A stretch of 64,000 nt of DNA from Calothrix sp. PCC 7716 (lineage in GTDB: Bacteria; Cyanobacteriota; Cyanobacteriia; Cyanobacteriales; Nostocaceae), in assembly GCF_019977735.1 (NCBI RefSeq), contig NZ_AP025018.1, positions 5,460,580 to 5,524,579 on the forward strand, in the 5' to 3' direction. The notes under the pieces were generated by a model, which was not told where the DNA came from, did not search any database, and worked only from the letters and a program-made list of their open reading frames with translations. This document shows, one piece after another, positions 1-64,000 of the stretch (the stretch's first letter is position 1; the number at the start of each line of letters is the position of its first letter). The position numbers and the translations under genes were made by a program.

Positions 1-435
1 GATGAACCGACCGTTCCAAGGATAACCAACGCTATCGGCAGCTGTGGCGCCTAACCCTGAAACAATTAAGTGTTGTGGGTTCATTGCCATTGCTTCTGCC
101 ATAATTACATCGCGCGGATTTGTGCCACCCATTACTGCACCTACAACTGGGTCACTGGCGCCATCTTCTTGCACTCTGATAGGTGCCTTATCTAGAAGGT
201 GAGCAATCATTGTTGCAAGCATTTCGATATGACCAATTTCTTCAGTACCAATATCTAGCAACATATCACGATATTTTGCTGGTCCCCGACAGTTAAACCC
301 TTGGAATAAATACTGCATCATTACAGTCATTTCTCCAAAAGTTCCACCAATGAGTTCCTGAACCTTCTTTGCGTAAACTGCATCTGGCTTTGTGGGCGGC
401 TTAAAATATTGAAGTTTCTTGGTGTGATAAAACAT
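1..435 (-). CDS. Manganese catalase (non-heme), C-terminus beyond window
   Basis: The 145 visible codons, read from ATG at 435, give the N-terminal half of a Mn-containing catalase, which disproportionates hydrogen peroxide in the cytoplasm using a di-manganese centre in a four-helix bundle. The start MFYHTKKLQ is typical of the family. Glu35 (TFGEMTVMMQYLFQG) and the pair Glu66/His69 in DIGTEEIGHIEML match known metal ligands of the Lactobacillus enzyme. The remaining ligands lie past the window edge. The gene is transcribed off the left end, so an intact C-terminus cannot be confirmed. Cyanobacteria often carry two such catalases (KatA/KatB type); which one this is cannot be decided here. 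Confidence 0.93.
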   Translation of the reverse strand, partial: MFYHTKKLQYFKPPTKPDAVYAKKVQELIGGTFGEMTVMMQYLFQGFNCRGPAKYRDMLLDIGTEEIGHIEMLATMIAHLLDKAPIRVQEDGASDPVVGAVMGGTNPRDVIMAEAMAMNPQHLIVSGLGATAADSVGYPWNGRFI

Positions 436-688
436 TTACGTACCCTTCCGAATTAAGTTACTAATATACTTGGGCGACATTGACAGTTAATCTTGACTGC
501 TTTCCAGCGGCGCCTTACCCTTCTAGTACACTTCTGATTAGCTTGTAGTGCTTCATTCTTCAGTGGGATATGGAAAACTCTTTTATTTAAGCCTTTATAC
601 GGAAGTTACTTTAATTCTTTAGCCTACAATGGCAAATGCCCTAGGGCTGTCACCTGCTTTAATCCCTCTTTTCACTTTCGTCTAATCA
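436..688. other. Intergenic leader upstream of the catalase
   Basis: No gene or tRNA is visible. The stretch should hold the catalase promoter on the minus strand. One GGCGCC lies near 507. No convincing -10/-35 pair or terminator was found. Confidence 0.4.
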
Positions 689-931
689 GTGTTATCACTC
701 ACTAGTAAATTAATATACCTAATTTACATTTATACTTGCTGTGTGCTGGCTGTTTTTGTCATGAAATATTATTCGCTACTGTGGTCAGTGACGTTCTGTT
801 TTTTGTTAGCAGTAACGTTTTACCCCCTATTCCCGTCTTTGCTGTCACGGTCGATGCATCAAAATCGAGTTAGGCAGTGGCAACCTATTTCTATTTTGGT
901 AAACTTGGCGCCGCTGTTTGTTATAAAATGA
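689..931 (+). CDS. Possible small membrane protein, doubtful
   Basis: This GTG-started frame encodes 80 residues with two hydrophobic stretches (about residues 8-27 and 29-50) and a basic tail. There is no ribosome-binding site upstream and no family I recognise. An in-frame ATG at 761 would give a shorter version with one helix. The region is AT-rich, where chance hydrophobic frames are common, so this may not be a gene. Confidence 0.2.
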   Translation: MLSLTSKLIYLIYIYTCCVLAVFVMKYYSLLWSVTFCFLLAVTFYPLFPSLLSRSMHQNRVRQWQPISILVNLAPLFVIK

Positions 932-949
932 ATTTTTGAATTGGTGCCT

Positions 950-1035
950 AAAATCCCCCCTAACCCCCCTTATTAAGGGGAGAAAAAGAGGTAAATTCTT
1001 AGCCCCCCTTATTAAGGGGGGTTGGGGGGATCAAA
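950..1035. repeat. Double C-tract/G-tract inverted repeat
   Basis: Two successive hairpins are built from CCCCCCTTATTAAGGGGGG and flanking C6/G6 runs. The same element recurs at 36521-36551. It lies at the 3' end of the glycosidase gene and supplies that gene's last codons and stop, so it may also act as its terminator. Confidence 0.7.
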
Positions 1036-2567
1036 TTATTTATTTTGATGATTGTACTTGGACTTTGTATTCCGTAACGAGTTACACCCGATATAGCAAC
1101 TGTATTAACTTGAGCATCAGTCAATGGATATGAGTTTTGATTGGCTGGTAAGATATTTGTCTTCCATTCATTTCCTGTTTTTGTTTGTAAAACCCATAAT
1201 GAGACTGGTTGTTTACCTGTTGCTTTCCAAGTTAATTGATTAATATTAGAAATTGTATTTTTTTGAATCTCTAATATTGGTTTCGAGGGGGGTGTATTAT
1301 TTAGCCAGGGTGATGCTGGTACTAATGCTGGATTTTGATAGCTTTTCTGCGATAATAAATCTGAGATTCCTGCGCGATTTTCCATTAAAGGTTTCATACT
1401 AAAGTGTATGTTACCACTGGCGCCCATAATTCCCTGCGTGCTTTTGAGTTGATAGAGTATTTCATTAGCATTCCAGTTTTGACGCTCTTGGTTCCCAACT
1501 CTACTAGTGTAAACTGATGCCCAAAGATGGCGATTTTTAACGTTTTGACTTTTCCACCAGTTTAATAATACCGGATAACTTTGCGCTGTTTGTTCAATTT
1601 TCCAATATAGTTGTGGTGAAAAGTAATCTAACCAACCCTCTGTCAACCATTTGCGAGAGTCAGCATATATTTCTTCGTAAGGGTTAAAACCCCCAGTATT
1701 AGATATCTGTTTCGGATATCCAGGTTTCCAAACACCAAAGGGACTAATGCCAACTTTCACCCAAGGTTTAGCACTTTTTACACCTTTGTATAAATTTTGA
1801 ACAAATGTATTAATGTTTTCTCGGCGCCAGTCGTTACGATTTAGTTTACCTCCAGAACGTTGATACTTCGCGTAGCTTACTTCATCAGGAAATTCTATAT
1901 TTTGCTTCTTCTCGTTTCGTTCTGGATAAGGGTAAAAATAATCATCTATAGTTATACCATCAATATCATAGCGTTTGACTACATCCATCATGACTTTTAA
2001 CGAGTAGTCTTGAACCTCTTTTTCTCCTGGGTCTAACCACATGTACTTACCGTATTGTCTAACTAAATCAGGACGTGTTTTAGTTATATGAGTTGGCGCC
2101 ACTTCTGATATAGATTTAATATGACTTGCGCGGTAAGGGTTAAACCAAACATGTAATTCTAAACCGCGTTTGCGTGCTTCTGTTATCGCAAATTCCAGAG
2201 GGTCATAATAAGGTAATGGGGGTTGTCCCATTTTACCCGTGAGAAACTCAGACCAAGGTTCATATGGTGATGCGTATAATGCGTCTGCCATAGGACGGAT
2301 TTGAAAAATTATGGCATTGAGCTTTAACTGTACGGCTTTATCTAAAATAGCTATCAGTTCTGCTTTTTGTTGGTCTGTTGTTAGTCCAGGCTTTGAGGGA
2401 AAGTCTATATTGGCAACGCTGGCAACCCATACACCTCTAAATTCTCTGGTGGTCGGTGGGGGTGTGTCTATTGTTTGAATGGGTTTGGCTTGTTTTTCCT
2501 GGGACTGGACTGGAGAGGCAATTGTTAAAAGAAGTAGTCCGCTTAGAATAGTAGCTTTGATGTTCAT
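999..2567 (-). CDS. GHL10 (DUF187) family exported glycoside-hydrolase-like protein
   Basis: The 522-residue product starts with a signal peptide (about residues 1-22, ending ASPVQSQ), then a GHL10 TIM-barrel domain from FRGVWVASVANIDF (about 43) to about 400, and a short C-terminal beta-rich domain. Motifs expected of the family are present: NAIIFQIRPMADALY, LELHVWFNPYRA and DIDGITIDDYFYPYPE with paired Asp residues. The family is thought to act on extracellular glycans; the substrate is unknown. The last dozen residues (NNLIPPTPLNKGG) are encoded by the C/G-rich intergenic repeat, so the original stop was probably replaced by repeat insertion. The gene stands alone on its strand. Confidence 0.85.
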   Translation of the reverse strand: MNIKATILSGLLLLTIASPVQSQEKQAKPIQTIDTPPPTTREFRGVWVASVANIDFPSKPGLTTDQQKAELIAILDKAVQLKLNAIIFQIRPMADALYASPYEPWSEFLTGKMGQPPLPYYDPLEFAITEARKRGLELHVWFNPYRASHIKSISEVAPTHITKTRPDLVRQYGKYMWLDPGEKEVQDYSLKVMMDVVKRYDIDGITIDDYFYPYPERNEKKQNIEFPDEVSYAKYQRSGGKLNRNDWRRENINTFVQNLYKGVKSAKPWVKVGISPFGVWKPGYPKQISNTGGFNPYEEIYADSRKWLTEGWLDYFSPQLYWKIEQTAQSYPVLLNWWKSQNVKNRHLWASVYTSRVGNQERQNWNANEILYQLKSTQGIMGASGNIHFSMKPLMENRAGISDLLSQKSYQNPALVPASPWLNNTPPSKPILEIQKNTISNINQLTWKATGKQPVSLWVLQTKTGNEWKTNILPANQNSYPLTDAQVNTVAISGVTRYGIQSPSTIIKINNLIPPTPLNKGG

Positions 2568-2609
2568 TAGATTTTAACTATAAAATACATGCACAATGAA
2601 ATACATCTA

Positions 2610-2631
2610 CAGGCAGGATGCCTGTTCCACA
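2610..2631. repeat. Copy of the GGCAGGATGCC palindrome family
   Basis: A short palindrome followed by GTTCCACAAT, in the divergent spacer between 2567 and 2677. Related copies lie near 8011-8085, 15123, 36353, 48212 and 50917. Confidence 0.55.
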
Positions 2632-2676
2632 ATTACACTTAATGATTTTGACAAATTTATTACACGATAAACATAG

Positions 2677-3828
2677 ATGGCACAATTAATATCTAATACT
2701 AAACGTCTTGTTTCTCTGGATGTTTTCCGAGGGATTGCTATAGCTTCGATGATATTGGTGAATAATCCGGGTAGTTGGAAATATATTTACCCTCCTCTTG
2801 AACATGCACCTTGGCATGGTTGTACCCCTACAGATTTAATTTTTCCCTTTTTTCTTTTTATTGTGGGTGTGGCGATGGCTTTCTCTTTTGCCAAGTATAC
2901 TGATGATAATCGACCAGATATTAAGGTTTATTGGCGTATTCTTAGGAGAGGTGCTTTATTGTTCGGTTTTGGTTTATTATTGGCGATTTTCTCTCCTTTT
3001 CTAGATTTAATCTTAAAAGGGGCGCCTATAGCTTTTAGTAAGCTGCGAATTATGGGAGTTTTACAGCGCATCAGTTTAGCTTACATGTTGGCCAGCTTCG
3101 CTGTTTTAAATTTGAAACGGCGCTTACTATGGGTATTAGCACTCATTCTATTAATAGGGTACTGGGCAGCAATGCTTCTTATTCCTGTTCCTGGTTACGG
3201 TGCTGGCAACCTGTCACCAGAAGGAAATTTAGCAGGTTATATAGACAGATTAATTTTAGGGACACATATATTTAAAGGAGGTGCCTTTGACCCAGAAGGG
3301 TTATTTAGTACATTACCTGCTATAGTCACAGTTTTGTTTGGATACTTTACAGGTGCATGGCTGCGTATTCAAGCAATAAAAAGCCGTACTAGTGTTAATC
3401 TTACTATTTTTGGTTTAATTTGCGTCATTATTGGACACTTCTGGGGATTAATCTTTCCAATTAACAAACAGCTATGGACTAGTTCTTATGTAGTGTATAC
3501 CGCAGGATGGGCATTACTATTACTAGCTTTGTGTTATGAACTAATCGAAGTTCGGAGATTAAAGCGTTTGGGTTTCCCTTTAGAAGTAATGGGGTTAAAC
3601 GCAATTTTTCTATTCGTCGGTTCGGGTTTGTTGGCTAGGATACTTAATAAAACGCAAATTGGTGTCGGAGAAAAGGCGCCATCAACATACACTTGGATTT
3701 ACGAAAACTTGTTTGCTTCTTGGGCAGGAGCAATGAACGGTTCTCTATTTTTCGCCATCACAACAGTTTTATTTTGGTGGGTAATTCTTTACGCTATGTA
3801 TAGGCGCCGTTGGTTCCTCAAAATTTAA
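2677..3828 (+). CDS. HGSNAT/NagX-type membrane acyltransferase (DUF5009/DUF1624-like)
   Basis: A 383-residue polytopic membrane protein with about 10 hydrophobic helices. The N-terminus RLVSLDVFRGIAIASMI followed by HAPWHGCTPTDLIFPFFLF (His43, His47) is the signature of the heparan-alpha-glucosaminide N-acetyltransferase/NagX family, in which a membrane histidine transfers acetyl groups to an amino-sugar. In cyanobacteria the substrate is unknown; cell-wall or exopolysaccharide amino-sugars are a reasonable guess. It starts at ATG 2677 and ends inside a repeat shared with the convergent neighbour. Confidence 0.8.
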   Translation: MAQLISNTKRLVSLDVFRGIAIASMILVNNPGSWKYIYPPLEHAPWHGCTPTDLIFPFFLFIVGVAMAFSFAKYTDDNRPDIKVYWRILRRGALLFGFGLLLAIFSPFLDLILKGAPIAFSKLRIMGVLQRISLAYMLASFAVLNLKRRLLWVLALILLIGYWAAMLLIPVPGYGAGNLSPEGNLAGYIDRLILGTHIFKGGAFDPEGLFSTLPAIVTVLFGYFTGAWLRIQAIKSRTSVNLTIFGLICVIIGHFWGLIFPINKQLWTSSYVVYTAGWALLLLALCYELIEVRRLKRLGFPLEVMGLNAIFLFVGSGLLARILNKTQIGVGEKAPSTYTWIYENLFASWAGAMNGSLFFAITTVLFWWVILYAMYRRRWFLKI

Positions 3829-3850
3829 GAAACCAGAAACCTGGTTTCTT
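3827..3850. terminator. GAAACC..GGTTTC hairpin between convergent genes
   Basis: AGAAACCAG / CCTGGTTTCT forms a stem between two convergent genes. It overlaps both 3' ends by one or two bases and probably serves as a bidirectional terminator. It belongs to a dispersed family (10146, 33970, 42977, 56549). Confidence 0.6.
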
Positions 3851-4349
3851 ATCGCGCTTGTAAAGACTGGCGTAACCAATAAGTAACCGTCCCAAGCACA
3901 ACCAGGAAAAACACAGGTACAAACCAAATTCCCCAACTAAAACTTTGTGAAGTTGCCAGACTATACATTAAACATTGCATAAAAGCAAATATCCATATCA
4001 ACTCAACTTTCAACCAATTCAACATCGATAGCGCAATAACGTACTGGCGCCGTGCGTTGTTTTCATTAATGGGGACAAGATAGTTAAACTTGTGCGGTGT
4101 ACGATTTAAATACGTTAAAAAGCCGTAAAAAAACAAAGCTAAACCAGGTAGCATCCACAATATCCGTTTACTACCCCAGGCATTCGGGCGCCCATCGAAT
4201 CCAAAATGCATAGGTATAGTATCAGGTAATACAAACCACCCGTAAATAGCAACTACAAATAATACTACGAGTCCTGCAATCGCTATCTCCGAAACCCGCC
4301 TATTCTGGGTTGATTCAGAAATAAATATAACCGGACGCTGGTAACTCAT
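3849..4349 (-). CDS. DUF1648 membrane protein
   Basis: This 166-residue protein has four predicted membrane helices. The segment DTIPMHFGFDGRPNAWGSK (about 43-61) is the hallmark of DUF1648, found in SdpI-like and other small membrane proteins. ATG at 4349 is preceded by a good GAGGA ribosome-binding site. Function is unknown. In Bacillus the related SdpI gives immunity to a toxin, but no such partner is seen here. Confidence 0.75.
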   Translation of the reverse strand: MSYQRPVIFISESTQNRRVSEIAIAGLVVLFVVAIYGWFVLPDTIPMHFGFDGRPNAWGSKRILWMLPGLALFFYGFLTYLNRTPHKFNYLVPINENNARRQYVIALSMLNWLKVELIWIFAFMQCLMYSLATSQSFSWGIWFVPVFFLVVLGTVTYWLRQSLQAR

Positions 4350-4492
4350 AATACTTCCTCCGTAAACGCAGTTAAATTATTTTTAACTTACCGCTCTTGC
4401 CGTAACACGCTATAAAATCTTTACTCACTTTTACAATCCCAATCTTGTATTATCTTGTAGTATATATATTATGGAAAGAACTATCTATATAT

Positions 4493-5038
4493 ATGGACAA
4501 CACCCGTTTAGTAAAAATCAGTAGATACCTAAGCAAACATTTACGACACCAACCCGAAAGAATAGGTATCGAACTTACTCCAGGAGGTTGGGTAGAAGTA
4601 GAAAAATTATTAGCAGCTTGTAAAAAACATCAATTCCCCATCAGCAGACAAGAACTAGAAGAAGTAGTAGCCAACAACGATAAACAGCGTTACTCATTCG
4701 ATAAGACAGGCGCCTTAATTCGTGCCAACCAAGGACACAGCGTTGAAATAGATCTACAATTAGAGCCGCAAGTCCCTCCAGATGTTTTGTATCACGGAAC
4801 CGGGCATAAATCTGTAGATGTAATTTTAGAACAGGGACTTTTAAAAATGTCCCGACATCATGTACATTTGTCAGCAGATATTGAAACCGCGACAAAGGTT
4901 GGAGCTAGACGTGGTAAACCAGTAGTACTTATAGTTGATGCTGCAAAAATGCATTTACACGGGATACGCTTTTACTGTTCAGATAACGGTGTATGGCTAG
5001 TTGATAGCGTGGCGCCTCAGTATTTGAGTCTAACTTAG
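4493..5038 (+). CDS. kptA: RNA 2'-phosphotransferase (Tpt1/KptA family)
   Basis: The product (181 residues from ATG 4493) belongs to the family that transfers an internal 2'-phosphate from RNA to NAD+, giving ADP-ribose-1'',2''-cyclic phosphate. Diagnostic segments occur in order: SRYLSKHLRHQP, GGWVEVEKLL, LIRANQGHS, VLYHGTGHKS, HVHLSADIETA and the C-terminal FYCSDNGVWLVDSV. I chose ATG 4493, not the upstream TTG at 4445, because family homology begins at MDNTRLVKISRYLS. Bacterial KptA has no tRNA-splicing substrate, so its physiological role is open. It is a single gene. Confidence 0.92.
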   Translation: MDNTRLVKISRYLSKHLRHQPERIGIELTPGGWVEVEKLLAACKKHQFPISRQELEEVVANNDKQRYSFDKTGALIRANQGHSVEIDLQLEPQVPPDVLYHGTGHKSVDVILEQGLLKMSRHHVHLSADIETATKVGARRGKPVVLIVDAAKMHLHGIRFYCSDNGVWLVDSVAPQYLSLT

Positions 5039-5337
5039 CTTTAACAGCCAACATCCCTAAGTATGTTTTCACAGTAACTATTGTATGTTAGTATCATTTA
5101 TATCTTAAAACTTTATTAACTACCGTCAGCCAAATCAGCCAGAATACCTAGAATATAGTGTAAATTGTTAAGATTCTAACAATTTTAACTCTGGAAACAA
5201 AAAATTATCGTTTACTTCTGGTTTTTTATCCTTAGTACAAGTTTTTGCATTGGATAATGAGTTAGCGATTCAGTAATTAAGCTGATAGCTGATGTAGCTG
5301 ATAGTAAGCGCAAGATAGCACAAATGGAGACAAGGGT

Positions 5338-5571
5338 ATGCACTTAGAACAAGTTAACGCTTTTTATGATTTTGTGGCTTCTCACCAAGATATATACGAA
5401 CAGTACTATAACGGTTGCTGCATTCGTGGTGTGTTTGGGGTTTGGAGCTGGGACAAGAAAAAAATAGTTGATTTTGCAGCAACGCTTGGGTTCAATTTTA
5501 CCGAAAGCGAGCTTGATTACGTTCTGTTTGACAGTGGTGCAGGTGCAGTACAGCATGTATCAGCTTACTAA
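5338..5571 (+). CDS. Nif11-family small protein / leader-peptide-like
   Basis: A 77-residue protein beginning MHLEQVNAFYDFVASHQDIY, the Nif11 domain pattern. Some family members are leader regions of RiPP precursors, others are stand-alone proteins near nitrogen-fixation genes. It has Trp/Cys residues (NGCCIRGVFGVWSWDKK) but no double-Gly cleavage site or long core peptide. No modification enzyme, LanM or transporter lies nearby, so a stand-alone Nif11 protein is more likely than a natural-product precursor. About 300 bases with no other gene precede it. Confidence 0.7.
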   Translation: MHLEQVNAFYDFVASHQDIYEQYYNGCCIRGVFGVWSWDKKKIVDFAATLGFNFTESELDYVLFDSGAGAVQHVSAY

Positions 5572-5659
5572 TTTTATCAAAACAGTAACGGCGCCTGCAT
5601 GAGTACAATAATACAAAAGTTTTAACAACGCGCGTTTTACAACCAAAAAATATATCATA

Positions 5660-5703
5660 GTAGAGACGTTACATGTAGAGACGTTACATGTAACGTCTCT
5701 ACA
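5660..5703. repeat. GTAGAGACGT palindrome family, one and a half units
   Basis: GTAGAGACGTTACAT is repeated twice, then closed by the complementary ATGTAACGTCTCTAC. Other copies: 23041-23068, 23871-23898, 55849-55891, and one inside a gene at 61228-61255. Confidence 0.8.
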
Positions 5704-5752
5704 TTGTCATTGTTGTCATGGGCGCCAGTACCCAATAAAAATCAAAATCGCA

Positions 5753-6394
5753 ATGGGTGACTTCTTTCTTATTAAATATGGTTCAGAAATACTACAGCGT
5801 GCAGGGGAGCATTTAGTTTTGGTAGGAATATCAATTACGATAGCAACGCTAATTGGTATTCCCTTGGGTATTTTGATTACTCGCAAAGCGATATTAAGGC
5901 AGCCGATTTTAGGTATAGCTAATATATTACAAACAATTCCCAGCTTGGCACTGTTCGGTTTATTAATTCCTGTACCAATAATAGGTGGTATTGGCGCCAC
6001 TCCTGCAATTGTAGCGTTAACACTGTACTCATTTTTACCGATAATTAGAAATACTTATACGGGAATAATCGGAGTTGATAGTGCTGTACGTGAAGCTGGA
6101 CGGGGTATGGGAATGAGCGACTGGGAATTGTTAGTGCAAGTAGAATTACCGTTAGCAATGAATGTTATTTTAGCTGGGGTAAGAGTAGCGACGGTTATCG
6201 CAATTGGAATTGCGACTATTGCAGCAGCAATTGGTGCAGGTGGGTTAGGGGTATTTATATTTAGAGGAATTGCAGTAGTTAATAACCAGTTAATTTTAGC
6301 AGGCGCCGTGCCCGCAGCCGTAATTGCTTTTGTAGCTGATTTTGCAATTGGTTTATTGGAGAAGCGCTTAAGTATTTATTCCAAAAGCTCTTAG
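5753..6394 (+). CDS. Osmoprotectant-type ABC transporter permease (OpuB/ProW family)
   Basis: A 213-residue inner-membrane permease with five or six helices. The BPD_transp_1 core is clear: LGIANILQTIPSLALFGLL early, and the EAA loop EAGRGMGMSDWELLVQVELP (about 125-144), which contacts the ATPase. It resembles the single-domain permeases of glycine-betaine/choline/carnitine importers. The matching binding lipoprotein follows at 6994, but a response regulator intervenes and no ATP-binding subunit is present in the window, so the ATPase must be encoded elsewhere. Confidence 0.85.
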   Translation: MGDFFLIKYGSEILQRAGEHLVLVGISITIATLIGIPLGILITRKAILRQPILGIANILQTIPSLALFGLLIPVPIIGGIGATPAIVALTLYSFLPIIRNTYTGIIGVDSAVREAGRGMGMSDWELLVQVELPLAMNVILAGVRVATVIAIGIATIAAAIGAGGLGVFIFRGIAVVNNQLILAGAVPAAVIAFVADFAIGLLEKRLSIYSKSS

Positions 6395-6541
6395 TACTTG
6401 ATAAAATTGGATGTTCTGGTATTCCTCAGAGAAATACTATCAAGTTTACGTCCCAAGGTGGTAACGTTGAAGTGAGGCTATAGAAAACGAACGGCACCAT
6501 ATTTAAGCTAAAACTTCCATTAATACCCGTTACAATCGCAA

Positions 6542-6961
6542 ATGAATCAAACTTCCCCCATTAGCTCGGACTTATCAAACTTACAGGGAACAAGAATCTT
6601 AGTCGTGGATGACGACCAAGATTCACAGGAATTACTTGCTTTTATGCTCGAACAAGAAGGTGCAGAAATACAAACCGCATCAAGTGCAGTAGAGGCATTG
6701 AATCTAATTACTCAGTGGCAACCAGATGTACTATTAAGTGATATCGGTATGCCACAAATGGATGGTTACACCCTCATCCGTCACATTAGAAATTTACCTA
6801 AAGAGCAGGGGGGTGAAGTTCCAGCTATTGCCTTAACAGCTTATGCAGCAGAAGCAGACAAAGAAACAGCGTTATCTTCAGGGTTTCAGCAGCACATTGC
6901 TAAACCTGTTGACCCTGTTGAGTGTATTGGCGCCATTATTCAACTACTTCAGAAACACTAA
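6542..6961 (+). CDS. CheY-like single-domain response regulator
   Basis: A 139-residue receiver domain with a short N-terminal extension and no output domain. The phosphorylation pocket is complete: Asp23/Asp24 in VVDDDQD, phospho-acceptor Asp67 in LLSDIGMPQMDGY, Thr99 and Lys121 in AKPVDP. Such receivers in cyanobacteria usually work with hybrid kinases. It lies 147 bases after the permease and 32 bases before the binding-protein gene, all on one strand, so it may be co-transcribed with a transporter operon, which is unusual. Confidence 0.88.
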   Translation: MNQTSPISSDLSNLQGTRILVVDDDQDSQELLAFMLEQEGAEIQTASSAVEALNLITQWQPDVLLSDIGMPQMDGYTLIRHIRNLPKEQGGEVPAIALTAYAAEADKETALSSGFQQHIAKPVDPVECIGAIIQLLQKH

Positions 6962-6993
6962 TTTATCATTTACGTTATGAGTTAGGATTATAA

Positions 6994-7905
6994 ATGAATT
7001 GGAAGTTTAAAAACTTTTTATTTATTTGTGCTTTTACTTGCTGTTTAATTTTAATTATAACTAGTTGTAATCCTAATCAAAACAGTAGTAGCGCCAAAGA
7101 TATAATAATTGCTTCAAAAGATTTTACCGAACAAGATATATTAGGTGAACTACTCGCGCAACAAATTGAAGCAAAGACAAATTTAAAGGTTGAACGTAAA
7201 CCTAGGTTAGGTGGTTCCTTTGTTTGCCACCAAGCGCTAACAGCAGGTAAAATTGATGGTTATATTGAATATACTGGTACAGCTTTTACCAGTATTTTAA
7301 AACAACCAGTAATTAATGACCCAAAAGAAGTTTATCGGCGCCTAAAACAAGGGTATGCAGAAAAATTTAATCTTGAAGTCATGAACTCTTTAGGATTTGA
7401 GAATACTTTTGCAATGATTATACGCGGAGAAGATGCCAGAAAATACAATATAAAAACACTTTCAGAAGCAGCAAAATATACACCACAATGGCGTGCTGGA
7501 TTTGGGTATGAATTTGCAGAACGTGAAGACGGTTTCCCAGGTTTATCAAAAACCTATAATTTACAGTTTCGAGAAAGACCAAGTGTAATGAGCTTAGATT
7601 TAATATACCGCGCGTTAACTCAGAAGCTAGTAGATTTTATCGCAGGAAACTCCACAGACGGACAAATAAACCGTTTAGGTCTAATAGTACTTCAAGACGA
7701 TAAAAAATACTTTCCACCTTACGAAGCAGTACCCATCATTCGTCAAGAAACATTAACAAAACATCCAGAATTAAAAACAGCTATATCACAACTAAGCGGA
7801 AAAATAACAGCATCAGAAATGCGACAATTAAATTATTTAGTCGAAGGTGAATTACGCGACATCAAAGACGTAGTAACCCAATTCCGCAAAACAAAAAACC
7901 TCTAA
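6994..7905 (+). CDS. Osmoprotectant ABC transporter substrate-binding lipoprotein (OpuAC/OsmX type)
   Basis: A 303-residue lipoprotein. The lipobox ends ITSC at Cys25, followed by DIIIASKDFTEQDILGELL, the conserved opening of glycine-betaine-type binding proteins. Further family features are CHQALTAGKIDGYIEYTGTA, YRALTQKLVDFIAGNSTDG and YFPPYEAVPIIR near the C-terminal half. It would present an osmoprotectant or quaternary amine to the permease at 5753. The exact ligand cannot be read from the sequence. Confidence 0.87.
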   Translation: MNWKFKNFLFICAFTCCLILIITSCNPNQNSSSAKDIIIASKDFTEQDILGELLAQQIEAKTNLKVERKPRLGGSFVCHQALTAGKIDGYIEYTGTAFTSILKQPVINDPKEVYRRLKQGYAEKFNLEVMNSLGFENTFAMIIRGEDARKYNIKTLSEAAKYTPQWRAGFGYEFAEREDGFPGLSKTYNLQFRERPSVMSLDLIYRALTQKLVDFIAGNSTDGQINRLGLIVLQDDKKYFPPYEAVPIIRQETLTKHPELKTAISQLSGKITASEMRQLNYLVEGELRDIKDVVTQFRKTKNL

Positions 7906-7986
7906 CCCGCCCCATCAACATCAAATTAAAAGTAAAATAAATTACGTATTGGCGCCATTAATATATACATTTGTCAATAAATAAGG

Positions 7987-8104
7987 CACTTCCAAAAATT
8001 TAATTCTCCATCTTGTGAGGTGGGCATCCTTGCCGGCCTCTTTGAATAAACGGGCAGGATGCCCATTCCACAATAAAATATTGGAGATTTTTTTATTTGG
8101 AAGT
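7987..8104. repeat. Nested inverted repeat of about 117 bp, MITE-like
   Basis: The outer arms are related (ACTTCCAAAAATTTAATTCTCCA-like on the left against its complement near 8082-8104). The inner arms are GTGGGCATCCTTGCC / GGGCAGGATGCCCATTCCAC. The inner part belongs to the dispersed GGGCATCC family, but the outer arms are seen only here. It sits between the 3' ends of convergent genes. Confidence 0.6.
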
Positions 8105-8119
8105 CCCTAATACGCCTAA

Positions 8120-8551
8120 TCACCAAATTGTCCAATCCTCCAATCGCAACCCAGGTACTTGGTTAAAATCCCGTTGATTACGAGTGACCACAGTCGCATC
8201 GATAGACAATGCTATTGCTGCAATCCGTAAATCTTGAGTTCCAACTCTAATCTTCTGACGGCGTAACTCTTGATATTCTAAATATGCCTCTTGTGTAAAA
8301 TCTAAAATTGTAAATCGCATTAGGTCATCCAATGCCAAGCGAAACTTCAGATAAGCACGTACTAATTTTTCTGCGTTTGAAGCTTGAGAAGCTTGTCGAA
8401 TTACGCTTAATCTTCCCCAAATCTGCTCCTCAGCAGTTACAACCGTTATAACTACCTCACCTTGAGCTTTTGCTGCTAATTTATTTACTACCGTAGGATT
8501 TCCTTGCAGTAGCAAGGTTAAATGGTCAGTATCTAGAATCCACACCCTCAA
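8120..8551 (-). CDS. PIN-domain toxin, VapC family
   Basis: A 143-residue PIN domain. Acidic residues expected of the Mg2+-dependent RNase are present: Asp in WILDTDH, Glu in TAEEQIW, Asp in TQDLRIAAIAL and the VVTRNQRDF segment. VapC toxins cut tRNA or rRNA and are held inactive by a co-expressed antitoxin. The start (TTG at 8551) overlaps the stop of the upstream gene as TTGA, implying translational coupling. A GTG at 8545 is an alternative start. Confidence 0.88.
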   Translation of the reverse strand: MRVWILDTDHLTLLLQGNPTVVNKLAAKAQGEVVITVVTAEEQIWGRLSVIRQASQASNAEKLVRAYLKFRLALDDLMRFTILDFTQEAYLEYQELRRQKIRVGTQDLRIAAIALSIDATVVTRNQRDFNQVPGLRLEDWTIW

Positions 8552-8907
8552 GCAACCTCATCGTTGTCATTAGTTGCAGCATCAACCTGTTTTCTATATT
8601 CATGTATTGCAGCAACCACATCATCAAAGTCTGGGTCATCTTTATACTTACCTGCTAATGCCAATATAGAATTAAAAGACTTAGGTAAAGGAACTTCAAT
8701 TTGAACAATTTCTGTCTGTGCTAATTGCTGTGTTAATTGTTCTTTCAAATGCTTGAGTGCTTCCTCGCGGGTGTTTCCATCTGCTCTCAGTTCTTGAGAC
8801 CCCAAAACTTGTGCCGTCCATTCTGTTTCAGCTTTTTGTTGTACAGCAACGGTATATGTTAATTTTGATACGTGATTAGGTGTAAAGGCTGCAACAGAAG
8901 GATTCAT
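8548..8907 (-). CDS. Antitoxin partner of the VapC-like toxin (HicB-like N-terminus)
   Basis: The 119-residue product overlaps the PIN-domain gene by four bases, which argues for an antitoxin. The first half (LTYTVAVQQKAETEWTAQVLGS ... GNTREEALKHLKEQL, split here) looks like the HicB fold. The second half is acidic (DDPDFDDVVAAIHEYRKQVD) and probably the toxin-binding part. No ribbon-helix-helix or AbrB motif is obvious. Pairings of such antitoxins with PIN toxins are common in cyanobacteria. Confidence 0.75.
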   Translation of the reverse strand: MNPSVAAFTPNHVSKLTYTVAVQQKAETEWTAQVLGSQELRADGNTREEALKHLKEQLTQQLAQTEIVQIEVPLPKSFNSILALAGKYKDDPDFDDVVAAIHEYRKQVDAATNDNDEVA

Positions 8908-8962
8908 AATACACAGCTTTGAATAAGTACTTTCCTAATTATAACGTAATACTATTATTTCG

Positions 8963-9568
8963 TTAACCCGCCTTACTCCAACGCCAATTATATCGGTTCC
9001 AATCGTAAATACCACTGATATGATATTCGGTGCCGTTTTCAAAGCGAATAATACAACCATTAGATGTATCTTCTAAATTTATAGTTTCATCGACATAGAT
9101 AACAGTACACGTGAACCATTCACGTTGACATGGGCCACTATCTTGTACCCATTCCCAAAGTGCGTTGCAAACTTCGATACTATCGCCAACTTTTAACGAA
9201 GGCGCCTGTGTAACTTCAAGACTCTCAAAATGATGAGGTTGTAAGCGATTTAGCCATTGTACTCCATAACGCTGACGAAGAAAATGTACTTCCCCTGAAT
9301 CTTGCCCATTTAACCAATCATTAAGCAGTAAAGCTTTCCAAGATATATTTTGAGCTTCTTTAGATTTGATAAAACTTAATAAAGCTTGTAATTCCTCTTT
9401 GGATAATTCATATAGCGGGTTATCGTCAAAACCGTCCTTGGGAGATTCCTTAGAAGCAAGAGCAACTTGAAGTAGAATTTGCTTTTGCTCATGGCAAAGC
9501 GGGATACCAGAAGCATCACAATGGCTAAAAGCTTCAATAAGGGCTGACTCAATCTCCGAAGGTGTCAT
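8963..9568 (-). CDS. Conserved cyanobacterial hypothetical protein
   Basis: A soluble 201-residue protein with no signal or membrane segment. The N-terminal half is helical and acidic (PLYELSKEELQALLSFIKS). The C-terminal half is beta-rich and Trp-rich, ending NRYNWRWSKAG, with SIEVCNALWEWVQDSG in between. I do not recognise a defined family. It follows the antitoxin gene on the same strand with a 55-base gap, so it could be a separate unit. Confidence 0.65.
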   Translation of the reverse strand: MTPSEIESALIEAFSHCDASGIPLCHEQKQILLQVALASKESPKDGFDDNPLYELSKEELQALLSFIKSKEAQNISWKALLLNDWLNGQDSGEVHFLRQRYGVQWLNRLQPHHFESLEVTQAPSLKVGDSIEVCNALWEWVQDSGPCQREWFTCTVIYVDETINLEDTSNGCIIRFENGTEYHISGIYDWNRYNWRWSKAG

Positions 9569-9694
9569 AGGTATTAATAACTTTAGTTATTACTCTACTA
9601 AATATTACAAAACTGCAACAGTAGTATCCAACACCAAAGGAATAAATTTGATAGCTTCTTTAAAGGTAAAATTTACCTATGGTTGGATTTATTG

Positions 9695-10141
9695 ATGGTG
9701 CCCTTTATGCTAACACGCTCACTCGCCGCTATTTTAGTAACTTGTGTATTTACAGTTATATCGTGGACTTTTAGTCCTGAAGCTATTGCACTAACACAAA
9801 TTCGCTTATTTGATGTTGATTACCATAAATGCCCTCCTGAAGTCGGAGATGGTTCTGTAACGAGTGGTGGTACTACTATGGCAGCAAACTGCTTTTTAGT
9901 TACAGGCAAAGCTGAAAACTCTACAAACAAGTATGTCTATGATGCGGATATTTTTGGGCGTATTTATGATGCAAACAATGATCCTGTGATGCAAAACAGA
10001 ACTCGTCTTGGTTCTATTCCAGAAGTTCCACCTGGTGTTAGCGATTTTGAGATGAGAATTACGGTAGCTGCTAACCAACCTGAACCCCTAAAACTCAAAC
10101 AGTTTAAAGCTGCTGGGTTCGGCGCCCAAGTACGAAAATGA
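9695..10141 (+). CDS. Exported hypothetical protein
   Basis: The protein (about 148 residues) has a signal peptide (LAAILVTCVFTVISWTFSP, cleaved near AIA-LTQ), then a small beta-rich domain with two Cys residues (DYHKCPPEVGDGS and MAANCFLV). Start choice is uncertain: ATG 9695 is used here, ATG 9707 and TTG 9683 are alternatives, and none has a clear ribosome-binding site. Function is unknown; it should be periplasmic or secreted. Confidence 0.6.
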   Translation: MVPFMLTRSLAAILVTCVFTVISWTFSPEAIALTQIRLFDVDYHKCPPEVGDGSVTSGGTTMAANCFLVTGKAENSTNKYVYDADIFGRIYDANNDPVMQNRTRLGSIPEVPPGVSDFEMRITVAANQPEPLKLKQFKAAGFGAQVRK

Positions 10142-10145
10142 TATT

Positions 10146-10181
10146 AGAAACCGGGTTTTAAAGTAGAAACCCGGTTTCTTT
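10146..10181. terminator. GAAACCCGGTTTC hairpin
   Basis: The arms AGAAACCGGGTTTT and AGAAACCCGGTTTCTT lie between two convergent genes (ends at 10141 and 10199). The T-rich exit suits termination of the plus-strand gene. It is a member of the dispersed family also at 3827, 33970, 42977 and 56549. Confidence 0.6.
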
Positions 10182-10198
10182 GGTCTCTACAGTACATG

Positions 10199-10489
10199 CT
10201 AAAAAGCTCCAGCAGCTGCGCTAACTGCCAAACTGCCAACTAAACTACCGATAACATTAAGTGCCAAAAAGGCTAAAATCGGCGAAAAATCCATTCCACC
10301 AAGAGGAGGAATGATAGAACGGAACAAATTTAAGTATGGGTCGGTAACTTGGCTTAACGCCGAAAAAGGCTGGTTATACCAATTTACAGTGGGAAACCAA
10401 GTTAAAAGAACCCGAAACAGCAGTAAGTAGCTGTATATTTGGATAAATACTGACAGTGTTTGGGTGAGTAATGCAATTGAAGAACTCAT
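10199..10489 (-). CDS. YggT family membrane protein
   Basis: This 96-residue protein has two membrane helices separated by an amphipathic segment. The pattern LLFRVLLTWFPTVNW ... VTDPYLNLFRSIIPPLGGMDFSP is diagnostic of YggT/CcmB-like proteins (YlmG in plastids). Cyanobacterial and plastid homologues affect nucleoid distribution and cytochrome/photosystem assembly. It is followed upstream by two further minus-strand genes including upp. Confidence 0.9.
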   Translation of the reverse strand: MSSSIALLTQTLSVFIQIYSYLLLFRVLLTWFPTVNWYNQPFSALSQVTDPYLNLFRSIIPPLGGMDFSPILAFLALNVIGSLVGSLAVSAAAGAF

Positions 10490-10595
10490 GTGTAGTTCGT
10501 TGTCCTATGATATGTCAACAGATATTCCTGTAATCGATTGTAAACGACTCAATCAGTATTAGTCATTTACCATTGGTTACTCATGAAGCACTTTT

Positions 10596-10931
10596 TCACC
10601 CTGCCCTTTCTGACGCTTCCCCTGAAGTCGAGGCGCCGTTTACATTACCCAACTGCTGTCTAACTTCGTCGATAGTGGCATTAAGTTGGGCAATTTTGTC
10701 TTCAAGCGAACGTCTAGCAGTTTCCATGCTTTCGGTATCGCTCAATTTAATTTGTTGACGGCGTGCAGCATGTTTTTTCTTTGCCTCTCTTGTTTCGGCA
10801 AGTTGCTGAATTTCTTCAGGAGGCATTTCGTCGCGCCGTGACACTACCAGGGCGCCAAGAACACCACCAACAACACTACCGACAATTGCTCCGGCGAAAA
10901 ACCCACCGGCAAAACCATCACGTTGACTCAT
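10596..10931 (-). CDS. YtxH-like small membrane-anchored coiled-coil protein
   Basis: The 111-residue protein begins with a glycine-rich membrane segment (GFFAGAIVGSVVGGVLGALVV, about 8-28, split here as one helix). An RRDE boundary and a charged coiled coil (about 38-95) follow, then a Ser/Gly-rich tail. This layout resembles YtxH/gas-vesicle-like proteins found widely in cyanobacteria. No enzymatic function is predicted. Confidence 0.7.
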   Translation of the reverse strand: MSQRDGFAGGFFAGAIVGSVVGGVLGALVVSRRDEMPPEEIQQLAETREAKKKHAARRQQIKLSDTESMETARRSLEDKIAQLNATIDEVRQQLGNVNGASTSGEASERAG

Positions 10932-11016
10932 AATCTCTTTACCGCCTTACAAAAAACTGCGACTGATCTCACGTTATCAAACTAGATAGTCACCATAGCC
11001 ATAGCTGCATAGTAGC

Positions 11017-11667
11017 TTATGTCCCAAAGATGCGGTCGCCTGCATCTCCTAAACCGGGCACAATAAACCCTTTGTCATTTAAACCCTCATCGATGCAAGC
11101 TGTGTAAATTATTAATCCAGGATATGCAGCACTTAATTTTTGTAAAGCGGGTGGAGCAGCAACTACACTCACTATTCGTGTTAAAGATGGGTCTACACCT
11201 CGATGTGTTAATTCTGCCATTGCTGCCATAATTGACCCACCTGTAGCCAACATTGGGTCAGTAATCAATACTCGTGTTTGAGGATTAAGTTTTTCTGGCA
11301 ATTTATTCAAATAGCACAAAGGTTCTAGCGTCGCTTCATCGCGCACTAAACCAAGGTGATAAATTGATGCAAGCGGAAGCAGAGTTTGCGCTCCTTCTAA
11401 TAGCCCTAAACCTGCTCGTAAAATCGGAACCACTGCCACTGGAATTTCTGGATTTATTAAAGTCGCAGGTGACGTAGACAGTGGAGTTTGAACTGTGGCT
11501 TCCATCGTAGGCAACCATTCGCGTGCTGCTTCATAAGTCAACCAACGACCTAACTCGGTCATCGCGCTCCTGAATAACACTGAAGGCGTCGAAGCATCGC
11601 GGGCTACAGCTAACCAATGCTTGATTAATGGATGGGGTGGGACGTAAACACGTAGTTGTAGCGTCAT
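11017..11667 (-). CDS. upp: Uracil phosphoribosyltransferase
   Basis: The 216-residue enzyme makes UMP from uracil and PRPP in pyrimidine salvage. The PRPP-binding loop VLITDPMLATGGSIMAAM (about 134-151), the uracil site YTACIDEGLNDKGFIVPGLGDAGDR near the C-terminus (split view of a conserved block), and the early segment TPSVLFRSAMTELGRWLTYE are all in place. It is a single gene with ATG at 11667. Confidence 0.95.
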   Translation of the reverse strand: MTLQLRVYVPPHPLIKHWLAVARDASTPSVLFRSAMTELGRWLTYEAAREWLPTMEATVQTPLSTSPATLINPEIPVAVVPILRAGLGLLEGAQTLLPLASIYHLGLVRDEATLEPLCYLNKLPEKLNPQTRVLITDPMLATGGSIMAAMAELTHRGVDPSLTRIVSVVAAPPALQKLSAAYPGLIIYTACIDEGLNDKGFIVPGLGDAGDRIFGT

Positions 11668-11807
11668 AGCTAGATAAAAGCGCTCCTCCTTAGTTGTATT
11701 AAGACAGAGTATAAGGCTGAATGAAACACATCATAACGGACTCAAGCATATTCCTGGTAGCTAAAACTAGCACCTTCATATTTATTGAAAAAATATTTCA
11801 ATATTTA

Positions 11808-11837
11808 TTGACATACTTTCTCAATCAAAGTTATAGT
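11808..11837 (+). promoter_or_regulatory. Sigma-70-type promoter upstream of crtH
   Basis: TTGACA at 11808-11813 and TATAGT at 11832-11837 are separated by 18 bases, close to the consensus. The implied leader to crtH is about 195 bases and contains the heptanucleotide tandem repeat. Confidence 0.5.
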
Positions 11838-11916
11838 GTCCTTTAAGTGTTCTCCTCTCTTTAAGGAACGGCAGACGGGATTGGTCAGCAAGAAGCAGGC
11901 TCATCCCTCTTTTTTT

Positions 11917-11983
11917 AGTGCTGAGTGCTGAGTGTTGAGTGCTGAGTGTTGAGTGCTGAGTGTTGAGTGCTGAGTGTTGAGTA
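11917..11983. repeat. Short tandem heptanucleotide repeat (STRR type)
   Basis: About nine units of TGCTGAG and TGTTGAG alternate, giving a 14-base super-period. Such STRRs are characteristic of heterocystous cyanobacteria. A short run of the same units (TGCTGAG, TTCTGAG) occurs inside a gene at 61206-61226. No gene is visible between 11668 and 12040. Confidence 0.9.
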
Positions 11984-12040
11984 GGTTGTCGTACAGTTAT
12001 TAATATAATTATTTATTGATTTGGAAGATTTTTTTCTTAT

Positions 12041-13558
12041 ATGTCGTATGACTGCTTTGATGTAATTATTATTGGTTCAGGTATCGGCGCCTTGGTTACA
12101 GCGACTCAATTAGCCGTAAAGGGTGCGTCTGTACTTGTTTTGGAACGCTACATTATACCTGGTGGAAGTGCAGGTTACTTTGAACGCGAAGGATATAAAT
12201 TTGATGTCGGCGCCTCAATGATTTTTGGTTTTGGAAAAAAAGGCACTACAAATTTACTAACCCGCGCGCTAGATGCAGTGAATGTTAGCCTTGAAACAAT
12301 TCCAGATAAAGTACAAATTCACTATCATTTACCCAATAATTTAGATGTCAAGGTAGATAGAAATTATCAAACATTTTTAGAAAATATTACGGCATATTTT
12401 CCTCACGAACGTTTGGGAATTCGCCGCTTTTATGATGAATGTTGGAAAGTATTTAACTATCTCAACAGCATGGACTTGCTATCGTTAGAAGAACCTCGCT
12501 ACTTACTACGAACCTTCTTGCAGCATCCAAAGTCATGTTTGGGTTTAGCAAAATATTTACCTGTCAATGTTGGTGATATTGCGCGGAAATATATCAAAGA
12601 CTCTGAATTATTAAGATTTATCGATATGGAATGTTACTGTTGGTCGGTTGTACCAGCAGATTTGACACCAATGATTAATGCAGGAATGGTTTTTTCTGAC
12701 CGTCATTACGGTGGAGTGAATTATCCTAAAGGTGGTGTTGGACAAATTGCACTATCGCTTGTTGAAGGTTTAGAAAAAGCTGGTGGAAAAATTATTACCA
12801 GCGCACACGTCACAAAAATATTGGTTGAAAAGGGTCGTGCTGTTGGTGTCAAACTAGCTTCAGGTGATGTTTTTCGGGCTTCTACAATTGTCTCGAATGC
12901 GACTCGTTGGGATACCTTCGGTAAGTTGCTTACTCAGGAAGAAATACCAATAAATGAAAATAAGTGGCAACAAAAGTATCAAAAATCTCCCAGCTTTTTA
13001 AGTTTACATATGGGAGTGAAAGCGGAGATTTTGACGAATAATACAGAATGTCACCATATTTTGCTCGAAAATTGGCAAAAAATGGCTGAACAAGAAGGAA
13101 CAATTTTTGTTTCGATACCCACATTACTAGACCCAGATTTGGCGCCGCACGGTTATCATATTATTCACGCTTTTACACCACACTCGTTAAATGAGTGGGA
13201 TAAATTATCACAATCAGACTACGAAGCACGTAAAGAAGCCGCAGCAGATAGAATGATTACAAGATTAGAGAAAATTTTTCCAGGACTTGATGCCTCATTA
13301 GATTACCTAGAAATTGGAACACCTCGTACTCATCGCCGTTTTCTAGGACGCTCTGATGGTACGTATGGGCCAATACCACGTCGCAAATTGCCAGGACTAC
13401 TGGGTATGCCATTTAATCGTACATCTATACCCGGACTTTATTGTGTAGGAGACAGCACTTTTCCTGGTCAAGGTTTAAACGCAGTCGCTTTTTCTGGATT
13501 CGCTTGCGCGCATCGCATTGGTATAGATTTGCGATTGGGGCAAGCAAAAACTGTGTAG
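12041..13558 (+). CDS. crtH: Carotenoid (prolycopene) isomerase
   Basis: The 505-residue FAD-dependent enzyme converts poly-cis-lycopene to all-trans-lycopene. The N-terminal dinucleotide fold DVIIIGSGIGALVTATQL (about 6-23) is followed by LVLERYIIPGGSAGYFE. The C-terminal flavin motif is PGLYCVGDSTFPGQGLNA, ending in FSGFACAHRIG. Length and the GGVGQIALSLVEGLEKAGG segment fit CrtH/CRTISO, not the CrtI desaturases. It is a monocistronic unit with its own promoter and a terminator hairpin shared with purT. Confidence 0.9.
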   Translation: MSYDCFDVIIIGSGIGALVTATQLAVKGASVLVLERYIIPGGSAGYFEREGYKFDVGASMIFGFGKKGTTNLLTRALDAVNVSLETIPDKVQIHYHLPNNLDVKVDRNYQTFLENITAYFPHERLGIRRFYDECWKVFNYLNSMDLLSLEEPRYLLRTFLQHPKSCLGLAKYLPVNVGDIARKYIKDSELLRFIDMECYCWSVVPADLTPMINAGMVFSDRHYGGVNYPKGGVGQIALSLVEGLEKAGGKIITSAHVTKILVEKGRAVGVKLASGDVFRASTIVSNATRWDTFGKLLTQEEIPINENKWQQKYQKSPSFLSLHMGVKAEILTNNTECHHILLENWQKMAEQEGTIFVSIPTLLDPDLAPHGYHIIHAFTPHSLNEWDKLSQSDYEARKEAAADRMITRLEKIFPGLDASLDYLEIGTPRTHRRFLGRSDGTYGPIPRRKLPGLLGMPFNRTSIPGLYCVGDSTFPGQGLNAVAFSGFACAHRIGIDLRLGQAKTV

Positions 13559-13794
13559 TAATTTATTTGCAACGAATTTCAATAAAAATACTTATTAAGA
13601 TAGATGACAAATTGCAATAAGTATTTAGCATAGCTTTACACATGCTACTATTATGATGTTATATTATGAAGAATGCTTAGATACAAGCATATATACGGTG
13701 TTTAGTGTGTTCCCATTTTGTTAAGTGTCTAGGCAATTACGGCTAGTTAGTTTGTAACAAACAAACTAAGATTAATTACGTAGGACACAACTTT

Positions 13795-13823
13795 CACCGC
13801 TTTGTTTAATCAAACTAGCGGTG
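13795..13823. terminator. Terminator hairpin between crtH and purT
   Basis: CACCGCT and AGCGGTG form a 7-bp stem followed by TTTAGTTTTAT on the plus strand. It lies between convergent genes and may stop transcription from both sides. Confidence 0.6.
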
Positions 13824-13830
13824 TTTAGTT

Positions 13831-15006
13831 TTATATGTCCGTAATTTTGATGCTTCTTGCAGCTTTCATTGCTTTTGCGCGTGCATCTTGAACATTATTT
13901 GCTTTAGCTAAAGCAACTCCCATGCGACGATAAGGATGTGCAGTTGGTTTACCAAAAAGTTTGATATCTACGTCTGGTTCAGATAAAGCTTCGGCAACAC
14001 CTTCAAAGCAAAACGACTCAGACTTTTCTGACGCTAATATAACAGCACTAGCAGAGGCGCCGAGTTGTTCTATATTTGGAATAGGTAAACCCAGAATCGC
14101 GCGTAGGTGCAACTCAAACTCGTTCAGGTTTTGTGAAATCAATGTCACCATACCTGTATCATGGGGACGAGGCGAGAGTTCAGAAAAAATAACTTCGTCT
14201 TTGGTAATAAAAAACTCAACGCCAAAAATTCCGGCGCCACCAAGTTCATCAGTCACTTTTTTAGCTATTTCTTGCGCTGCGGTAACTTTGTCTTCAGAAA
14301 TATCAGCAGGTTGCCACGACTCTTGATAGTCACCACGTTCTTGACGATGACCAATTGGCACACAGTAAATAGTCGGCGCCTGCCATTGTTTAATGGTAAG
14401 TAAAGTAATTTCGATATCAAAGTCAATAAATTCTTCGACAATTACCTTCTGACTATCACCCCGTGAACCTGCAATAGCGACCTGCCAAGCTTTCTCAACA
14501 TCGGCTTTATCATTAACAACCGACTGTCCCTTTCCAGAAGATGACATTACAGGTTTAACGACATTAGGAAACCCAATAGTATCAGATACAGCGATTAACT
14601 CTTCTAATGTTAAAGCATAAGCATATTTTGCAGTTCTCACACCTAACTTTGTATGAGCTAGTTCACGTATTCTATCGCGATTCATTGTGTAATTTGTAGC
14701 TGCGGCTGTTGGAATAACCGTAATTCCACGCTGTTCAAATTCGACTAATTTCTCAGTTCTAATAGCCTCGATTTCTGGAATAATAAAATCAGGTTTGTGC
14801 TTATTAACAACCGCTTCTAAATCATCTGCACTCAGCATCGATATAACTTCACACGCGTTACTCACTTGCATCGCAGGCGCCGACTCGTAGCGGTCAACAG
14901 CTATTATATAGTTACCAAGTCTTTGTGCAGCAATCACAAACTCTTTACCCAGTTCTCCTGAACCAAGTAACATCAACTTTTTGGGCAACTTAATCGAAGT
15001 ATTCAT
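13831..15006 (-). CDS. purT: Formate-dependent phosphoribosylglycinamide formyltransferase
   Basis: The 391-residue ATP-grasp enzyme forms formyl-GAR from GAR, formate and ATP, an alternative to PurN in purine synthesis. It has the N-terminal LMLLGSGELGKEFVIAAQRLG (about 10-30) and the ATP-grasp core with GFPNVVKPVMSSSGKGQSV. Catalytic-site blocks FGVEFFITKDEVIFSELSPR and PHDTGMVTLISQ are present, as is the C-terminal GKPTAHPYRRMGVALA. I prefer ATG 15006; the frame could also open at TTG 15015. Confidence 0.95.
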   Translation of the reverse strand: MNTSIKLPKKLMLLGSGELGKEFVIAAQRLGNYIIAVDRYESAPAMQVSNACEVISMLSADDLEAVVNKHKPDFIIPEIEAIRTEKLVEFEQRGITVIPTAAATNYTMNRDRIRELAHTKLGVRTAKYAYALTLEELIAVSDTIGFPNVVKPVMSSSGKGQSVVNDKADVEKAWQVAIAGSRGDSQKVIVEEFIDFDIEITLLTIKQWQAPTIYCVPIGHRQERGDYQESWQPADISEDKVTAAQEIAKKVTDELGGAGIFGVEFFITKDEVIFSELSPRPHDTGMVTLISQNLNEFELHLRAILGLPIPNIEQLGASASAVILASEKSESFCFEGVAEALSEPDVDIKLFGKPTAHPYRRMGVALAKANNVQDARAKAMKAARSIKITDI

Positions 15007-15122
15007 GGGCGCCAATTGTTAATTATCTTTACCAAGTAGACATTAAATCAATAGAGCGTGCGTTGCTACACAAAATATATATGATTATTTACACACACCA
15101 TAATTCTTGTAGAATAGTTCTT

Positions 15123-15234
15123 CTTGTGGAACGGGCATCCCTGCCCGTGATTTATGCTATTTTTATCACAAATATTTAATATATTAAGAGTATTGAACCA
15201 CAAAGGCACAAAGAACACAAAGGAAGAGAGGAGA
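15123..15234. repeat. Two dispersed repeats: GGGCATCCCTGCCC palindrome and ACCACAAAGGCAC repeat
   Basis: At 15123-15149 TGTGGAACGGGCATCCCTGCCC forms a palindrome. At 15196-15234 a purine-rich ACCACAAAGGCACAAAG repeat appears whose relatives are at 16344, 36404, 43310 and 45835 and, in mutated form, inside a gene at 62690-62728. No gene is evident in 15016-15282. Confidence 0.65.
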
Positions 15235-15282
15235 ATGAGGGCATTTGCGTTGATATCCACCTTATAAGTAAGGGATTTTGAA

Positions 15283-15810
15283 TTATGTTTCTATTTCCTT
15301 TATTCCTTTTAGGTAGCAATCATAAGCATCTTGACCGAATGTAACAAAAATGACTTGTTCAAGTGTATCATTAAATTCAAGGAACTTGCTAGTTTCTGCC
15401 AAAGCAATTTTTGCCGCGCGCTCCATTGGGAAACGATAGGCGCCTGTACTAATAGCCGGAAAAGCAATTGTTTTAATTTCGTACTCTGTAGCTAATTCCA
15501 AACTACGAACGTAACAGCTAGCTAGAAGTTCGTCTTCGTTATGGTTTCCACCTTGCCAGACTGGCCCAACGGTGTGAATTATCCATTTCGCTGGTAATTT
15601 ATATCCTTTAGTAATTTTGGCATTACCTGTTTTACAACCGTTGAGTTTACGACATTCTGTGAGTAACTCGCTTCCTGCTGCTCTGTGGATGGCGCCATCT
15701 ACTCCACCCCCACCAAGTAAAGAACTATTTGCGGCATTGACAATTGCGTCTACTTGTAATTGAGTAATGTTACTTTGAACAACTATAATGCGCTCTTGAT
15801 GTGAAATCAT
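15283..15810 (-). CDS. Macrodomain protein, O-acetyl-ADP-ribose deacetylase type
   Basis: This 175-residue single macrodomain has the ADP-ribose loop [20 protein letters not shown] (about 25-44) with its Asn and Asp. It continues with [11 protein letters not shown] and the second loop [20 protein letters not shown]. These features match YmdB-like enzymes that hydrolyse O-acetyl-ADP-ribose or remove ADP-ribose from proteins. It is divergent from the HigA-like gene at 15850, with only 39 bases between them. A link to the ADP-ribose product of KptA at 4.5 kb is possible but unsupported by position. Confidence 0.9.
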
Positions 15811-15849
15811 AGTATTTATATCTTTTTTATATCTTTTTATAATCTAACC

Positions 15850-16143
15850 ATGCCTAGAAGTGTAAGTTATCACGAACAACTAATCCAAGGTCTGAAAAAC
15901 CCTTTGGAAGCAGCAGCTTACATTGAAGTAGCTTTAGAAGAAAATGAACCCAAGTTTATAAGTAAAGCTCTAAAAAATGTAATTGAGGCACAAGGTGGTA
16001 TTGAACAGCTTTCTTTGTCAGCAAAGTTAGCTTATGAAAAACTAGATAACAGCTTAAAAGAAAATGCTCAAGTTGAATATCATGCTTTGAATACGTTGCT
16101 TAAGGAATTGGGTTTATATCTTTCGGTTGCAGCTTTACTATAA
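15850..16143 (+). CDS. HigA-like antitoxin / HTH regulator (TIGR02684 type), orphan
   Basis: The 97-residue protein matches the addiction-module antidote family: an early NPLEAAAYIEVALEENEP, then AQGGIEQLSLSAKLAYEKLD as the helix-turn-helix region, ending LLKELGLYLSVAAL. Usually a HigB/RelE-like toxin gene precedes it directly. Here the neighbour is a divergent macrodomain gene and no toxin frame is seen, so it is an orphan or a pure regulator. Confidence 0.8.
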   Translation: MPRSVSYHEQLIQGLKNPLEAAAYIEVALEENEPKFISKALKNVIEAQGGIEQLSLSAKLAYEKLDNSLKENAQVEYHALNTLLKELGLYLSVAALL

Positions 16144-16504
16144 TGAATTGACCGCAAATAGGAATTTGGGAACCATTGGTTCCCACCCATCAGAAAAACT
16201 GATTGAATTGGTACATTTGTGCGTAGGCTTGCTCGGATGCCCACCTTGCAAGACTTTGAACGAAGTTAAATAATCTTTAAATAATTTAATCTATATAACT
16301 ACCTTTTTTTGTATAGTCCCGTTTCAATACTGCTCGTCAACATGTCTCTGTGAACTCTGTGTCTCTGTGGTAAGAATAACTAATTTTACTGCACAGGCGC
16401 CTTGGCCCGTGCTACAAGTTGAATAAAAAAATCTGTAAAATGGCTTTTAATTTGTTTGCTTAGTTAATAAAATAACCAGTAGACCCAAATCGCAAAACTC
16501 GCTA
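16144..16504. other. Gene-free spacer with two repeats
   Basis: No gene was found. Copies of the CTCTGTGTCTCTGTGGTA repeat (16344-16370) and a GCACAGGCGCCTTGGCCCGTGC palindrome-like element (about 16390-16418) occupy the middle. The second is a variant of the GGGCATCC-type family. Confidence 0.5.
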
Positions 16505-18091
16505 ATGGATTGGATTACCGTACTGCGATGGCTTCAATCTGATTTTATTAACAGGTTATCATCTGGTTCCCTGCTGCATTGTGAGAATGAAGGACAGCAT
16601 AGCGAGTTGACAAAAATTGATGGGACTCGATTAAATTCTCTGCGGAATTTTTGTTGGAGAATGGCAGAGAAGTATAAGCGAGTGTCTCCTGTTCGTGATG
16701 TTTTTACAAGTTTTTTAAAAGGTAAGCTGGGTGAAGAGCTTGTCAAGGAACGACTTGCGGGTTTTATTACTGAGGTTGACTACGAGCAGCATTTAGGGGG
16801 AGATGGGAATGTTGATTTTACTTTGACTGCTAACCCTTTAATTGGTGTGGAGGTAAAATCGCGTTGTGGTAGCTTTGATACGGTGAAGTGGTCGGTGACA
16901 TCAGAAGAAGTCGCAAAAAATGCGGTTATTGTCTGTGTTTTGATTCAAGAGAAAATTAACGAGGCACAGTCAGAATATAATTTGGTGTTAGCTGGGTTTT
17001 TGCCTACCGCGATGATTAAGCTCAAAACTGGGCGAATTTCATTTGGTATCCAACAGTTGATGTATGGTGGTGGTTTGGTATGTTATCTAGAACAGTTACT
17101 TTCAAATTCTGGTTCTAGTTTAGCGAGCTATCACTCTAACCGCGATAAGTTACCTGTTTATCAATATATATCTGGTGGCGAACAGGGTAAGTACGAACAC
17201 GAATCAGATTCACAGCATAGTTCGGAATCTTTAGTGCATTTGTACATCCAAAATGGTGATGATAGTTTTCAGCGTGCGAACTATGAAGCGGCAATTATTG
17301 CTTATAACGGCGCCTTAAAAATAGATGCGACGAATGCTGAGGTTTATTATAAGATTGCTGCGGCAAAGTATCAATTTGGAGATTATGAAGGCGCCATTTA
17401 CAGTTGTCAGCAAGCGGTTAATATTAATCCGAACTATTTAAAAGCTTATCAGAGGAGTGGATTGGCACGTTATCAAATTGGAGATTGTGAAGGCGCCATT
17501 GTAGATTTTACCCAAGCTATTCGTATTAATCCACACGATGCTTTTGCGTATCTTAACCGTGCTTACGCGCGTTCACATCTTGGAGATAATCAAGGCGCCA
17601 TCGAAGATTATACGCAAGCCATCAAGTTAAATCCAGATGCCAATATTAATTTGCCAGCAGAAATAACTCCAGTTACGACAACAGAAGTAACTCCTAATAC
17701 CTCAGAAGAATTTAAAAGCCGTGGAAATTCTCGTTATGAAGTCGGTGAATATACTGAGGCAGTCGCTGATTATACTGAAGCTATTAAACTTAATATCAGT
17801 GATGCTGATGCTTACTTTAACCGTGCAAACGCAAAATATGAAAATGGTGATTTTAGAGGCGCCGTTGAAGATTACACTCAAGTTATTAAAATTAATTCCT
17901 CAGATGCAGAAGCTTATTTTTATCGCGGTGATGTGAATAGTCAGTTGGGTGATAAGCAAGCTGCTGTAGAAGATTTTAATAAGGCAGTAGATTTGTATTA
18001 TAGTGAAGGTAAGTTGGTTGAATATAGAAACGCACGTGAGCGCATTTTAGATATAGAAATCGAAACATCTATAGATAGTTTAAATTTTTAG
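16505..18091 (+). CDS. PD-(D/E)XK-like nuclease domain fused to TPR repeats
   Basis: The 528-residue protein has two parts. Residues about 60-195 fit a restriction-endonuclease-like fold: Glu in KLGEELVKERL, Asp in GNVDFTLTANP and the ExK pair in GVEVKSR, followed by the helix SVTSEEVAKNAVIVCVL. From about 245 to 505 there are about seven TPR units such as YEAAIIAYNGALKIDATNAE and NQGAIEDYTQAIKLNPDAN. Most TPR units contain a Gly-Ala pair encoded by GGCGCC, which may record duplication. Function is not known; a nucleic-acid-cleaving domain on a protein-binding scaffold suggests defence or DNA/RNA processing, which is inference. No signal peptide. Confidence 0.75.
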   Translation: MDWITVLRWLQSDFINRLSSGSLLHCENEGQHSELTKIDGTRLNSLRNFCWRMAEKYKRVSPVRDVFTSFLKGKLGEELVKERLAGFITEVDYEQHLGGDGNVDFTLTANPLIGVEVKSRCGSFDTVKWSVTSEEVAKNAVIVCVLIQEKINEAQSEYNLVLAGFLPTAMIKLKTGRISFGIQQLMYGGGLVCYLEQLLSNSGSSLASYHSNRDKLPVYQYISGGEQGKYEHESDSQHSSESLVHLYIQNGDDSFQRANYEAAIIAYNGALKIDATNAEVYYKIAAAKYQFGDYEGAIYSCQQAVNINPNYLKAYQRSGLARYQIGDCEGAIVDFTQAIRINPHDAFAYLNRAYARSHLGDNQGAIEDYTQAIKLNPDANINLPAEITPVTTTEVTPNTSEEFKSRGNSRYEVGEYTEAVADYTEAIKLNISDADAYFNRANAKYENGDFRGAVEDYTQVIKINSSDAEAYFYRGDVNSQLGDKQAAVEDFNKAVDLYYSEGKLVEYRNARERILDIEIETSIDSLNF

Positions 18092-18168
18092 TAGGTTGGG
18101 TGGAGCGACAGCGCAACCCAACATAAACAAGGTTTGTGTTGGGTTCCGTTCCTCCACCCAACCTACAG
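18092..18168. terminator. Long GTAGGTTGGGTGGA inverted repeat between convergent genes
   Basis: The arms GTAGGTTGGGTGGAGCGACAG and the complementary TCCACCCAACCTAC enclose a second pair, AACCCAACA / TGTTGGGTT. It separates convergent genes and overlaps the last codons of the HlyD-type gene. A relative is at 43364-43420. Confidence 0.65.
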
Positions 18169-19923
18169 TTCTATTTTTACTGAGGCAGGTGTACCAGGTG
18201 TAATGAGTAACTTGTATTTGCCCAGTGTTTTAGGGTCAAATGAAATTTTCACAGGTGGACGCAGGTGATTATATTGAGCTTTGGAAGGTGGTAGTACAGA
18301 TTGCACTTTGCCTGTAAAGGTTTTATCTGTTAAAGCTTTGAGTTGAATTTGCACTGACTGTCCTGGTTTGATTTTTTTGAGTTGTTCTTCTTCAAAGTCA
18401 GCAGCTATCCAAGGTTTTTGCGGTACAAGTGACATTAAAGTTTGTCCTGGTTCAACTTTTTGTCCAGCTTGTGTGCGCTTAATATTGATTTGCCCGTTGT
18501 TGGGAGCAGTTATTTTGGTGTAGTAAAGCTGATATTCCGCGTTTTTTAATTGCGTTTGAGCTTGCTTTAGTCTAGTTTGTGCCGTTTTTAAGTAAATTTG
18601 ACTTTTTTCGTAGTCTAAGACCAGTGACTCTGTTTCTGCTTGCTGTGTAACTACTTGTTTTTGTTCACTTAAACGTCCAATAGCTTTGTTTTGTTCCTCT
18701 TGTTTTGCGGCAAATTGTTTCTCTAGCTGAATGACAGCTTTTTGATGGTCAGCTTTTAATTTTTCGACTAATTTTTCAAGTTTTTGCTGGTTCGCTTTCA
18801 ATTCGTTAGCTTGTAATTTTTCGGCTTTTCGCTGGTCAGCTTGTAATTTTTCAAGTTTTTGCTGGTCGCTTGATTTTGATGTTTGAGCTTGATTTGGTTT
18901 TTTGTTTAATTTAGCTTGAGGTTTTAGTGCTTTCTTACTGTTTTGCTCTATTTTCTCCTGTAACTTAGTTTGTTCTTCTTGCCTTTTTTTACTGTCCTCT
19001 TGCATTTTCTGCTGTGATTTGGCTTGGTTATATAGTACTTTTTTACTATCTAGCTCCAATTTTTGCTGTAATTTAGCTTTTGCTTCTTGAGAGCTTTTAC
19101 GAGCATCTTCTACTTTCTGTTGCGCTGACTTTATTTGTCCATCTAGATAGTTTTGCTGCGCTGTTGTTAATTTTGTTCGTGCAAGTCTGACTTTTTCGAT
19201 TGAGGAATTATGTTGTTTGAATAGATTGTCATATTTGGTTCTAGAGTCTTGAAGGGTTTTTAGGGGTGTATTTCCTGATTGGTGGAGCTTGACAAAATGC
19301 TCGTAATCTAGTTCGGCTTTCGCAAAAGCTGCAAAAACAGGCTTTAATTTAGATTGAGCAGCTTTGAGTTGTGAGCGTGCCGCAACTACTGCCGCGTCAT
19401 TCTGCCCTGGTATTTGTATTTTCGATTGATTTCTAATTTTGGCTTTTGCAGTATCTCGGTTTGTTGTAGCTTTTTTTACTTGCTGTTGAGCTTGTTCTAA
19501 ACTTATTTGAGCTTGTTTAACTTTGGCTTGATATTTTAAGGGGTTAAGTTTGACTAAAACTGAACCTTTTTTGACGACCTGATTTTCGGTGGCAGTGACG
19601 CTGACTACCTGACCGGGAATTCTTGTATTAACTGCATATGTATCTGTAGCTACATAGGCTCTATCAGTAACTTCGTGAGTTAAGGCATATTGCCACCGAA
19701 CGGCACCGACCATTAAAACGGCAACGGCGCCAGTAGACAGTAAACTCAGAAGCAGCAGCTTACGTGACTTTGGCTTCGATAATACTTGTAGATGCGATAT
19801 TTCTTGAGGATGGACAACAAGCACACCTCGCTCTGCAATAACAATTTGAGAGTTAGAGGTGTTAGTTATGCTTTTGCTTGGGTCTACTTGTTCCACATTA
19901 CCCGAAGAGTCAGAGTACTCCAT
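18163..19923 (-). CDS. HlyD/EmrA-family membrane-fusion protein with long coiled coil
   Basis: This 586-residue periplasmic adaptor probably bridges an inner-membrane exporter and an outer-membrane channel. It has an N-terminal cytoplasmic tail, one membrane helix (about 46-66, LLLLSLLSTGAVAVLMVGAV), a lipoyl half-domain and an exceptionally long Lys/Gln/Ala coiled coil (about 200-430). The second lipoyl half (YTKITAPNNGQINIKRTQ) and a beta-barrel with SLVPQKPWIAADFEEEQL follow. I start at ATG 19923, preceded by AGGTG; a TTG at 19953 would add ten residues. No exporter partner lies nearby. Confidence 0.87.
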   Translation of the reverse strand: MEYSDSSGNVEQVDPSKSITNTSNSQIVIAERGVLVVHPQEISHLQVLSKPKSRKLLLLSLLSTGAVAVLMVGAVRWQYALTHEVTDRAYVATDTYAVNTRIPGQVVSVTATENQVVKKGSVLVKLNPLKYQAKVKQAQISLEQAQQQVKKATTNRDTAKAKIRNQSKIQIPGQNDAAVVAARSQLKAAQSKLKPVFAAFAKAELDYEHFVKLHQSGNTPLKTLQDSRTKYDNLFKQHNSSIEKVRLARTKLTTAQQNYLDGQIKSAQQKVEDARKSSQEAKAKLQQKLELDSKKVLYNQAKSQQKMQEDSKKRQEEQTKLQEKIEQNSKKALKPQAKLNKKPNQAQTSKSSDQQKLEKLQADQRKAEKLQANELKANQQKLEKLVEKLKADHQKAVIQLEKQFAAKQEEQNKAIGRLSEQKQVVTQQAETESLVLDYEKSQIYLKTAQTRLKQAQTQLKNAEYQLYYTKITAPNNGQINIKRTQAGQKVEPGQTLMSLVPQKPWIAADFEEEQLKKIKPGQSVQIQLKALTDKTFTGKVQSVLPPSKAQYNHLRPPVKISFDPKTLGKYKLLITPGTPASVKIEL

Positions 19924-20440
19924 TTTTACACCTGGTACTATTTCAAAACACAAATTAACCTACGGAGTCCCGGAGGTGATTCACAATAACGATGAAGGCA
20001 AGTGTGAGTAAAAGTACGCATTTAAAGCTTTTTCAAAGAAAAATAAAGGTTATTAAAGATATTACTATTAATATCTCTACCAAAAAATGAGTATCTCCTA
20101 AATACAGGCTGCATTGTAATTTAATTTATGTGTTCAGAGAAAAATGCACTTCGAGCGTTAGTTTTACTTTGCCGTTGGGAACACTGTAAATATAGGCAAA
20201 ATACCAGCACAAATCAAAATGTCAACAAATCATGATAATTTCACAATCCTGAGTTAGTTCTTGAGTACTATTATGCTCATAATGAGTACCCTACTTAAGT
20301 AATGACGCTTGGATGGAAGAGAGATTACACTGTGGAGATTGGTACTTGTTGCTAAAAACAACACACGTATACATGAAATCAAATAGTAAAACAACCCGTT
20401 AAACATTTCTAATTATCAAATCCTATATCAAAAGCTAACT
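19924..20440. other. Divergent spacer between the HlyD-type gene and cyaB1
   Basis: About 515 bases without a gene. It must hold promoters for both flanking genes. The only clear structure is the 25-bp palindrome listed separately. Confidence 0.5.
20265..20289. promoter_or_regulatory. 25-bp imperfect palindrome upstream of cyaB1
   Basis: GTACTATTATG and CATAATGAGTAC face each other around the centre, 152 bases before the cyclase start. The symmetry suits an operator for a dimeric regulator. It does not match the NtcA GTA-N8-TAC spacing. No regulator is known. Confidence 0.3.
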
Positions 20441-23023
20441 ATGTCTGTTGAACAACTTAGTTGCGGTAGTACCGCCGATTTTACAATTGGTGTTGACAAT
20501 ATTAACCGCGACTTGCAGCCAGAAAATGCTGCTGTGGGTGCCCTTGCTAAACGGCAGGGAACAATTTCTACCTTTTTGGCGCCGCTAACTCAAGACACTT
20601 TTAAACAGGTTGTCACAGAGGTTGAGCAAAAGCTAGTGGTTGTCAATCAAACTCTATCGATGCTTGATTCGCAGGGGTTTGAGACAATCTTGAAAGAGAT
20701 GTTGCATTCTATCACGCTCAAAACAGGTGAGCTATTGGGGGCAGACCGAACGACAATATTTTTATTAGATGAAGAAAAGCAAGAGCTTTGGTCTATTGTT
20801 GCTGAAGGTGATGGCGCCAGTTCTTTAGAAATTAGGGTTCCTGCAAATAAAGGTATTGCTGGGGAAGTTGCCACATATAAAAGAGTTATTAATATCCCTT
20901 TTGATTTTTATGATGACCCGCGCTCGTATTTCGCACAGCAACAAGAGAAGCGCACGGGTTACCGTACCTACACAATGTTGGCATTGCCATTACTCAACGA
21001 GCAAGGACAACTAGTTGCTGTAGTACAGTTGCTAAATAAATTAAAACCGCAGCAGCGCGGAACGGCGCCTTTATCAGAGCGAATTGATATGCGCGGGTTT
21101 ACAGAGGCATCTGAACAACTATTTCAAGAGTTTGCCCTGTCCATCCGGTTAATTTTAGAATCATCGCGCTCGTTCTATGTGGCAACACAAAAACAACGCG
21201 CAGCAGCAGCGTTGATGAAAGCGATAAAATCACTGAGTCAAAGCAGTTTAGATTTAGAAGAAACCCTGAAACGGGTAATGGACGAAGCAAAAGAGTTAAT
21301 GAACGCTGACCGTAGCACATTATGGTTATTAGACCGTGAGAAGAGCGAGTTATGGACAAAAATTTCTCAAGCTAACGGGTCAACGAAAGAGTTGCGCGTT
21401 CCTTTTGGGAAGGGGTTTGTTGGACAAGTCGCTGCGAGTGGCAAGACTCTAAATATCATGTTCGATTTATATGAACATCCTGACTCTAGTACAGCCAAGC
21501 AACTCGACCAACAAAATGGTTATCGTACTTGTAGCTTGTTATGTATGCCAGTATTTAACGCTGACCAAGAGTTAATTGGGGTTACACAATTAGTCAATAA
21601 AAAGAAATCAGGAGATTTTGCGAACTATAACCCCGCAGACTGGCCTAAAGCTCCTGAATGTTTCCAAGCTAGCTTCGACCGTAACGACGAAGAATTTATG
21701 GAAGCATTTAACATCCAAGCTGGGGTAGCACTACAAAACGCGAAGTTGTTTGATACCGTTAAGCAGCAAGAGCAAATGCAGCGCGATATCTTACGCAGTC
21801 TTTCTAACGGTGTAATTTCCACCGATAAAGCCGGAAATATTATTGCGGCAAACGAAAGTGCTAAAAAGATACTTGGAATTGATACTCTTGACCGCTTAGA
21901 AGGAAGAGTTGTTACCGACGTTATTAGTATCAAAAAAGGAGATTTTAGCAAGTGGTGTCACGACGCTTTACACGCAGACGATAGAAAGCAAAGTCAGCAA
22001 TATTACCCAGACCAGACTTTAGTAATGGGTGATAACGAAGAACATAGTATTAACTTATCGATTAATTCTATTGCTGATGCTACCGACCAAGAGTCAGTTC
22101 GAGGCGCCTTGGTAGTTATGGAAGACATCAGCGATGAAAAGCGTCTCAAAAGTACGATGTACCGCTACATGACACAAGAACTAGCGGAAGAATTACTCAA
22201 ACTCGATGACGCGAAGCTAGGGGGAGATAGAAAAGATGTTTCGATACTATTCTCTGATATTCGCGGATATACGACTTTAACAGAGAACCTCGAAGCTGAA
22301 GAAGTCGTGAGTATGCTGAACGAATATTTCGAGTCAATGGTTGAAGCAGTATTCAAGCATAAAGGCACTCTTGATAAATATATCGGTGATGCCATAATGG
22401 CAGTATTTGGTTCACCTTTACCACTCGAACAACATGCCTGGATGGCAGTGCAAACCTCGTTAGAAATGCGTCAACGTTTACGCGAGTTCAACCGTCGGCG
22501 CCATGCCATCAATAAACCTCGTATTGACATTGGTATAGGTATTAACTCTGACACTGTTATCAGCGGTAATATTGGTTCCAGTAAACGCATGGAATTTACT
22601 GCAATTGGTGACGGTGTAAATTTAGGTTCACGTCTAGAAAGTGTTAGTAAACACTATAGTTGTGACATTATTATAAGTGATAATACTTATAAGCCATGTC
22701 AAGACCATGTTTGGGCACGCGAACTTGATTACATTCGTGTTAAAGGTAGAAACGAACCAGTCGCAATATACGAACTAGTTGGTTTACGTACTGACCCAGT
22801 TGATAGTAAAAGGCTCTTATTGATCGAACACTATCATAAAGGGCGCCATTATTACCTAAATCGTCAATTCACCTTCGCCAAGTCCGAATTTAATAAAGCC
22901 TTAGAACTAAACCCACACGACCATGCAGCAATGCTTCACGTGCGACGCTGTAACCACTGGTTACAAAGTCCACCTTCAGATGCTGACTGGGACGAAGGTG
23001 TTTGGACATTCAAAGACAAATAA
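20441..23023 (+). CDS. cyaB1: Adenylate cyclase with tandem GAF and PAS domains
   Basis: The 860-residue protein has the order GAF-A (about 75-230), GAF-B (about 255-430), PAS (about 440-560), class III cyclase (about 590-770) and a C-terminal TPR-like segment. This is the order and length of Anabaena CyaB1, where the GAF pair binds cAMP and activates the enzyme. The catalytic core shows VSILFSDIRGYTTLTENL with the metal Asp, GTLDKYIGDAIMAVFGSP with Lys and Asp marking ATP specificity, and GIGINSDTVISGNIGS. It produces cAMP as a second messenger. It is monocistronic. Confidence 0.9.
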   Translation: MSVEQLSCGSTADFTIGVDNINRDLQPENAAVGALAKRQGTISTFLAPLTQDTFKQVVTEVEQKLVVVNQTLSMLDSQGFETILKEMLHSITLKTGELLGADRTTIFLLDEEKQELWSIVAEGDGASSLEIRVPANKGIAGEVATYKRVINIPFDFYDDPRSYFAQQQEKRTGYRTYTMLALPLLNEQGQLVAVVQLLNKLKPQQRGTAPLSERIDMRGFTEASEQLFQEFALSIRLILESSRSFYVATQKQRAAAALMKAIKSLSQSSLDLEETLKRVMDEAKELMNADRSTLWLLDREKSELWTKISQANGSTKELRVPFGKGFVGQVAASGKTLNIMFDLYEHPDSSTAKQLDQQNGYRTCSLLCMPVFNADQELIGVTQLVNKKKSGDFANYNPADWPKAPECFQASFDRNDEEFMEAFNIQAGVALQNAKLFDTVKQQEQMQRDILRSLSNGVISTDKAGNIIAANESAKKILGIDTLDRLEGRVVTDVISIKKGDFSKWCHDALHADDRKQSQQYYPDQTLVMGDNEEHSINLSINSIADATDQESVRGALVVMEDISDEKRLKSTMYRYMTQELAEELLKLDDAKLGGDRKDVSILFSDIRGYTTLTENLEAEEVVSMLNEYFESMVEAVFKHKGTLDKYIGDAIMAVFGSPLPLEQHAWMAVQTSLEMRQRLREFNRRRHAINKPRIDIGIGINSDTVISGNIGSSKRMEFTAIGDGVNLGSRLESVSKHYSCDIIISDNTYKPCQDHVWARELDYIRVKGRNEPVAIYELVGLRTDPVDSKRLLLIEHYHKGRHYYLNRQFTFAKSEFNKALELNPHDHAAMLHVRRCNHWLQSPPSDADWDEGVWTFKDK

Positions 23024-23040
23024 ATTTACATTACCCGTAT

Positions 23041-23068
23041 GTAGAGACGTTACATGTAACGTCTCTAC
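23041..23068. repeat. Perfect 28-bp palindrome of the GTAGAGACGT family
   Basis: GTAGAGACGTTACA and its complement form a perfect stem 17 bases after the cyclase stop. It may act as a terminator. Other copies are at 5660, 23871, 55849 and 61228. Confidence 0.75.
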
Positions 23069-23131
23069 AACTATGACAGCGTGTCTTTTGACATCAAACC
23101 TTAGCATGTGAGATTTTTCAAATAAAATCTT

Positions 23132-23743
23132 ATGTTGCTTCTACCAAACTTAAATAGAAATATAGCCTCGATAATTATTCTCACTTCCATAATTTCTCCC
23201 GCTGCTGCCCACAACATTCAGGTAAAAGGAGACATAGCAGGTCTTTGGCATATTGAACCAAACCATAGTCCAAAAGCAGGAGAGACAGCAAGAGCTTGGG
23301 TCGCACTGACTCGCAAAGGAGGAAAAATATTACCTCTAAATGAAGCAAACTGTAATATGGCAGTTTTCTCAAAACCTCGCAGACCCAGTGATAAACCTAT
23401 CCTTCAACCAACCGTTCAAGCTATCAACGCAGAAAAATATCAAGGTATTCCTGGCGCCGATATTATTTTTCCTTCAGTAGGTCTTTATCAGTTAGAGTTA
23501 AGCTGTACACCAAAGACCGAAGGTGATTTTCGCCCGTTCACCATGAGTTATGATGCTACGGTTGCGACAGGAGAAAAAGCTGTAACACCTTCTCCTCAAG
23601 TATCTCCACAACAAGCACAGAAAGTTAGTGGCGCCAGTGCTTCAACAGAACCACAAAGAACTAATGTTCTATCCGTTGTGTTACCTGTTGTTGTGGGGTT
23701 GGGTGTTGTGGGAACTGCTGCGTGGTTTATTAAAAAACGATGA
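23132..23743 (+). CDS. Exported hypothetical protein with C-terminal membrane anchor
   Basis: The 203-residue product begins with a signal peptide (SIIILTSIISPAAAHN, cleavage near AAA-HN). A beta-rich domain of about 110 residues follows (IAGLWHIEPNHSPKAGETARA, here abbreviated; VGLYQLELSCTPK), then a Pro/Ser/Gln linker (about 148-175) and a membrane helix VVLPVVVGLGVVGTAAWF before the KKR tail. The topology puts the domain on the periplasmic side. Similar small proteins are common in cyanobacteria; function is unknown. Confidence 0.7.
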   Translation: MLLLPNLNRNIASIIILTSIISPAAAHNIQVKGDIAGLWHIEPNHSPKAGETARAWVALTRKGGKILPLNEANCNMAVFSKPRRPSDKPILQPTVQAINAEKYQGIPGADIIFPSVGLYQLELSCTPKTEGDFRPFTMSYDATVATGEKAVTPSPQVSPQQAQKVSGASASTEPQRTNVLSVVLPVVVGLGVVGTAAWFIKKR

Positions 23744-23780
23744 GAATAAAATATGACTTACGCATTTTAACAAAAAGTTG

Positions 23781-23898
23781 TCATTCTGAACGTAGTGAAG
23801 AATCTCTAAGATGCTTCACTGCGTTCAGCATGACAAAATTCTTGCATAAATCCTGTAGAAAATTAACGTAGGGGAGACGTGATATATCACGTCTCTAC
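23781..23898. repeat. Two dispersed repeats: CATTCTGAACG inverted element and a GGAGACGT palindrome
   Basis: At 23781-23837 GTCATTCTGAACGTAGTGAAG and a mirrored CTTCACTGCGTTCAGCATGAC form an inverted repeat; a longer relative is at 30679-30772. At 23871-23898 GGGGAGACGTGATATATCACGT is a variant of the GTAGAGACGT family. They lie just upstream of the ynfA remnant. Confidence 0.7.
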
Positions 23899-23906
23899 AT
23901 TTAAAT

Positions 23907-24702
23907 ATGATAATTAATTCTTTTTTTTATTTTATTATTGCTGGGTTATGCGAAATCGGTGGGGGTTATCTAGTTTGGTTGTGGTTACGCGAGGGTAAAA
24001 GTCCTGTTTTCGCTTTGGTTGGTTCAGCATTGCTAACTGTATATGGGTTTGTTGCGACAAAACAACCTGCTAATTTTGGACGCGCGTATGCTGCTGTTTG
24101 ATTAGCCACACAAACCTGCTAATATGTATAAATATATGCTAGGAATTAGCAGATTTTTAGAAAAATTTACAAGTATTTGTAAGTTTGGATACAAAAGTGG
24201 AACGTACAGTCAAAACGCTCAGATTTGAGGGCAACAAAGGTATTTTACCAACGTAAAAAGCTAGTAATGGTCATTTGTAATTTCCCTACAGAGCGGTAAG
24301 ACATAAAGCTCTACGATACATGTTCATGTCTCGCCCGTGCAGAGCGCAGTATACCGCACTCTAAACGCAATTCGGTCGCCTACTTAATAAATCTTATAAT
24401 ATTTAATGTTTGTGATACGTACTTTTAGTCGCAGATTATATAGTTTGGTGAAAATATAATCAGCAAATTTATCGGATTAAAAATGATGAAAATATTTGTC
24501 AATCTGAAAATATATTATGATAATATATAGTTATGACTTCGGAGGTGTATCATGATTAAATTTAGCGATTTAAGCTTTTATTATTTTATCTATAATATGG
24601 GGCTGGAAAGTTGACGGAGTGGCGCCGGATAAGTTTGATTGGTTGGGTGCTAGTATTGTACTCATAGGCGTGTTAATCATAATGTACACACCTCGGAACT
24701 GA
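23907..24702 (+). pseudogene. ynfA (UPF0060 membrane protein) split by an insert
   Basis: The first 63 codons (23907-24098) give the N-terminal half of a YnfA/UPF0060 protein, with [20 protein letters not shown] and ending [10 protein letters not shown]. The remainder reappears in frame at about 24574-24702 as [20 protein letters not shown] and [14 protein letters not shown], with a normal stop at 24700. The two halves sum to the usual 105-110 residues. Between them lie about 475 bases of non-coding sequence, and the first half stops by TGA right after the junction. Unless the insert is removed from RNA or DNA, the gene is dead. Confidence 0.8.
24099..24573. other. About 475-bp insert inside ynfA
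   Basis: AT-rich sequence without an ORF of note. It holds several hairpins, for example CTGCTAAT / ATTAGCAG near 24117-24152 and AGACAT / ATGTCT near 24299-24332. No terminal inverted repeats, group II domain V motif or transposase fragment was recognised. Roughly ten bases of the expected ynfA sequence seem to be lost at the junction. It is probably a non-autonomous element or a complex indel. Confidence 0.5.
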
Positions 24703-24715
24703 TAAAGTTATATTC

Positions 24716-25348
24716 ATGAAGGAAAACATTGTTCGCCAAGAATACGATAATATAGCGAATATTTATGACCAGCGTTGGAATAGCTACATTACTAAGACGC
24801 TAACTTATCTTAAAAATTGGGCAAATATTTCACCACAAGCTACGGTATTAGATGTTGGCTGCGGAACAGGTGAGTTTGAAAGTTTTATACTACGTGATAA
24901 TCCTAAGCAGCAAATCACAGGTGTAGATATTTCTGAGCAAATGTTACTTGTTGCGAAGAACAAATTTCAAGCTAATTCTAATTTATATCCTAATGTTTCT
25001 TTTCAAATAGCAGGCGCCTCTAGTTTACCATTTGCAAATCACAGCTTTGATATAATTGTCTCAGCAAGCGCATTTCATTTTTTTGATGACCCAGTTGCCG
25101 CATTAGCTGAGATGAAGCGCGTATTGAAACCCGATGGAAAAGTATTTATTTTAGATTGGTGTAAAGACTACTTCTTTTGCCGTTTAATTGATTTATATCT
25201 AAAAATGTTTAATTCTGCTCATAAATGCTGCTACACTCAAGCAGAATTTCACAAGTTACTAACATCTGCAAATTTTAATATTCAGCGCGCTGCAAAATTT
25301 AATTTTGATGTAATTTGGGGCATGATGGTTGTGGAAATGGAATTGTAA
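24716..25348 (+). CDS. Class I SAM-dependent methyltransferase
   Basis: A 210-residue Rossmann-fold methyltransferase of the UbiE/Methyltransf_11 type. Motif I is VLDVGCGTGEFE (about 43-54), with the acidic loop ITGVDISEQML, motif ASSLPFANHSFDIIVSASAF and the post-motif MKRVLKPDGKVFILDW. The substrate cannot be inferred. It starts 13 bases after the ynfA remnant. A cysteine/histidine-containing C-terminal half (HKCCYTQAEFHKLL) is seen in small-molecule methyltransferases. Confidence 0.85.
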   Translation: MKENIVRQEYDNIANIYDQRWNSYITKTLTYLKNWANISPQATVLDVGCGTGEFESFILRDNPKQQITGVDISEQMLLVAKNKFQANSNLYPNVSFQIAGASSLPFANHSFDIIVSASAFHFFDDPVAALAEMKRVLKPDGKVFILDWCKDYFFCRLIDLYLKMFNSAHKCCYTQAEFHKLLTSANFNIQRAAKFNFDVIWGMMVVEMEL

Positions 25349-25462
25349 GTATACCAGACTATGTTAGCCTATAAAATGAGTAAAGTTTTACAATACTTGA
25401 TTTAGTTATTGTCAGATGTTGGTTAAGTAACGCGACGCGCGCAACGCACCACAATATAGTAT

Positions 25463-28400
25463 ATGAATAATGGGCACAAGAAAGACTTTTTCCCAGGACA
25501 AGGCGAGATGAGGGCGCGTATGCGTGCTTTCGACTGGGATAGTACACCTGTTGGTGCGGTTGAAACGTGGTCGCAAAGTCTTAAAAGCATTGTTAAAACG
25601 CTTTTGGCTTCACGCTACCCAATGGTTTTGATATGGGGACCTCATTTAATTCAGTTTTATAATGATGCTTATTCAAAGCTTATCGGTGATAAGCACCCTG
25701 CTGCTCTCGGTACTGATATAAGAATTACGTTGTCTGAAGCGTGGGATACACTCGGCCCCATGATTAATGAAGTAATGACAACAGGGGTGGCAAACTGGGT
25801 CGAGGCACAAATGTTGGTTTTGGAGCGCTCAGGCTACCGTGAAGAATCTTATTTTAGCCTTTCACATGCCCCGCAGTCGGATGAAGAGGGGCAAGTAGTC
25901 GGGATGTTCTGCGTTTGTAGCGAGGTGACTGAGCAGGTATTAGGCGCCCGCAGGTTAAGATTGCTTCGTGACCTTGCATCTAAAGCAGGTGAGACACAAA
26001 GTGTAGAAATAACGTGCGCTTCGGTTGCAGCAGCAATAGCAGAACACCCGCTTGATGTGCCGTTTGCCCTAATTTACCTTCGCTCTGTTGATGGCAAAAC
26101 TCTCACGCTCCAAAGTATGGTAAGGGTTGCTTCTTCCGAGCATATTATCCCGGTTACTTTTGATATTTCGGCGCCTCAAAAAGATGACATATGGTCGCTT
26201 GGACAAGCTTATAAGGGTGAGACTGTTTTAATTGAAAATATAGACCAGCATCAATTATTACCAGGAGGACCTTGGAACGAACCAACCCGCGCGGCGCTTG
26301 TAATGCCTATCGCTTCGTCAAGTACTGCGGTGCCTCTTGGAGTCATGGTTGTTGGAGTTAGCCCTAATCGCGCGCTTGATGAAGGGTATACTTCGTTCTA
26401 CGAACTACTTGCAGGTCAAGTATCTGTCGCTTTGCGAAATGCTCAAGCTTACGAAGAAGAACGCAAACGCGCGCAGAAGCTCGCCGAACTTGACCGGGAA
26501 AAAACTATTTTTTTCTCGAACGTTAGCCATGAGTTTAGAACTCCATTAACGTTGATGTTGGGGCCACTGTCGGATGCTCTCCAAGACCCGGAAACCACAC
26601 CAAATCAAAGAGAGCGAATAAAGATTGCTCATCGTAATAGCTTAAGGTTACTTAAACTTGTTAACACGCTTCTTGATTTTTCGCGCATCGAAGCTAATCG
26701 AATGCAAGCTGTTTATGAGCTTACAGATTTAGCGGCACTGACTACTGACCTTGCAAGCGTGTTCCGGTCTGCAATTGAGAAAGCAGGATTACAGCTTATA
26801 GTTGATTGTCCACCTTTAGAAGAACATGTGTATGTAGACCGAGATAAATGGGAGAAAATTGTTCTTAACTTACTCTCAAATGCTTTTAAGTTTACTCAAA
26901 TTGGACATATTGTTGTTAAACAGTACATAGTTGGCGAAAACGTTGAGTTACAAATTCAAGATACAGGTTGTGGTATTCCTGAGTTTGAAATTGAAAATGT
27001 GTTTAAGCGCTTTTACCGCATTGAAGAAACGCAAGGTCGAACACATGAAGGAACTGGAATTGGACTGGCACTTGTACAAGAACTAGTACAACTTCATGGT
27101 GGCGCCATACAAGTACAAAGCGTCTATGGCGAAGGAAGTACTTTTACTGTCTCAATTCCATGCGGTAAGCAACACCTTAAAAATAACGAGCTTGTTCGTG
27201 AGAGTATACTTAACCAAACAAACATTCGGTCAGATGCATTTGTTGAAGAAGCGCTTGGGTGGTTGGCAGATAATGTAGAGGATATCGAAGAAGTAGAATT
27301 TAATGAAATACAGCTACCACGAGCAAAAGTGCTTTTAGCAGACGATAATGCAGATATGCGTGAGTATGTGCGAAAACTTCTATGTACACAATATGAAGTG
27401 ATTGCTGTGGCAGATGGGGAAGCAGCTTTAGCATATGCTCGTAAACATTTGCCAGATATTGTACTAAGTGATGTGATGATGCCAAAACTCGATGGTTTTG
27501 GTCTTCTTACTCAATTACGCTCAAACGAAAGTACTAGTTATATACCAATTGTACTTCTTTCGGCTCGCGCGGGTGAAGAGTCGCGTGTTGAGGGACTTTT
27601 ATCGGGAGCAGACGATTATTTAATAAAACCTTTTAGCGCGCGGGAGCTTTTGGCTCGTGTGAAAGCAACTTTGGAAACATCACGGTTACGGCAGGAAGCT
27701 GCAAATTCAAGAATTGAAGTTGAAGCAGTCAAACTTCGGGCAACAATTCTTGAAAGAGTAACCGATGCTTTTTATGGTCTTGACCGGGAGTGGCGTTTTA
27801 CTTATATAAACAGTCGATGTGAAGAATATTTAGGTAAAAACCGCTCCGAGCTACTTGGGAAAATTATTTGGGAAGAGTTTGAGATGGTTAAGGGAAGTGC
27901 TTTTGAGGAGCAGTATTACAAAGCTATGCGTGAGCAAGTAGCTGTAGACTTTGTAGTATTATCTCCTTTTTCTAATCGTTGGGTGGAAGTGTTCGCCTAT
28001 CCTTCTATTGATGGACTTTCTGTTAATTTCCGTGATATTACTGAGCGTAAGGAATTAGAGGCACGCCGTGAAGCATTGTTAGAAAGTGAGCAACTTGCCC
28101 GCGCACAAGCCGAACAAATTGGGCGCCTCAAAGATGAATTTTTAGCGACTGTTTCCCATGAACTAAGAACACCGCTTAACTCTATCCTTGGTTGGGCACA
28201 AATTCTACGTAAGCAAAAGACTGTTCCTGCGGAATTCAAAAAAGGGCTTGATGTAATTGAAAGAAATTCACGAGCGCAAGCGCAAATTATCGAAGACCTG
28301 CTTGATATGAGCAGCATAATATCGGGAAAAATTCAACTTGACTTTAAGAAAGTTGACCTTAAATCAGTAATTCAAGCTGCTGTAGAATCTTTTCTTCCAA

Positions 28401-28804
28401 CTTTAGAAGCAAAAAATATACAAATTAAAACAGTTTTAGATGACCTGAGTGGTTCGATTACAGGAGACTCAAATCGATTGCAACAAGTAATATGGAATCT
28501 TCTTTCTAATGCTATTAAATTTACCCCTGAAGGCGGAAAGATACAAGTCCTGCTTTCCGAGGTAGACTCGCGCGTATCCCTTAGAGTTAGCGATACAGGA
28601 ATTGGCATAAAGCCTGATTTTTTGCCTTACGTTTTCGACCGTTTCCGGCAGGAAGATTCTTCTATTAGACGCAATGCAGGAGGTTTGGGGTTGGGACTTT
28701 CAATTGTCAAACAAATTATTGAGCTTCATGGAGGAACTGTAAAAGCAACAAGTCCCGGAGTAGGACAAGGAGCTACTTTTACTATAGTGCTTCCACTTGC
28801 TTAA
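25463..28804 (+). CDS. Hybrid sensor kinase with two complete histidine kinase cores
   Basis: The 1113-residue soluble protein shows, in order, a PAS-like domain (about 30-160), GAF (about 165-330), HisKA with [14 protein letters not shown], HATPase ([25 protein letters not shown]), a receiver (about 617-735) with phospho-acceptor Asp in [13 protein letters not shown], and a PAS (about 770-875). A second HisKA with [14 protein letters not shown] and a second HATPase ending at the C-terminus ([23 protein letters not shown]) complete it. Two kinase cores in one chain suggest an internal phosphorelay. No membrane segment is present, so it senses a cytoplasmic signal. No cognate regulator is adjacent. 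Confidence 0.92.
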
Positions 28805-28869
28805 ATAAGACCCAATAAAAATGGTAAAAAAAATTAAGTTATTTAACACCAACCATCCGTTACATTCCT

Positions 28870-30162
28870 TCATAATCCGTTGCTAATCTTTGCCAGTTTT
28901 AATCTTAAATGTTCCAATTCCAAATCGAGATGTATATACTTAGTAATATCAATAAAAGTGAGATTGGCGCCAATTAGCGTGCCACTTGTATCTAATATTG
29001 GTTGGATATAAATATCTAAATGAGTTGTACCAATTTCTGTTACCCATTCTATGTTTTGCTTCTTAAGCGCGCGTCGCTCACGATTTAGTTGTCTGATTAA
29101 AGCCAACGCTTTGATGATTCGTCCGAGTTCTAAATTTTGAATAAAGGTGCCTAAATCACTGTTTTGTATACTAAATAGTTTACAAGCTTGGTCGTTAGCT
29201 ACAATTAGATAACCTTTGGCATCAATTGCCAACTGGGGAAATGCACTCTTTTCAAAGGCTGTTTGCCATACGAGGGTTTGAGTGCTTAAAGGGTCAAGTA
29301 CTGTTTTTGTGCGAGTCTGGGGTCTAATTAAAAAGTGATCTTCCAAAGTCAGACTCTGACCTTTAGTATAAATACGATGCTTTAGACTAACAGGGGTGAA
29401 TATTTCTTTGTTCGTTAAGCTTTCTGCGTTACCTAGAAAAAGAAAACCTTTATTGGTTAAAGCAAAATGAAAGCGAACTAGTACAGATGCTTGGGTTTTG
29501 ACGTGGAGATAAATTAAGACGTTGCGACATACGAGCAGGTCTATTTTAGACATTGGCGCATTAATAGTCAGGTTATGGCGCCCAAAAACGATTGTAGAGC
29601 GTAGTTTGGGGTCTAAAACATAGCGTTGTTCATTTTTGTGAAAGTATTTAGACAATAGCTCGATTGGAATTCCTACTACCTCTTCTTCACTATAACTAGC
29701 TCGTCGAGCAAGTGTTAGCGCCGAATCATCTACATCCGTGGCGAAAATTTGCACTCGTTCTAAATATTGCTCGATACCTAGAGTTTCTACTAGTAATATC
29801 AGTAGTGTATAAGCTTCTTGTCCATAAGCACAACCAGCGCTCCAAACTCGGATTTTTTCTTGTGGTTGTTTATTTGCGATAATTTGAGGAATTATTGTAC
29901 TAGCTAAATAAGTCCAACAATCACGGTCACGAAAAAAGCCAGAGAAGTTAATAAATATGGTGTCGAGCAGGGTAGTGTACTCGTTGGGATGTCTTTGTAA
30001 ATATTGCAAGTAGTTCGTATAGCTATCAATTTTTAAATCCCGCATCCGACGTTGGAAGCGTCGCATTAAAGAATCACGTTTATAAAAAGTTAGATCGCAA
30101 CCGCAGTTTTGCTTGAGATAGCTTAACAAAGTTTCAAAATCTGGGTTATAATCTTCAGACAT
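28870..30162 (-). CDS. CheR-type methyltransferase with C-terminal PAS domain
   Basis: In this 430-residue protein the first 275 residues are CheR: an N-terminal helical domain with SLMRRFQRRMRDLKI, the SAM site RVWSAGCAYGQEAYTLL, QIFATDVDDSALTLAR and LLVCRNVLIYLHVKT. A PAS domain (about 300-425) follows, with FPQLAIDAKGYLIVANDQA. CheR normally methylates chemoreceptors; stand-alone CheR-PAS proteins in cyanobacteria probably methylate other signalling proteins. Just upstream on the same strand lies a decayed histidine kinase that may once have been its partner. Confidence 0.88.
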   Translation of the reverse strand: MSEDYNPDFETLLSYLKQNCGCDLTFYKRDSLMRRFQRRMRDLKIDSYTNYLQYLQRHPNEYTTLLDTIFINFSGFFRDRDCWTYLASTIIPQIIANKQPQEKIRVWSAGCAYGQEAYTLLILLVETLGIEQYLERVQIFATDVDDSALTLARRASYSEEEVVGIPIELLSKYFHKNEQRYVLDPKLRSTIVFGRHNLTINAPMSKIDLLVCRNVLIYLHVKTQASVLVRFHFALTNKGFLFLGNAESLTNKEIFTPVSLKHRIYTKGQSLTLEDHFLIRPQTRTKTVLDPLSTQTLVWQTAFEKSAFPQLAIDAKGYLIVANDQACKLFSIQNSDLGTFIQNLELGRIIKALALIRQLNRERRALKKQNIEWVTEIGTTHLDIYIQPILDTSGTLIGANLTFIDITKYIHLDLELEHLRLKLAKISNGL

Positions 30163-30202
30163 ATTTATTAAAATAAAATTTTATATTTTTTTATTATTCT
30201 CC

Positions 30203-30635
30203 TTAAAGGTTAACGTTAATTAATGGTAACTTGATAGTGAAAGTTGCACCTTGTCTAGTTCCAGAACTCTCGCCAGTTAGGATGCCACCGTAGAGTTGTA
30301 CTAATTAACGCACGATTGCCAATCCTAGTCCTAATCAGGTTTTAAAGTTTTTTGATTGACGAAAAGTTTCAAAAACATAAGGTCAAAATTCAGGCTCAAT
30401 ACCAATACCTGTGTCATGAACTTCGATTTGAGCTTGACTTTCTGATGCATTAAGATGTACCTCAATTCTTCCTCCTTCAGGAGTAAATTTGATGGCGTTG
30501 TCATCTACTAAAAGGATGAATGTAGAAAAGCGATTTATCGCGTCTATATGGTCAACGGCGTGCGGAATTCGTGGTTGACATTGCTAAAAAACTTCCTCTT
30601 TACGGGCAGCTTGTTCATTAAGTTTTATTGTAACA
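30203..30635 (-). pseudogene. Decayed histidine kinase remnant
   Basis: Reading the minus strand, an H-box ([13 protein letters not shown]) appears near 30555-30590. The following part is deleted, and the ATP-binding part resumes as [28 protein letters not shown], then PYVFETFRQSKNF, LGLGLAIVR and GTRQGATFTIKLPL. Three in-frame stop codons (after EPEF, before LGLGL, after AIVR) and an internal frameshift/deletion show it cannot make a kinase. It ends 41 bases before the CheR-PAS start. Confidence 0.8.
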
Positions 30636-30678
30636 ATAATTACAGGCGTGATGTATACTAAGAACGGTTTAGAAATGT

Positions 30679-30772
30679 CATTCTGAGCGTAGCGTAATGC
30701 GGAGCATTTGCCGCAGGCTAGAATCTCTAAGATGCTTCACTGCACTGCGTTTCGTTCAGCATGACAAAGTTT
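30679..30772. repeat. Long copy of the CATTCTGAGCG inverted repeat
   Basis: GTCATTCTGAGCGTAGCG and the mirrored CGTTCAGCATGACAAAG frame AGAATCTCTAAGATGCTTCA. The 23781-23837 copy lacks the middle insertion (GGAGCATTTGCCGCAGG). Confidence 0.65.
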
Positions 30773-30951
30773 ATATTTAACCCGTTTACAGTATACATCA
30801 ATCATTCTTCACTCTAAAGGGTTATTATTGGGTTTACGATAGATATATTTATAGATAAAAATATATCAAAAATTCTGATTTTACTCACGGCGGAAGTTAG
30901 AGGTAACGTGAATAATTAATCGATAATCTAGATATTGTAAACTTAAATATC

Positions 30952-30979
30952 TTGATTCAATACTGTAACTATATATAAT
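30952..30979 (+). promoter_or_regulatory. Sigma-70-type promoter for psaJ
   Basis: TTGATT at 30952-30957 and a perfect TATAAT at 30974-30979 with 16-base spacing. The psaJ start lies 51 bases beyond the -10 box. Confidence 0.55.
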
Positions 30980-31030
30980 TTTTGTAGATAATTATACGCA
31001 GTTTCAGCATTGAATTAATGAGGTAAACTT

Positions 31031-31180
31031 GTGCAAAATACAGACCAACAAAAAACGTTTTTTTCGCGCTATTTATCTTTGGCACCTGTTCTAGCTGTGG
31101 TTTCCGTATCAATAGCTTTTACTATTTGGGCAGTATTTAATAACTTCTTTCCTGACCTTTTATTTCATCCTTTACCGTAA
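31031..31180 (+). CDS. psaJ: Photosystem I subunit IX (PsaJ)
   Basis: A 49-residue protein with GTG start and an AGGT-type ribosome-binding site. It has a cytoplasmic N-terminus, one membrane helix (about 18-37, [20 protein letters not shown]) and the PsaJ signature [11 protein letters not shown] at the C-terminus. PsaJ sits at the edge of photosystem I next to PsaF and helps plastocyanin/cytochrome docking and excitation transfer. psaF, its usual operon partner, is not adjacent: the neighbours are a dead kinase and minE. The N-terminus differs from common PsaJ, so this may be a second, divergent copy. It has its own promoter and terminator. Confidence 0.9.
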
Positions 31181-31197
31181 AGAAGTTTAATCTACCC

Positions 31198-31221
31198 AAC
31201 CCCCCGACGATTTGGGGGGTT
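31198..31221. terminator. Terminator after psaJ
   Basis: AACCCCCC-GACGATTT-GGGGGGTT forms a strong 8-bp stem 17 bases after the psaJ stop and 26 bases before the 3' end of minE on the other strand. Confidence 0.7.
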
Positions 31222-31247
31222 AAGAATAATGAAGCAAATTTATGAAT

Positions 31248-31547
31248 TTAAACTTTCTCGCTACTGGGTTCCTCTTCAGAAGTGGGGTCTTTGACTCTAC
31301 GGATAGGCAAATTAGCAATCAAAGCAGTAGTGCGTTGATTGCTTTCTAGCGAGAATTCTAAACCTTCGGTTTCTACTTCCACGTAGCGACAAACAATTTC
31401 AAGGATTTCTTGCCGCATTTTCTCTATCATTTGAGGACTTAAATCAGCACGGTCATGAGCAATTACCAGTTGCAGGCGACGTTTAACTTCACTGCGACTG
31501 GTATCATTACTACGGGAAAAAAGACGTTCTATAAATTCGAGAATCAT
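31248..31547 (-). CDS. minE: Cell division topological specificity factor MinE
   Basis: The 99-residue MinE stimulates the MinD ATPase and drives Min oscillation. The N-terminal [18 protein letters not shown] is the membrane/MinD-contact helix, followed by [20 protein letters not shown] and a beta-rich dimer domain ([19 protein letters not shown]). The Glu-rich tail is usual in cyanobacteria. It is the last gene of minC-minD-minE, 30 bases after minD. Confidence 0.95.
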
Positions 31548-31577
31548 TGCATCTGCGAAAGTGCAAGGGTGGAAGTA

Positions 31578-32384
31578 TTAAATAATCTTTGTCCACAACA
31601 GCTTACGGAGTCGGGCAAAGATATTTTCGTTTTGCGAGTCAAGGTCAAGAAACTCGACGGTTTCCCCTTCTAGTCTACGAACGATGTTTTCAAACGCCGT
31701 TGCAGCTAAAGAAGGAGTATCAGATAACACAAGAGGCTCTCCGCGATTAGTCGAAACAATTACGCGCTCATCGTCAGGTATTACACCAATTAAAGGAATT
31801 GCTAGTAGTTCCTGAACATCCTGTACAGACATCATATCATTTGCTCGTACCATTGCGGGACGAATGCGATTGATAATCAAATGCGCGCGTTTAACGCCTT
31901 GTGCTTCTAATAACCCAACCACACGGTCAGCATCACGGACGGCAGAAATTTCTGGAGTTGTGACGATTAAAGCTTCTTTCGCTGGTGCTATCGCATTTTT
32001 AAATCCATTTTCAATACCAGCAGGACTATCAATAATTACATACTGATACTTTTGTGCTAAGGCATTTACCAACAATTTCATTTGGTCGGGTGTAACAGCT
32101 TCTTTGCTACGGTTTTGGGCAGCAGGTAGAAGTACAAGATTTGGTTGACGTTTGTCTTTGACCAAAGCTTGTTCCAAGCGACACTCGCGTGCCAGTACCT
32201 CAACCGCAGTATAAACGATGCGATTTTCTAAGCCAAGGAGCAAATCGAGATTTCGTAGTCCAAAGTCAGCATCGACGAGTGCTACCTGGCGCCCAATTTT
32301 GGCTATTGCCATCCCTAAATTAGCTGAAACCGTGGTTTTACCCACTCCTCCTTTGCCGGAGGTAATAACAATAATCCGAGTCAT
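31578..32384 (-). CDS. minD: Septum-site determining ATPase MinD
   Basis: The 268-residue deviant-Walker ATPase starts MTRIIVITSGKGGVGKTTVS (Lys of GKGGVGKT). It carries QVALVDADFGLRNLDLLLGL and YVIIDSPAGIENGF with the Walker B Asp. The C-terminal FARLRKLLWTKII is the amphipathic membrane-binding helix. It recruits MinC to the membrane and is released by MinE. It lies 128 bases after minC. Confidence 0.97.
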   Translation of the reverse strand: MTRIIVITSGKGGVGKTTVSANLGMAIAKIGRQVALVDADFGLRNLDLLLGLENRIVYTAVEVLARECRLEQALVKDKRQPNLVLLPAAQNRSKEAVTPDQMKLLVNALAQKYQYVIIDSPAGIENGFKNAIAPAKEALIVTTPEISAVRDADRVVGLLEAQGVKRAHLIINRIRPAMVRANDMMSVQDVQELLAIPLIGVIPDDERVIVSTNRGEPLVLSDTPSLAATAFENIVRRLEGETVEFLDLDSQNENIFARLRKLLWTKII

Positions 32385-32512
32385 GATAAAAGCGCGCTCG
32401 ATTTAAGACTCAAACAATATACAGAAGTATGAATAAGAAGTATAAGGCAAGAAGTACGAAGGATAATCATTAAGTATTAATTTTTTACCTGTTGATTAAT
32501 CCTTCTCTTCTT

Positions 32513-33910
32513 TTATTGTTCTATTTTTAATGTCTGTTGATTAATCTTACTCAATCTTGAGAAATCAGCAGCTTTGGCAATACGAATTCCTCCTGATGTA
32601 ACATATGCGACTTCGGCATGAAATTGTGTTGGTGCTTTTTCAGGCGCCCGTGCCACAGCATCAGCAATACGTAGCTGCGTTGGCTCCATTTGTAACGCCA
32701 TAATTAAACACTCACTGTTACCATTGGCGCCAGCATGAGCCACACCACGGAGACGACCCCAAACTAAAATATCACCACTTGCCACTACAATACCACCAGG
32801 ATTAACATCTCCTAAAATAACAACTGTACCAGGATGACGAATTTCTACCCCCGAACGGATTGTCATTTCCATATATAGCGGTTCTGCTGTCGGAGTCACA
32901 GCACTTTTTTCTTCTGAGAAAGAAATTTTTGGCGCCAGTTGCAGTTGCTCAACAGAATAACCCGCAGTTACAGCAGCTATAGCAGTTTGCCTTCGACTCG
33001 TTGCTACAGATTTTAATTGAAGCTCTACTTCTTTTAAAGATTCGGCAAGCTCTTGAAGTTGCCGAGCATCGAGTAATCTATCACCAGCGACTAAATGTAC
33101 ACTTGTATTGGCTACACGCAAACGGTCTCCACCATTTAAACGCTGCTTCAGTTGTTGCCAAATTTCTGACCAACTGTACTCACTAATGCTAATTTGCGAT
33201 TCTTTGGGCAATATTATTACCAGTCGTTCAGTTTCGGTTTTAAACTGTACCTGAACATTACGATTGGCAACAGGTTTTGGTAAAGAATCTAACGATGTAA
33301 TATCTTCATCAAGATTCAAGTTTGAAATAATACCAGGTTCAACAGTATTTTCGACAGGCAATTCCGATTTTTCTTCAGAACTATCTGCTTGCACAACTTC
33401 TTCACTACCAGGAGGAGGTAACTGTTTTTGCTCGAATACTGAAGTAGGAAGGTCTTCAGAAGGGTTAATAGCTTCTACTATTTTTGTATTTTGAGAGGGG
33501 GTATCTAATTGTTGTTGTTCTGTTTCTAATGGTACTGGAGTATTATAAACAACATCAGAATTTACATCGTTGGTCATCCTTACCTCTCTATCATCAAGTA
33601 GTGAATCTACTTTATACTCAGCAATTGGGGTAGACAGGTATGTTGGAATACTTGTTTCCACAACAATGCTCGTATCTTCCAACTTTTGTTCGTGGTTGGG
33701 AGCTATAACTGTTTTAGGATTTGCCAAACTAGAGATAAAGTGATTACCATCATCAACACTTGGACTAGAAATAAAATGCAGCACAGTATTTAGTTCTGCT
33801 TCTGGGAGAACCGGATTTATATCTTCATCAAATTCCTTTTGATATACTTGTGCTGGTTCAAAATTATTAGAATTTGATTCTAAATTAGGAGTAGCAGAAT
33901 CATAAGCCAT
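32513..33910 (-). CDS. minC: Septum-site determining protein MinC, with long N-terminal extension
   Basis: MinC inhibits FtsZ polymerisation away from midcell. Residues from about 230 hold MinC_N (VQFKTETERLVIILPKES and SEIWQQLKQRLNGGDRL). Residues about 350-450 hold the beta-helical MinC_C with IRSGVEIRHPGTVVILGDVN, GGIVVASGDILVWGRLRG and CLIMALQMEPTQLRIADAV. The first 220 residues are acidic, Pro/Ser/Thr-rich and probably disordered, a feature of some cyanobacterial MinC. I use ATG 33910; a TTG at 33925 is also in frame. Confidence 0.93.
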   Translation of the reverse strand: MAYDSATPNLESNSNNFEPAQVYQKEFDEDINPVLPEAELNTVLHFISSPSVDDGNHFISSLANPKTVIAPNHEQKLEDTSIVVETSIPTYLSTPIAEYKVDSLLDDREVRMTNDVNSDVVYNTPVPLETEQQQLDTPSQNTKIVEAINPSEDLPTSVFEQKQLPPPGSEEVVQADSSEEKSELPVENTVEPGIISNLNLDEDITSLDSLPKPVANRNVQVQFKTETERLVIILPKESQISISEYSWSEIWQQLKQRLNGGDRLRVANTSVHLVAGDRLLDARQLQELAESLKEVELQLKSVATSRRQTAIAAVTAGYSVEQLQLAPKISFSEEKSAVTPTAEPLYMEMTIRSGVEIRHPGTVVILGDVNPGGIVVASGDILVWGRLRGVAHAGANGNSECLIMALQMEPTQLRIADAVARAPEKAPTQFHAEVAYVTSGGIRIAKAADFSRLSKINQQTLKIEQ

Positions 33911-33969
33911 ATTAACACCAGCCAAAAAACACTTTTATTTAACTTCGAGGCATCCTGTTACTAGCATAG

Positions 33970-34073
33970 TAGAAACCTGGTTTCTTTTTGAGATATTGTA
34001 ATAAAAATGACAATTTGACGTAGAAACCAGGTTTCTGTAGGTTTTTAAAGGCGCCGTAGAAACCAGGTTTCTT
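33970..34073. repeat. Extended GAAACCAGGTTTC repeat, three palindromes
   Basis: Three copies of AGAAACC(T/A)GGTTTCT are separated by AATAAAAATGACAATTTGACG and GGTTTTTAAAGGCGCC. The first two copies and the spacer are closely matched at 42977-43045. It lies between minC and the 3' end of the OtnK-like gene, overlapping that gene's stop. Confidence 0.75.
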
Positions 34074-35392
34074 TAGACTTTGCTAAGTCTTTGATAAACT
34101 GTAGCCAAAGCTGAGTCATCACCAACATTACCAGGAAACAACACAACTGGTAAATTTGGGTAACGCGGATGGTCGTTTGGAGTTATTACCATAGAGCAAC
34201 CTGCCAATATTTGACCAAGTAACCGTGCGGATGTTAAAGCTAAACCTGAGCTTAAAACATCATTCGACGTAATTCCACCTTTACTAATCAAAAATCCTAT
34301 ATCAGAAGGTAGCCCCCTGACTATATCCATTAGTAAATTGGAAACTTTGGCGCCAAAGTCTAATCGAGTTTTAACGTCAGAAAAGGTCAGTTCAGTACGA
34401 CTAGTATATATTACAGGAGTTTTGCCTTCTGAATGTACGGCGCCTACAGCTAGTAGAGTATCAGACAAAAGTCCCGCTTCATTACCATTATCAATTAAAG
34501 AAGCTACGTCTATTTCAATCCCTGTAATACCTTCAGCTTGTAATAATTTTGTTAATTGCTGAGTTGTTTTTTTTACATGTGACCCCACAATAACAGCACC
34601 AGGTTTACCGTAACGTACATACTGTGCCATATCTTGGGCGCCGATTGGTTGGGGTGGTAAAGCAGTGAGTGCAGTTAATATACTGGCAGCACTGCGAAAC
34701 AAAAAGCGTTTTCCTTGACCTGCTGCAGATAAAATATCTTGGGCAAACTTATCTAAGTCAGCTTGAGTTTCACCATCGACCACGCAGCATTGATTATTAT
34801 GAAGATTCATTAAGCGCTCTTTACTACCTGCACGAATATCAGATAGTAAAAATCTTTCTACAGAATCTGCTGGTATTTTACATGACGTTTTTTCTTCAGC
34901 GTACTTGGGTAAATAACTGTAACTATAAGCAAATACCGAATCGCGCGCAAATTCGGTTTCGTGTACTGGAGTGGGAACTCCATCAATAATCAAATAATGA
35001 ATACTGTCACGGGTAATGCGACCACCTTCAAAAAACGCAGGTACTAAAAAGTGAGCATCAAAGGGGCCAAGTTCGGAGGCAATAACATCTGTCTCAATCG
35101 GGTAATGTCCTCGTAATGTAGAATCAGAACGACTGACTACTAAAAAATCTTGAATATTTTCTGCTTCAATGGCAATTTTAAGATTATGACAAACTTCTTT
35201 TGTAACCTTAGCAGCAGCTTCAGGAGTCAAAGACCGAGTATTAGTTAACACAAAAAATATCGGTGAATTATCGCGCAAACCGAGACGTAAAGTGTCCACA
35301 TCCCAGCGCATCAAAAGCAGGCAACTGTGGACAGTTTGCGAACCCGTTGGGTCATCATCGAGAACAATTATTTTGGCTGGTTTAGTGGTCAT
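34073..35392 (-). CDS. Four-carbon acid sugar kinase family protein (DUF1537, OtnK-like)
   Basis: A 439-residue kinase. The N-terminal half has KIIVLDDDPTGSQTVHSC, FFVLTNTRSLTP, VVSRSDSTLRGHYPIETDV and the acidic FLVPAFFEGGRIT. The C-terminal half has AVIVGSHVKKTTQQL, ISKGGITSNDVLSSGL and VLFPGNVGDD, the nucleotide site. Family members phosphorylate acid sugars such as erythronate and threonate. No dehydrogenase or aldolase of that pathway is next to it, so the substrate is open. Confidence 0.87.
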   Translation of the reverse strand: MTTKPAKIIVLDDDPTGSQTVHSCLLLMRWDVDTLRLGLRDNSPIFFVLTNTRSLTPEAAAKVTKEVCHNLKIAIEAENIQDFLVVSRSDSTLRGHYPIETDVIASELGPFDAHFLVPAFFEGGRITRDSIHYLIIDGVPTPVHETEFARDSVFAYSYSYLPKYAEEKTSCKIPADSVERFLLSDIRAGSKERLMNLHNNQCCVVDGETQADLDKFAQDILSAAGQGKRFLFRSAASILTALTALPPQPIGAQDMAQYVRYGKPGAVIVGSHVKKTTQQLTKLLQAEGITGIEIDVASLIDNGNEAGLLSDTLLAVGAVHSEGKTPVIYTSRTELTFSDVKTRLDFGAKVSNLLMDIVRGLPSDIGFLISKGGITSNDVLSSGLALTSARLLGQILAGCSMVITPNDHPRYPNLPVVLFPGNVGDDSALATVYQRLSKV

Positions 35393-35399
35393 TTTTTAC

Positions 35400-36065
35400 T
35401 CAACGCTGCGACTGTAGTTTTCTAATTTCTGCTTGCACGTCGATAGCAATCTGTAATGATTGATTAAGAAGTTGAGCATATTCGCTCGCTTCTGTGCTAA
35501 CTTGCAGAGCTTGCAGGTTAGATAAATTATTTATAGATAATTCTTGATTATTCGCAAGCAGTTCTTTATTATCCCGCAAAATACGTTCAGTTTTTAATGC
35601 CCGTACCAAATCTTCGCGAATTAGCTGTAGTCCTGAAATAACTTTTTCTCGGTCTTCGATATGTGAAGTTTTATTTCCTGATGTTGCTAGTTGGTCGCTA
35701 ATGTGAATTGATTGAATTACTGCATGGTATCTATCGACTTCATCTAAAAGTACTGTGACGACTTTTGGACATGTTTTTAGGCGCCAGAACCAGCGTCCGA
35801 TTAGTACAATTATTGGTACTATAATTATTAAGGCCAGTCCCAACGGTATAGATGTACCGATGGTAGGTAATATTAGAAAAGCATAAATAAATCCAACTAT
35901 AAGGGGAGTTAGTGCTAAGGCTACCATTAGCTCGTTGCCAATAAATCCTAAGCGCTTCTTTTTATCGCGCATTATTGAGGGTCGAAATACCTCGTCTGGG
36001 TCAAACCCTGTTAAACGTCTGAGTTCTCCCTTACTAATTTCTAAACCGAGTAAGTCTGTTTCCAC
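35400..36065 (-). CDS. Two-helix membrane protein with coiled-coil tail, unknown
   Basis: The 221-residue product (GTG start) has a cytoplasmic N-terminal segment (EISKGELRRLTGFDPDEVF), two membrane helices (about 47-68 and 71-93) and a charged coiled-coil C-terminal half (EDREKVISGLQLIREDLVR onward). No family is recognised. The first 70 residues resemble the 83-residue protein at 42648-42899 in order of features (KELKKAIGL, basic KTKR, then helix), suggesting paralogues flanking the region between. It is 7 bases upstream of the OtnK-like gene on the same strand and probably co-transcribed. Confidence 0.65.
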   Translation of the reverse strand: METDLLGLEISKGELRRLTGFDPDEVFRPSIMRDKKKRLGFIGNELMVALALTPLIVGFIYAFLILPTIGTSIPLGLALIIIVPIIVLIGRWFWRLKTCPKVVTVLLDEVDRYHAVIQSIHISDQLATSGNKTSHIEDREKVISGLQLIREDLVRALKTERILRDNKELLANNQELSINNLSNLQALQVSTEASEYAQLLNQSLQIAIDVQAEIRKLQSQR

Positions 36066-36586
36066 GATAATTTTCCTTATGTAGCACGTATATTCTAATT
36101 GGAAAAAAAGGGTCGCGTATAGAGATGTACTCTATTCACAACCCAGGTAGAATGCTTGGATGCATGAGGAAAATGCACCTTAATCAACTTACGTACTGTA
36201 GGTATGCGATATACGTTGGTTAGCATGTCGCATCTATTAAGAGACTACAAGAGCAAAAACATTATTTCGTGAACATTGGCAACAGATATAACGGATGCAA
36301 CGGATAGTTAATAATATCCTGTATATATTAATTCTTCTAGAACTTGTGGAAATTGTGGAACAGGCATCCCTGCCTGTATCTTCATCACATTTATAGTAAA
36401 TATTTTTACCACAGAGGCACAGAGAAGCCAGCGCCGTGCGGGGGTTCCCCCCGTTGAGGCGACTGGCGCGACACAGAGAGAAGAGTTGAATAAATTTTTA
36501 ATGCTAAAAGTACCTCTTGTCCCCCCCCTTATTAAGCAGGGCTAGGGGGGATTATTCATGGTATAAAAATTTTAAGAGTGTAACAA
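36066..36586. other. Gene-free, repeat-filled spacer
   Basis: About 520 bases with no gene. It contains a GGCATCCCTGCC palindrome (36353-36378), a nested palindrome repeat (36404-36485, listed separately) and a C-tract/G-tract element (36521-36551) related to 950-1035. Confidence 0.6.
36404..36485. repeat. Nested element: GCCAGCGCC-type palindrome inside ACCACAGAGGCAC repeat
   Basis: ACCACAGAGGCACAGAGA is interrupted by a G/C-rich stretch of about 43 bases (GCCAGCGCCGTGCGGGGG, TTCCCCCCGTTGAGGC, GACTGGCGC), then continues as ACACAGAGAGAAGAG. The same G/C core occurs, reversed, at 43255-43300 and 45791-45830, almost unchanged. Confidence 0.8.
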
Positions 36587-36901
36587 ATGAAAACACATTT
36601 AATTTATCCACTTGGATACAGAGTAATAAGACGCGGTGTCAAAGATTCTAAACTATTGTGGTTCTTTCAGAGAGTAGAGGTTTTCTTTAATCCTACTAAT
36701 TTTTCAGTATCTGATATTTCGGATATTGAAGGTATGTTTGGCGCCACTAAAGCATCAGTTGTTACAGAGCTATTTAAGATTAATGGTGGTAAGCTGGGAC
36801 ATTATCTGGCTAATCTCATTGATAAAAAATATTACTATTTTGGTAATAATCAGGAGGATGTAAAAGCCAAATTTATTGAATTAGGAGTTGTTATAAATTA
36901 A
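36587..36901 (+). CDS. Hypothetical protein
   Basis: A 104-residue soluble basic protein with a mixed helix/strand pattern (VFFNPTNFSVSDISDIEGMF, GGKLGHYLANLIDKKYYYF). I recognise no family. ATG at 36587 follows repeat sequence. It overlaps the convergent HEAT-protein 3' part by four bases. Confidence 0.45.
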   Translation: MKTHLIYPLGYRVIRRGVKDSKLLWFFQRVEVFFNPTNFSVSDISDIEGMFGATKASVVTELFKINGGKLGHYLANLIDKKYYYFGNNQEDVKAKFIELGVVIN

Positions 36902-37305
36902 GTATCAAACAATAAAGTAAATTGTGCTTTTTCAGCAACCATTGGGGAAGGGTCGTTGCGGAATGCATACAATCTCTGTTTTAGCTCATCGTTCCAACCT
37001 TGAACTTTTGATTGAGTAATTAGTGCTGCAAGTGCAATACAACGTAATTTTTCATCATCGCTCGGCGCCAAAATCTCTTCTAAATGTATTAGCTCGTTTA
37101 TATCATTCCTACTACTTATTTTTTCTAGACCTTGTACTGCTCTAAATAAAACTTCATAGTGCATTTTTCCTTCCAGAGCTAGCTGTTGAAAGAATGTTGC
37201 TAGTTCTTCCCAAGGTAAAGCGTATACTGCTAAACTAACTTGTAAAGTCACAGTTAGTGGGTCTTCTCGCATTGCTTCAATAACAGCACGCGCTGTTGGT
37301 AACAT
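36898..37305 (-). CDS. 3' part of the giant HEAT-repeat protein, in a shifted frame
   Basis: This frame gives 135 residues from ATG 37305. Homology-like helical sequence extends upstream of that ATG (LLDIGRHLSRTLSWERQQ from about 37360), overlapping the end of the preceding frame. I therefore read it as the real C-terminus of the HEAT protein, displaced by one base. It contains two or three HEAT-like helix pairs, for example SDDEKLRCIALAALITQSK. It could also be translated separately. Confidence 0.65.
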   Translation of the reverse strand: MLPTARAVIEAMREDPLTVTLQVSLAVYALPWEELATFFQQLALEGKMHYEVLFRAVQGLEKISSRNDINELIHLEEILAPSDDEKLRCIALAALITQSKVQGWNDELKQRLYAFRNDPSPMVAEKAQFTLLFDT

Positions 37306-40114
37306 CTGTTGCCGTTCCCATGACAGTGTACGTGAAAGATGCCTTCCTATATCTAGTAAAGTGCGACGGTTGGATAGTATACTTTTTACAGTGGCGCCAA
37401 TTAATTATATCAGCAGAATTTTTATAGGTTGTAAACACTGCGTATACTGCAGCCGACGACTCTTTAAATAAAGGCGAATTTATATTTTGTAGTAGAGTTG
37501 GTAAAAGTATTTGCTCGCTATTATTAACAGGTAAATCACGACAGCGTTCCAGTACGTCTATACGAACTAGAGGGTCAGGGTGGGTTAATAGTATTGAAAG
37601 TAATTCTAATAGTTGCCGTTGAGCATTTTGTGAAAGTCTATCTGTAGGCAGGCGCCCAACTACTTTTGCTATGGCTGTATCGGATGAACTTGCGGCGCCA
37701 AATAATATTAACCATGTGTCGGAGCGTTCTAAATGATTCCATAATGCTCGTAGAAATGCTACGCGCACGTCACGGTGTAAATTACGTTCATTCCAGCTAA
37801 TTAATTCAGTATATGCTTCTTCTGAAGATAGCTCACCTAATAAACGTACTACTTCTTTTGCAACGGTTACTTTATTTAAAGGTATTGCGCGTAGGGTTTG
37901 TAATGCTTGGTTTTCAGGCATTTGTAAAAGTATACTCCGCAGCGCATAAATAGCAATACGCGCGCGGTCATCGTTCATTGCTTCGATAAGTATGGCAATA
38001 CCGTGAGGACTATCTAAATGTGGAAGCGCTTGTAATGCGGCATCGCGAACGGCTATTTTTGGATTATCTTGATTTGTTAATTCTAGTAACCTTGTTGGTT
38101 GTATTGCTGGAAGTGCAGCAAGTTGATTGACTACACGTATTAAAGTTGGAATATCGCGGTCATTATCTTGAGTAACTTCCTCAAGGGTTTTTTGGAAAAT
38201 TTCTTGCTGTTGTGTTGTCCAATGATAAAACCCCTTTGTTAAAGGCAGTACATAACGAGTTTTGCCAGTACTAAAGCGACCAGTGTAAGCTTGTTGTCCC
38301 AAAAACGGTGTAATTAAATCCTGTCGGCGCCGATGTAAAAAATCATAAACTGTATATTGAGTTATCCAACTAGGGTCTTGCTGTAATAGTTGAGGAATAA
38401 GTTCGTTTAACTTATCTCGTCGATGTTGTGCAATTAAATCAAGCGCTTGGGATGCAACCGAATTGTTTTTCGTATCCTTGATTATATGCTCTAATATCTC
38501 TACTAAACCATCAAATACTTTTAAACGGCGCCCAATACTTCGTGCAGCAGTAATAATATTACTTTCACGTTCCCGCGTTTGCCAAGATTGTAGTACTGGA
38601 AGTAAAGAGGGAGCAATTCTTAATATATCGTTATCAGAAAGCCTTTCATCTAAGTTGTAAAAACTAACTTGTCCTCGTTGCTGTACTAAAAAAGCAAGTT
38701 GTTGAGCAGACCAAGCAGGATGAAAAGGTAAAATTTGAATAACCAAACGTTCGGCTGCGCTGGCTGTAGTGTAAGACAAGTCAGCAGCGTTAAGAGCATC
38801 GTTGATAATTTGACTTAAATCTTCTAAATGCTGAGAATGCCAAATACTAGGAGCTAAAGCAGATAGTTCTCCTATTATGGCGCCGCGTATAGGGTCTTGT
38901 TCGTTACGCCTTTGTTTTACAATATTGAGAATTTCAGAAGCATAGGAACGATTATAACGAGTTGCGGAAACTAGTATGGAAAGTGCTAGTTTACGTAAAT
39001 CAGGCTCTGGGTCACGAATATACACATCCAAAAACGCACGCGCATCCTCCCAAGGAAGGAAAGCTGCATAAGGTAGACGTTGATATGGAGCAGTAATAAG
39101 TGCTGGTGAGTTTAAATGATATTGTGCTTCTTGCTGACGAATGTGACGAGGTAAATATGAGATAATTTCTGCTGTTAGACAACCTTCACTGTTACGCCAA
39201 CTGTTTGCAAAAGTATTGTAGAGAATTTCTCGCTGCTGCGGCGCCAGTAAATGTAATATATATTGTTCGTTGATTGTATTTTTGCGTGTATTGATTAGTG
39301 CAATAAGTTGCTGTGTTTCTAACTTGTGAGCAACTTTGTCAAAGCTGACCTTAGCTGTATCGGTTGAATTTAAGATTAAATCAGCAATAAGTTTCGGGCA
39401 ACGCTCGGCTAAAGGTTGTAAATTTAGTTTCGATAATGGAATGGTACGAGATACCGCCCGACAGATGGAAAGCGCTGTTTCTGGGAAAAGTTCTGAAAGT
39501 ACAGGTAAAACAACATTTACACGGGTTACTAGTCTAGGGTCATAACCACTGTTTGTCTGAGCTTGGTTTTGTAGTAACTCACTAACAATTTGCGGATGCA
39601 ACCGTGCTAAAACGTACCACTCATTAATTCCGTAAAGGTCAATAGCTGCTTCTATATAACGTTCGACAACTTTAGATGAAGCATATGGTAATAACCGACC
39701 AAACTTATCATCATTACCTGCATTAGCAAGTTGGTTAATAAAAGTATCAATACAATTTTGACGACGGCGCCTTAATAACCGTTTGAGTAGATAGCGACGT
39801 TGTTTGAATGTAGCATTATTGAGAGCAACTTGGACTTGCGTGTCCGAGGCAACTAAAACAAGCAACCTTATTGCCAGAGAGCGAACTCCCTGTGAAACAT
39901 CACCAAAAGCACGTAACGCTCTGGCGCCATCATAACTTCCATAGCAAGAGTGTAGAGCAAGAATACGTTCGGAAAAATCACCTTGTTCTAAAGCGTCTAA
40001 AATATCGTTTGCTTGAGCATCGGTTAAATATTGGCGCCCAAGTTCTATCATACGACGCACTCTGTCTTGGTAAGTTAACGGTTCTAATTGCTGAAGAAGT
40101 TGCTCAATAGTCAT
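37277..40114 (-). CDS. Giant HEAT-repeat protein, frameshifted near its 3' end
   Basis: The frame encodes 945 residues of nearly continuous alpha-helical HEAT-like repeats (for example PDLRKLALSILVSATRYN, PKIAVRDAALQALPHLD, RARIAIYALRSILLQM). No catalytic domain, membrane helix or signal is visible. The last 38 residues, rich in Cys, Thr and Tyr, do not look like HEAT sequence. The natural continuation lies in another frame from about 37395 downward (36898-37305 entry). A one-base gain or two-base loss close to the GGCGCC at 37393 would explain it. The intact protein would have about 1070 residues. HEAT proteins act as scaffolds; the partner is unknown. It is divergent from the AAA-HNH pair. 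Confidence 0.7.
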   Translation of the reverse strand: MTIEQLLQQLEPLTYQDRVRRMIELGRQYLTDAQANDILDALEQGDFSERILALHSCYGSYDGARALRAFGDVSQGVRSLAIRLLVLVASDTQVQVALNNATFKQRRYLLKRLLRRRRQNCIDTFINQLANAGNDDKFGRLLPYASSKVVERYIEAAIDLYGINEWYVLARLHPQIVSELLQNQAQTNSGYDPRLVTRVNVVLPVLSELFPETALSICRAVSRTIPLSKLNLQPLAERCPKLIADLILNSTDTAKVSFDKVAHKLETQQLIALINTRKNTINEQYILHLLAPQQREILYNTFANSWRNSEGCLTAEIISYLPRHIRQQEAQYHLNSPALITAPYQRLPYAAFLPWEDARAFLDVYIRDPEPDLRKLALSILVSATRYNRSYASEILNIVKQRRNEQDPIRGAIIGELSALAPSIWHSQHLEDLSQIINDALNAADLSYTTASAAERLVIQILPFHPAWSAQQLAFLVQQRGQVSFYNLDERLSDNDILRIAPSLLPVLQSWQTRERESNIITAARSIGRRLKVFDGLVEILEHIIKDTKNNSVASQALDLIAQHRRDKLNELIPQLLQQDPSWITQYTVYDFLHRRRQDLITPFLGQQAYTGRFSTGKTRYVLPLTKGFYHWTTQQQEIFQKTLEEVTQDNDRDIPTLIRVVNQLAALPAIQPTRLLELTNQDNPKIAVRDAALQALPHLDSPHGIAILIEAMNDDRARIAIYALRSILLQMPENQALQTLRAIPLNKVTVAKEVVRLLGELSSEEAYTELISWNERNLHRDVRVAFLRALWNHLERSDTWLILFGAASSSDTAIAKVVGRLPTDRLSQNAQRQLLELLSILLTHPDPLVRIDVLERCRDLPVNNSEQILLPTLLQNINSPLFKESSAAVYAVFTTYKNSADIINWRHCKKYTIQPSHFTRYRKASFTYTVMGTATDVTNSACCY

Positions 40115-40225
40115 TTTTGTATGGAGTAAGTTTGTGCTTACTTATCCGTTATAAGCTTTTATATGCTTGAATGCACAGTGTAAATTTTCGTATTGTTGTG
40201 GGATGGGTTGCGCTTTTCGTTGCGA

Positions 40226-40280
40226 TAAAGGCGCCGTCTTCAAAGAGATAGAAAAGAGTTGCACGCAAATTGATACTGCC
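40226..40280. repeat. GGCGCCGT...AGTTGCACG repeat
   Basis: GGCGCCGTCTTCAAAGAG and AGAGTTGCACGCAAATTGAT match the right-hand part of the repeat at 43050-43100. It lies in the divergent spacer between the HEAT gene and the AAA gene. Confidence 0.55.
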
Positions 40281-40327
40281 ACTTTAAGTTAATATTGATT
40301 AAAACAGAAGGTAAGGGTAGTAATTAA

Positions 40328-41590
40328 ATGTTAAAAGAACTTCACCTCCAACAAGTTGGTCCATCTAGTCATTTTGATGTTGAATTCACTGATAGACTAA
40401 ATATATTTACAGGCGATAATGGTTTAGGCAAAAGCTTTTTACTTGATGTTGCTTGGTGGGTACTTACTGGAAATTGGGTAGACCAACCTGCTTATCCACA
40501 AAGTCATACTTCGGAAGTGCCAAAAATTACCTCTAAAATTAATACAAAAAATTGGGGAATAATTTTTCCAGAAATAGGCTTCGACAGTCACTTTAATTTT
40601 TCTGAACAAAAATGGCAGGGAAATTGGTCAAAAGATAACTTGTCAAAAAGTTTGGTTATTTATGTTCGCGTTGATGGCGGATTTTCAGTATTTGACCCCG
40701 CACGTCAACGAGATAATGCTTATAACTTTAACCCAGATACCCTTTGGAATGGTTTAAGATTAAAAGGTAAAGTTGTTTGTAACGGTCTAATTCAAGATTG
40801 GATTACATGGCAAAATCAACCATTAAAATATCCATTTAAATTATTTTCTAACGTTATCAAAAAACTGGCGCCTCACCCATCGGAATGGATAGAAATTGGA
40901 GAACCAACACGGGTTTCTGTAGAAGATGTACGCGATATCCCTACAGTTAACCTTCCTTATGGTAATGTACCTGTAACTCAAGCTTCTGCCGGGATGAAAC
41001 GTATTTTGGGACTTGCTTATTTACTTGTTTGGACTTGGTACGAGCATACAAAAGCTTCAGAACTGCGACAGCAAGACCCAGTAAGTCAAATAGTTTTACT
41101 AATAGATGAAGTAGAATCTCACCTGCATCCTCGCTGGCAAAGAGTAATTTTACCAGCTATTTTAGATGTGGCATGTGATTTACAAAACAATATTAACATA
41201 CAGGCTTTAATCACTACCCATTCTCCACTAGTGCTTGCTTCCTTAGAACCAAATTTTCAAGAATCAGAAGATAGATTATTTTTATTTAAATTAGAAAATA
41301 GAGAAGTTACCCTAGATGAAATACCTTGGTCAAAACAAGGAGATACAGTAGGATGGTTAACCTCAGAAATTTTTGGGCTAAAACAAGCGCGTTCTCAAGA
41401 AGCTGAAATTGCTATTGAAGCTGCAGAAGCATGGATGCGCGATTCAGATATGAGTACTTTCCCTGAAAACTTGAGAACACAAGCACAAATACATCAAGAA
41501 CTGCTAAGAGTTTTACCCGGTCACGACCAATTTTGGCCTCGTTGGATAGTAACATCAGAAAGAAAAAATTCTGATTTATCAGGGGTATAA
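40328..41590 (+). CDS. AAA/ABC-type ATPase (AAA_21), PtuA-like
   Basis: The 420-residue soluble ATPase has Walker A FTGDNGLGKSFLLD (about 28-41), an ABC-type signature VTQASAGMKRILGLAYLL, Walker B IVLLIDEVESHLHP and the H-loop ALITTHSPLVLAS. This is the arrangement of OLD/RecF-like AAA_21 ATPases found in defence systems such as Septu (PtuA), Gabija and retron modules. The HNH gene follows after 5 bases, giving a two-gene unit like Septu. The C-terminal 100 residues are helical and could bind the partner. Phage defence is inferred. Confidence 0.8.
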   Translation: MLKELHLQQVGPSSHFDVEFTDRLNIFTGDNGLGKSFLLDVAWWVLTGNWVDQPAYPQSHTSEVPKITSKINTKNWGIIFPEIGFDSHFNFSEQKWQGNWSKDNLSKSLVIYVRVDGGFSVFDPARQRDNAYNFNPDTLWNGLRLKGKVVCNGLIQDWITWQNQPLKYPFKLFSNVIKKLAPHPSEWIEIGEPTRVSVEDVRDIPTVNLPYGNVPVTQASAGMKRILGLAYLLVWTWYEHTKASELRQQDPVSQIVLLIDEVESHLHPRWQRVILPAILDVACDLQNNINIQALITTHSPLVLASLEPNFQESEDRLFLFKLENREVTLDEIPWSKQGDTVGWLTSEIFGLKQARSQEAEIAIEAAEAWMRDSDMSTFPENLRTQAQIHQELLRVLPGHDQFWPRWIVTSERKNSDLSGV

Positions 41591-41595
41591 TGTAG

Positions 41596-42168
41596 ATGAT
41601 ACCATTTAACCCTCCACCAGAGCCACCTAATTTTGATAAAGAAGTAAGGCAACCAGGAAATGCTTGGCTATTAAAAAATCCAGACCCAAAAAAAGGAACT
41701 AAGAATTATTGGTCGCCATTTAAAAGCATTTTAGCTGATGGTTTCAAGAATCTTTGTGGCTATTCGGCAATGTATGAACCAGTTGGGACGGTAGACCATT
41801 TTTTAAGCCGTGATAATTATCGTAGTTTAGCTTACGAATGGAGTAATTTACGCTTTGCTTCTGCTTGGATTAATAGTACAAAAGGCACTCTTGACGACAA
41901 AGTACTTGACCCTTTTGACTTAGGAGAACACTGGTTTGAAATCTTACTGCCTTCCCTACAATTAGTGTTAACAGATAAAGTTCCTCCACAACAACGCCAA
42001 AAAGCACAATTCACATTAGAGCGGTTGCGGTTACAAGATGATGAAAGGGTATTGCGCCAGCGTCAAGCATGGTATCAATTATATTTGGATAAAGATATTA
42101 CTCTACAAGGTTTAGAAAAAAGGGCGCCTTTAATTGCCCGTGCTATTAAAAAACAGCAGGGAGCATAA
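41596..42168 (+). CDS. HNH-endonuclease-like protein, PtuB-like
   Basis: The 190-residue protein has the HNH pattern of the PtuB/TIGR02646 group: FKNLCGYSAMYEPVGTVDHF gives the Asp-His pair, YRSLAYEWSNLRFASAWINS the central Asn and the second Asn, and STKGTLDDKVLDPFD the trailing Lys and DP. The usual zinc-binding CxxC pairs are reduced (CGYS instead of CxYC; no Cys near WINS), so this is a zinc-less variant. Translation is likely coupled to the ATPase. In Septu the ATPase activates the nuclease on infection. Confidence 0.75.
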   Translation: MIPFNPPPEPPNFDKEVRQPGNAWLLKNPDPKKGTKNYWSPFKSILADGFKNLCGYSAMYEPVGTVDHFLSRDNYRSLAYEWSNLRFASAWINSTKGTLDDKVLDPFDLGEHWFEILLPSLQLVLTDKVPPQQRQKAQFTLERLRLQDDERVLRQRQAWYQLYLDKDITLQGLEKRAPLIARAIKKQQGA

Positions 42169-42289
42169 GTGGCGCCAGCATTTCTCATAACTTTAGCGCT
42201 TCGGCTTGCGCTAGTATAGATTGGTCGAGTTAGTCGATAGCATATTGGGTTTGTTGGGAATAAGTGTTTGCCTTGATTGAGAAATTAAA

Positions 42290-42706
42290 ATGGAAACGAT
42301 AGAAAGTAAGATATTGCATTACCTTAGTCACTTACAAGATATAGATTATTTAGCTGCAATTGTTAACTCGGTATCTGACACAGAGCTATGCAATATAATC
42401 AACGAACTTTTACAATCAGGGGATAATGAAATTATTGGCTCAACTTGTCTCTTCATTCAAGATTTGCTAATTCTAGGTTCTCGACATCATAATCGTGAGA
42501 AGTTTGTAAAAGGTTATCCAGAGTCTTTAATTGTTAAAAATCTTGAACAACTTCTTTTTTCTCCAAACCATTTTACCCGAAAGCAAGTAGTGTATACCTT
42601 GGGTAAAGCTTGTAGCTATAGCAGTACGAAAGTATTGAATCAAGCATTTAATATATATCGAGACATTTATCCACTTCTTCGAGAATACTATTTTGGTTTT
42701 TTCTGA
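42290..42706 (+). CDS. Small HEAT-like helical protein
   Basis: The 138 residues are predicted all helical with HEAT-like pairs (NEIIGSTCLFIQDLLILGS, NHFTRKQVVYTLGKACSYS). It ends abruptly (LLREYYFGFF) within the 3' end of the opposing gene at 42648, so it may be truncated. It starts 121 bases after the HNH gene and could be part of the same unit or an independent remnant. Confidence 0.5.
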   Translation: METIESKILHYLSHLQDIDYLAAIVNSVSDTELCNIINELLQSGDNEIIGSTCLFIQDLLILGSRHHNREKFVKGYPESLIVKNLEQLLFSPNHFTRKQVVYTLGKACSYSSTKVLNQAFNIYRDIYPLLREYYFGFF

Positions 42707-42899
42707 ATATATTCCACTTAATTAAATAGTACGCATAACCTATCTCAAGTCCACCAGAAAGCAATAAAATTGGAATTAAAAGAATAGATAATCGTTTTGT
42801 TTTGACTGCTTTATGCGCCCATATATCCCCATGACTCAATCCGATAGCTTTTTTTAATTCTTTCTCAGTGATGTAAAAATCTTGTATATTTATGTGCAT
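42648..42899 (-). CDS. Small membrane protein, paralogue of the 35400-36065 N-terminus
   Basis: An 83-residue protein with a cytoplasmic N-terminus (YITEKELKKAIGLSHGDIW), a basic patch (KAVKTKRL) and one or two helices (SILLIPILLLSGGLEIGYAYYL, abbreviated). The order matches the N-terminal third of the 221-residue protein at 35400. It overlaps the convergent HEAT-like gene by 59 bases, so one of the two 3' ends is probably damaged. Confidence 0.45.
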   Translation of the reverse strand: MHINIQDFYITEKELKKAIGLSHGDIWAHKAVKTKRLSILLIPILLLSGGLEIGYAYYLIKWNIFRKNQNSILEEVDKCLDIY

Positions 42900-42976
42900 A
42901 CTATAAATATATATGTAGAGTATGTAGATAAGATTTCATTTTACTACAGTTGATTTATCAGCTTTTCCGGAAAACT

Positions 42977-43110
42977 TAGAAACCTGGTTTCTTTTTCGAT
43001 AATTTGTAATAAAAACGACGATTTACGTAGAAACCAGGTTTCTGGTATTGGCGCCGTTTTGAAAGAAATAAAAAAAGGGTTGCACGTAAATTAATACTGT
43101 GACAACCCGT
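42977..43110. repeat. Extended GAAACC repeat joined to the GGCGCCGT...TTGCACG repeat
   Basis: The first part matches 33970-34045 (AGAAACCTGGTTTCTTTTT, AATAAAAACGACG, GTAGAAACCAGGTTTCTG). The second part, from GGCGCCGTTTTGAAAG to CTGTGACAACCC, matches 40226-40280. The two halves occur separately elsewhere. Confidence 0.7.
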
Positions 43111-43233
43111 GAAACTTTCAACGTACTGTGTTAATGCTTATAAAAACCTCAGAAACCAAAGTTAATTAGCATATCGCATCCTAAAAAAGCTACACGAGTA
43201 TCAGTATATTTTCCAGATAAGTTAGCTTTTATT

Positions 43234-43322
43234 TCTTCTCTGTTCTCTCTGTGTCGCGCCAGTCGCCTCAACGGGGGGAACCCCCGCACGGCGCTGGCTT
43301 CTCTGCGCCTCTGTGGTAAAAA
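43234..43322. repeat. Nested G/C palindrome repeat, second copy
   Basis: In reverse orientation to 36404-36485: CTCTCTGTGTCGCGCCAGTC, GCCTCAACGGGGGGAACCCC, CGCACGGCGCTGGC, then TTCTCTGCGCCTCTGTGGTA. Confidence 0.8.
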
Positions 43323-43414
43323 ACATAACTTCACAGATTTTGCGGTTATACAAATATACTTGAATGTTGGGTTTCCCTGCGGGACACTACGTGAACGCAA
43401 AGCCTTCACCCAAC

Positions 43415-44224
43415 CTACAGGCGCCGATATTGGTATACTCTAGGCAGGCGCCACCAAGGATATTGAGGATATTCGTGATGTTCTTCGTGGTAGCCGAAGT
43501 GATAGCAGGTGATGAAGGATAACCAAGCTGGACGTTCGATAGTATGAGAGCGATGTGGTTGTTTATAACCGTTTGTTGGTTCGCGGTGTGGTTCAAAAGT
43601 ACCGAAGTAAAATAATTGTAGTGAACTAAGGATGGGAGGAATAACCCAAAAATACCTCATGTTCGCTTCGGGTATATGTAATAAACGGGTTATAACGTTG
43701 AAGATAACCATTAATGTAATTATCTGGCGCCAACTCCAGTAACGCTTCATGAAATATGAGTACCAAGCGAAAAAGTTTTTGCGCTGACCATCATGAAAGT
43801 CTGGGTCTAACTCACTTGCTGGGTGTTTATGGTGTTGATGATGTTTTTTTAGTAGTTTTTTATATGATAAACAACCGTAGAGTATTAAGCATAATGAACC
43901 AATAAAGTGATTAATTTTAACGTTGCTAGTTAAAACTGACCCATGCATGGCATCATGTGCCGTAATAAATAAACCTGTATAAATAAAGGTTTGCCACAAA
44001 ATAGCAGCGACAAAAGTAAAAGGATTGAGTGTGTGTATATCTATAGATAATAAATAAATTAAGCTCACCGCCCAAATAATTATTATAGATACAGGAATCA
44101 ACAGTGATTTATATGTCAATGTTCCTGTGTCTGGAAGAGGTTCAATTTGATAATTTGAATATTCTGTAGTTTTTAGCACATGAATACCTAGTTTTGCTGA
44201 CAATAAAGAATAAAATCTAGCCAT
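43415..44224 (-). CDS. crtW: Beta-carotene ketolase
   Basis: The 269-residue membrane di-iron oxygenase adds 4-keto groups to beta-carotene to make echinenone/canthaxanthin. The histidine clusters of CrtW are complete: FITAHDAMHGSVL, KKHHQHHKHPASELDPDFHD, LQLFYFGTFEPHR and CYHFGYHEEHHEYPQYPWW. Four hydrophobic helices lie between them. Cyanobacteria carry CrtW or CrtO; keto-carotenoids also serve the orange carotenoid protein. The 3' end overlaps a dispersed repeat by a few bases. Confidence 0.93.
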   Translation of the reverse strand: MARFYSLLSAKLGIHVLKTTEYSNYQIEPLPDTGTLTYKSLLIPVSIIIIWAVSLIYLLSIDIHTLNPFTFVAAILWQTFIYTGLFITAHDAMHGSVLTSNVKINHFIGSLCLILYGCLSYKKLLKKHHQHHKHPASELDPDFHDGQRKNFFAWYSYFMKRYWSWRQIITLMVIFNVITRLLHIPEANMRYFWVIPPILSSLQLFYFGTFEPHREPTNGYKQPHRSHTIERPAWLSFITCYHFGYHEEHHEYPQYPWWRLPRVYQYRRL

Positions 44225-44732
44225 GACACAGTAAAATAATCACTGATTTAAAAATAAAAACAGTGATTAAAGTAACGTTGGATAATTTAATACAATGAAA
44301 CTTCTAAAAATTGTTTATTAATAAACTTGTATATATTTTTGAGTTTCTACACGCTGACGTACATGCCACTTTACAAATATTAACATATATTCGGCTTCTT
44401 GTTAAGAATTGTAACTAATGACATATAACCGGAACAAAAGGTTCGGTTTTCCGTACCTTATATAATACGCTGTTAGAAATTATGCGTCTGGGTGAGGGTA
44501 TTTGATTTATACTACAAGCTAAGTAAAAGTGCGTGAGGCGCCAATCTGAAGGGAGAAAATTTGACCTGCCGTGGACTGCGTAAATGGTAGGCGCCGTGAG
44601 TATCTGTATATATATATATTTACAAGGGGTGACTACCGTTAATAGGCACCTACCTGTAAAAGCCGCATCACGGGAAAATGACTTTCAAGTCACAAGTAAT
44701 TTCTCATGAGTGATGAGTGGTTGCTTAACACG
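44225..44732. other. Spacer upstream of crtW, no gene seen
   Basis: About 500 bases, AT-rich at first and with two GGCGCC sites near 44538 and 44590. It should contain the crtW promoter on the minus strand. No RNA gene or ORF could be supported. Confidence 0.4.
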
Positions 44733-44917
44733 CTATTCTACCAGCTCAATCAGTTCTGACAAACTACAGGCGCCGTACTCGTCCACACTCAGCTTGTTTA
44801 TTGCATTAATTAAATGGCAAAGCGCTTCGCCCCCGATTTCAGGTAGCACGTCTTGGCTTCTCAGCCTAGAAATACTAGTGGGGTGTACTTGCAGTTCAGA
44901 AGCCAGAACTGCTCAAA
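44733..44917 (-). pseudogene. C-terminal fragment of a helix-turn-helix protein
   Basis: The minus strand encodes a short stretch beginning AVLASELQVHPTSISRLRSQ, a helix-turn-helix-like sequence, and ending SLSELIELVE with a normal stop. A stop lies just upstream of the first Ala and no start codon is present. The upstream boundary coincides with the start of an unrelated plus-strand fragment, marking a recombination junction. It is probably phage or plasmid debris. Confidence 0.5.
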
Positions 44918-45180
44918 CAGTTACAGGACAAAGGTTATACGGGTCGATGCCTACGAGTTTCAGCCAAGCGTGAAGGTAAGAGAGGTGCCACCATAGCAGA
45001 AACAATTTCTGGCGATGACCTGGATATTCTCATCACGGTAGAAGCAGAGCGTGGCAACACGCATAGCGGCTGCATTGTTGGTTTCTGGTTGGCGCCAATA
45101 TAGAATCGACCAAAGCCGTCGTGCATTCGGACTACAAGAAAGAACAGCTACCGAGCGATTATATGACTACGCCGCATATC
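44904..45180 (+). pseudogene. Fragment of an unidentified gene with internal frameshift
   Basis: The plus strand reads LLKQLQDKGYTGRCLRVSAK, then REGKRGATIAETISGDDLDI. Near 45050 it continues sensibly only in another frame as RIAAALLVSGWRQYRIDQSR and ending YDYAAY. No start codon is seen and the family is unknown. It abuts the minus-strand HTH fragment and the end of the YgiT-type gene. Confidence 0.45.
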
Positions 45181-45391
45181 TAATAATCTCAACTTCGGCG
45201 CCATTATTTACAGCAAAGTTAGCTCGCTCTAGTACTTGTTCGGTAATATAATTGTTTAAATAATATTCTCCACAATTATTACAAACTTCTGCTGGTACTT
45301 TTTTTATTACAACAATAGATTCATCTCTTTCTAAAGTCACAGTTACTAAACCTGGTTTAGTTTCCCCATGCTTACAAATTACACATTTCAT
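45167..45391 (-). CDS. YgiT-type zinc-finger protein (antitoxin candidate)
   Basis: The 74-residue product begins MKCVICKHGETKPG and has a second CxxC, VCNNCGEYY, forming the YgiT/MqsA-type zinc site. I start at ATG 45391 because GGAGG precedes it at good spacing. It follows the DUF4258 gene by four bases, the classical arrangement of a DUF4258 toxin-like protein with a YgiT antitoxin. The DNA-binding HTH of full MqsA is missing. Confidence 0.85.
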   Translation of the reverse strand: MKCVICKHGETKPGLVTVTLERDESIVVIKKVPAEVCNNCGEYYLNNYITEQVLERANFAVNNGAEVEIIRYAA

Positions 45392-45395
45392 TATT

Positions 45396-45677
45396 TTACC
45401 TCCTAACTCTAAAATTATCTGACCAAACATCTAAATCTGGAACATAAGCTGTAACAATATACCCTGTATCTGTAGATTCGTCATAAGAAAATACAACATG
45501 AATTGGTTTAGCATCTACATAATCAAATATTAAATAACTAGGAAAAGGTTCATCATCTAAATTCTCTTCTATTATTTCCCCGTAAACAACGACACTTTCT
45601 ACTTCCTTTTTACTAATTCGACGAAAAAACATTTGTTGAATCGCATGGCGGGAAAACACCAAATTTTGACAATACAT
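45396..45677 (-). CDS. DUF4258 protein (toxin candidate)
   Basis: This 93-residue protein has FSRHAIQQMFFRRISKKEVE at the start, then VVVYGEIIEENLDDEPFPSY and IHVVFSYDESTDTGYIVTAY, the DUF4258 pattern. The family is linked to RelE/MqsR-like RNases and sits before YgiT-type antitoxins. Activity is inferred. Confidence 0.83.
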   Translation of the reverse strand: MYCQNLVFSRHAIQQMFFRRISKKEVESVVVYGEIIEENLDDEPFPSYLIFDYVDAKPIHVVFSYDESTDTGYIVTAYVPDLDVWSDNFRVRR

Positions 45678-45790
45678 ATTTTTAGTAAATCAAAAAGTTA
45701 ACACCAAGCGCCCAGAACCCTTATTATACCATTGCTAACCTTTTTCCTCTTCTATCCGTGTTAAACTAGCGCGATATTGAGCTTCATATA

Positions 45791-45890
45791 GTCGCCTCAA
45801 CGGGGGGAACCCCCGCACGGCGCTGGCTTCTCTGTGTCTCTGTGGTAAAAAATATATTGACTGCACAGGCGTCCCCGCCTGTGCTACAAG
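45791..45890. repeat. Nested G/C palindrome repeat, third copy, plus a GCACAGGCG palindrome
   Basis: GTCGCCTCAACGGGGGGAAC, CCCCGCACGGCGCTGGC and TTCTCTGTGTCTCTGTGGTA match 43260-43318. A separate GCACAGGCGTCCCCGCCTGTGC element follows (45862-45884). Both lie between the DUF4258 pair and the 3' end of glmS. Confidence 0.75.
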
Positions 45891-45891
45891 A

Positions 45892-47775
45892 TTATTCTAC
45901 GGTTACAGATTTTGCTAGGTTGCGTGGTTGGTCTACGTCTAAACCTCTACGTGCGGCTATATGATAAGCGAGTAGTTGTAATGGTACTACGGTGAGTATT
46001 GGTGATAATATTTCATCGACGTTAGCTATGGGTAGTAAGTCGTTGAATATTTCTCCTGCTTCTCCGTCGCTTATTGGTGTTACTCCTATTAAACGGGAGT
46101 CGCGCGCTTTGGCTTCTTGAGAGTTAGAAATTACTTTTTCGTATACTTCACCGGGTACGGCAATGGAAACTACTGGTACTTTTGCATCTAATAATGCAAT
46201 TGGCCCGTGTTTCATTTCTCCAGCAGGATAACCTTCTGCATGAATATAGCTGATTTCTTTGAGCTTTAAGGCGCCTTCTAAAGCGATTGGGAAATTTATT
46301 CCGCGTCCTAAGAATATAACATCTTGGGTATCAGCAAAATCGTGTGCTAAAGTTTCGCTGAGTTGTTCTTGTTTTTCTAATGTTGCTTCAATTTCTTTAG
46401 GAATTTGACGCAACCCGTTAATTATATCTTCTATTTTTTCAGCAGGTAAGGTTTGGCGCCGATATGCTAAATCAATTGCCAATGCATAAAATGCCATTAA
46501 TTGGGCAATAAATGTTTTTGTAGCAGCTACACCAATTTCAATTCCTGCTAATGTACTAATAATATGGGGTACTGAATGTCCAAGGGTGCTTTCTGGACGA
46601 TTGGTTATACCTAAAAGTCTGGCTTGATACTTAGGTTCACGACCTTGGCGCCGTTCTCTTTCCATTCCCAGTGCTGCTAGTGTATCAGCTGTTTCACCTG
46701 ACTGGGTAACACCTATAGTTAAAGTATTAGGAGTTAAGGGTGCAGGTGCATAGCGATATTCAGAAGCATAGCTGACTTGAGTTGGAATTTGCGCTAGTTG
46801 TTCTAGTAAGTATTTACCCACAAGGGCAGCGTGCCAACTAGTACCACATGCTACGATTTGAATTTGTTCTAAATCAGTATAAAATTCGCTGGGAATACCT
46901 AAATTAATAGGAGATTCATTATTTTGAGTCTCTGTAAAATAAGCGTCTAAACAAGCACGCACAACACCTGGTTGCTCATAGATTTCTTTGAGCATAAAGT
47001 GCTTGAATCCTTGTTTTTCAACCATTGTTGGACTCAAGTTGAGTAAGCGAGGTTGTTTCTTAAGTCGCTTACCTGTAAAATCGTAAACTTCTACACCCAA
47101 TGGTGTTAATCTGGCTATTTCACCATTATCAAGTGGTAGTACCGCGCGGGTATATGAAACAATTGCAGGTGTGTCAGATGCACAGAAAAATTCACCCTGC
47201 CCAAATCCTATTACTAAAGGCGCCTGTTGACGCACTACAATTAACTCATCAGGAAAATCAGCACTAACAGCAGCTATAGCAAAGGCGCCGTTAAGTTGAC
47301 CAACTGCCTTACGTACTGCCTCAAAAAAGGGTGAATATGCTTCCCCTAAAGCAATTTCCTCTTGCAGAAATCTAGAAATTAAATGCGGAATAACCTCTGT
47401 ATCGGTTTCCGAGCGAAACTCAATACCAAAACTCTTGAGTTCCTCGCGTAACTCGCGATAATTTTCAACGATACCATTTTGTACTACAGCCACACGGTTA
47501 GGTGTGTCCATATGGGGGTGAGCATTATACTCTTCTGGTTTTCCGTGCGTTGCCCAGCGTGTATGACCTATACCAATTTGAGCAGGGTTTTCTATCGACT
47601 CCAACTTGGAACGTAAGTTGTGTAACTTACCTTTCGCGCGCACACAATTGATATCACCTGAATTAATCGTAGCAATTCCCGCAGAATCATAACCACGATA
47701 TTCGAGCTTTTCCAAACCAGAGAGCAATATCTCTGTCGCTGCTTGAGTCCCAATATAACCAACGATTCCGCACAT
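45892..47775 (-). CDS. glmS: Glutamine--fructose-6-phosphate aminotransferase
   Basis: The 627-residue enzyme makes glucosamine-6-phosphate for peptidoglycan. It has catalytic Cys2 (MCGIVGYIG), a glutaminase domain (to about 230) with GHTRWATHGKP and VVQNGIVENY, and two SIS domains with CGTSWHAALVGKYLLE, VTQSGETADTLAA and FLGRGINFPIALEGALKLKE. The C-terminus DQPRNLAKSVTVE is canonical. It is monocistronic. No glmS ribozyme was recognised upstream. Confidence 0.97.
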   Translation of the reverse strand: MCGIVGYIGTQAATEILLSGLEKLEYRGYDSAGIATINSGDINCVRAKGKLHNLRSKLESIENPAQIGIGHTRWATHGKPEEYNAHPHMDTPNRVAVVQNGIVENYRELREELKSFGIEFRSETDTEVIPHLISRFLQEEIALGEAYSPFFEAVRKAVGQLNGAFAIAAVSADFPDELIVVRQQAPLVIGFGQGEFFCASDTPAIVSYTRAVLPLDNGEIARLTPLGVEVYDFTGKRLKKQPRLLNLSPTMVEKQGFKHFMLKEIYEQPGVVRACLDAYFTETQNNESPINLGIPSEFYTDLEQIQIVACGTSWHAALVGKYLLEQLAQIPTQVSYASEYRYAPAPLTPNTLTIGVTQSGETADTLAALGMERERRQGREPKYQARLLGITNRPESTLGHSVPHIISTLAGIEIGVAATKTFIAQLMAFYALAIDLAYRRQTLPAEKIEDIINGLRQIPKEIEATLEKQEQLSETLAHDFADTQDVIFLGRGINFPIALEGALKLKEISYIHAEGYPAGEMKHGPIALLDAKVPVVSIAVPGEVYEKVISNSQEAKARDSRLIGVTPISDGEAGEIFNDLLPIANVDEILSPILTVVPLQLLAYHIAARRGLDVDQPRNLAKSVTVE

Positions 47776-47954
47776 TGATTCACACCATGCTATGAGGACA
47801 AATTAAACACGTATACATAGATATCATAACTGGTGGAATTTTACAGGCAAAGATGCCTATTTATACCTTAAATTCTTTTATGTGGCGCCAATACGTCACT
47901 TTGTTATATAGCCTACAAATTAACTATTTCAATACTTATGTTCGGTTTTAACCC

Positions 47955-48170
47955 TTGCAACGTAGTTCAGAACCAAAATCAGAAGAGGCGCCGAATAATT
48001 TTTATCAACCTGTTGCAGAACATGACAGAATTGACGGGGACTTTAGCAACCAAGTTTTACCTAGTATTACCGATTTGCTAGATAAAAATCCGATTCTACA
48101 GTGGGGTGCAGTAGCAGGAGCAGTAGCAGTCGCATTTATAGCAGCACAAACAATCACCCCAAAAGAATAA
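47955..48170 (+). CDS. Small conserved cyanobacterial membrane protein
   Basis: The 71-residue product (TTG start; no in-frame ATG) has a polar N-terminus, the segment LPSITDLLDKNPILQWGAVA and a C-terminal helix AGAVAVAFIAAQTI. It is divergent from glmS. No function is known. Confidence 0.5.
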   Translation: MQRSSEPKSEEAPNNFYQPVAEHDRIDGDFSNQVLPSITDLLDKNPILQWGAVAGAVAVAFIAAQTITPKE

Positions 48171-48211
48171 TTATTTAATCAAGTCAAACCTCTTGTGGAG
48201 CCTGTCAAATT

Positions 48212-48238
48212 TCTTGTGGAGCGGGCATCCCTGCCCGC
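48212..48238. repeat. GCGGGCATCCCTGCCCGC palindrome
   Basis: Preceded by TCTTGTGGA. It is a member of the GGGCATCC family (15123, 36353, 50917). Confidence 0.65.
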
Positions 48239-48255
48239 CCCATACCATTCCTTCT

Positions 48256-48520
48256 TCATCCAAGCCTCAACTCATGAGGATTTTTAAGAATCAATATACC
48301 CTTTTCTTTAATTAAATCGCCTCTACAGTATATTGGAAGACGTTCTTGGTAAGCTTTGAGAGCAAGAATATAGTAGCGGTCGGCTAGTTCAGTATGAATG
48401 GGGCATAATTTATTAACAATAATACCCAGTAATGTGATTTCTCCACTTAAAAAATCGGCATTAGGGGGTAGCGATGTGGGTGAAGACTGCTTGAATGGTC
48501 GTGTTAGGCGCCTCTGTAAT
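48256..48520 (-). pseudogene. Start-less fragment, C-terminal part of an unknown protein
   Basis: The minus strand holds an open frame without ATG/GTG start: SPTSLPPNADFLSGEITLLG, then IIVNKLCPIHTELADRYYIL and ending NPHELRLG. Its sequence is protein-like, but the family is unknown. It begins just after a stop near 48523. It is probably the tail of a lost gene. Confidence 0.4.
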
Positions 48521-48553
48521 TAAGGCGCCTTCCTTCAAGCGCGCCTAAATTTA

Positions 48554-50281
48554 CTACTGAGCCTCGCCAATCAAAGTAAAAGCTGCCCAATCACCAGGTT
48601 CAGGATATGTTTTCATAGTGTTTAACATCGCTTTTCTTAAGGCTACAGCTTTACCTGGGTTTTGTTCTAGGTTACGATAAAAATCTGTCATTAATATCTT
48701 GCTGCTATCGTCAGGTATTTTCCATAAAGTTACGATTACACTGGGAGTACCAGCAGTTATTAAAGAGCGCGATAAACCTATCACACCATCACCAGTTAGT
48801 TTACCGACTCCGGTGTCACAAGCGCTGAGAACAATTAATTCTGCACCTAATTTTAAATCAAGAATTTCACTTGATGTTAATAAACCGTTGTCTTTACTAT
48901 CTGGAGCGAGAACTACAGCACCTGGGACTCCAAGATTCTTGATATCATCAATTAAACCGTGGGTTGCAAGGTGAATAATGCGCGCGCTCGGCATTTTTTG
49001 CAAGACTTGAGCTTTGGTCGCTTTGTTGGTAAGAAGAGGTTGAGTATTCAGCATTTTACCAATTTCAATCGCTTCTTTTTCCGCACCAGGGAGGGGAGAT
49101 AAGCTAAATTTTTTGGTAACGTCTGGTGACATTGTGGGATTACCAACAACTAAAGCACCCTTAAGAGTTACTTTCTGCTTTTGTTTTTGAGTTAAACTTA
49201 GAACTTGAATTGCTGGGGATGTGAGAATAGTGTGTTTTTGAATTAAGAATTTGTTGTTTGAGTCTATTAATGCAGGAAAGGGAACTAGAAAGAGAGAATC
49301 TTGAGGGATGAAGATAACTTTTTCATTTTCGTTTGTGGGTAACAGGTCTGCGATGGGTTTGATTAATAGCTCGTGAAGTTGTTTCAGATTTTTTTCAGAT
49401 GTTGATATATTATCAGAATTGGGAATTACTTTAATGCCTCGACCGCGCGCTCCAATGGAAAAGCGACTTTTGGTTACTAATTCCGCTAGTTCGGTATTTT
49501 CTTTTTGCCATAATGGCTTGAGGTCAGATTTGCGGAAAGTCACTTCTCCCGTTGGTTTGATTACCCAGATATAAAGCTCTGATTCTTTTAGTTGTAGTTT
49601 ACCTCCTGTTTTAGAGCTATCATAAATGATAGAATATTGTACAAGTGTTGCATTTTGGGCGGACGCAATTTGTTTTATTTGCTCAATGTTTGGGGGAGCA
49701 GATAATTGTTCGTTGGGGTTATCTGATAATTTAGATGCTAGTAACTCAACAAAAGCGCGCGCTCGACCCCTTTCGGCAATTTCTAAAGCTTCTGTAATCT
49801 TATTCTGAACAATTAAAACTTTTTGTAAAGCGCGGTAGGTACCAGCTTGTTCGTCAAAAATTGATACTTTATATTTGTCATTGTTACCTAATTTTCCCCT
49901 AATAGATTCCCATACTTCAACGCTTGCATAAAGATTTTTTGCGGACTCGGAAAGGTTTCCAAGTTTATAATAACTTAATCCTAAATTATTTAAACTTTGT
50001 CCTTCGCCAAGACGGTCGTTAATTTTTCGCGCAATTACCAATCTTTGATTATGATAATCAATAGCTTTGGCGTAATCTTTCAAGTTATAGTAAGCAACTC
50101 CTAAATTACCATAAGCTGCGCTCACACCCGAATAATCTTTAATCTCTTGTGCAATCTTTAAATGTTGCTCGTAGTAGTTAATCGCTGCCTTAGAATTTCC
50201 TTGAGCATCATAAACAATTCCTAGATTGTTTAAAGATTGACCTATACCTAGACGGTCATCAATTTCTCGTGCTATTGCCAA
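48554..50281 (-). CDS. TPR-CHAT domain protein, 5'-truncated
   Basis: The 575 residues comprise TPR repeats (about 1-150, units such as YSGVSAAYGNLGVAYYNLKD), a linker and a C-terminal CHAT caspase-like protease domain. The catalytic His is in RIIHLATHGLIDD and the Cys in LIVLSACDTGVGKL. TPR sequence continues in frame upstream of the TTG start to about 50393 (DRLGEGQSLGNLGLIYYSRR) and then breaks off, with a stop at about 50430 and no start codon. The original N-terminus is therefore lost. CHAT-TPR proteins occur widely in cyanobacteria and some act in defence or cell death. Confidence 0.8.
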   Translation of the reverse strand: MAIAREIDDRLGIGQSLNNLGIVYDAQGNSKAAINYYEQHLKIAQEIKDYSGVSAAYGNLGVAYYNLKDYAKAIDYHNQRLVIARKINDRLGEGQSLNNLGLSYYKLGNLSESAKNLYASVEVWESIRGKLGNNDKYKVSIFDEQAGTYRALQKVLIVQNKITEALEIAERGRARAFVELLASKLSDNPNEQLSAPPNIEQIKQIASAQNATLVQYSIIYDSSKTGGKLQLKESELYIWVIKPTGEVTFRKSDLKPLWQKENTELAELVTKSRFSIGARGRGIKVIPNSDNISTSEKNLKQLHELLIKPIADLLPTNENEKVIFIPQDSLFLVPFPALIDSNNKFLIQKHTILTSPAIQVLSLTQKQKQKVTLKGALVVGNPTMSPDVTKKFSLSPLPGAEKEAIEIGKMLNTQPLLTNKATKAQVLQKMPSARIIHLATHGLIDDIKNLGVPGAVVLAPDSKDNGLLTSSEILDLKLGAELIVLSACDTGVGKLTGDGVIGLSRSLITAGTPSVIVTLWKIPDDSSKILMTDFYRNLEQNPGKAVALRKAMLNTMKTYPEPGDWAAFTLIGEAQ

Positions 50282-50388
50282 AGCCTGCTGTTGGTAATAA
50301 ATAGCTTTGCTATAATCTCTTCTCGAATAATAAATAAGCCCTAAATTACCAAGAGATTGACCTTCTCCTAAGCGGTCTGGAATCTTTC

Positions 50389-50844
50389 GTGCATTATTTT
50401 TTTCTATTTTTTTGCTTACATGGTTACAAGCAGAGGCGCCGAGTAACTTACTCTAAATACAGTTACTTCCCTAATTTTTTCAGAGAATTAGGGAAGCGAC
50501 TAAAGAAAAGAAGTTTAGATTTTTATCCGAAATCATTTAATATCGAAAAAATATGGACAGTTGTTGCTAAAAATCGAAGGGTTAATAAAGAATGGGAAGA
50601 TTTAATGCAGCGTAGTCCTCAAAGCACTATTCGTTGCTACCAAGATTTGTGTACAGCACCAATGACAAAAAAACCAAGAAGAGTATTTACTTTAAGAGGT
50701 AGACAATACGAAGGGATATGGGAGTATGAAGTAACTTCTGGGGATAGAGTATTTTATATCCCCTATGAAGAAGAAAAAAAGTTTTTGTTTTTTATGCTGG
50801 TAAACATATCAAACCAGCACCAACTCCATAATCAATTTCTTTGA
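50389..50844 (+). CDS. RelE/ParE-like toxin-type protein, uncertain 5' end
   Basis: The recognisable part starts near IWTVVAKNRRVNKEWEDLM (about residue 54) and runs through YQDLCTAPMTKKPRRVFTLR, YEGIWEYEVTSGDRVFYIPY to the end. This resembles small RelE-superfamily proteins of cyanobacteria. The first 50 codons are probably not native: the GTG start is the reverse of the truncated CHAT gene's sequence, and a hairpin (CTTCCCTAATT / AATTAGGGAAG, 50467-50496) sits inside. No obvious ATG precedes the conserved part, so it may be a 5'-truncated remnant. Confidence 0.5.
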   Translation: MHYFFLFFCLHGYKQRRRVTYSKYSYFPNFFRELGKRLKKRSLDFYPKSFNIEKIWTVVAKNRRVNKEWEDLMQRSPQSTIRCYQDLCTAPMTKKPRRVFTLRGRQYEGIWEYEVTSGDRVFYIPYEEEKKFLFFMLVNISNQHQLHNQFL

Positions 50845-50902
50845 ATAAGTACTATAAATCGCATTATATATTATGAGAGGCGCCTGGTCTGTATGATTAA
50901 TT

Positions 50903-50943
50903 CTTGTGGTGTAGTGGTCAGGCAAGGATGCCTGACCCACAAG
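50903..50943. repeat. GTCAGGCAAGGATGCCTGAC palindrome
   Basis: Flanked by TTCTTGTGG and CCACAAGA. It is a variant of the GGGCATCC family. Confidence 0.55.
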
Positions 50944-50993
50944 ACACTATTTATACAACCAAATTTATGACATAGAGTAGTAGTCATTAGAAT

Positions 50994-51191
50994 TTATGGT
51001 TGGTGTTTTGATGCCTGTATTCTTTTTTGAAATTCAATTACAGCTTGCTCTTCCGTGCTAACTACAACTCTACCCGGTTTTGCTCGTATAATAGCAAGGT
51101 AGTGTTGAAAAGCGTCTTCATCTTCTGGATGTTGTTTAATATAATTTCTCAGTTCAATTTCTGTTAATTGCTGATAGTTAGTGTTACTCAT
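50994..51191 (-). CDS. DUF6887-type small protein (antitoxin-like)
   Basis: A 65-residue acidic protein starting MSNTNYQQLTEIELRNYIKQ, with HPEDEDAFQHYLAI and the tail VVVSTEEQAVIEFQKRI. This matches a cyanobacterial family that overlaps DUF6888 genes. The start codon overlaps the stop of the DUF6888 frame (ATGA). A toxin-antitoxin role is suspected but not shown. Confidence 0.7.
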   Translation of the reverse strand: MSNTNYQQLTEIELRNYIKQHPEDEDAFQHYLAIIRAKPGRVVVSTEEQAVIEFQKRIQASKHQP

Positions 51192-51361
51192 TGAATTATT
51201 TCCTCTCCATTGCTCAAAATTTCTACTTGAATTTCTTGACCTATTAAAACAAAGATTCGTTGTGAGCGTGTATCGTACCTCGTTAATTCAATATTCCTTA
51301 ATAGATTACTTGCTCGTACACATATACGGAAAAAAGGTTTTAAGCTGTTCTGTGGTAGGCA
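51188..51361 (-). pseudogene. DUF6888-type gene with a frameshift
   Basis: From GTG 51361 the frame reads VPTTEQLKTFF and then stops at codon 19. Shifting by one base at the T6 tract near 51330 gives FRICVRASNLLRNIELTRYD and ends FVLIGQEIQVEILSNGEEII, the DUF6888 pattern. The shifted frame ends in the four-base overlap with the DUF6887 gene. A homopolymer indel (real or sequencing) is the likely cause. Confidence 0.65.
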
Positions 51362-51493
51362 CTAGTTTAATTTTACACCTCTTTTAAATTATTAATTTGT
51401 ACTAATGTATTTAGTCTATTTTCAAGTGTTTTTAATTCACTTTTTATATCTACTTACTAGGTGCCATATTATTTTCTTACTGCCCTTATATCA

Positions 51494-51521
51494 CTGCACA
51501 GGCGAGACGCCTGTGCCACAA
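51494..51521. repeat. GCACAGGCGAGACGCCTGTGC palindrome
   Basis: It is close to the 45862-45884 copy and adjoins the 3' end of the GH2 gene. Confidence 0.6.
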
Positions 51522-51530
51522 GACGACACT

Positions 51531-53390
51531 TTAACAGTTGTTGGGAGTGCAAAATCCTCCTCCGGAAAGGGTCGCAGCGCGAATTGCTTCTATGGGGAAT
51601 TTCGGCGTTCGGTCAGCATATAATAAACCGTTAGCTTCTTGAAACGTATCGGTAAATTGTGTATAACAAAATCCACTGAATATCTCTATATTATTAACGG
51701 CTTCGAGTAAAGCAGCGTATTTCATTTGTAACTCGCTAATATTGAAGCAGCGCTCATATCCCCAAACTTTATCTTTATCTAAGCTGTTTTCAGGAGCATA
51801 AGCAATACCACCAAATTCAGTCAGCATAATTGGTTGTCCTTGATGGGGAAAGTTATCAAGGGTAAGGATACGTCCACCGGGACGCTTTTGATTAAGTACA
51901 TCTGACAGCTTAACTTCTCCCCCATAACGACGAGCTAGGTGTAAGGGTTTAGTGTCGTAGTCATGAATTGCGAGAATATCTGTATCTATACTTTCCCAAC
52001 CATCGTTACCAATTACTGGACGACTTGGGTCAAGCGTTTTCGTTAAATGGTACATTGCTAAAACGTAGTTACGGTGAGCTGCCGTTTCTACAAGATTTGG
52101 CACTCCCCAAGATTCATTAAAAGGTACCCAAGCTACAATACACGGATGGCTCATATCTCGCTTTATTGCTTCAGTCCACTCGCACGTCATCCGTTCCACT
52201 GCTTTACGGGTGAACCTATAAGCGCTAGGCATTTCTTCCCAAACCAATAACCCTAAAACATCTGCCCAATATAAAAAACGTGGGTCTTCAATTTTTTGGT
52301 GTTTGCGTACTCCGTTAAAACCCATTGCTTTAATAAGTTCTACATCACGCTGCAATGCTTCATCGCTCGGTGGAGTCATCAACGTATCTGGCCAGTACCC
52401 TTGGTCAAGAACCATTCTTAAATAATAAGGGCGCCCATTAAGCATAAATCTATCACGTTGTATACTTACCGCTCGCATTGCAGTATAAGATTTTACTTCA
52501 TCCAGCAGTTGTCCTTCGTACCATACTTCGATGGAAGCATCAATTAACGTTGGCTTTTCTGGAGTCCACAATAATTCATTGCGGTAATCGTCAATACCAG
52601 GGTCGCCAAGTGCAATGCGACGATTAATTTCTCCCCCTAGCACTTCATAAGTATCGTTAGCTAATATAGTATCGCCAACGCTGAGTTTCATTTTGATTAA
52701 AATGCCTTTATCAGGCACATCACCCGCTAGTCCAGCTTCAAAACCAACTTCCCATCGCTCGCAGTCAGAATCCCAGTAAATGCTACCTAAATAAGTAGTA
52801 CCTACACGCTCAATCCATACTGTCTGCCAAATTCCAGTAGTACGAGGATACCAAATACTGTGCGGTTCCAGGCGCCAATCTTGTTTACCGCGAGGTTTAG
52901 CGAGGTCAATAGGGTCGTCTTGTGCCCACACTGTTACTGTAGTTTTGCCACTATCATTCAAAACGTGGGTAATATCAAGAGAGAAATTAGTATGTCCACC
53001 TTCATGTTCAGCTATATATTGACCGTTTACCCATACGCGGGCACGATAGTCAACGGCGCCGAAATGTAAAAGTAATCTACCATCAGAAAAAGGCGTTTCA
53101 AATTCGCGCTCATACCAACAGTTAGGGTGAAAACTTGTATCACCTATCCCACTTTTGGTTGATTCCGGAGCAAAGGGAACTTCTATAGAATGAGTCCATT
53201 CCTTAACGTCGCTGGGTTGAACACTTAAACCTTCGTCGTCAAATGCAAATTTCCATATACCGTTTAGGCTTTGCCAAGGCAAGCGCTGTAACTGTGGACG
53301 TGGATGTGTTGTTCTAATTAACCCATCAGCATTTTGTTCATTCGTCGGCGCGGATAATTCAACTCCACTATTATTTATATCTAATAACAT
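51531..53390 (-). CDS. Glycoside hydrolase family 2 protein (beta-galactosidase/glucuronidase-like)
   Basis: The 619-residue enzyme has a jelly-roll sugar-binding domain (about 25-190; LLHFGAVDYRARVWVNGQYI), an Ig-like domain and a TIM barrel. The acid/base Glu lies in VAWVPFNESWGVPN, the nucleophile Glu in PIMLTEFGGIAY, and a GFNGVRKHQKIEDPRFLYWA block precedes them. No signal peptide is seen, so it may act in the cytoplasm. The exact beta-glycoside is unknown. I use ATG 53390, which has an AGAGG site; TTG 53423 is also in frame. Confidence 0.92.
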   Translation of the reverse strand: MLLDINNSGVELSAPTNEQNADGLIRTTHPRPQLQRLPWQSLNGIWKFAFDDEGLSVQPSDVKEWTHSIEVPFAPESTKSGIGDTSFHPNCWYEREFETPFSDGRLLLHFGAVDYRARVWVNGQYIAEHEGGHTNFSLDITHVLNDSGKTTVTVWAQDDPIDLAKPRGKQDWRLEPHSIWYPRTTGIWQTVWIERVGTTYLGSIYWDSDCERWEVGFEAGLAGDVPDKGILIKMKLSVGDTILANDTYEVLGGEINRRIALGDPGIDDYRNELLWTPEKPTLIDASIEVWYEGQLLDEVKSYTAMRAVSIQRDRFMLNGRPYYLRMVLDQGYWPDTLMTPPSDEALQRDVELIKAMGFNGVRKHQKIEDPRFLYWADVLGLLVWEEMPSAYRFTRKAVERMTCEWTEAIKRDMSHPCIVAWVPFNESWGVPNLVETAAHRNYVLAMYHLTKTLDPSRPVIGNDGWESIDTDILAIHDYDTKPLHLARRYGGEVKLSDVLNQKRPGGRILTLDNFPHQGQPIMLTEFGGIAYAPENSLDKDKVWGYERCFNISELQMKYAALLEAVNNIEIFSGFCYTQFTDTFQEANGLLYADRTPKFPIEAIRAATLSGGGFCTPNNC

Positions 53391-53565
53391 TAATACCTCT
53401 TTTCTACCTTTAAGATTAATCAACTTTTTTTAGCTTTAATTGTCTAATTAGATTTAAGACTATGACAGATAACATCATATATATATAGTAGTTTAGTTTA
53501 TTAAAAATTTACATAAAGTTTCAAATCCCATACAAATTGTTTAAATCTACCAAAAGACATATTTA

Positions 53566-54363
53566 TTATGGAACCTTTCTTTCCCATTTTGACGAAGCTA
53601 AAACCATTAATTTATCTAGAATAATGCCAACTATACCTAAATAAAATATTGCTAAGATTATTTCGCTGATATCAGAATTGTTATATGCGTTAACAATGAA
53701 AAAACCTAGACCATCATCTGACAAGAGCATTTCTGCCGCAACTACTGCAAGCCAGGATAATCCTAAAGATATGCGTAAACCTGTAAAAATGTAAGGAAGT
53801 GTAGCAGGTAAGATAATTTTATAAAGGTTTTTTACAAATGACATTTCTAACATTTTTCCAATATCTATGTAATCTTTAGGAATTAGTTGCACACCTAAAG
53901 CTGTATTAATGATAATAGGCCAAATTGCAGTGATGAAAATTACGAATATTGCTGATGGATTTGGTTTAAGAAAAATTGCTTGTGCTAGCGGCAACCATGC
54001 TAAAGGCGCCACTGGACGCAGTAATTGCATAATTGGCTCAATAGCTTTTTTTAGAAATGGGTTAAGACTAATAATAAAGCCAATAGTAACACCCACAATC
54101 GCAGCAAGGAAATATCCAATAGTAACTCGTTGGAGACTAGCAAGTAGTAACCAAAACAAACCTTTATTGTTATTGCCTTTGTAAAAAAAAGGGTCAATTA
54201 TCAAGTCCCAAGTATTGCTAATAACTTTTATGGGAGAGGGAAGTGATGTGTCAGGTTGCAAGCTGAGAAGATACCAGATAAAGAAAAAAACTAAGAAGCC
54301 AATAATCGGTGGTATGATTGACTTAATTCGCTCTTGAGAGTTTACTTTTAATCGATTTTGCAT
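53566..54363 (-). CDS. ABC transporter permease (NrtB/SsuC/TauC family)
   Basis: This inner-membrane permease of about 265 residues has six helices and the BPD_transp_1 signature: ATLPYIFTGLRISLGLSWLA before VVAAEMLLSDDGLGFFI. Upstream, QLLRPVAPLAWLPLAQAIFL is typical of nitrate/sulfonate/taurine importers. I prefer ATG 54363; the upstream ATG at 54405 lies inside a GTGGGCATTGCCCAC repeat and has no ribosome-binding site. The partner binding protein is immediately upstream, but no ATPase gene follows. Confidence 0.87.
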   Translation of the reverse strand: MQNRLKVNSQERIKSIIPPIIGFLVFFFIWYLLSLQPDTSLPSPIKVISNTWDLIIDPFFYKGNNNKGLFWLLLASLQRVTIGYFLAAIVGVTIGFIISLNPFLKKAIEPIMQLLRPVAPLAWLPLAQAIFLKPNPSAIFVIFITAIWPIIINTALGVQLIPKDYIDIGKMLEMSFVKNLYKIILPATLPYIFTGLRISLGLSWLAVVAAEMLLSDDGLGFFIVNAYNNSDISEIILAIFYLGIVGIILDKLMVLASSKWERKVP

Positions 54364-54426
54364 TTTATTTATTATTGGTATTAGTTGTAGTTGTAGGGTG
54401 GGCATTGCCCACCATACGTATTTTGA

Positions 54427-55743
54427 TTACTTTCTTAATATAGGCGCCTGTAGATATTTGCTTGGGTTTTCGGGGTCAAACTCTAGACCATTGAAGAACT
54501 TCTCGACTCCGCGTGATGTGGATGGTGGTATGGCTTTCTCTTGACCGATAGTTTTTGCAGCTTGGCGCCATAAGTCTTCACGGTTGACGGCATCAATTAA
54601 ACGTTTAGTATCAAAGTCAGGGGAACGATTACCCCAACGCATATCCTCGATTAGAAACCATAAATCATGACTTTTATAAGGGTAAGATGCATTATCGTTC
54701 CAATATTTAATCGCATGAGGACTATTTTCTACAAGGCGCCCGTTACCATAATCAATTTTACCTAGTAAACGATTACCAATAATTTCTGCGGATACTCCCA
54801 TCCATTGACGTTCAGCTAAAATTTTAAATAACTCTTGTTTATTTTCTGGTTGGTCACACCAAATTTGCGCTTCCATCACAGCAGCAAGTAAACTTACAGA
54901 AGCTTTCGGATACTTGTCTACCCAAGACGCGCGCATTACAAAGGCTTTTTCTGGATGATTATTCCATAATTCACCACTTGTCACCGTCGAATAACCAAGT
55001 TTCTGTTTAATTAATCTTTGATGCCAAGGGTCTACTACACAAAACCCTTCCATCGAACCACCACGCATATTGGCAACCATTTGTGGTGGAGGTATAACTA
55101 TTATCGAGGTATCTCGCTCTGGGTCAATACCCCCATATGCTAACCACCATCGCATAAAAAAATCGCCTGTAACGCGGCGAAATGGAACTGCAAACCGTAT
55201 AGATTCCCCTTTTGCTGATTTTTTCTGTAGTTCAGACTTCAAGGGTGAACTATCCAAACTTAAATTTAAATTTTGATATGCTTTCGCAACTGAAATTCCC
55301 TGTCCATTCACATTTAACCTAGCCATAATATACATCGGTATTTTACGGTCATAGCTAATTTCTCCTGTTGTAATTAAATACGCCATCGGGAATAGTAAAT
55401 GTGAACCATCCAACCCATCTTTATCAGAACCTAACATTAACTTATCGCGCATTACTCCCCATGAAGGCTGCTTTTGCACAATCACATCAGGCATTCCATA
55501 TTTTGCAAACATGCCTTTTGAAGAAGCTATTATTAAAGGAGCGCAACTTGTGACAGCAATAAATCCAAGTACTGCTGTTGTTACTTCTGGTGTATCAGTG
55601 TAACCTGCATAGGCGCCTATCAAGTATTTACTCCGCAACTCAGCATACGTAGAACTTGAATTATTGAGGCCATGAGCAAGACCTTGCGCTGCGACAACTG
55701 CACTACTAGCTGCCAGAAACTTACGTCTTGATAACTTTGCCAT
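54427..55743 (-). CDS. NrtA/CmpA-like ABC substrate-binding protein with Tat signal
   Basis: A 438-residue periplasmic binding protein. The N-terminus SRRKFLAASSAVVAAQGLAH is a twin-arginine signal. The fold follows NrtA/CmpA: GFIAVTSCAPLIIASSKGMF, KQPSWGVMRDKLMLG, DGSHLLFPMAYLI and GFCVVDPWHQRLIKQKLG. NrtA binds nitrate and CmpA bicarbonate; the ligand here cannot be told. It forms a two-gene unit with the permease (63 bases apart). Confidence 0.87.
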   Translation of the reverse strand: MAKLSRRKFLAASSAVVAAQGLAHGLNNSSSTYAELRSKYLIGAYAGYTDTPEVTTAVLGFIAVTSCAPLIIASSKGMFAKYGMPDVIVQKQPSWGVMRDKLMLGSDKDGLDGSHLLFPMAYLITTGEISYDRKIPMYIMARLNVNGQGISVAKAYQNLNLSLDSSPLKSELQKKSAKGESIRFAVPFRRVTGDFFMRWWLAYGGIDPERDTSIIVIPPPQMVANMRGGSMEGFCVVDPWHQRLIKQKLGYSTVTSGELWNNHPEKAFVMRASWVDKYPKASVSLLAAVMEAQIWCDQPENKQELFKILAERQWMGVSAEIIGNRLLGKIDYGNGRLVENSPHAIKYWNDNASYPYKSHDLWFLIEDMRWGNRSPDFDTKRLIDAVNREDLWRQAAKTIGQEKAIPPSTSRGVEKFFNGLEFDPENPSKYLQAPILRK

Positions 55744-55848
55744 ATAAAGCTATTTATCTGTGATTGTTTAGTCGCCAATATAACAGTTTATTCAAACAAA
55801 AAGTAGTACAAATATATTTTATTGTCAGAACTTGGCTACAAACCCATT

Positions 55849-55891
55849 GTAGAGACGCGACATGTCGCGTCTTTACATGTCGCGTCTCTAC
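55849..55891. repeat. GTAGAGACGCGACATGTCGC palindrome family
   Basis: One full palindrome plus a repeated half (TTTACATGTCGCGTCTCTAC). It lies upstream of the binding-protein gene. A further A/G-rich repeat (GGAAAAGGGTAAAGG mirrored by CCTTTTCC) occupies about 56036-56106. Confidence 0.7.
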
Positions 55892-56118
55892 ACGTATTGA
55901 TTATTTTGAATAATTTAAGATTATCTATTTGTTTTGAAATTGTTGTAGAAAAGCACTGTGGGAAACTTTAGTATGATTCGGCGCCAGGTAAAGGAACAAA
56001 ATTTATGATTCAAATTCCCATCCTGGCTTTAAGTGAGGAAAAGGGTAAAGGAAAAAGGGTAAAGCCGGAAAATAAAACTTTACCCCTTCTCCCAAAACCT
56101 TTTCCTTAAATCGTTTAT

Positions 56119-56424
<306 letters not shown>

Positions 56425-56548
56425 TTACCGCAGTGCCCTATCCTTCGTAATCAAAAGGCTACATAACTTTAAACTCTGTAATGACCAGGCGCCTAACAAA
56501 GGGGTAATTGATAGTCAATAGTCGATGATTAGCATTGATTGGCTCCTA

Positions 56549-56615
56549 AGAAACCGGGCTTCTATACGAAAAACCACTGTTTATGGTAATAGCTTGGGTA
56601 AGAAGCCCGGTTTCT
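56549..56615. terminator. AGAAACCGGGCTTCT hairpin after the DUF11 operon
   Basis: AGAAACCGGGCTTCT and AGAAGCCCGGTTTCT pair perfectly over 15 bases around a loop of about 37. It lies 7 bases past the stop of the glycine-rich protein gene and upstream of psaC. It is a member of the GAAACC family. Confidence 0.65.
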
Positions 56616-56621
56616 GTGCGT

Positions 56622-59312
56622 TTATTCAATCCGTACTCTAAACCGTACATACCCAAAATTGTTACCAGGTGTCGAGTCTAGAGTTCCAAAGTTCACCAAA
56701 ACGGCGCCTGTAGGATTTGACTGATTAGGACAAACGTTATTTGCTGGTAAGGGAGCTACTGCGTTAACTAAGCTTGCTCTATCAGCATCAGCGATATTCG
56801 TTTGGTTAGTAATTGTGTTCGCTATATTTAAACTAATATCACTACCTGAATTACTAATAAAACTGGTTCCTTGGGGAATAGGGTCGCAAAAACGTGCGTT
56901 ACTTATAGACTCATTACCATCAACGAGAAAATAAACTGTATATTCAACCTCATCTCCCACACGTAATTTTAATTGTGGGTCAATGCGAGTTACACCTACA
57001 GGCGTCAGTTGCGAATTTGCCCAAATACTAGCATCATCGTTTATATCGCCAGGGTCATCAACAACCGCACCAAAGTTAACGCCAGCAAGAGGTACACCAT
57101 TACGAATGACGTTGGTAATGCGTTTAACACCACGCATATTAACTACGGGAGTAGGTGGTGGTGGAAGTTGACTGACTATAACATCTTCGGTTGTACTAGC
57201 ATTACCGTCATATCTACTACGCGCAATATTTGTAGTTGTTGGATTGCTGCCCGGTATATCTAGAGTTGGGTCAATATAAGTGGCTACAGCATCATTATTA
57301 TATGTATTGTCAGGTACGTTGACACCAACATCAACGCTAAAAGTAATTTGTACACTCCCACCACCAGGAATATTGAAAGTACCAAAATCTGCGGTTGTGG
57401 CGCCATTAGCAGGATTAATTATACTGTTACGAGCTGTTGGTTCATTGGCAGAATCTATTAAAGTCACCGTGGGAGAAGTAGAAGCATCGAAAGTAAAACC
57501 TGTCGGTAAAGGGTCAGAAATATTAACATTTGTAGCTGTTGCTCGGTTTGCAGCATTAGAAACAGTAATTGTATAAACAGCTTTACCAGGTTTGTTGGTG
57601 ATTCTGGGAGTACTTGTAGTCTTATTAATAGTTAATTGTGGCACACAGTCGGCACCAGAATTTGCACCAGGAATACTGCCAACATTGCTTGGGAAAGCAG
57701 AATCTCCACCCGTTGCACCAAAGTTAATTGCTGGGTCAACTGGGTCACTTGTACCACCACTTCTACCACCATTAGCATTGCGTTGGGCGCCTGGGCTAGT
57801 TAAGATAACCCCACCACCACCACCACCACCAGGACCGTGAGGTTCTATATATACAGCACTACCTCCGTTACCACCATTGGCATTTACTGTTAAACTTGCA
57901 GGAAGGTTGCCGTTTGCAGCAGTCACCACTACGCTACCACCGGCACCACCACCACCACCGCCATCATTTTTAACATTAAATGCATTTCCACCATTTGCGT
58001 TAATATTACCATTTCCATTAACACTAGCTGTTCTTAATAAAACAATTCCACCACCTGGGGCGCCACTACTAGCTCTACCATCAGTGTTATCAGGAAAAAA
58101 TTGCGAGTTACTTGTGCCATCGTTATTTGTACCTGCACCACCTCCTCCTCCCATTACAATTCGGTTTGCAACTGAAAATTTGTCACCACCAAAACCTCCT
58201 GTATCTAAATTCAGTGGAGCGTTTCCAGACTTCCAAGGTTTTCCACCTTTTCCTCCAAGACCACCGTTACCACCACCACCACCACCGGAGTTTTCTTCGT
58301 TTACTTTTCCTCCTCGCTCAAGACCTTCTGGGTTGCCATCCGTACTACCGCCCCCAGCATTACCAGGCGCCCCACGACCAAAACTTCCCTGTGGGTAGCC
58401 TTCGGCGCCGTTATCAAATAAGTTAAAATTATCTGGTGTAGCATTACTTGGTGATGTAAAAACAGGGTTTAGTGTATACCGGGGTGTTCCAGCAGTACCT
58501 TCCCCTTTAGAACCATTCGCACCATTTTTACTATTTATACTACTAGGTGCTGTTGTACGAAAGTCAGTATTCAACAATGTTGGAACAGGTGCAGGTGTAA
58601 ATCTCTGGTTAAGTTGTATACCACCACCACCACGAAAACCTTTGCTGCTAACATCCATATTTGCACCACCCAAATTCAAGTTACCAGCAACGTCATAAAC
58701 TAACACTCCCCCCGATGAACCGTTCCAAGGTGCAGCAGTCAATGTTCCGGTTAAAGTTGCATTTGAGTACTGCGGTACACGAATTACTTGATATGTTTTT
58801 TTACCTTGCCCGACGTTCCCAATAGAATCATAATCAAGGTTTCTATATGTATTTATTAATCCTGAATTAATTCCTGCACCTCTAATAGGTATAGAATTAC
58901 TATTATCTATTGGGCCAGTTGCAACTACGTATTCATAATTACCTGCCGTAGAGTTAATATTACCATTTCCACCTCCTGAAGTCCCATCGCCATAGCTATC
59001 AGTATTACTAGAATTAATATCTGCTCCTTGCATCTGGATAATTAATAGTAAATCACCAGCAGCGATAGGAGTTTGAGAACCGTCAGGGTTGATGGCGCCA
59101 AGAGTAATAGAGCGGTCACCAGCAGATGTAGTTCCGGCGCCTGGATAATATGTATTAATTATACCTGCTAATGTTCTGACTCCATCTTTACCAGGAACTG
59201 CACATAGTAAAGGTGTGGTTGTTTGTGCGGTTACTGGTGTGTGTAATAGGATTTGGGAGGTGAGAGTTGTTAGTAGTAAAGGTATGCTTGTGATAGTTTT
59301 TTTTAGTTTCAT
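56622..59312 (-). CDS. Exported glycine-rich surface protein with DUF11 repeats
   Basis: An 896-residue protein with a signal peptide (SIPLLLTTLTSQILLHTPV). An N-terminal domain (about 35-235) is followed by a glycine-rich region (about 250-535) with runs such as GGGGGGNGGLGGKGGKPW. At about 560-720 lies a DUF11 domain (LTINKTTSTPRITNKPGKAV, TATNVNISDPLPTGFTFDA), and a second domain at about 740-890 starts PVVNMRGVKRITNVIRNGVP. DUF11 occurs in bacterial surface proteins. It is probably the third gene of an operon with the two genes upstream and may be secreted or displayed by them. Confidence 0.8.
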   Translation of the reverse strand: MKLKKTITSIPLLLTTLTSQILLHTPVTAQTTTPLLCAVPGKDGVRTLAGIINTYYPGAGTTSAGDRSITLGAINPDGSQTPIAAGDLLLIIQMQGADINSSNTDSYGDGTSGGGNGNINSTAGNYEYVVATGPIDNSNSIPIRGAGINSGLINTYRNLDYDSIGNVGQGKKTYQVIRVPQYSNATLTGTLTAAPWNGSSGGVLVYDVAGNLNLGGANMDVSSKGFRGGGGIQLNQRFTPAPVPTLLNTDFRTTAPSSINSKNGANGSKGEGTAGTPRYTLNPVFTSPSNATPDNFNLFDNGAEGYPQGSFGRGAPGNAGGGSTDGNPEGLERGGKVNEENSGGGGGGNGGLGGKGGKPWKSGNAPLNLDTGGFGGDKFSVANRIVMGGGGGAGTNNDGTSNSQFFPDNTDGRASSGAPGGGIVLLRTASVNGNGNINANGGNAFNVKNDGGGGGGAGGSVVVTAANGNLPASLTVNANGGNGGSAVYIEPHGPGGGGGGGVILTSPGAQRNANGGRSGGTSDPVDPAINFGATGGDSAFPSNVGSIPGANSGADCVPQLTINKTTSTPRITNKPGKAVYTITVSNAANRATATNVNISDPLPTGFTFDASTSPTVTLIDSANEPTARNSIINPANGATTADFGTFNIPGGGSVQITFSVDVGVNVPDNTYNNDAVATYIDPTLDIPGSNPTTTNIARSRYDGNASTTEDVIVSQLPPPPTPVVNMRGVKRITNVIRNGVPLAGVNFGAVVDDPGDINDDASIWANSQLTPVGVTRIDPQLKLRVGDEVEYTVYFLVDGNESISNARFCDPIPQGTSFISNSGSDISLNIANTITNQTNIADADRASLVNAVAPLPANNVCPNQSNPTGAVLVNFGTLDSTPGNNFGYVRFRVRIE

Positions 59313-59381
59313 GGTGAGGGTGTATGGTGTGGATTTTTGTGAGCGTTTCGGTGTTTGGGAAGGAAAGCACTGAAGTGCTTA

Positions 59382-62300
59382 TTACGGGGGGGTTTTTTGG
59401 GTGAGGGATTCTTGTTGTTGGGGTGGCGCCACTTTTTGTCTGCCAAATCCACCAAATAGTTCGTTGATTTTGTATGAGATGTTTAGATAGGGGCCTCCTG
59501 CGGAACGATAACCTGTAAAGTCACGGTCATCTGCACTTCCGAAGGCGTAGCCTAGACCTATTCGTAAGTCGGGTGTGAGATGATATCCTCCTTCTAGGGC
59601 GATGCCAAATTCGTTGAAGCCTTGTGTTGGTTGACCTAACCAACGTCCTTCTATTGCTACATCGGTTCGGTATCCTAGTTGGTAGCTGGCGCGTAGTTGT
59701 CCTAGATGTAAGCTGCTGGAGCCTGTAAAATTGTTTGCAAGGTAGGTGGTGCTGTTACGTAAGGCGTATTTTGCGTAAAGTTCCCAGCGCCAATTTGGTG
59801 CATAAATTGCTTCGGCTGAAAATAAATGTTCTGTAGAACCACTGCCAGCTCCAAATAAAAGAGTGTCGGGGGTGGTTGATGGGTTTTGACGATATTCGTA
59901 TGCAAGTAAACCGTTAAATTTATCGTCGTTGGGGTCACGGTATGCTAAACCAACACGAAGATTTGCTGTGTCACCAAGTCCACCTAGTAACTGGTTGGCG
60001 CCACCTGCTTGTTGATAGCGAGCTGCGGCAGTTAATGCAGGGGTTATTTTACCTGCTGCTGCTGCGGAGATGACCATGTTGTTTGCTTCTTTACCATCGC
60101 GGTATTCAAAGCGTGCGTTTGCTTGAAAGTTGGGGTTATCTGTATAGTCAAGACCAATGCTGTAAGAGTTACCAGAAAAATATCCTAATGAGAAGGCACT
60201 TTGTCCGGTTGTATATGGTTGGGCAAAACGAATACCTGTGGCAGTGTTACCAAAGATATTATTTTGTATGCGTTCGTAACCTAGATTTAATTTGAGTCCC
60301 GGCGCCAGTCGAATGCGATGATTAAGTCCAACAGCACCTTGGTCATTCATCCCATCAATACCTGTAAAGATAGAATAACGTCCCGTTAAACTCGTATTTT
60401 CAGAGAATTTATGTTCAACTGTGGTATCAAGACTAGTAATGCTATTACCTTGTAGTAAACCCGCATCAAAGAATTGATGTGCAAGTCGGACATTCACACC
60501 CGGATATAGTGCCCAATCTAATCCAAGAGTCGTTCTGTTAGGATATAGAGCATCACTTTTACCAAGGTTGGCTTCGTTTTGTGCGCGGAATGTTAGTGAT
60601 TCTGTTACAGGTACATTTAATTTAGAGACTAACTGACTTGCATTAGCATTAAATTTATTATCAACGCGGTCTTTACGAGAACGGTTTACATATTCTAAGC
60701 TAATATCAGACGCGCCTAGTTTTTGTTGTAGACCTGCTCTTAATGTAGTTAACGAGTTATCGATTTTGCTACCAGGTTTTGGGAGCGGTTGCGGATTGAA
60801 TAAATCAAACGTTTCTGTCCGTTGTGCTGGCGCAATACCAAAATTATTTTCATAGTCGTATCCTAAATTAAAGCTTGTTGTATCAGTTATTTTTCCAGAA
60901 AGTCCGGCGCCATAACGAGTTTGTCCTGGCGCAAAACTCCATGTTGCATTATTGGCAAAGTTCTCTGTCACCGAACGATAAAAAGCTTGTCCTTGTAAAG
61001 AAGGTGTAATTTGTCCTAATGCTTCTATGCGATAAGCAGAACCACTTACATAACCAAATGTCGGTGAATTATGACTTGAACGCGCGTATTCACCTACTAT
61101 TTGTCCATTACCCAAAGGAATAAAAAAATCAGCCCCATATAATTCAAAATCTTGGGCGCCTTGGTCTTCCCATAAATAACTTGCTGCAATAAAAGGAGTG
61201 GAAAGTGCTGAGTTCTGAGTGCTGAGTGTAGAGACGCGATTAATCGCGTCTCTACGGAAGTTATATTGTGCCCTTGCTGCATAAAGTTTGCTGTCACTTC
61301 CCTTATCGTTTTGGTAAGTAACAACAATACGGTTTGCTAGGGTGGCGCCAAATGGGTTGAGTTCAGTAGAAAATATGCGACTGCGAAAAAGTAACGTGCC
61401 TCGGTCGTAATCTATTTCATAATCGGCGCCGCGCGATAAGGCTTTGCGCTTTACTACTGTACCTAGACGATTAAGTTCTTCTGATTCAATAAATACATTC
61501 TCACTACCGGGAATTACTAGGCGACGCGATAAGAAATAATAACCGCTAGTACCGTTAGGAGAAATAGTATCACGTTGAAACCCTTGGATATTATTGGCAA
61601 ATAAACCTGTTACTTGTAGGTTGCCAATATTGTAATTACCTTTAAACCCGTGGAGTTGACGAGTAGTTGCCGTAAATAACTGTGAGGAGCGTGCAAACTC
61701 TTGAGTACTATAATCACCCCACATGAAATAATCAGATTCGGCGCCAGTTATATTTGGACTTCGTTCTAACTTTGCATAAACACTATCTATAGAAGGTGTG
61801 GTTGGAGTAACGCTTGAAGAATCGCCATAAACAGGATAAGCTTTTTCACAATCTTGAACTCCACCGAATAAACGCACATCTCCTTGACAATCTTGATTTA
61901 GAGGACGTTTACTATTGTAGGCACCTGTAAATAACCAATCTCCGACTTTACCAGTTGCGAACACCGATGCATCCAAATCAACATCAGTCCTGCCAGTTTT
62001 ATTTGGGTTAAGAAAATCGCGATAACTACCCCACAAATTTGTGCCACCTGCTCCAATTCTTAAATTTATGACACCAGTAGCAAGTGAAGGACGGAGGTTT
62101 GTTATAAATTCGATATTAGAATACGCTTCTACATTGGTTTTATCAATAGCCGCGCGTACTTTAACATTTTGTGCATCATAACCAGCTTGAAGGGTAGCAG
62201 AAAACTTACCATCACGTGCCAAAACTTGCAACCCAGGAGCATCGTTATCTTGGTCGGCGCCTAAAAATCGACCAGCAGTAGCACTAAGAGTAACAGTAAC

Positions 62301-62966
62301 ATCATCAGATATAACCTCCCCCTCTTCATTCGTGACTTTACCTTCAAACTCCAACCTAGAACGACCATCAGCAGGAATGCGAGGTTCACCCACAGGAGTA
62401 AAAACAAGCTTAGTTTTTTGCTCCTTTACAATTACCTTAACACTACTAATTTGATTCTCAAGAGCTTGTGCAGTAATAATATTCTCACCTACTTGCAGAG
62501 GGATGTTATACCATATCTTCGTATAAACCTGATTAACCTCATCCTTCTGTACAAAACTAGAATCTGAACTAATAGACTTACCATTCACCATCACCTTCAC
62601 ATCCAAACTAGGATGATACTGCACAGCCAAATTAGTAGTCTTAGCTGTTGTTTCACCACCAACAGGAGTAATAATCTTAATTTCTTTCTTTTCTTCCTTT
62701 GCGACCTTTGCGTCCTTTGCGGTTCGTTTCTCTTCCTTCCCCAACTCCACCCGTTCCAAAACAGACAACTCATCAGGTTTAGACAAAGCTTTATCAGGAG
62801 AAAAAACAGGTATATCATCCTCCTCAACAGCAGCTACCACACTACTCTTTACATCATCATGCTGAACATGCTCATTACCAACAGTTTTTGCCGACACACT
62901 AACAGCACTCAAAACAGGGATGGTACTGCAAATAGTAATTAAACCGTTATTAAATTTTTTAGACAT
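59382..62966 (-). CDS. Large outer-membrane beta-barrel protein with inserted repeats
   Basis: The 1194-residue protein has a signal peptide (LITICSTIPVLSAVSVSA), an N-terminal Ig-like region (about 95-290; ITPVGGETTAKTTNLAVQYH, VGEPRIPADGRSRLEFEGKV) and a long C-terminal region (about 300-1180) of alternating beta strands rich in Tyr, Gly and Asn, as in outer-membrane barrels (for example FSLGYFSGNSYSIGLDYTD). The end GQTLTQ-type peptide is not clear. Residues about 78-95 (RTAKDAKVAKEEKKE) and 571-589 (RRDAINRVSTLSTQNSALST) are translated intergenic repeats. It starts one base after the upstream gene's stop, so the two are coupled. Confidence 0.8.
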   Translation of the reverse strand: MSKKFNNGLITICSTIPVLSAVSVSAKTVGNEHVQHDDVKSSVVAAVEEDDIPVFSPDKALSKPDELSVLERVELGKEEKRTAKDAKVAKEEKKEIKIITPVGGETTAKTTNLAVQYHPSLDVKVMVNGKSISSDSSFVQKDEVNQVYTKIWYNIPLQVGENIITAQALENQISSVKVIVKEQKTKLVFTPVGEPRIPADGRSRLEFEGKVTNEEGEVISDDVTVTLSATAGRFLGADQDNDAPGLQVLARDGKFSATLQAGYDAQNVKVRAAIDKTNVEAYSNIEFITNLRPSLATGVINLRIGAGGTNLWGSYRDFLNPNKTGRTDVDLDASVFATGKVGDWLFTGAYNSKRPLNQDCQGDVRLFGGVQDCEKAYPVYGDSSSVTPTTPSIDSVYAKLERSPNITGAESDYFMWGDYSTQEFARSSQLFTATTRQLHGFKGNYNIGNLQVTGLFANNIQGFQRDTISPNGTSGYYFLSRRLVIPGSENVFIESEELNRLGTVVKRKALSRGADYEIDYDRGTLLFRSRIFSTELNPFGATLANRIVVTYQNDKGSDSKLYAARAQYNFRRDAINRVSTLSTQNSALSTPFIAASYLWEDQGAQDFELYGADFFIPLGNGQIVGEYARSSHNSPTFGYVSGSAYRIEALGQITPSLQGQAFYRSVTENFANNATWSFAPGQTRYGAGLSGKITDTTSFNLGYDYENNFGIAPAQRTETFDLFNPQPLPKPGSKIDNSLTTLRAGLQQKLGASDISLEYVNRSRKDRVDNKFNANASQLVSKLNVPVTESLTFRAQNEANLGKSDALYPNRTTLGLDWALYPGVNVRLAHQFFDAGLLQGNSITSLDTTVEHKFSENTSLTGRYSIFTGIDGMNDQGAVGLNHRIRLAPGLKLNLGYERIQNNIFGNTATGIRFAQPYTTGQSAFSLGYFSGNSYSIGLDYTDNPNFQANARFEYRDGKEANNMVISAAAAGKITPALTAAARYQQAGGANQLLGGLGDTANLRVGLAYRDPNDDKFNGLLAYEYRQNPSTTPDTLLFGAGSGSTEHLFSAEAIYAPNWRWELYAKYALRNSTTYLANNFTGSSSLHLGQLRASYQLGYRTDVAIEGRWLGQPTQGFNEFGIALEGGYHLTPDLRIGLGYAFGSADDRDFTGYRSAGGPYLNISYKINELFGGFGRQKVAPPQQQESLTQKTPP
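61206..61255. repeat. STRR units plus GTAGAGACGCG palindrome inside a gene
   Basis: TGCTGAGTTCTGAGTGCTGAG (STRR-like) is followed by the perfect palindrome GTAGAGACGCGATT / AATCGCGTCTCTAC. It lies within the outer-membrane protein gene and adds about 17 codons in frame. Confidence 0.85.
62690..62728. repeat. CGCAAAGGACGCAAAGG repeat inside a gene
   Basis: On the minus strand CGCAAAGGACGCAAAGGTCG and CAAAGGAAGAAAAG resemble the dispersed ACCACAAAGGCACAAAG family (15196-15234). It encodes the Lys/Ala-rich TAKDAKVAKEEKK. Confidence 0.7.
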
Positions 62967-62967
62967 A

Positions 62968-63891
62968 CTATTGCCGTCCCTCTCTAAACGCAGGAGTTAC
63001 AGCAAAATTCATTCGTGCCATACTAGAAGGTGCCAACTTAACTAAACGAGACTGACTGTTTTTATCAATCCTGTATAAATTCGGCGCCTGAATATAACCA
63101 GGTAAACTAGTTAAATCTAAAGTGCCAGTGCGATTACCAGCAATCACATTCGCTACTGAAAAAATTCCATTAGCATCAGTAATAATACGGTTGCCATCAT
63201 CCATATAAATTACAGCATTAGGAATACCCGGTTCATTTTTTTGTTGTTCACCATCAAAGTTTTTGTCAACAAATACCCGTCCAATCAAAGTTCCACAATC
63301 AGAAATAAGACCAGAACGAATTTTTAATTGATGACTAGCAGTATTACTCCTTGCACTACCAGCAGTTGCAACCGCTAAATTTCTACCATTACCACGCATC
63401 CCATCTGGAGTAACCGTAGCAGCATAGATAATATTTAATGTACCAGTAGGCGCCAGACTTCCAGCATAAGTCACATTAAAACTACCCTGCGTAGATTTGG
63501 TAACAGATACAGGAACTTGAGACGTAGTGTTATTATTAGATAAAGATGCTTGCAAAGATTTAGATTCCAACACCAAACCCAACGGCAACTTATCAGTTAG
63601 CGTTATATTCGATGCATTGACATTGCCAACATTGCGAATCGTAATACGGTAAAGTACGGTATCACCAGGTTTGACGACAACTTTATCCGCAGCTTTAGCA
63701 ATTTGCAACACTGCTACCTCTGTACTGAATACCGCACGATTAGTAACTTGATTTGTCAGATTATCACCTCCAAAAAAAGCTCTATTTTCAATTTCGTTTG
63801 CAGCAACAGGTTGTAACAAAGTTGTAATCCCAGGAAGCATCATTAATGATACAAAAGAACTACGCCAGAATTGGTTAATAATAAATCTCAT
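62968..63891 (-). CDS. Exported DUF11/SdrD-B-like surface protein
   Basis: The 307-residue protein has a signal peptide (SFVSLMMLPGITTLLQPVAA). A DUF11 domain spans about 55-185 (AADKVVVKPGDTVLYRITIR, NASNITLTDKLPLGLVLES). An SdrD-B-like carboxypeptidase-regulatory domain follows at about 200-270 (TLIGRVFVDKNFDGEQQKNE, PGIPNAVIYMDDGNRII), then a short C-terminal tail. It is the first gene of the operon within this window; its promoter lies upstream of 63891, where no other gene is visible up to the end. Confidence 0.82.
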   Translation of the reverse strand: MRFIINQFWRSSFVSLMMLPGITTLLQPVAANEIENRAFFGGDNLTNQVTNRAVFSTEVAVLQIAKAADKVVVKPGDTVLYRITIRNVGNVNASNITLTDKLPLGLVLESKSLQASLSNNNTTSQVPVSVTKSTQGSFNVTYAGSLAPTGTLNIIYAATVTPDGMRGNGRNLAVATAGSARSNTASHQLKIRSGLISDCGTLIGRVFVDKNFDGEQQKNEPGIPNAVIYMDDGNRIITDANGIFSVANVIAGNRTGTLDLTSLPGYIQAPNLYRIDKNSQSRLVKLAPSSMARMNFAVTPAFREGRQ

Positions 63892-64000
63892 ATAAATAGA
63901 GTAGTTGCGAGAAAATAAGCGATGTTACTTTTTTTGATACTCACATCACTTATTGACTTTTATTCTTTTTTGAAAGGTAAATGCTGTTAAAATGCGGCGG

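What the first reader, a model, noticed from the sequence alone, without database searches (positions are those of the whole stretch)
1..64000. GATC is almost absent
Scanning both lines and block boundaries I find only seven GATC tetramers (near 1027, 4750, 9978, 10965, 22823, 29337 and 30092), although around 200 are expected from base frequencies. This goes beyond absence of HIP1, which contains GATC. It suggests long-term counter-selection by a GATC-cutting or modified-GATC-cutting enzyme, possibly the same event that displaced HIP1.
Basis: seen in the sequence. Interest (0 to 1): 0.85.

Follow-up and report, generated by a model that had tools for sequence, protein, structure and literature searches.

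The report
GATC purged by resident DpnII-type restriction
This cyanobacterium has almost erased the four-letter DNA word GATC from its genome, most likely because it has long carried an enzyme that cuts at GATC; the same thing was already reported for a close relative.

Summary
The count is right: 7 GATC in 64 kb against 142-154 expected from di/trinucleotides; in coding DNA 5 against 125 ± 8 after synonymous shuffling. It is genome-wide and holds in every flank context. The window lies in a 12.4 Mb Calothrix/Dulcicalothrix-like cyanobacterium. That genome carries, 1.7 Mb from the window, a Dam/DpnM-like methyltransferase followed by a full-length R.DpnII. All 7 genomes held for the genus carry the pair; dN/dS is 0.06-0.18 in the 13 of 21 genus pairs computed. 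Long residence of this restriction-modification system is the best explanation. Elhai (2015) already reported 16% of expected GATC, a putative GATC nuclease and the substitute palindrome GGCGCC in Calothrix PCC 7103, and proposed this cause: a new member of a known kind. The idea that the same event displaced HIP1 is not supported as sufficient: three other family genomes with such a system keep 6,202-6,966 HIP1. New here: in 17 of 19 DpnII-bearing genomes no close orphan DmtA was found. Some genomes without a DpnII match are even more GATC-poor, unexplained.

The parts
1..64000 (.). Whole-window GATC depletion (7 sites; none between 30097 and the window's end)
1029..1032 (.). GATC site 1, inside the GHL10-type glycosyl-hydrolase-like ORF 999-2567
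   Evidence: position; ORF
4751..4754 (.). GATC site 2, inside the KptA/Tpt1 RNA 2'-phosphotransferase ORF 4445-5038
9980..9983 (.). GATC site 3, inside ORF 9683-10141 (no Pfam match)
10965..10968 (.). GATC site 4, between ORFs 10596-10931 and 11017-11667
22822..22825 (.). GATC site 5, inside the GAF/cyclase-like ORF 20441-23023 (name from reading the translation, not searched)
29337..29340 (.). GATC site 6, inside the CheR-like ORF 28870-30162 (name from reading the translation, not searched)
30093..30096 (.). GATC site 7, same ORF as site 6. The proposed cause lies outside the window: G000:C1:3770579-3771619 (methyltransferase) and 3771671-3772597 (R.DpnII), + strand; the window is G000:C1:5460580-5524579

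Best explanation
Shown: GATC as a plain 4-bp site is depleted about tenfold across this genome, in coding and non-coding DNA and in all flank contexts, mostly through synonymous routes. The genome encodes an intact DpnM/Dam-like adenine methyltransferase followed by a full-length DpnII-family nuclease. The pair is present in all 7 genomes held for the genus, shows purifying selection, and no close orphan DmtA was found there. Inferred: it is an active GATC type II restriction-modification system, acquired before the genus radiated. Occasional under-methylation lets R.DpnII cut the host's own GATC, so each lost site is slightly favoured; over a long residence this purges GATC. Because the system's methyltransferase is the only recognisable close relative of a GATC methyltransferase left, and GATC methylation appears to be required for viability in Anabaena PCC 7120 under some laboratory conditions (Elhai 2015, section 3.3), the system is hard to lose, which would lengthen its residence. 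HIP1 loss is a second, partly separate event that goes, in this genus, with absence of the CGATCG methyltransferase DmtC and with GGCGCC as substitute.
For: Count and null models. Codon evidence: Asp before C uses GAC 106 / GAT 3, elsewhere GAC 143 / GAT 517; Ile after G uses ATC in 2 of 100, otherwise 152 of 972; Ser after GA uses TCN in 0 of 12, otherwise 615 of 1,001. All flank classes equally low in G000: GATC/CTAG 0.07, 0.08, 0.11. M and R genes: PF04556 320 bits over 2-276/278; M matches DpnII M (2dpm) E 5.5e-51. R present in 7 of 7 genus genomes and full-length in 19 of 217 of the family. Within the genus R and M have dN/dS 0.06-0.18 (13 of 21 pairs computed), and DNA downstream of the pair in G000 is matched close behind it in the six other genomes. 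DpnII+ genomes are lower in GATC than DpnII-: median ratio 0.257 (n=19) against 0.502 (n=198), p=1.7e-5; without this genus 0.383 (n=12), p=0.012; genus medians p=0.009; within g106 0.08 and 0.12 against 0.40 (n=1). 17 of 19 DpnII+ genomes show no close DmtA. A 7-kb GC-rich segment in G000 still holds abundant GATC, as expected of recent DNA not yet purged. Orthodox type II systems with long residence are the class that causes avoidance (Rusinov 2015, abstract and passages).
Against: The link between DpnII and depletion is loose. The three lowest ratios in the family belong to genomes without a DpnII match (G347 0.016, G338 0.058, G345 0.068), and in three of the four genera that hold both kinds (g131, g7, g36) DpnII+ genomes are less depleted. 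G001, with the same system, is much less depleted than its congeners (0.38 against 0.13-0.19). Elhai found no obvious general relation between GATC frequency and a GATC nuclease in 97 genomes. Nuclease activity, specificity and methylation status were not measured.
Confidence: 0.77

Rival explanations
1. GATC depletion is only the shadow of HIP1 loss: much of the GATC in relatives sits in GCGATCGC, so losing HIP1 removes GATC.
For: HIP1 is 66 in 12.4 Mb in G000 and 31-163 across the genus, against at least 1,117 in all but four (G336, G347, G345, G338) of the other 210 family genomes (ranking).
Against: My arithmetic: HIP1 loss explains about 44% of the difference. AT-flanked GATC, which cannot be HIP1, is 0.128 of control in G000.
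Confidence: 0.05
2. The depletion is a trace of an older or different GATC-cutting system of unknown family, shared by several Nostocaceae lineages; the present DpnII system is a later addition.
For: G347, G338 and G345 are deeply depleted without a PF04556 or PF02976 match and keep an intact-looking DmtA and a DmtC. Traces of lost systems are documented elsewhere (Rusinov 2015 abstract).
Against: In this genus the system is in 7 of 7 genomes, intact and under purifying selection, so a second agent is not needed here. The DpnII-negative relative G202 is only moderately depleted (0.40).
Confidence: 0.12
3. Mutation pressure: cytosine methylation of GATC followed by deamination turns GATC into GATT/AATC.
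For: m5C methyltransferases abound (16 PF00145 matches in G000).
Against: GATT and AATC are not in excess (0.98 each). At six glmS columns where at least 6 of 25 outgroup sequences have GATC, the genus shows several different replacements, and one of its 6 sequences keeps GATC at one column (small sample).
Confidence: 0.03
4. A MutH-type or methyl-directed (DpnI-type) enzyme does the counter-selection.
For: GATC is avoided in 38 of 42 genomes with methyl-directed GATC enzymes (Rusinov 2015, passage). One family genome, G018, has a MutH/Sau3AI-like match over the cut-off and a low ratio, 0.17.
Against: PF02976: no match in any of the 7 genus genomes, with the control ringing in E. coli. PF06044: 0 of 31, but the control was silent. 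A DpnI enzyme should be lethal beside a resident GATC methyltransferase.
Confidence: 0.03

Closest known systems
Calothrix PCC 7103 (Elhai 2015, Life 5:921, PMC4390886)
   Same: GATC at 16% of expectation, a putative GATC nuclease gene, HIP1 nearly lost, GGCGCC highly over-represented, standard CGATCG methyltransferase lost; the same cause proposed (abstract, sections 2.5.1, 3.3, 3.5 and passages seen).
   Different: Here a genome of what appears to be the same clade; whether PCC 7103 is itself one of the seven unnamed genus genomes was not settled. Added: DpnII identified by profile, the pair found in all 7 genomes with dN/dS, and a 217-genome comparison.
DpnII/MboI-type GATC restriction-modification system (PF04556 nuclease + D12 methyltransferase)
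   Same: Gene order M then R, full-length R.DpnII profile match, M closest in the PDB to DpnII M (2dpm). Lactococcus plasmid relatives are 42% identical in R.
   Different: One D12 methyltransferase beside R, three small HTH ORFs upstream, no second methyltransferase recognised in the 8 kb read around it; chromosomal and in every genus genome held.
Orphan cyanobacterial DmtA / DmtC methyltransferases tied to HIP1
   Same: The M of this genus is a D12 methyltransferase 46-48% identical to the DmtA of G202.
   Different: No close DmtA and no DmtC match in 7 of 7 genomes of this genus.

Membership tests
DpnII-type GATC restriction-modification system | Nuclease of the DpnII family (PF04556), full length, no stops | tested here: met
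   320 bits, 2-276/278, open frame
DpnII-type GATC restriction-modification system | Adjacent D12 m6A methyltransferase with DPPY and PFxGGG motifs | tested here: met
   Directly upstream, 2dpm E 5.5e-51, motifs present; motifs as such are recalled
DpnII-type GATC restriction-modification system | Both genes maintained by selection | tested here: met
   dN/dS 0.06-0.18 in 13 of 21 genus pairs computed
DpnII-type GATC restriction-modification system | Cuts unmethylated GATC and methylates it | not testable with these tools
   No biochemistry or methylome
Restriction-site avoidance by a resident type II system | Site depleted beyond Markov and codon expectation, palindrome-specific, context-free | tested here: met
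Restriction-site avoidance by a resident type II system | Depletion tracks presence of the system among relatives | tested here: inconclusive
   Overall yes (p=1.7e-5), but of four genera with both kinds one agrees and three are reversed
DpnI-type (methyl-directed) system | PF06044 nuclease present | tested here: inconclusive
   0 of 31, but the control rang nowhere
HIP1-bearing Nostocaceae | High-frequency GCGATCGC with DmtA and DmtC | tested here: not met
   66 HIP1 in 12.4 Mb; no close DmtA, no DmtC match

The most novel reading that the evidence does not exclude
A mobile DpnII restriction-modification system can take over the GATC-methylation role of the cyanobacterial orphan DmtA, becoming locked in because its methylase is then the only one left, and so stay long enough to purge GATC. 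HIP1 sites resist that purge (G203: AT-flanked GATC 3 against 59 CTAG in 60 kb; HIP1 6,966 genome-wide) and collapse in this genus only because the CGATCG methyltransferase was lost as well. HIP1 would then be actively maintained, not passively inherited.
Probability: 0.35. Interest if true: 0.65.

Novelty: new member of a known kind. Interest (0 to 1): 0.42.

Why it matters
What maintains HIP1 in cyanobacteria is a long-open question. Genomes that purge AT-flanked GATC yet keep thousands of HIP1, beside a genus that lost both, give a natural contrast for testing whether DmtC methylation or mismatch repair maintains HIP1. It also suggests a restriction system replacing an orphan methyltransferase, which could explain unusually long residence and deep site avoidance.

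Tried and rejected
Deamination, codon/protein composition and pure HIP1 loss were tested and rejected. MutH/Sau3AI as general cause rejected: 1 of 217 genomes over the cut-off (G018), one more weak match. HaeIII-type nuclease for the second depleted site GGCC: 0 of 15 genomes, control rang in one. Orphan DmtA neighbourhoods in G347 and G338 read for an adjacent nuclease: none recognised by eye. DmtC proteins compared with 28 stretches of G000 and one of G004: six cytosine-methylase loci hit (five of G000, which has 16 PF00145 matches, and one of G004), at most 41% identity, so no DmtC remnant among those examined. WWGATCWW is an imperfect proxy: in G213, G308 and G271 it is low (0.14-0.21) while total GATC in one 20-kb stretch each is 0.66-0.80 of expectation. 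A solved-structure search with R found nothing at E 0.001; NCBIfam had no model for R.

Paper searches: HIP1 + Calothrix + GATC gave only Elhai 2015; HIP1 + GATC + cyanobacteria + avoidance gave none; Dulcicalothrix + methyl gave three listings, not opened, titles on other subjects; some searches were seen as listings, from which only Elhai 2015 (sections and passages) and Rusinov 2015 (abstract and passages) were opened.

DmtC counter-examples: 8 other genomes without a match (G206, G207, G208, G239, G242, G253, G254, G334) keep 2,878-7,016 HIP1, so DmtC loss alone is not sufficient either, unless another CGATCG methyltransferase stands in. The DmtC query was picked here by its spread among HIP1-rich genomes, not by assay; one search used E 1e-60 and scored at most 8 first-look candidates per genome. 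The specificities of DmtA and DmtC are taken from Elhai 2015.

Full report
Observation. Holding the proteins and codon usage of 32 ORFs fixed, 5 GATC are seen against 125.3 ± 8.3 (lowest of 300 shuffles 99), with all three reading frames low (3, 0, 2 against 87.6, 17.7, 20.0); outside those ORFs 2 against 38.6. Asp codons before a C are GAC 106 and GAT 3, elsewhere GAC 143 and GAT 517, so the avoidance acts on the DNA word through synonymous choice. The products of C deamination, GATT and AATC, are not in excess (0.98).

Where it is. The window is G000:C1:5460580-5524579 of a 12.37 Mb genome in 10 contigs. Its glmS protein is 99% identical to that of Dulcicalothrix desertica PCC 7102 and 93-98% to four Calothrix. 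Of 20 further 20-kb stretches, 19 have GATC at 0.00-0.25 of expectation and one at 0.94. Pooled without that one (window included, 444 kb), GATC is 107 of 1,080 and GGCC 90 of 530, while GGCGCC is 705 against 36. The exception is a segment of about 7 kb of GC-rich DNA with some 70 GATC inside otherwise GATC-poor DNA, which looks recently acquired; an assembly join cannot be excluded.

The enzyme. At G000:C1:3770579-3772597 lies a 346-351 aa D12 methyltransferase (PDB 2dpm, E 5.5e-51) followed by a 308 aa protein matching PF04556 DpnII over nearly its whole length with 320 bits; three small HTH ORFs lie upstream. Full-length DpnII occurs in 7 of 7 genomes held for the genus and 19 of 217 of the family, and in 5 of 156 of an order-wide draw that includes G000 and one more family genome with it. 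Within the genus R and M show dN/dS of 0.06-0.18 (13 of 21 pairs computed), and the gene downstream in G000 (a transporter, by eye) is matched close behind the pair in the six other genomes. This supports one ancestral acquisition and continued use. R relatives also occur on 19 plasmid records of other organisms, all below 60% identity, at most 42% among the 15 listed, and on one phage record.

Comparative test. Whole-genome WWGATCWW against WWCTAGWW in 217 genomes: the genus gives 0.13-0.19 in six and 0.38 in one; DpnII-positive median 0.257 (n=19), negative 0.502 (n=198), p=1.7e-5; excluding this genus p=0.012; by genus median p=0.009. These p-values ignore most of the phylogeny. Of four genera with both kinds, g106 agrees (0.08 and 0.12 against 0.40, n=1); g131, g7 and g36 are reversed. 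The three lowest genomes (G347 0.016, G338 0.058, G345 0.068) have no DpnII match, carry an intact-looking DmtA and a DmtC and no MutH match; stretches of 59, 40 and 19 kb confirm GATC at 0.08, 0.07 and 0.14 of expectation. Their cause is unknown.

Replacement of the orphan methyltransferase. With the DmtA of G202 as query, 17 of 19 DpnII-positive genomes show only the DpnII-side methyltransferase (46-51% identity), and two (G291, a partial match, and G304) also a DmtA-like one (60%); of 14 DpnII-negative genomes tested, 10 have DmtA at 64-100% (G202 itself included), three (G342, G295, G206) only a DpnM-like gene (45-46%), and one (G334) a 48% match. G342 and G295 keep fragments of R. So the system often stands in for DmtA, and R can decay leaving M. 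The other 184 family genomes were not put to this query.

HIP1. HIP1 counts are 66 in G000 and 31-163 in the genus, against 535-8,803 in all but one other family genome (G336: 30). In 60 kb of G203, AT-flanked GATC is 3 against 59 CTAG (0.05) while GC-flanked GATC is 84 against 18 (4.67); in G000 the three flank classes are 0.07, 0.08 and 0.11. GATC restriction alone therefore does not displace HIP1. DmtC has no match in 7 of 7 of this genus, and in 10 of 19 DpnII-positive against 5 of 198 negative genomes (E 1e-60, at most 8 candidates scored per genome; Fisher p 4e-9, not corrected for descent). But G242, G253 and G254 lack a DmtC match, have DpnII, and keep 2,878-5,328 HIP1, and five DpnII-negative genomes without DmtC keep 4,341-7,016, so DmtC loss is not sufficient by itself.

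What is known. Elhai 2015 (abstract, sections 2.5.1, 3.3, 3.5 and passages read) reports for Calothrix PCC 7103 GATC at 16% of expectation, a putative GATC nuclease, GGCGCC as alternate palindrome and loss of the standard CGATCG methyltransferase, and proposes infection by GATC- and CGATCG-specific nucleases as the cause. Rusinov 2015 (abstract and passages) shows that orthodox type II systems cause such avoidance, more often the longer they have resided. The finding is therefore a new member of a known kind. The additions are presence throughout the genus genomes held, purifying selection, codon-level evidence, apparent replacement of DmtA, and separation from HIP1 loss.

Noticed in passing
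window 40328-42168 (+): A Septu-type defence pair: PtuA-like ATPase (PADLOC E 2.9e-178) followed by PtuB-like protein (4.1e-76).
   Followed up: partly
window 16505-18091 (+): A TPR protein whose N-terminal part reads like a PD-(D/E)XK nuclease (motif recalled and judged by eye); Pfam sees only TPR families and PADLOC nothing.
   Followed up: partly
window and G000 stretches (444 kb): GGCC is the second most avoided tetramer (90 of 530) and at least seven 6-bp palindromes with more than 15 expected (CCATGG, CCGCGG, GCATGC, GTCGAC, GTGCAC, TGCGCA, TTCGAA) have zero copies; no HaeIII-family nuclease found in 15 genomes.
   Followed up: partly
G347, and G338/G345 of genus g131: GATC is even rarer than in the window's genome although no DpnII or MutH-type nuclease was found and DmtA and DmtC are present; HIP1 is low too (535-990). 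Cause unknown.
   Followed up: partly
L101:13600-20000 and L220:1-1000 (G000:C1 about 4913600-4921000): A GC-rich, GATC-rich segment of about 7 kb (TetR-like regulator, CPBP-protease-like proteins by eye), probably recently acquired.
   Followed up: partly
L229-L231 (G253): HIP1 is kept (61 in 60 kb) while CGATCG outside HIP1 is almost gone (1), unlike G203 (16 in 60 kb), G015 (31 in 80 kb) and G202 (36 in 102 kb); no DmtC match there.
   Followed up: no
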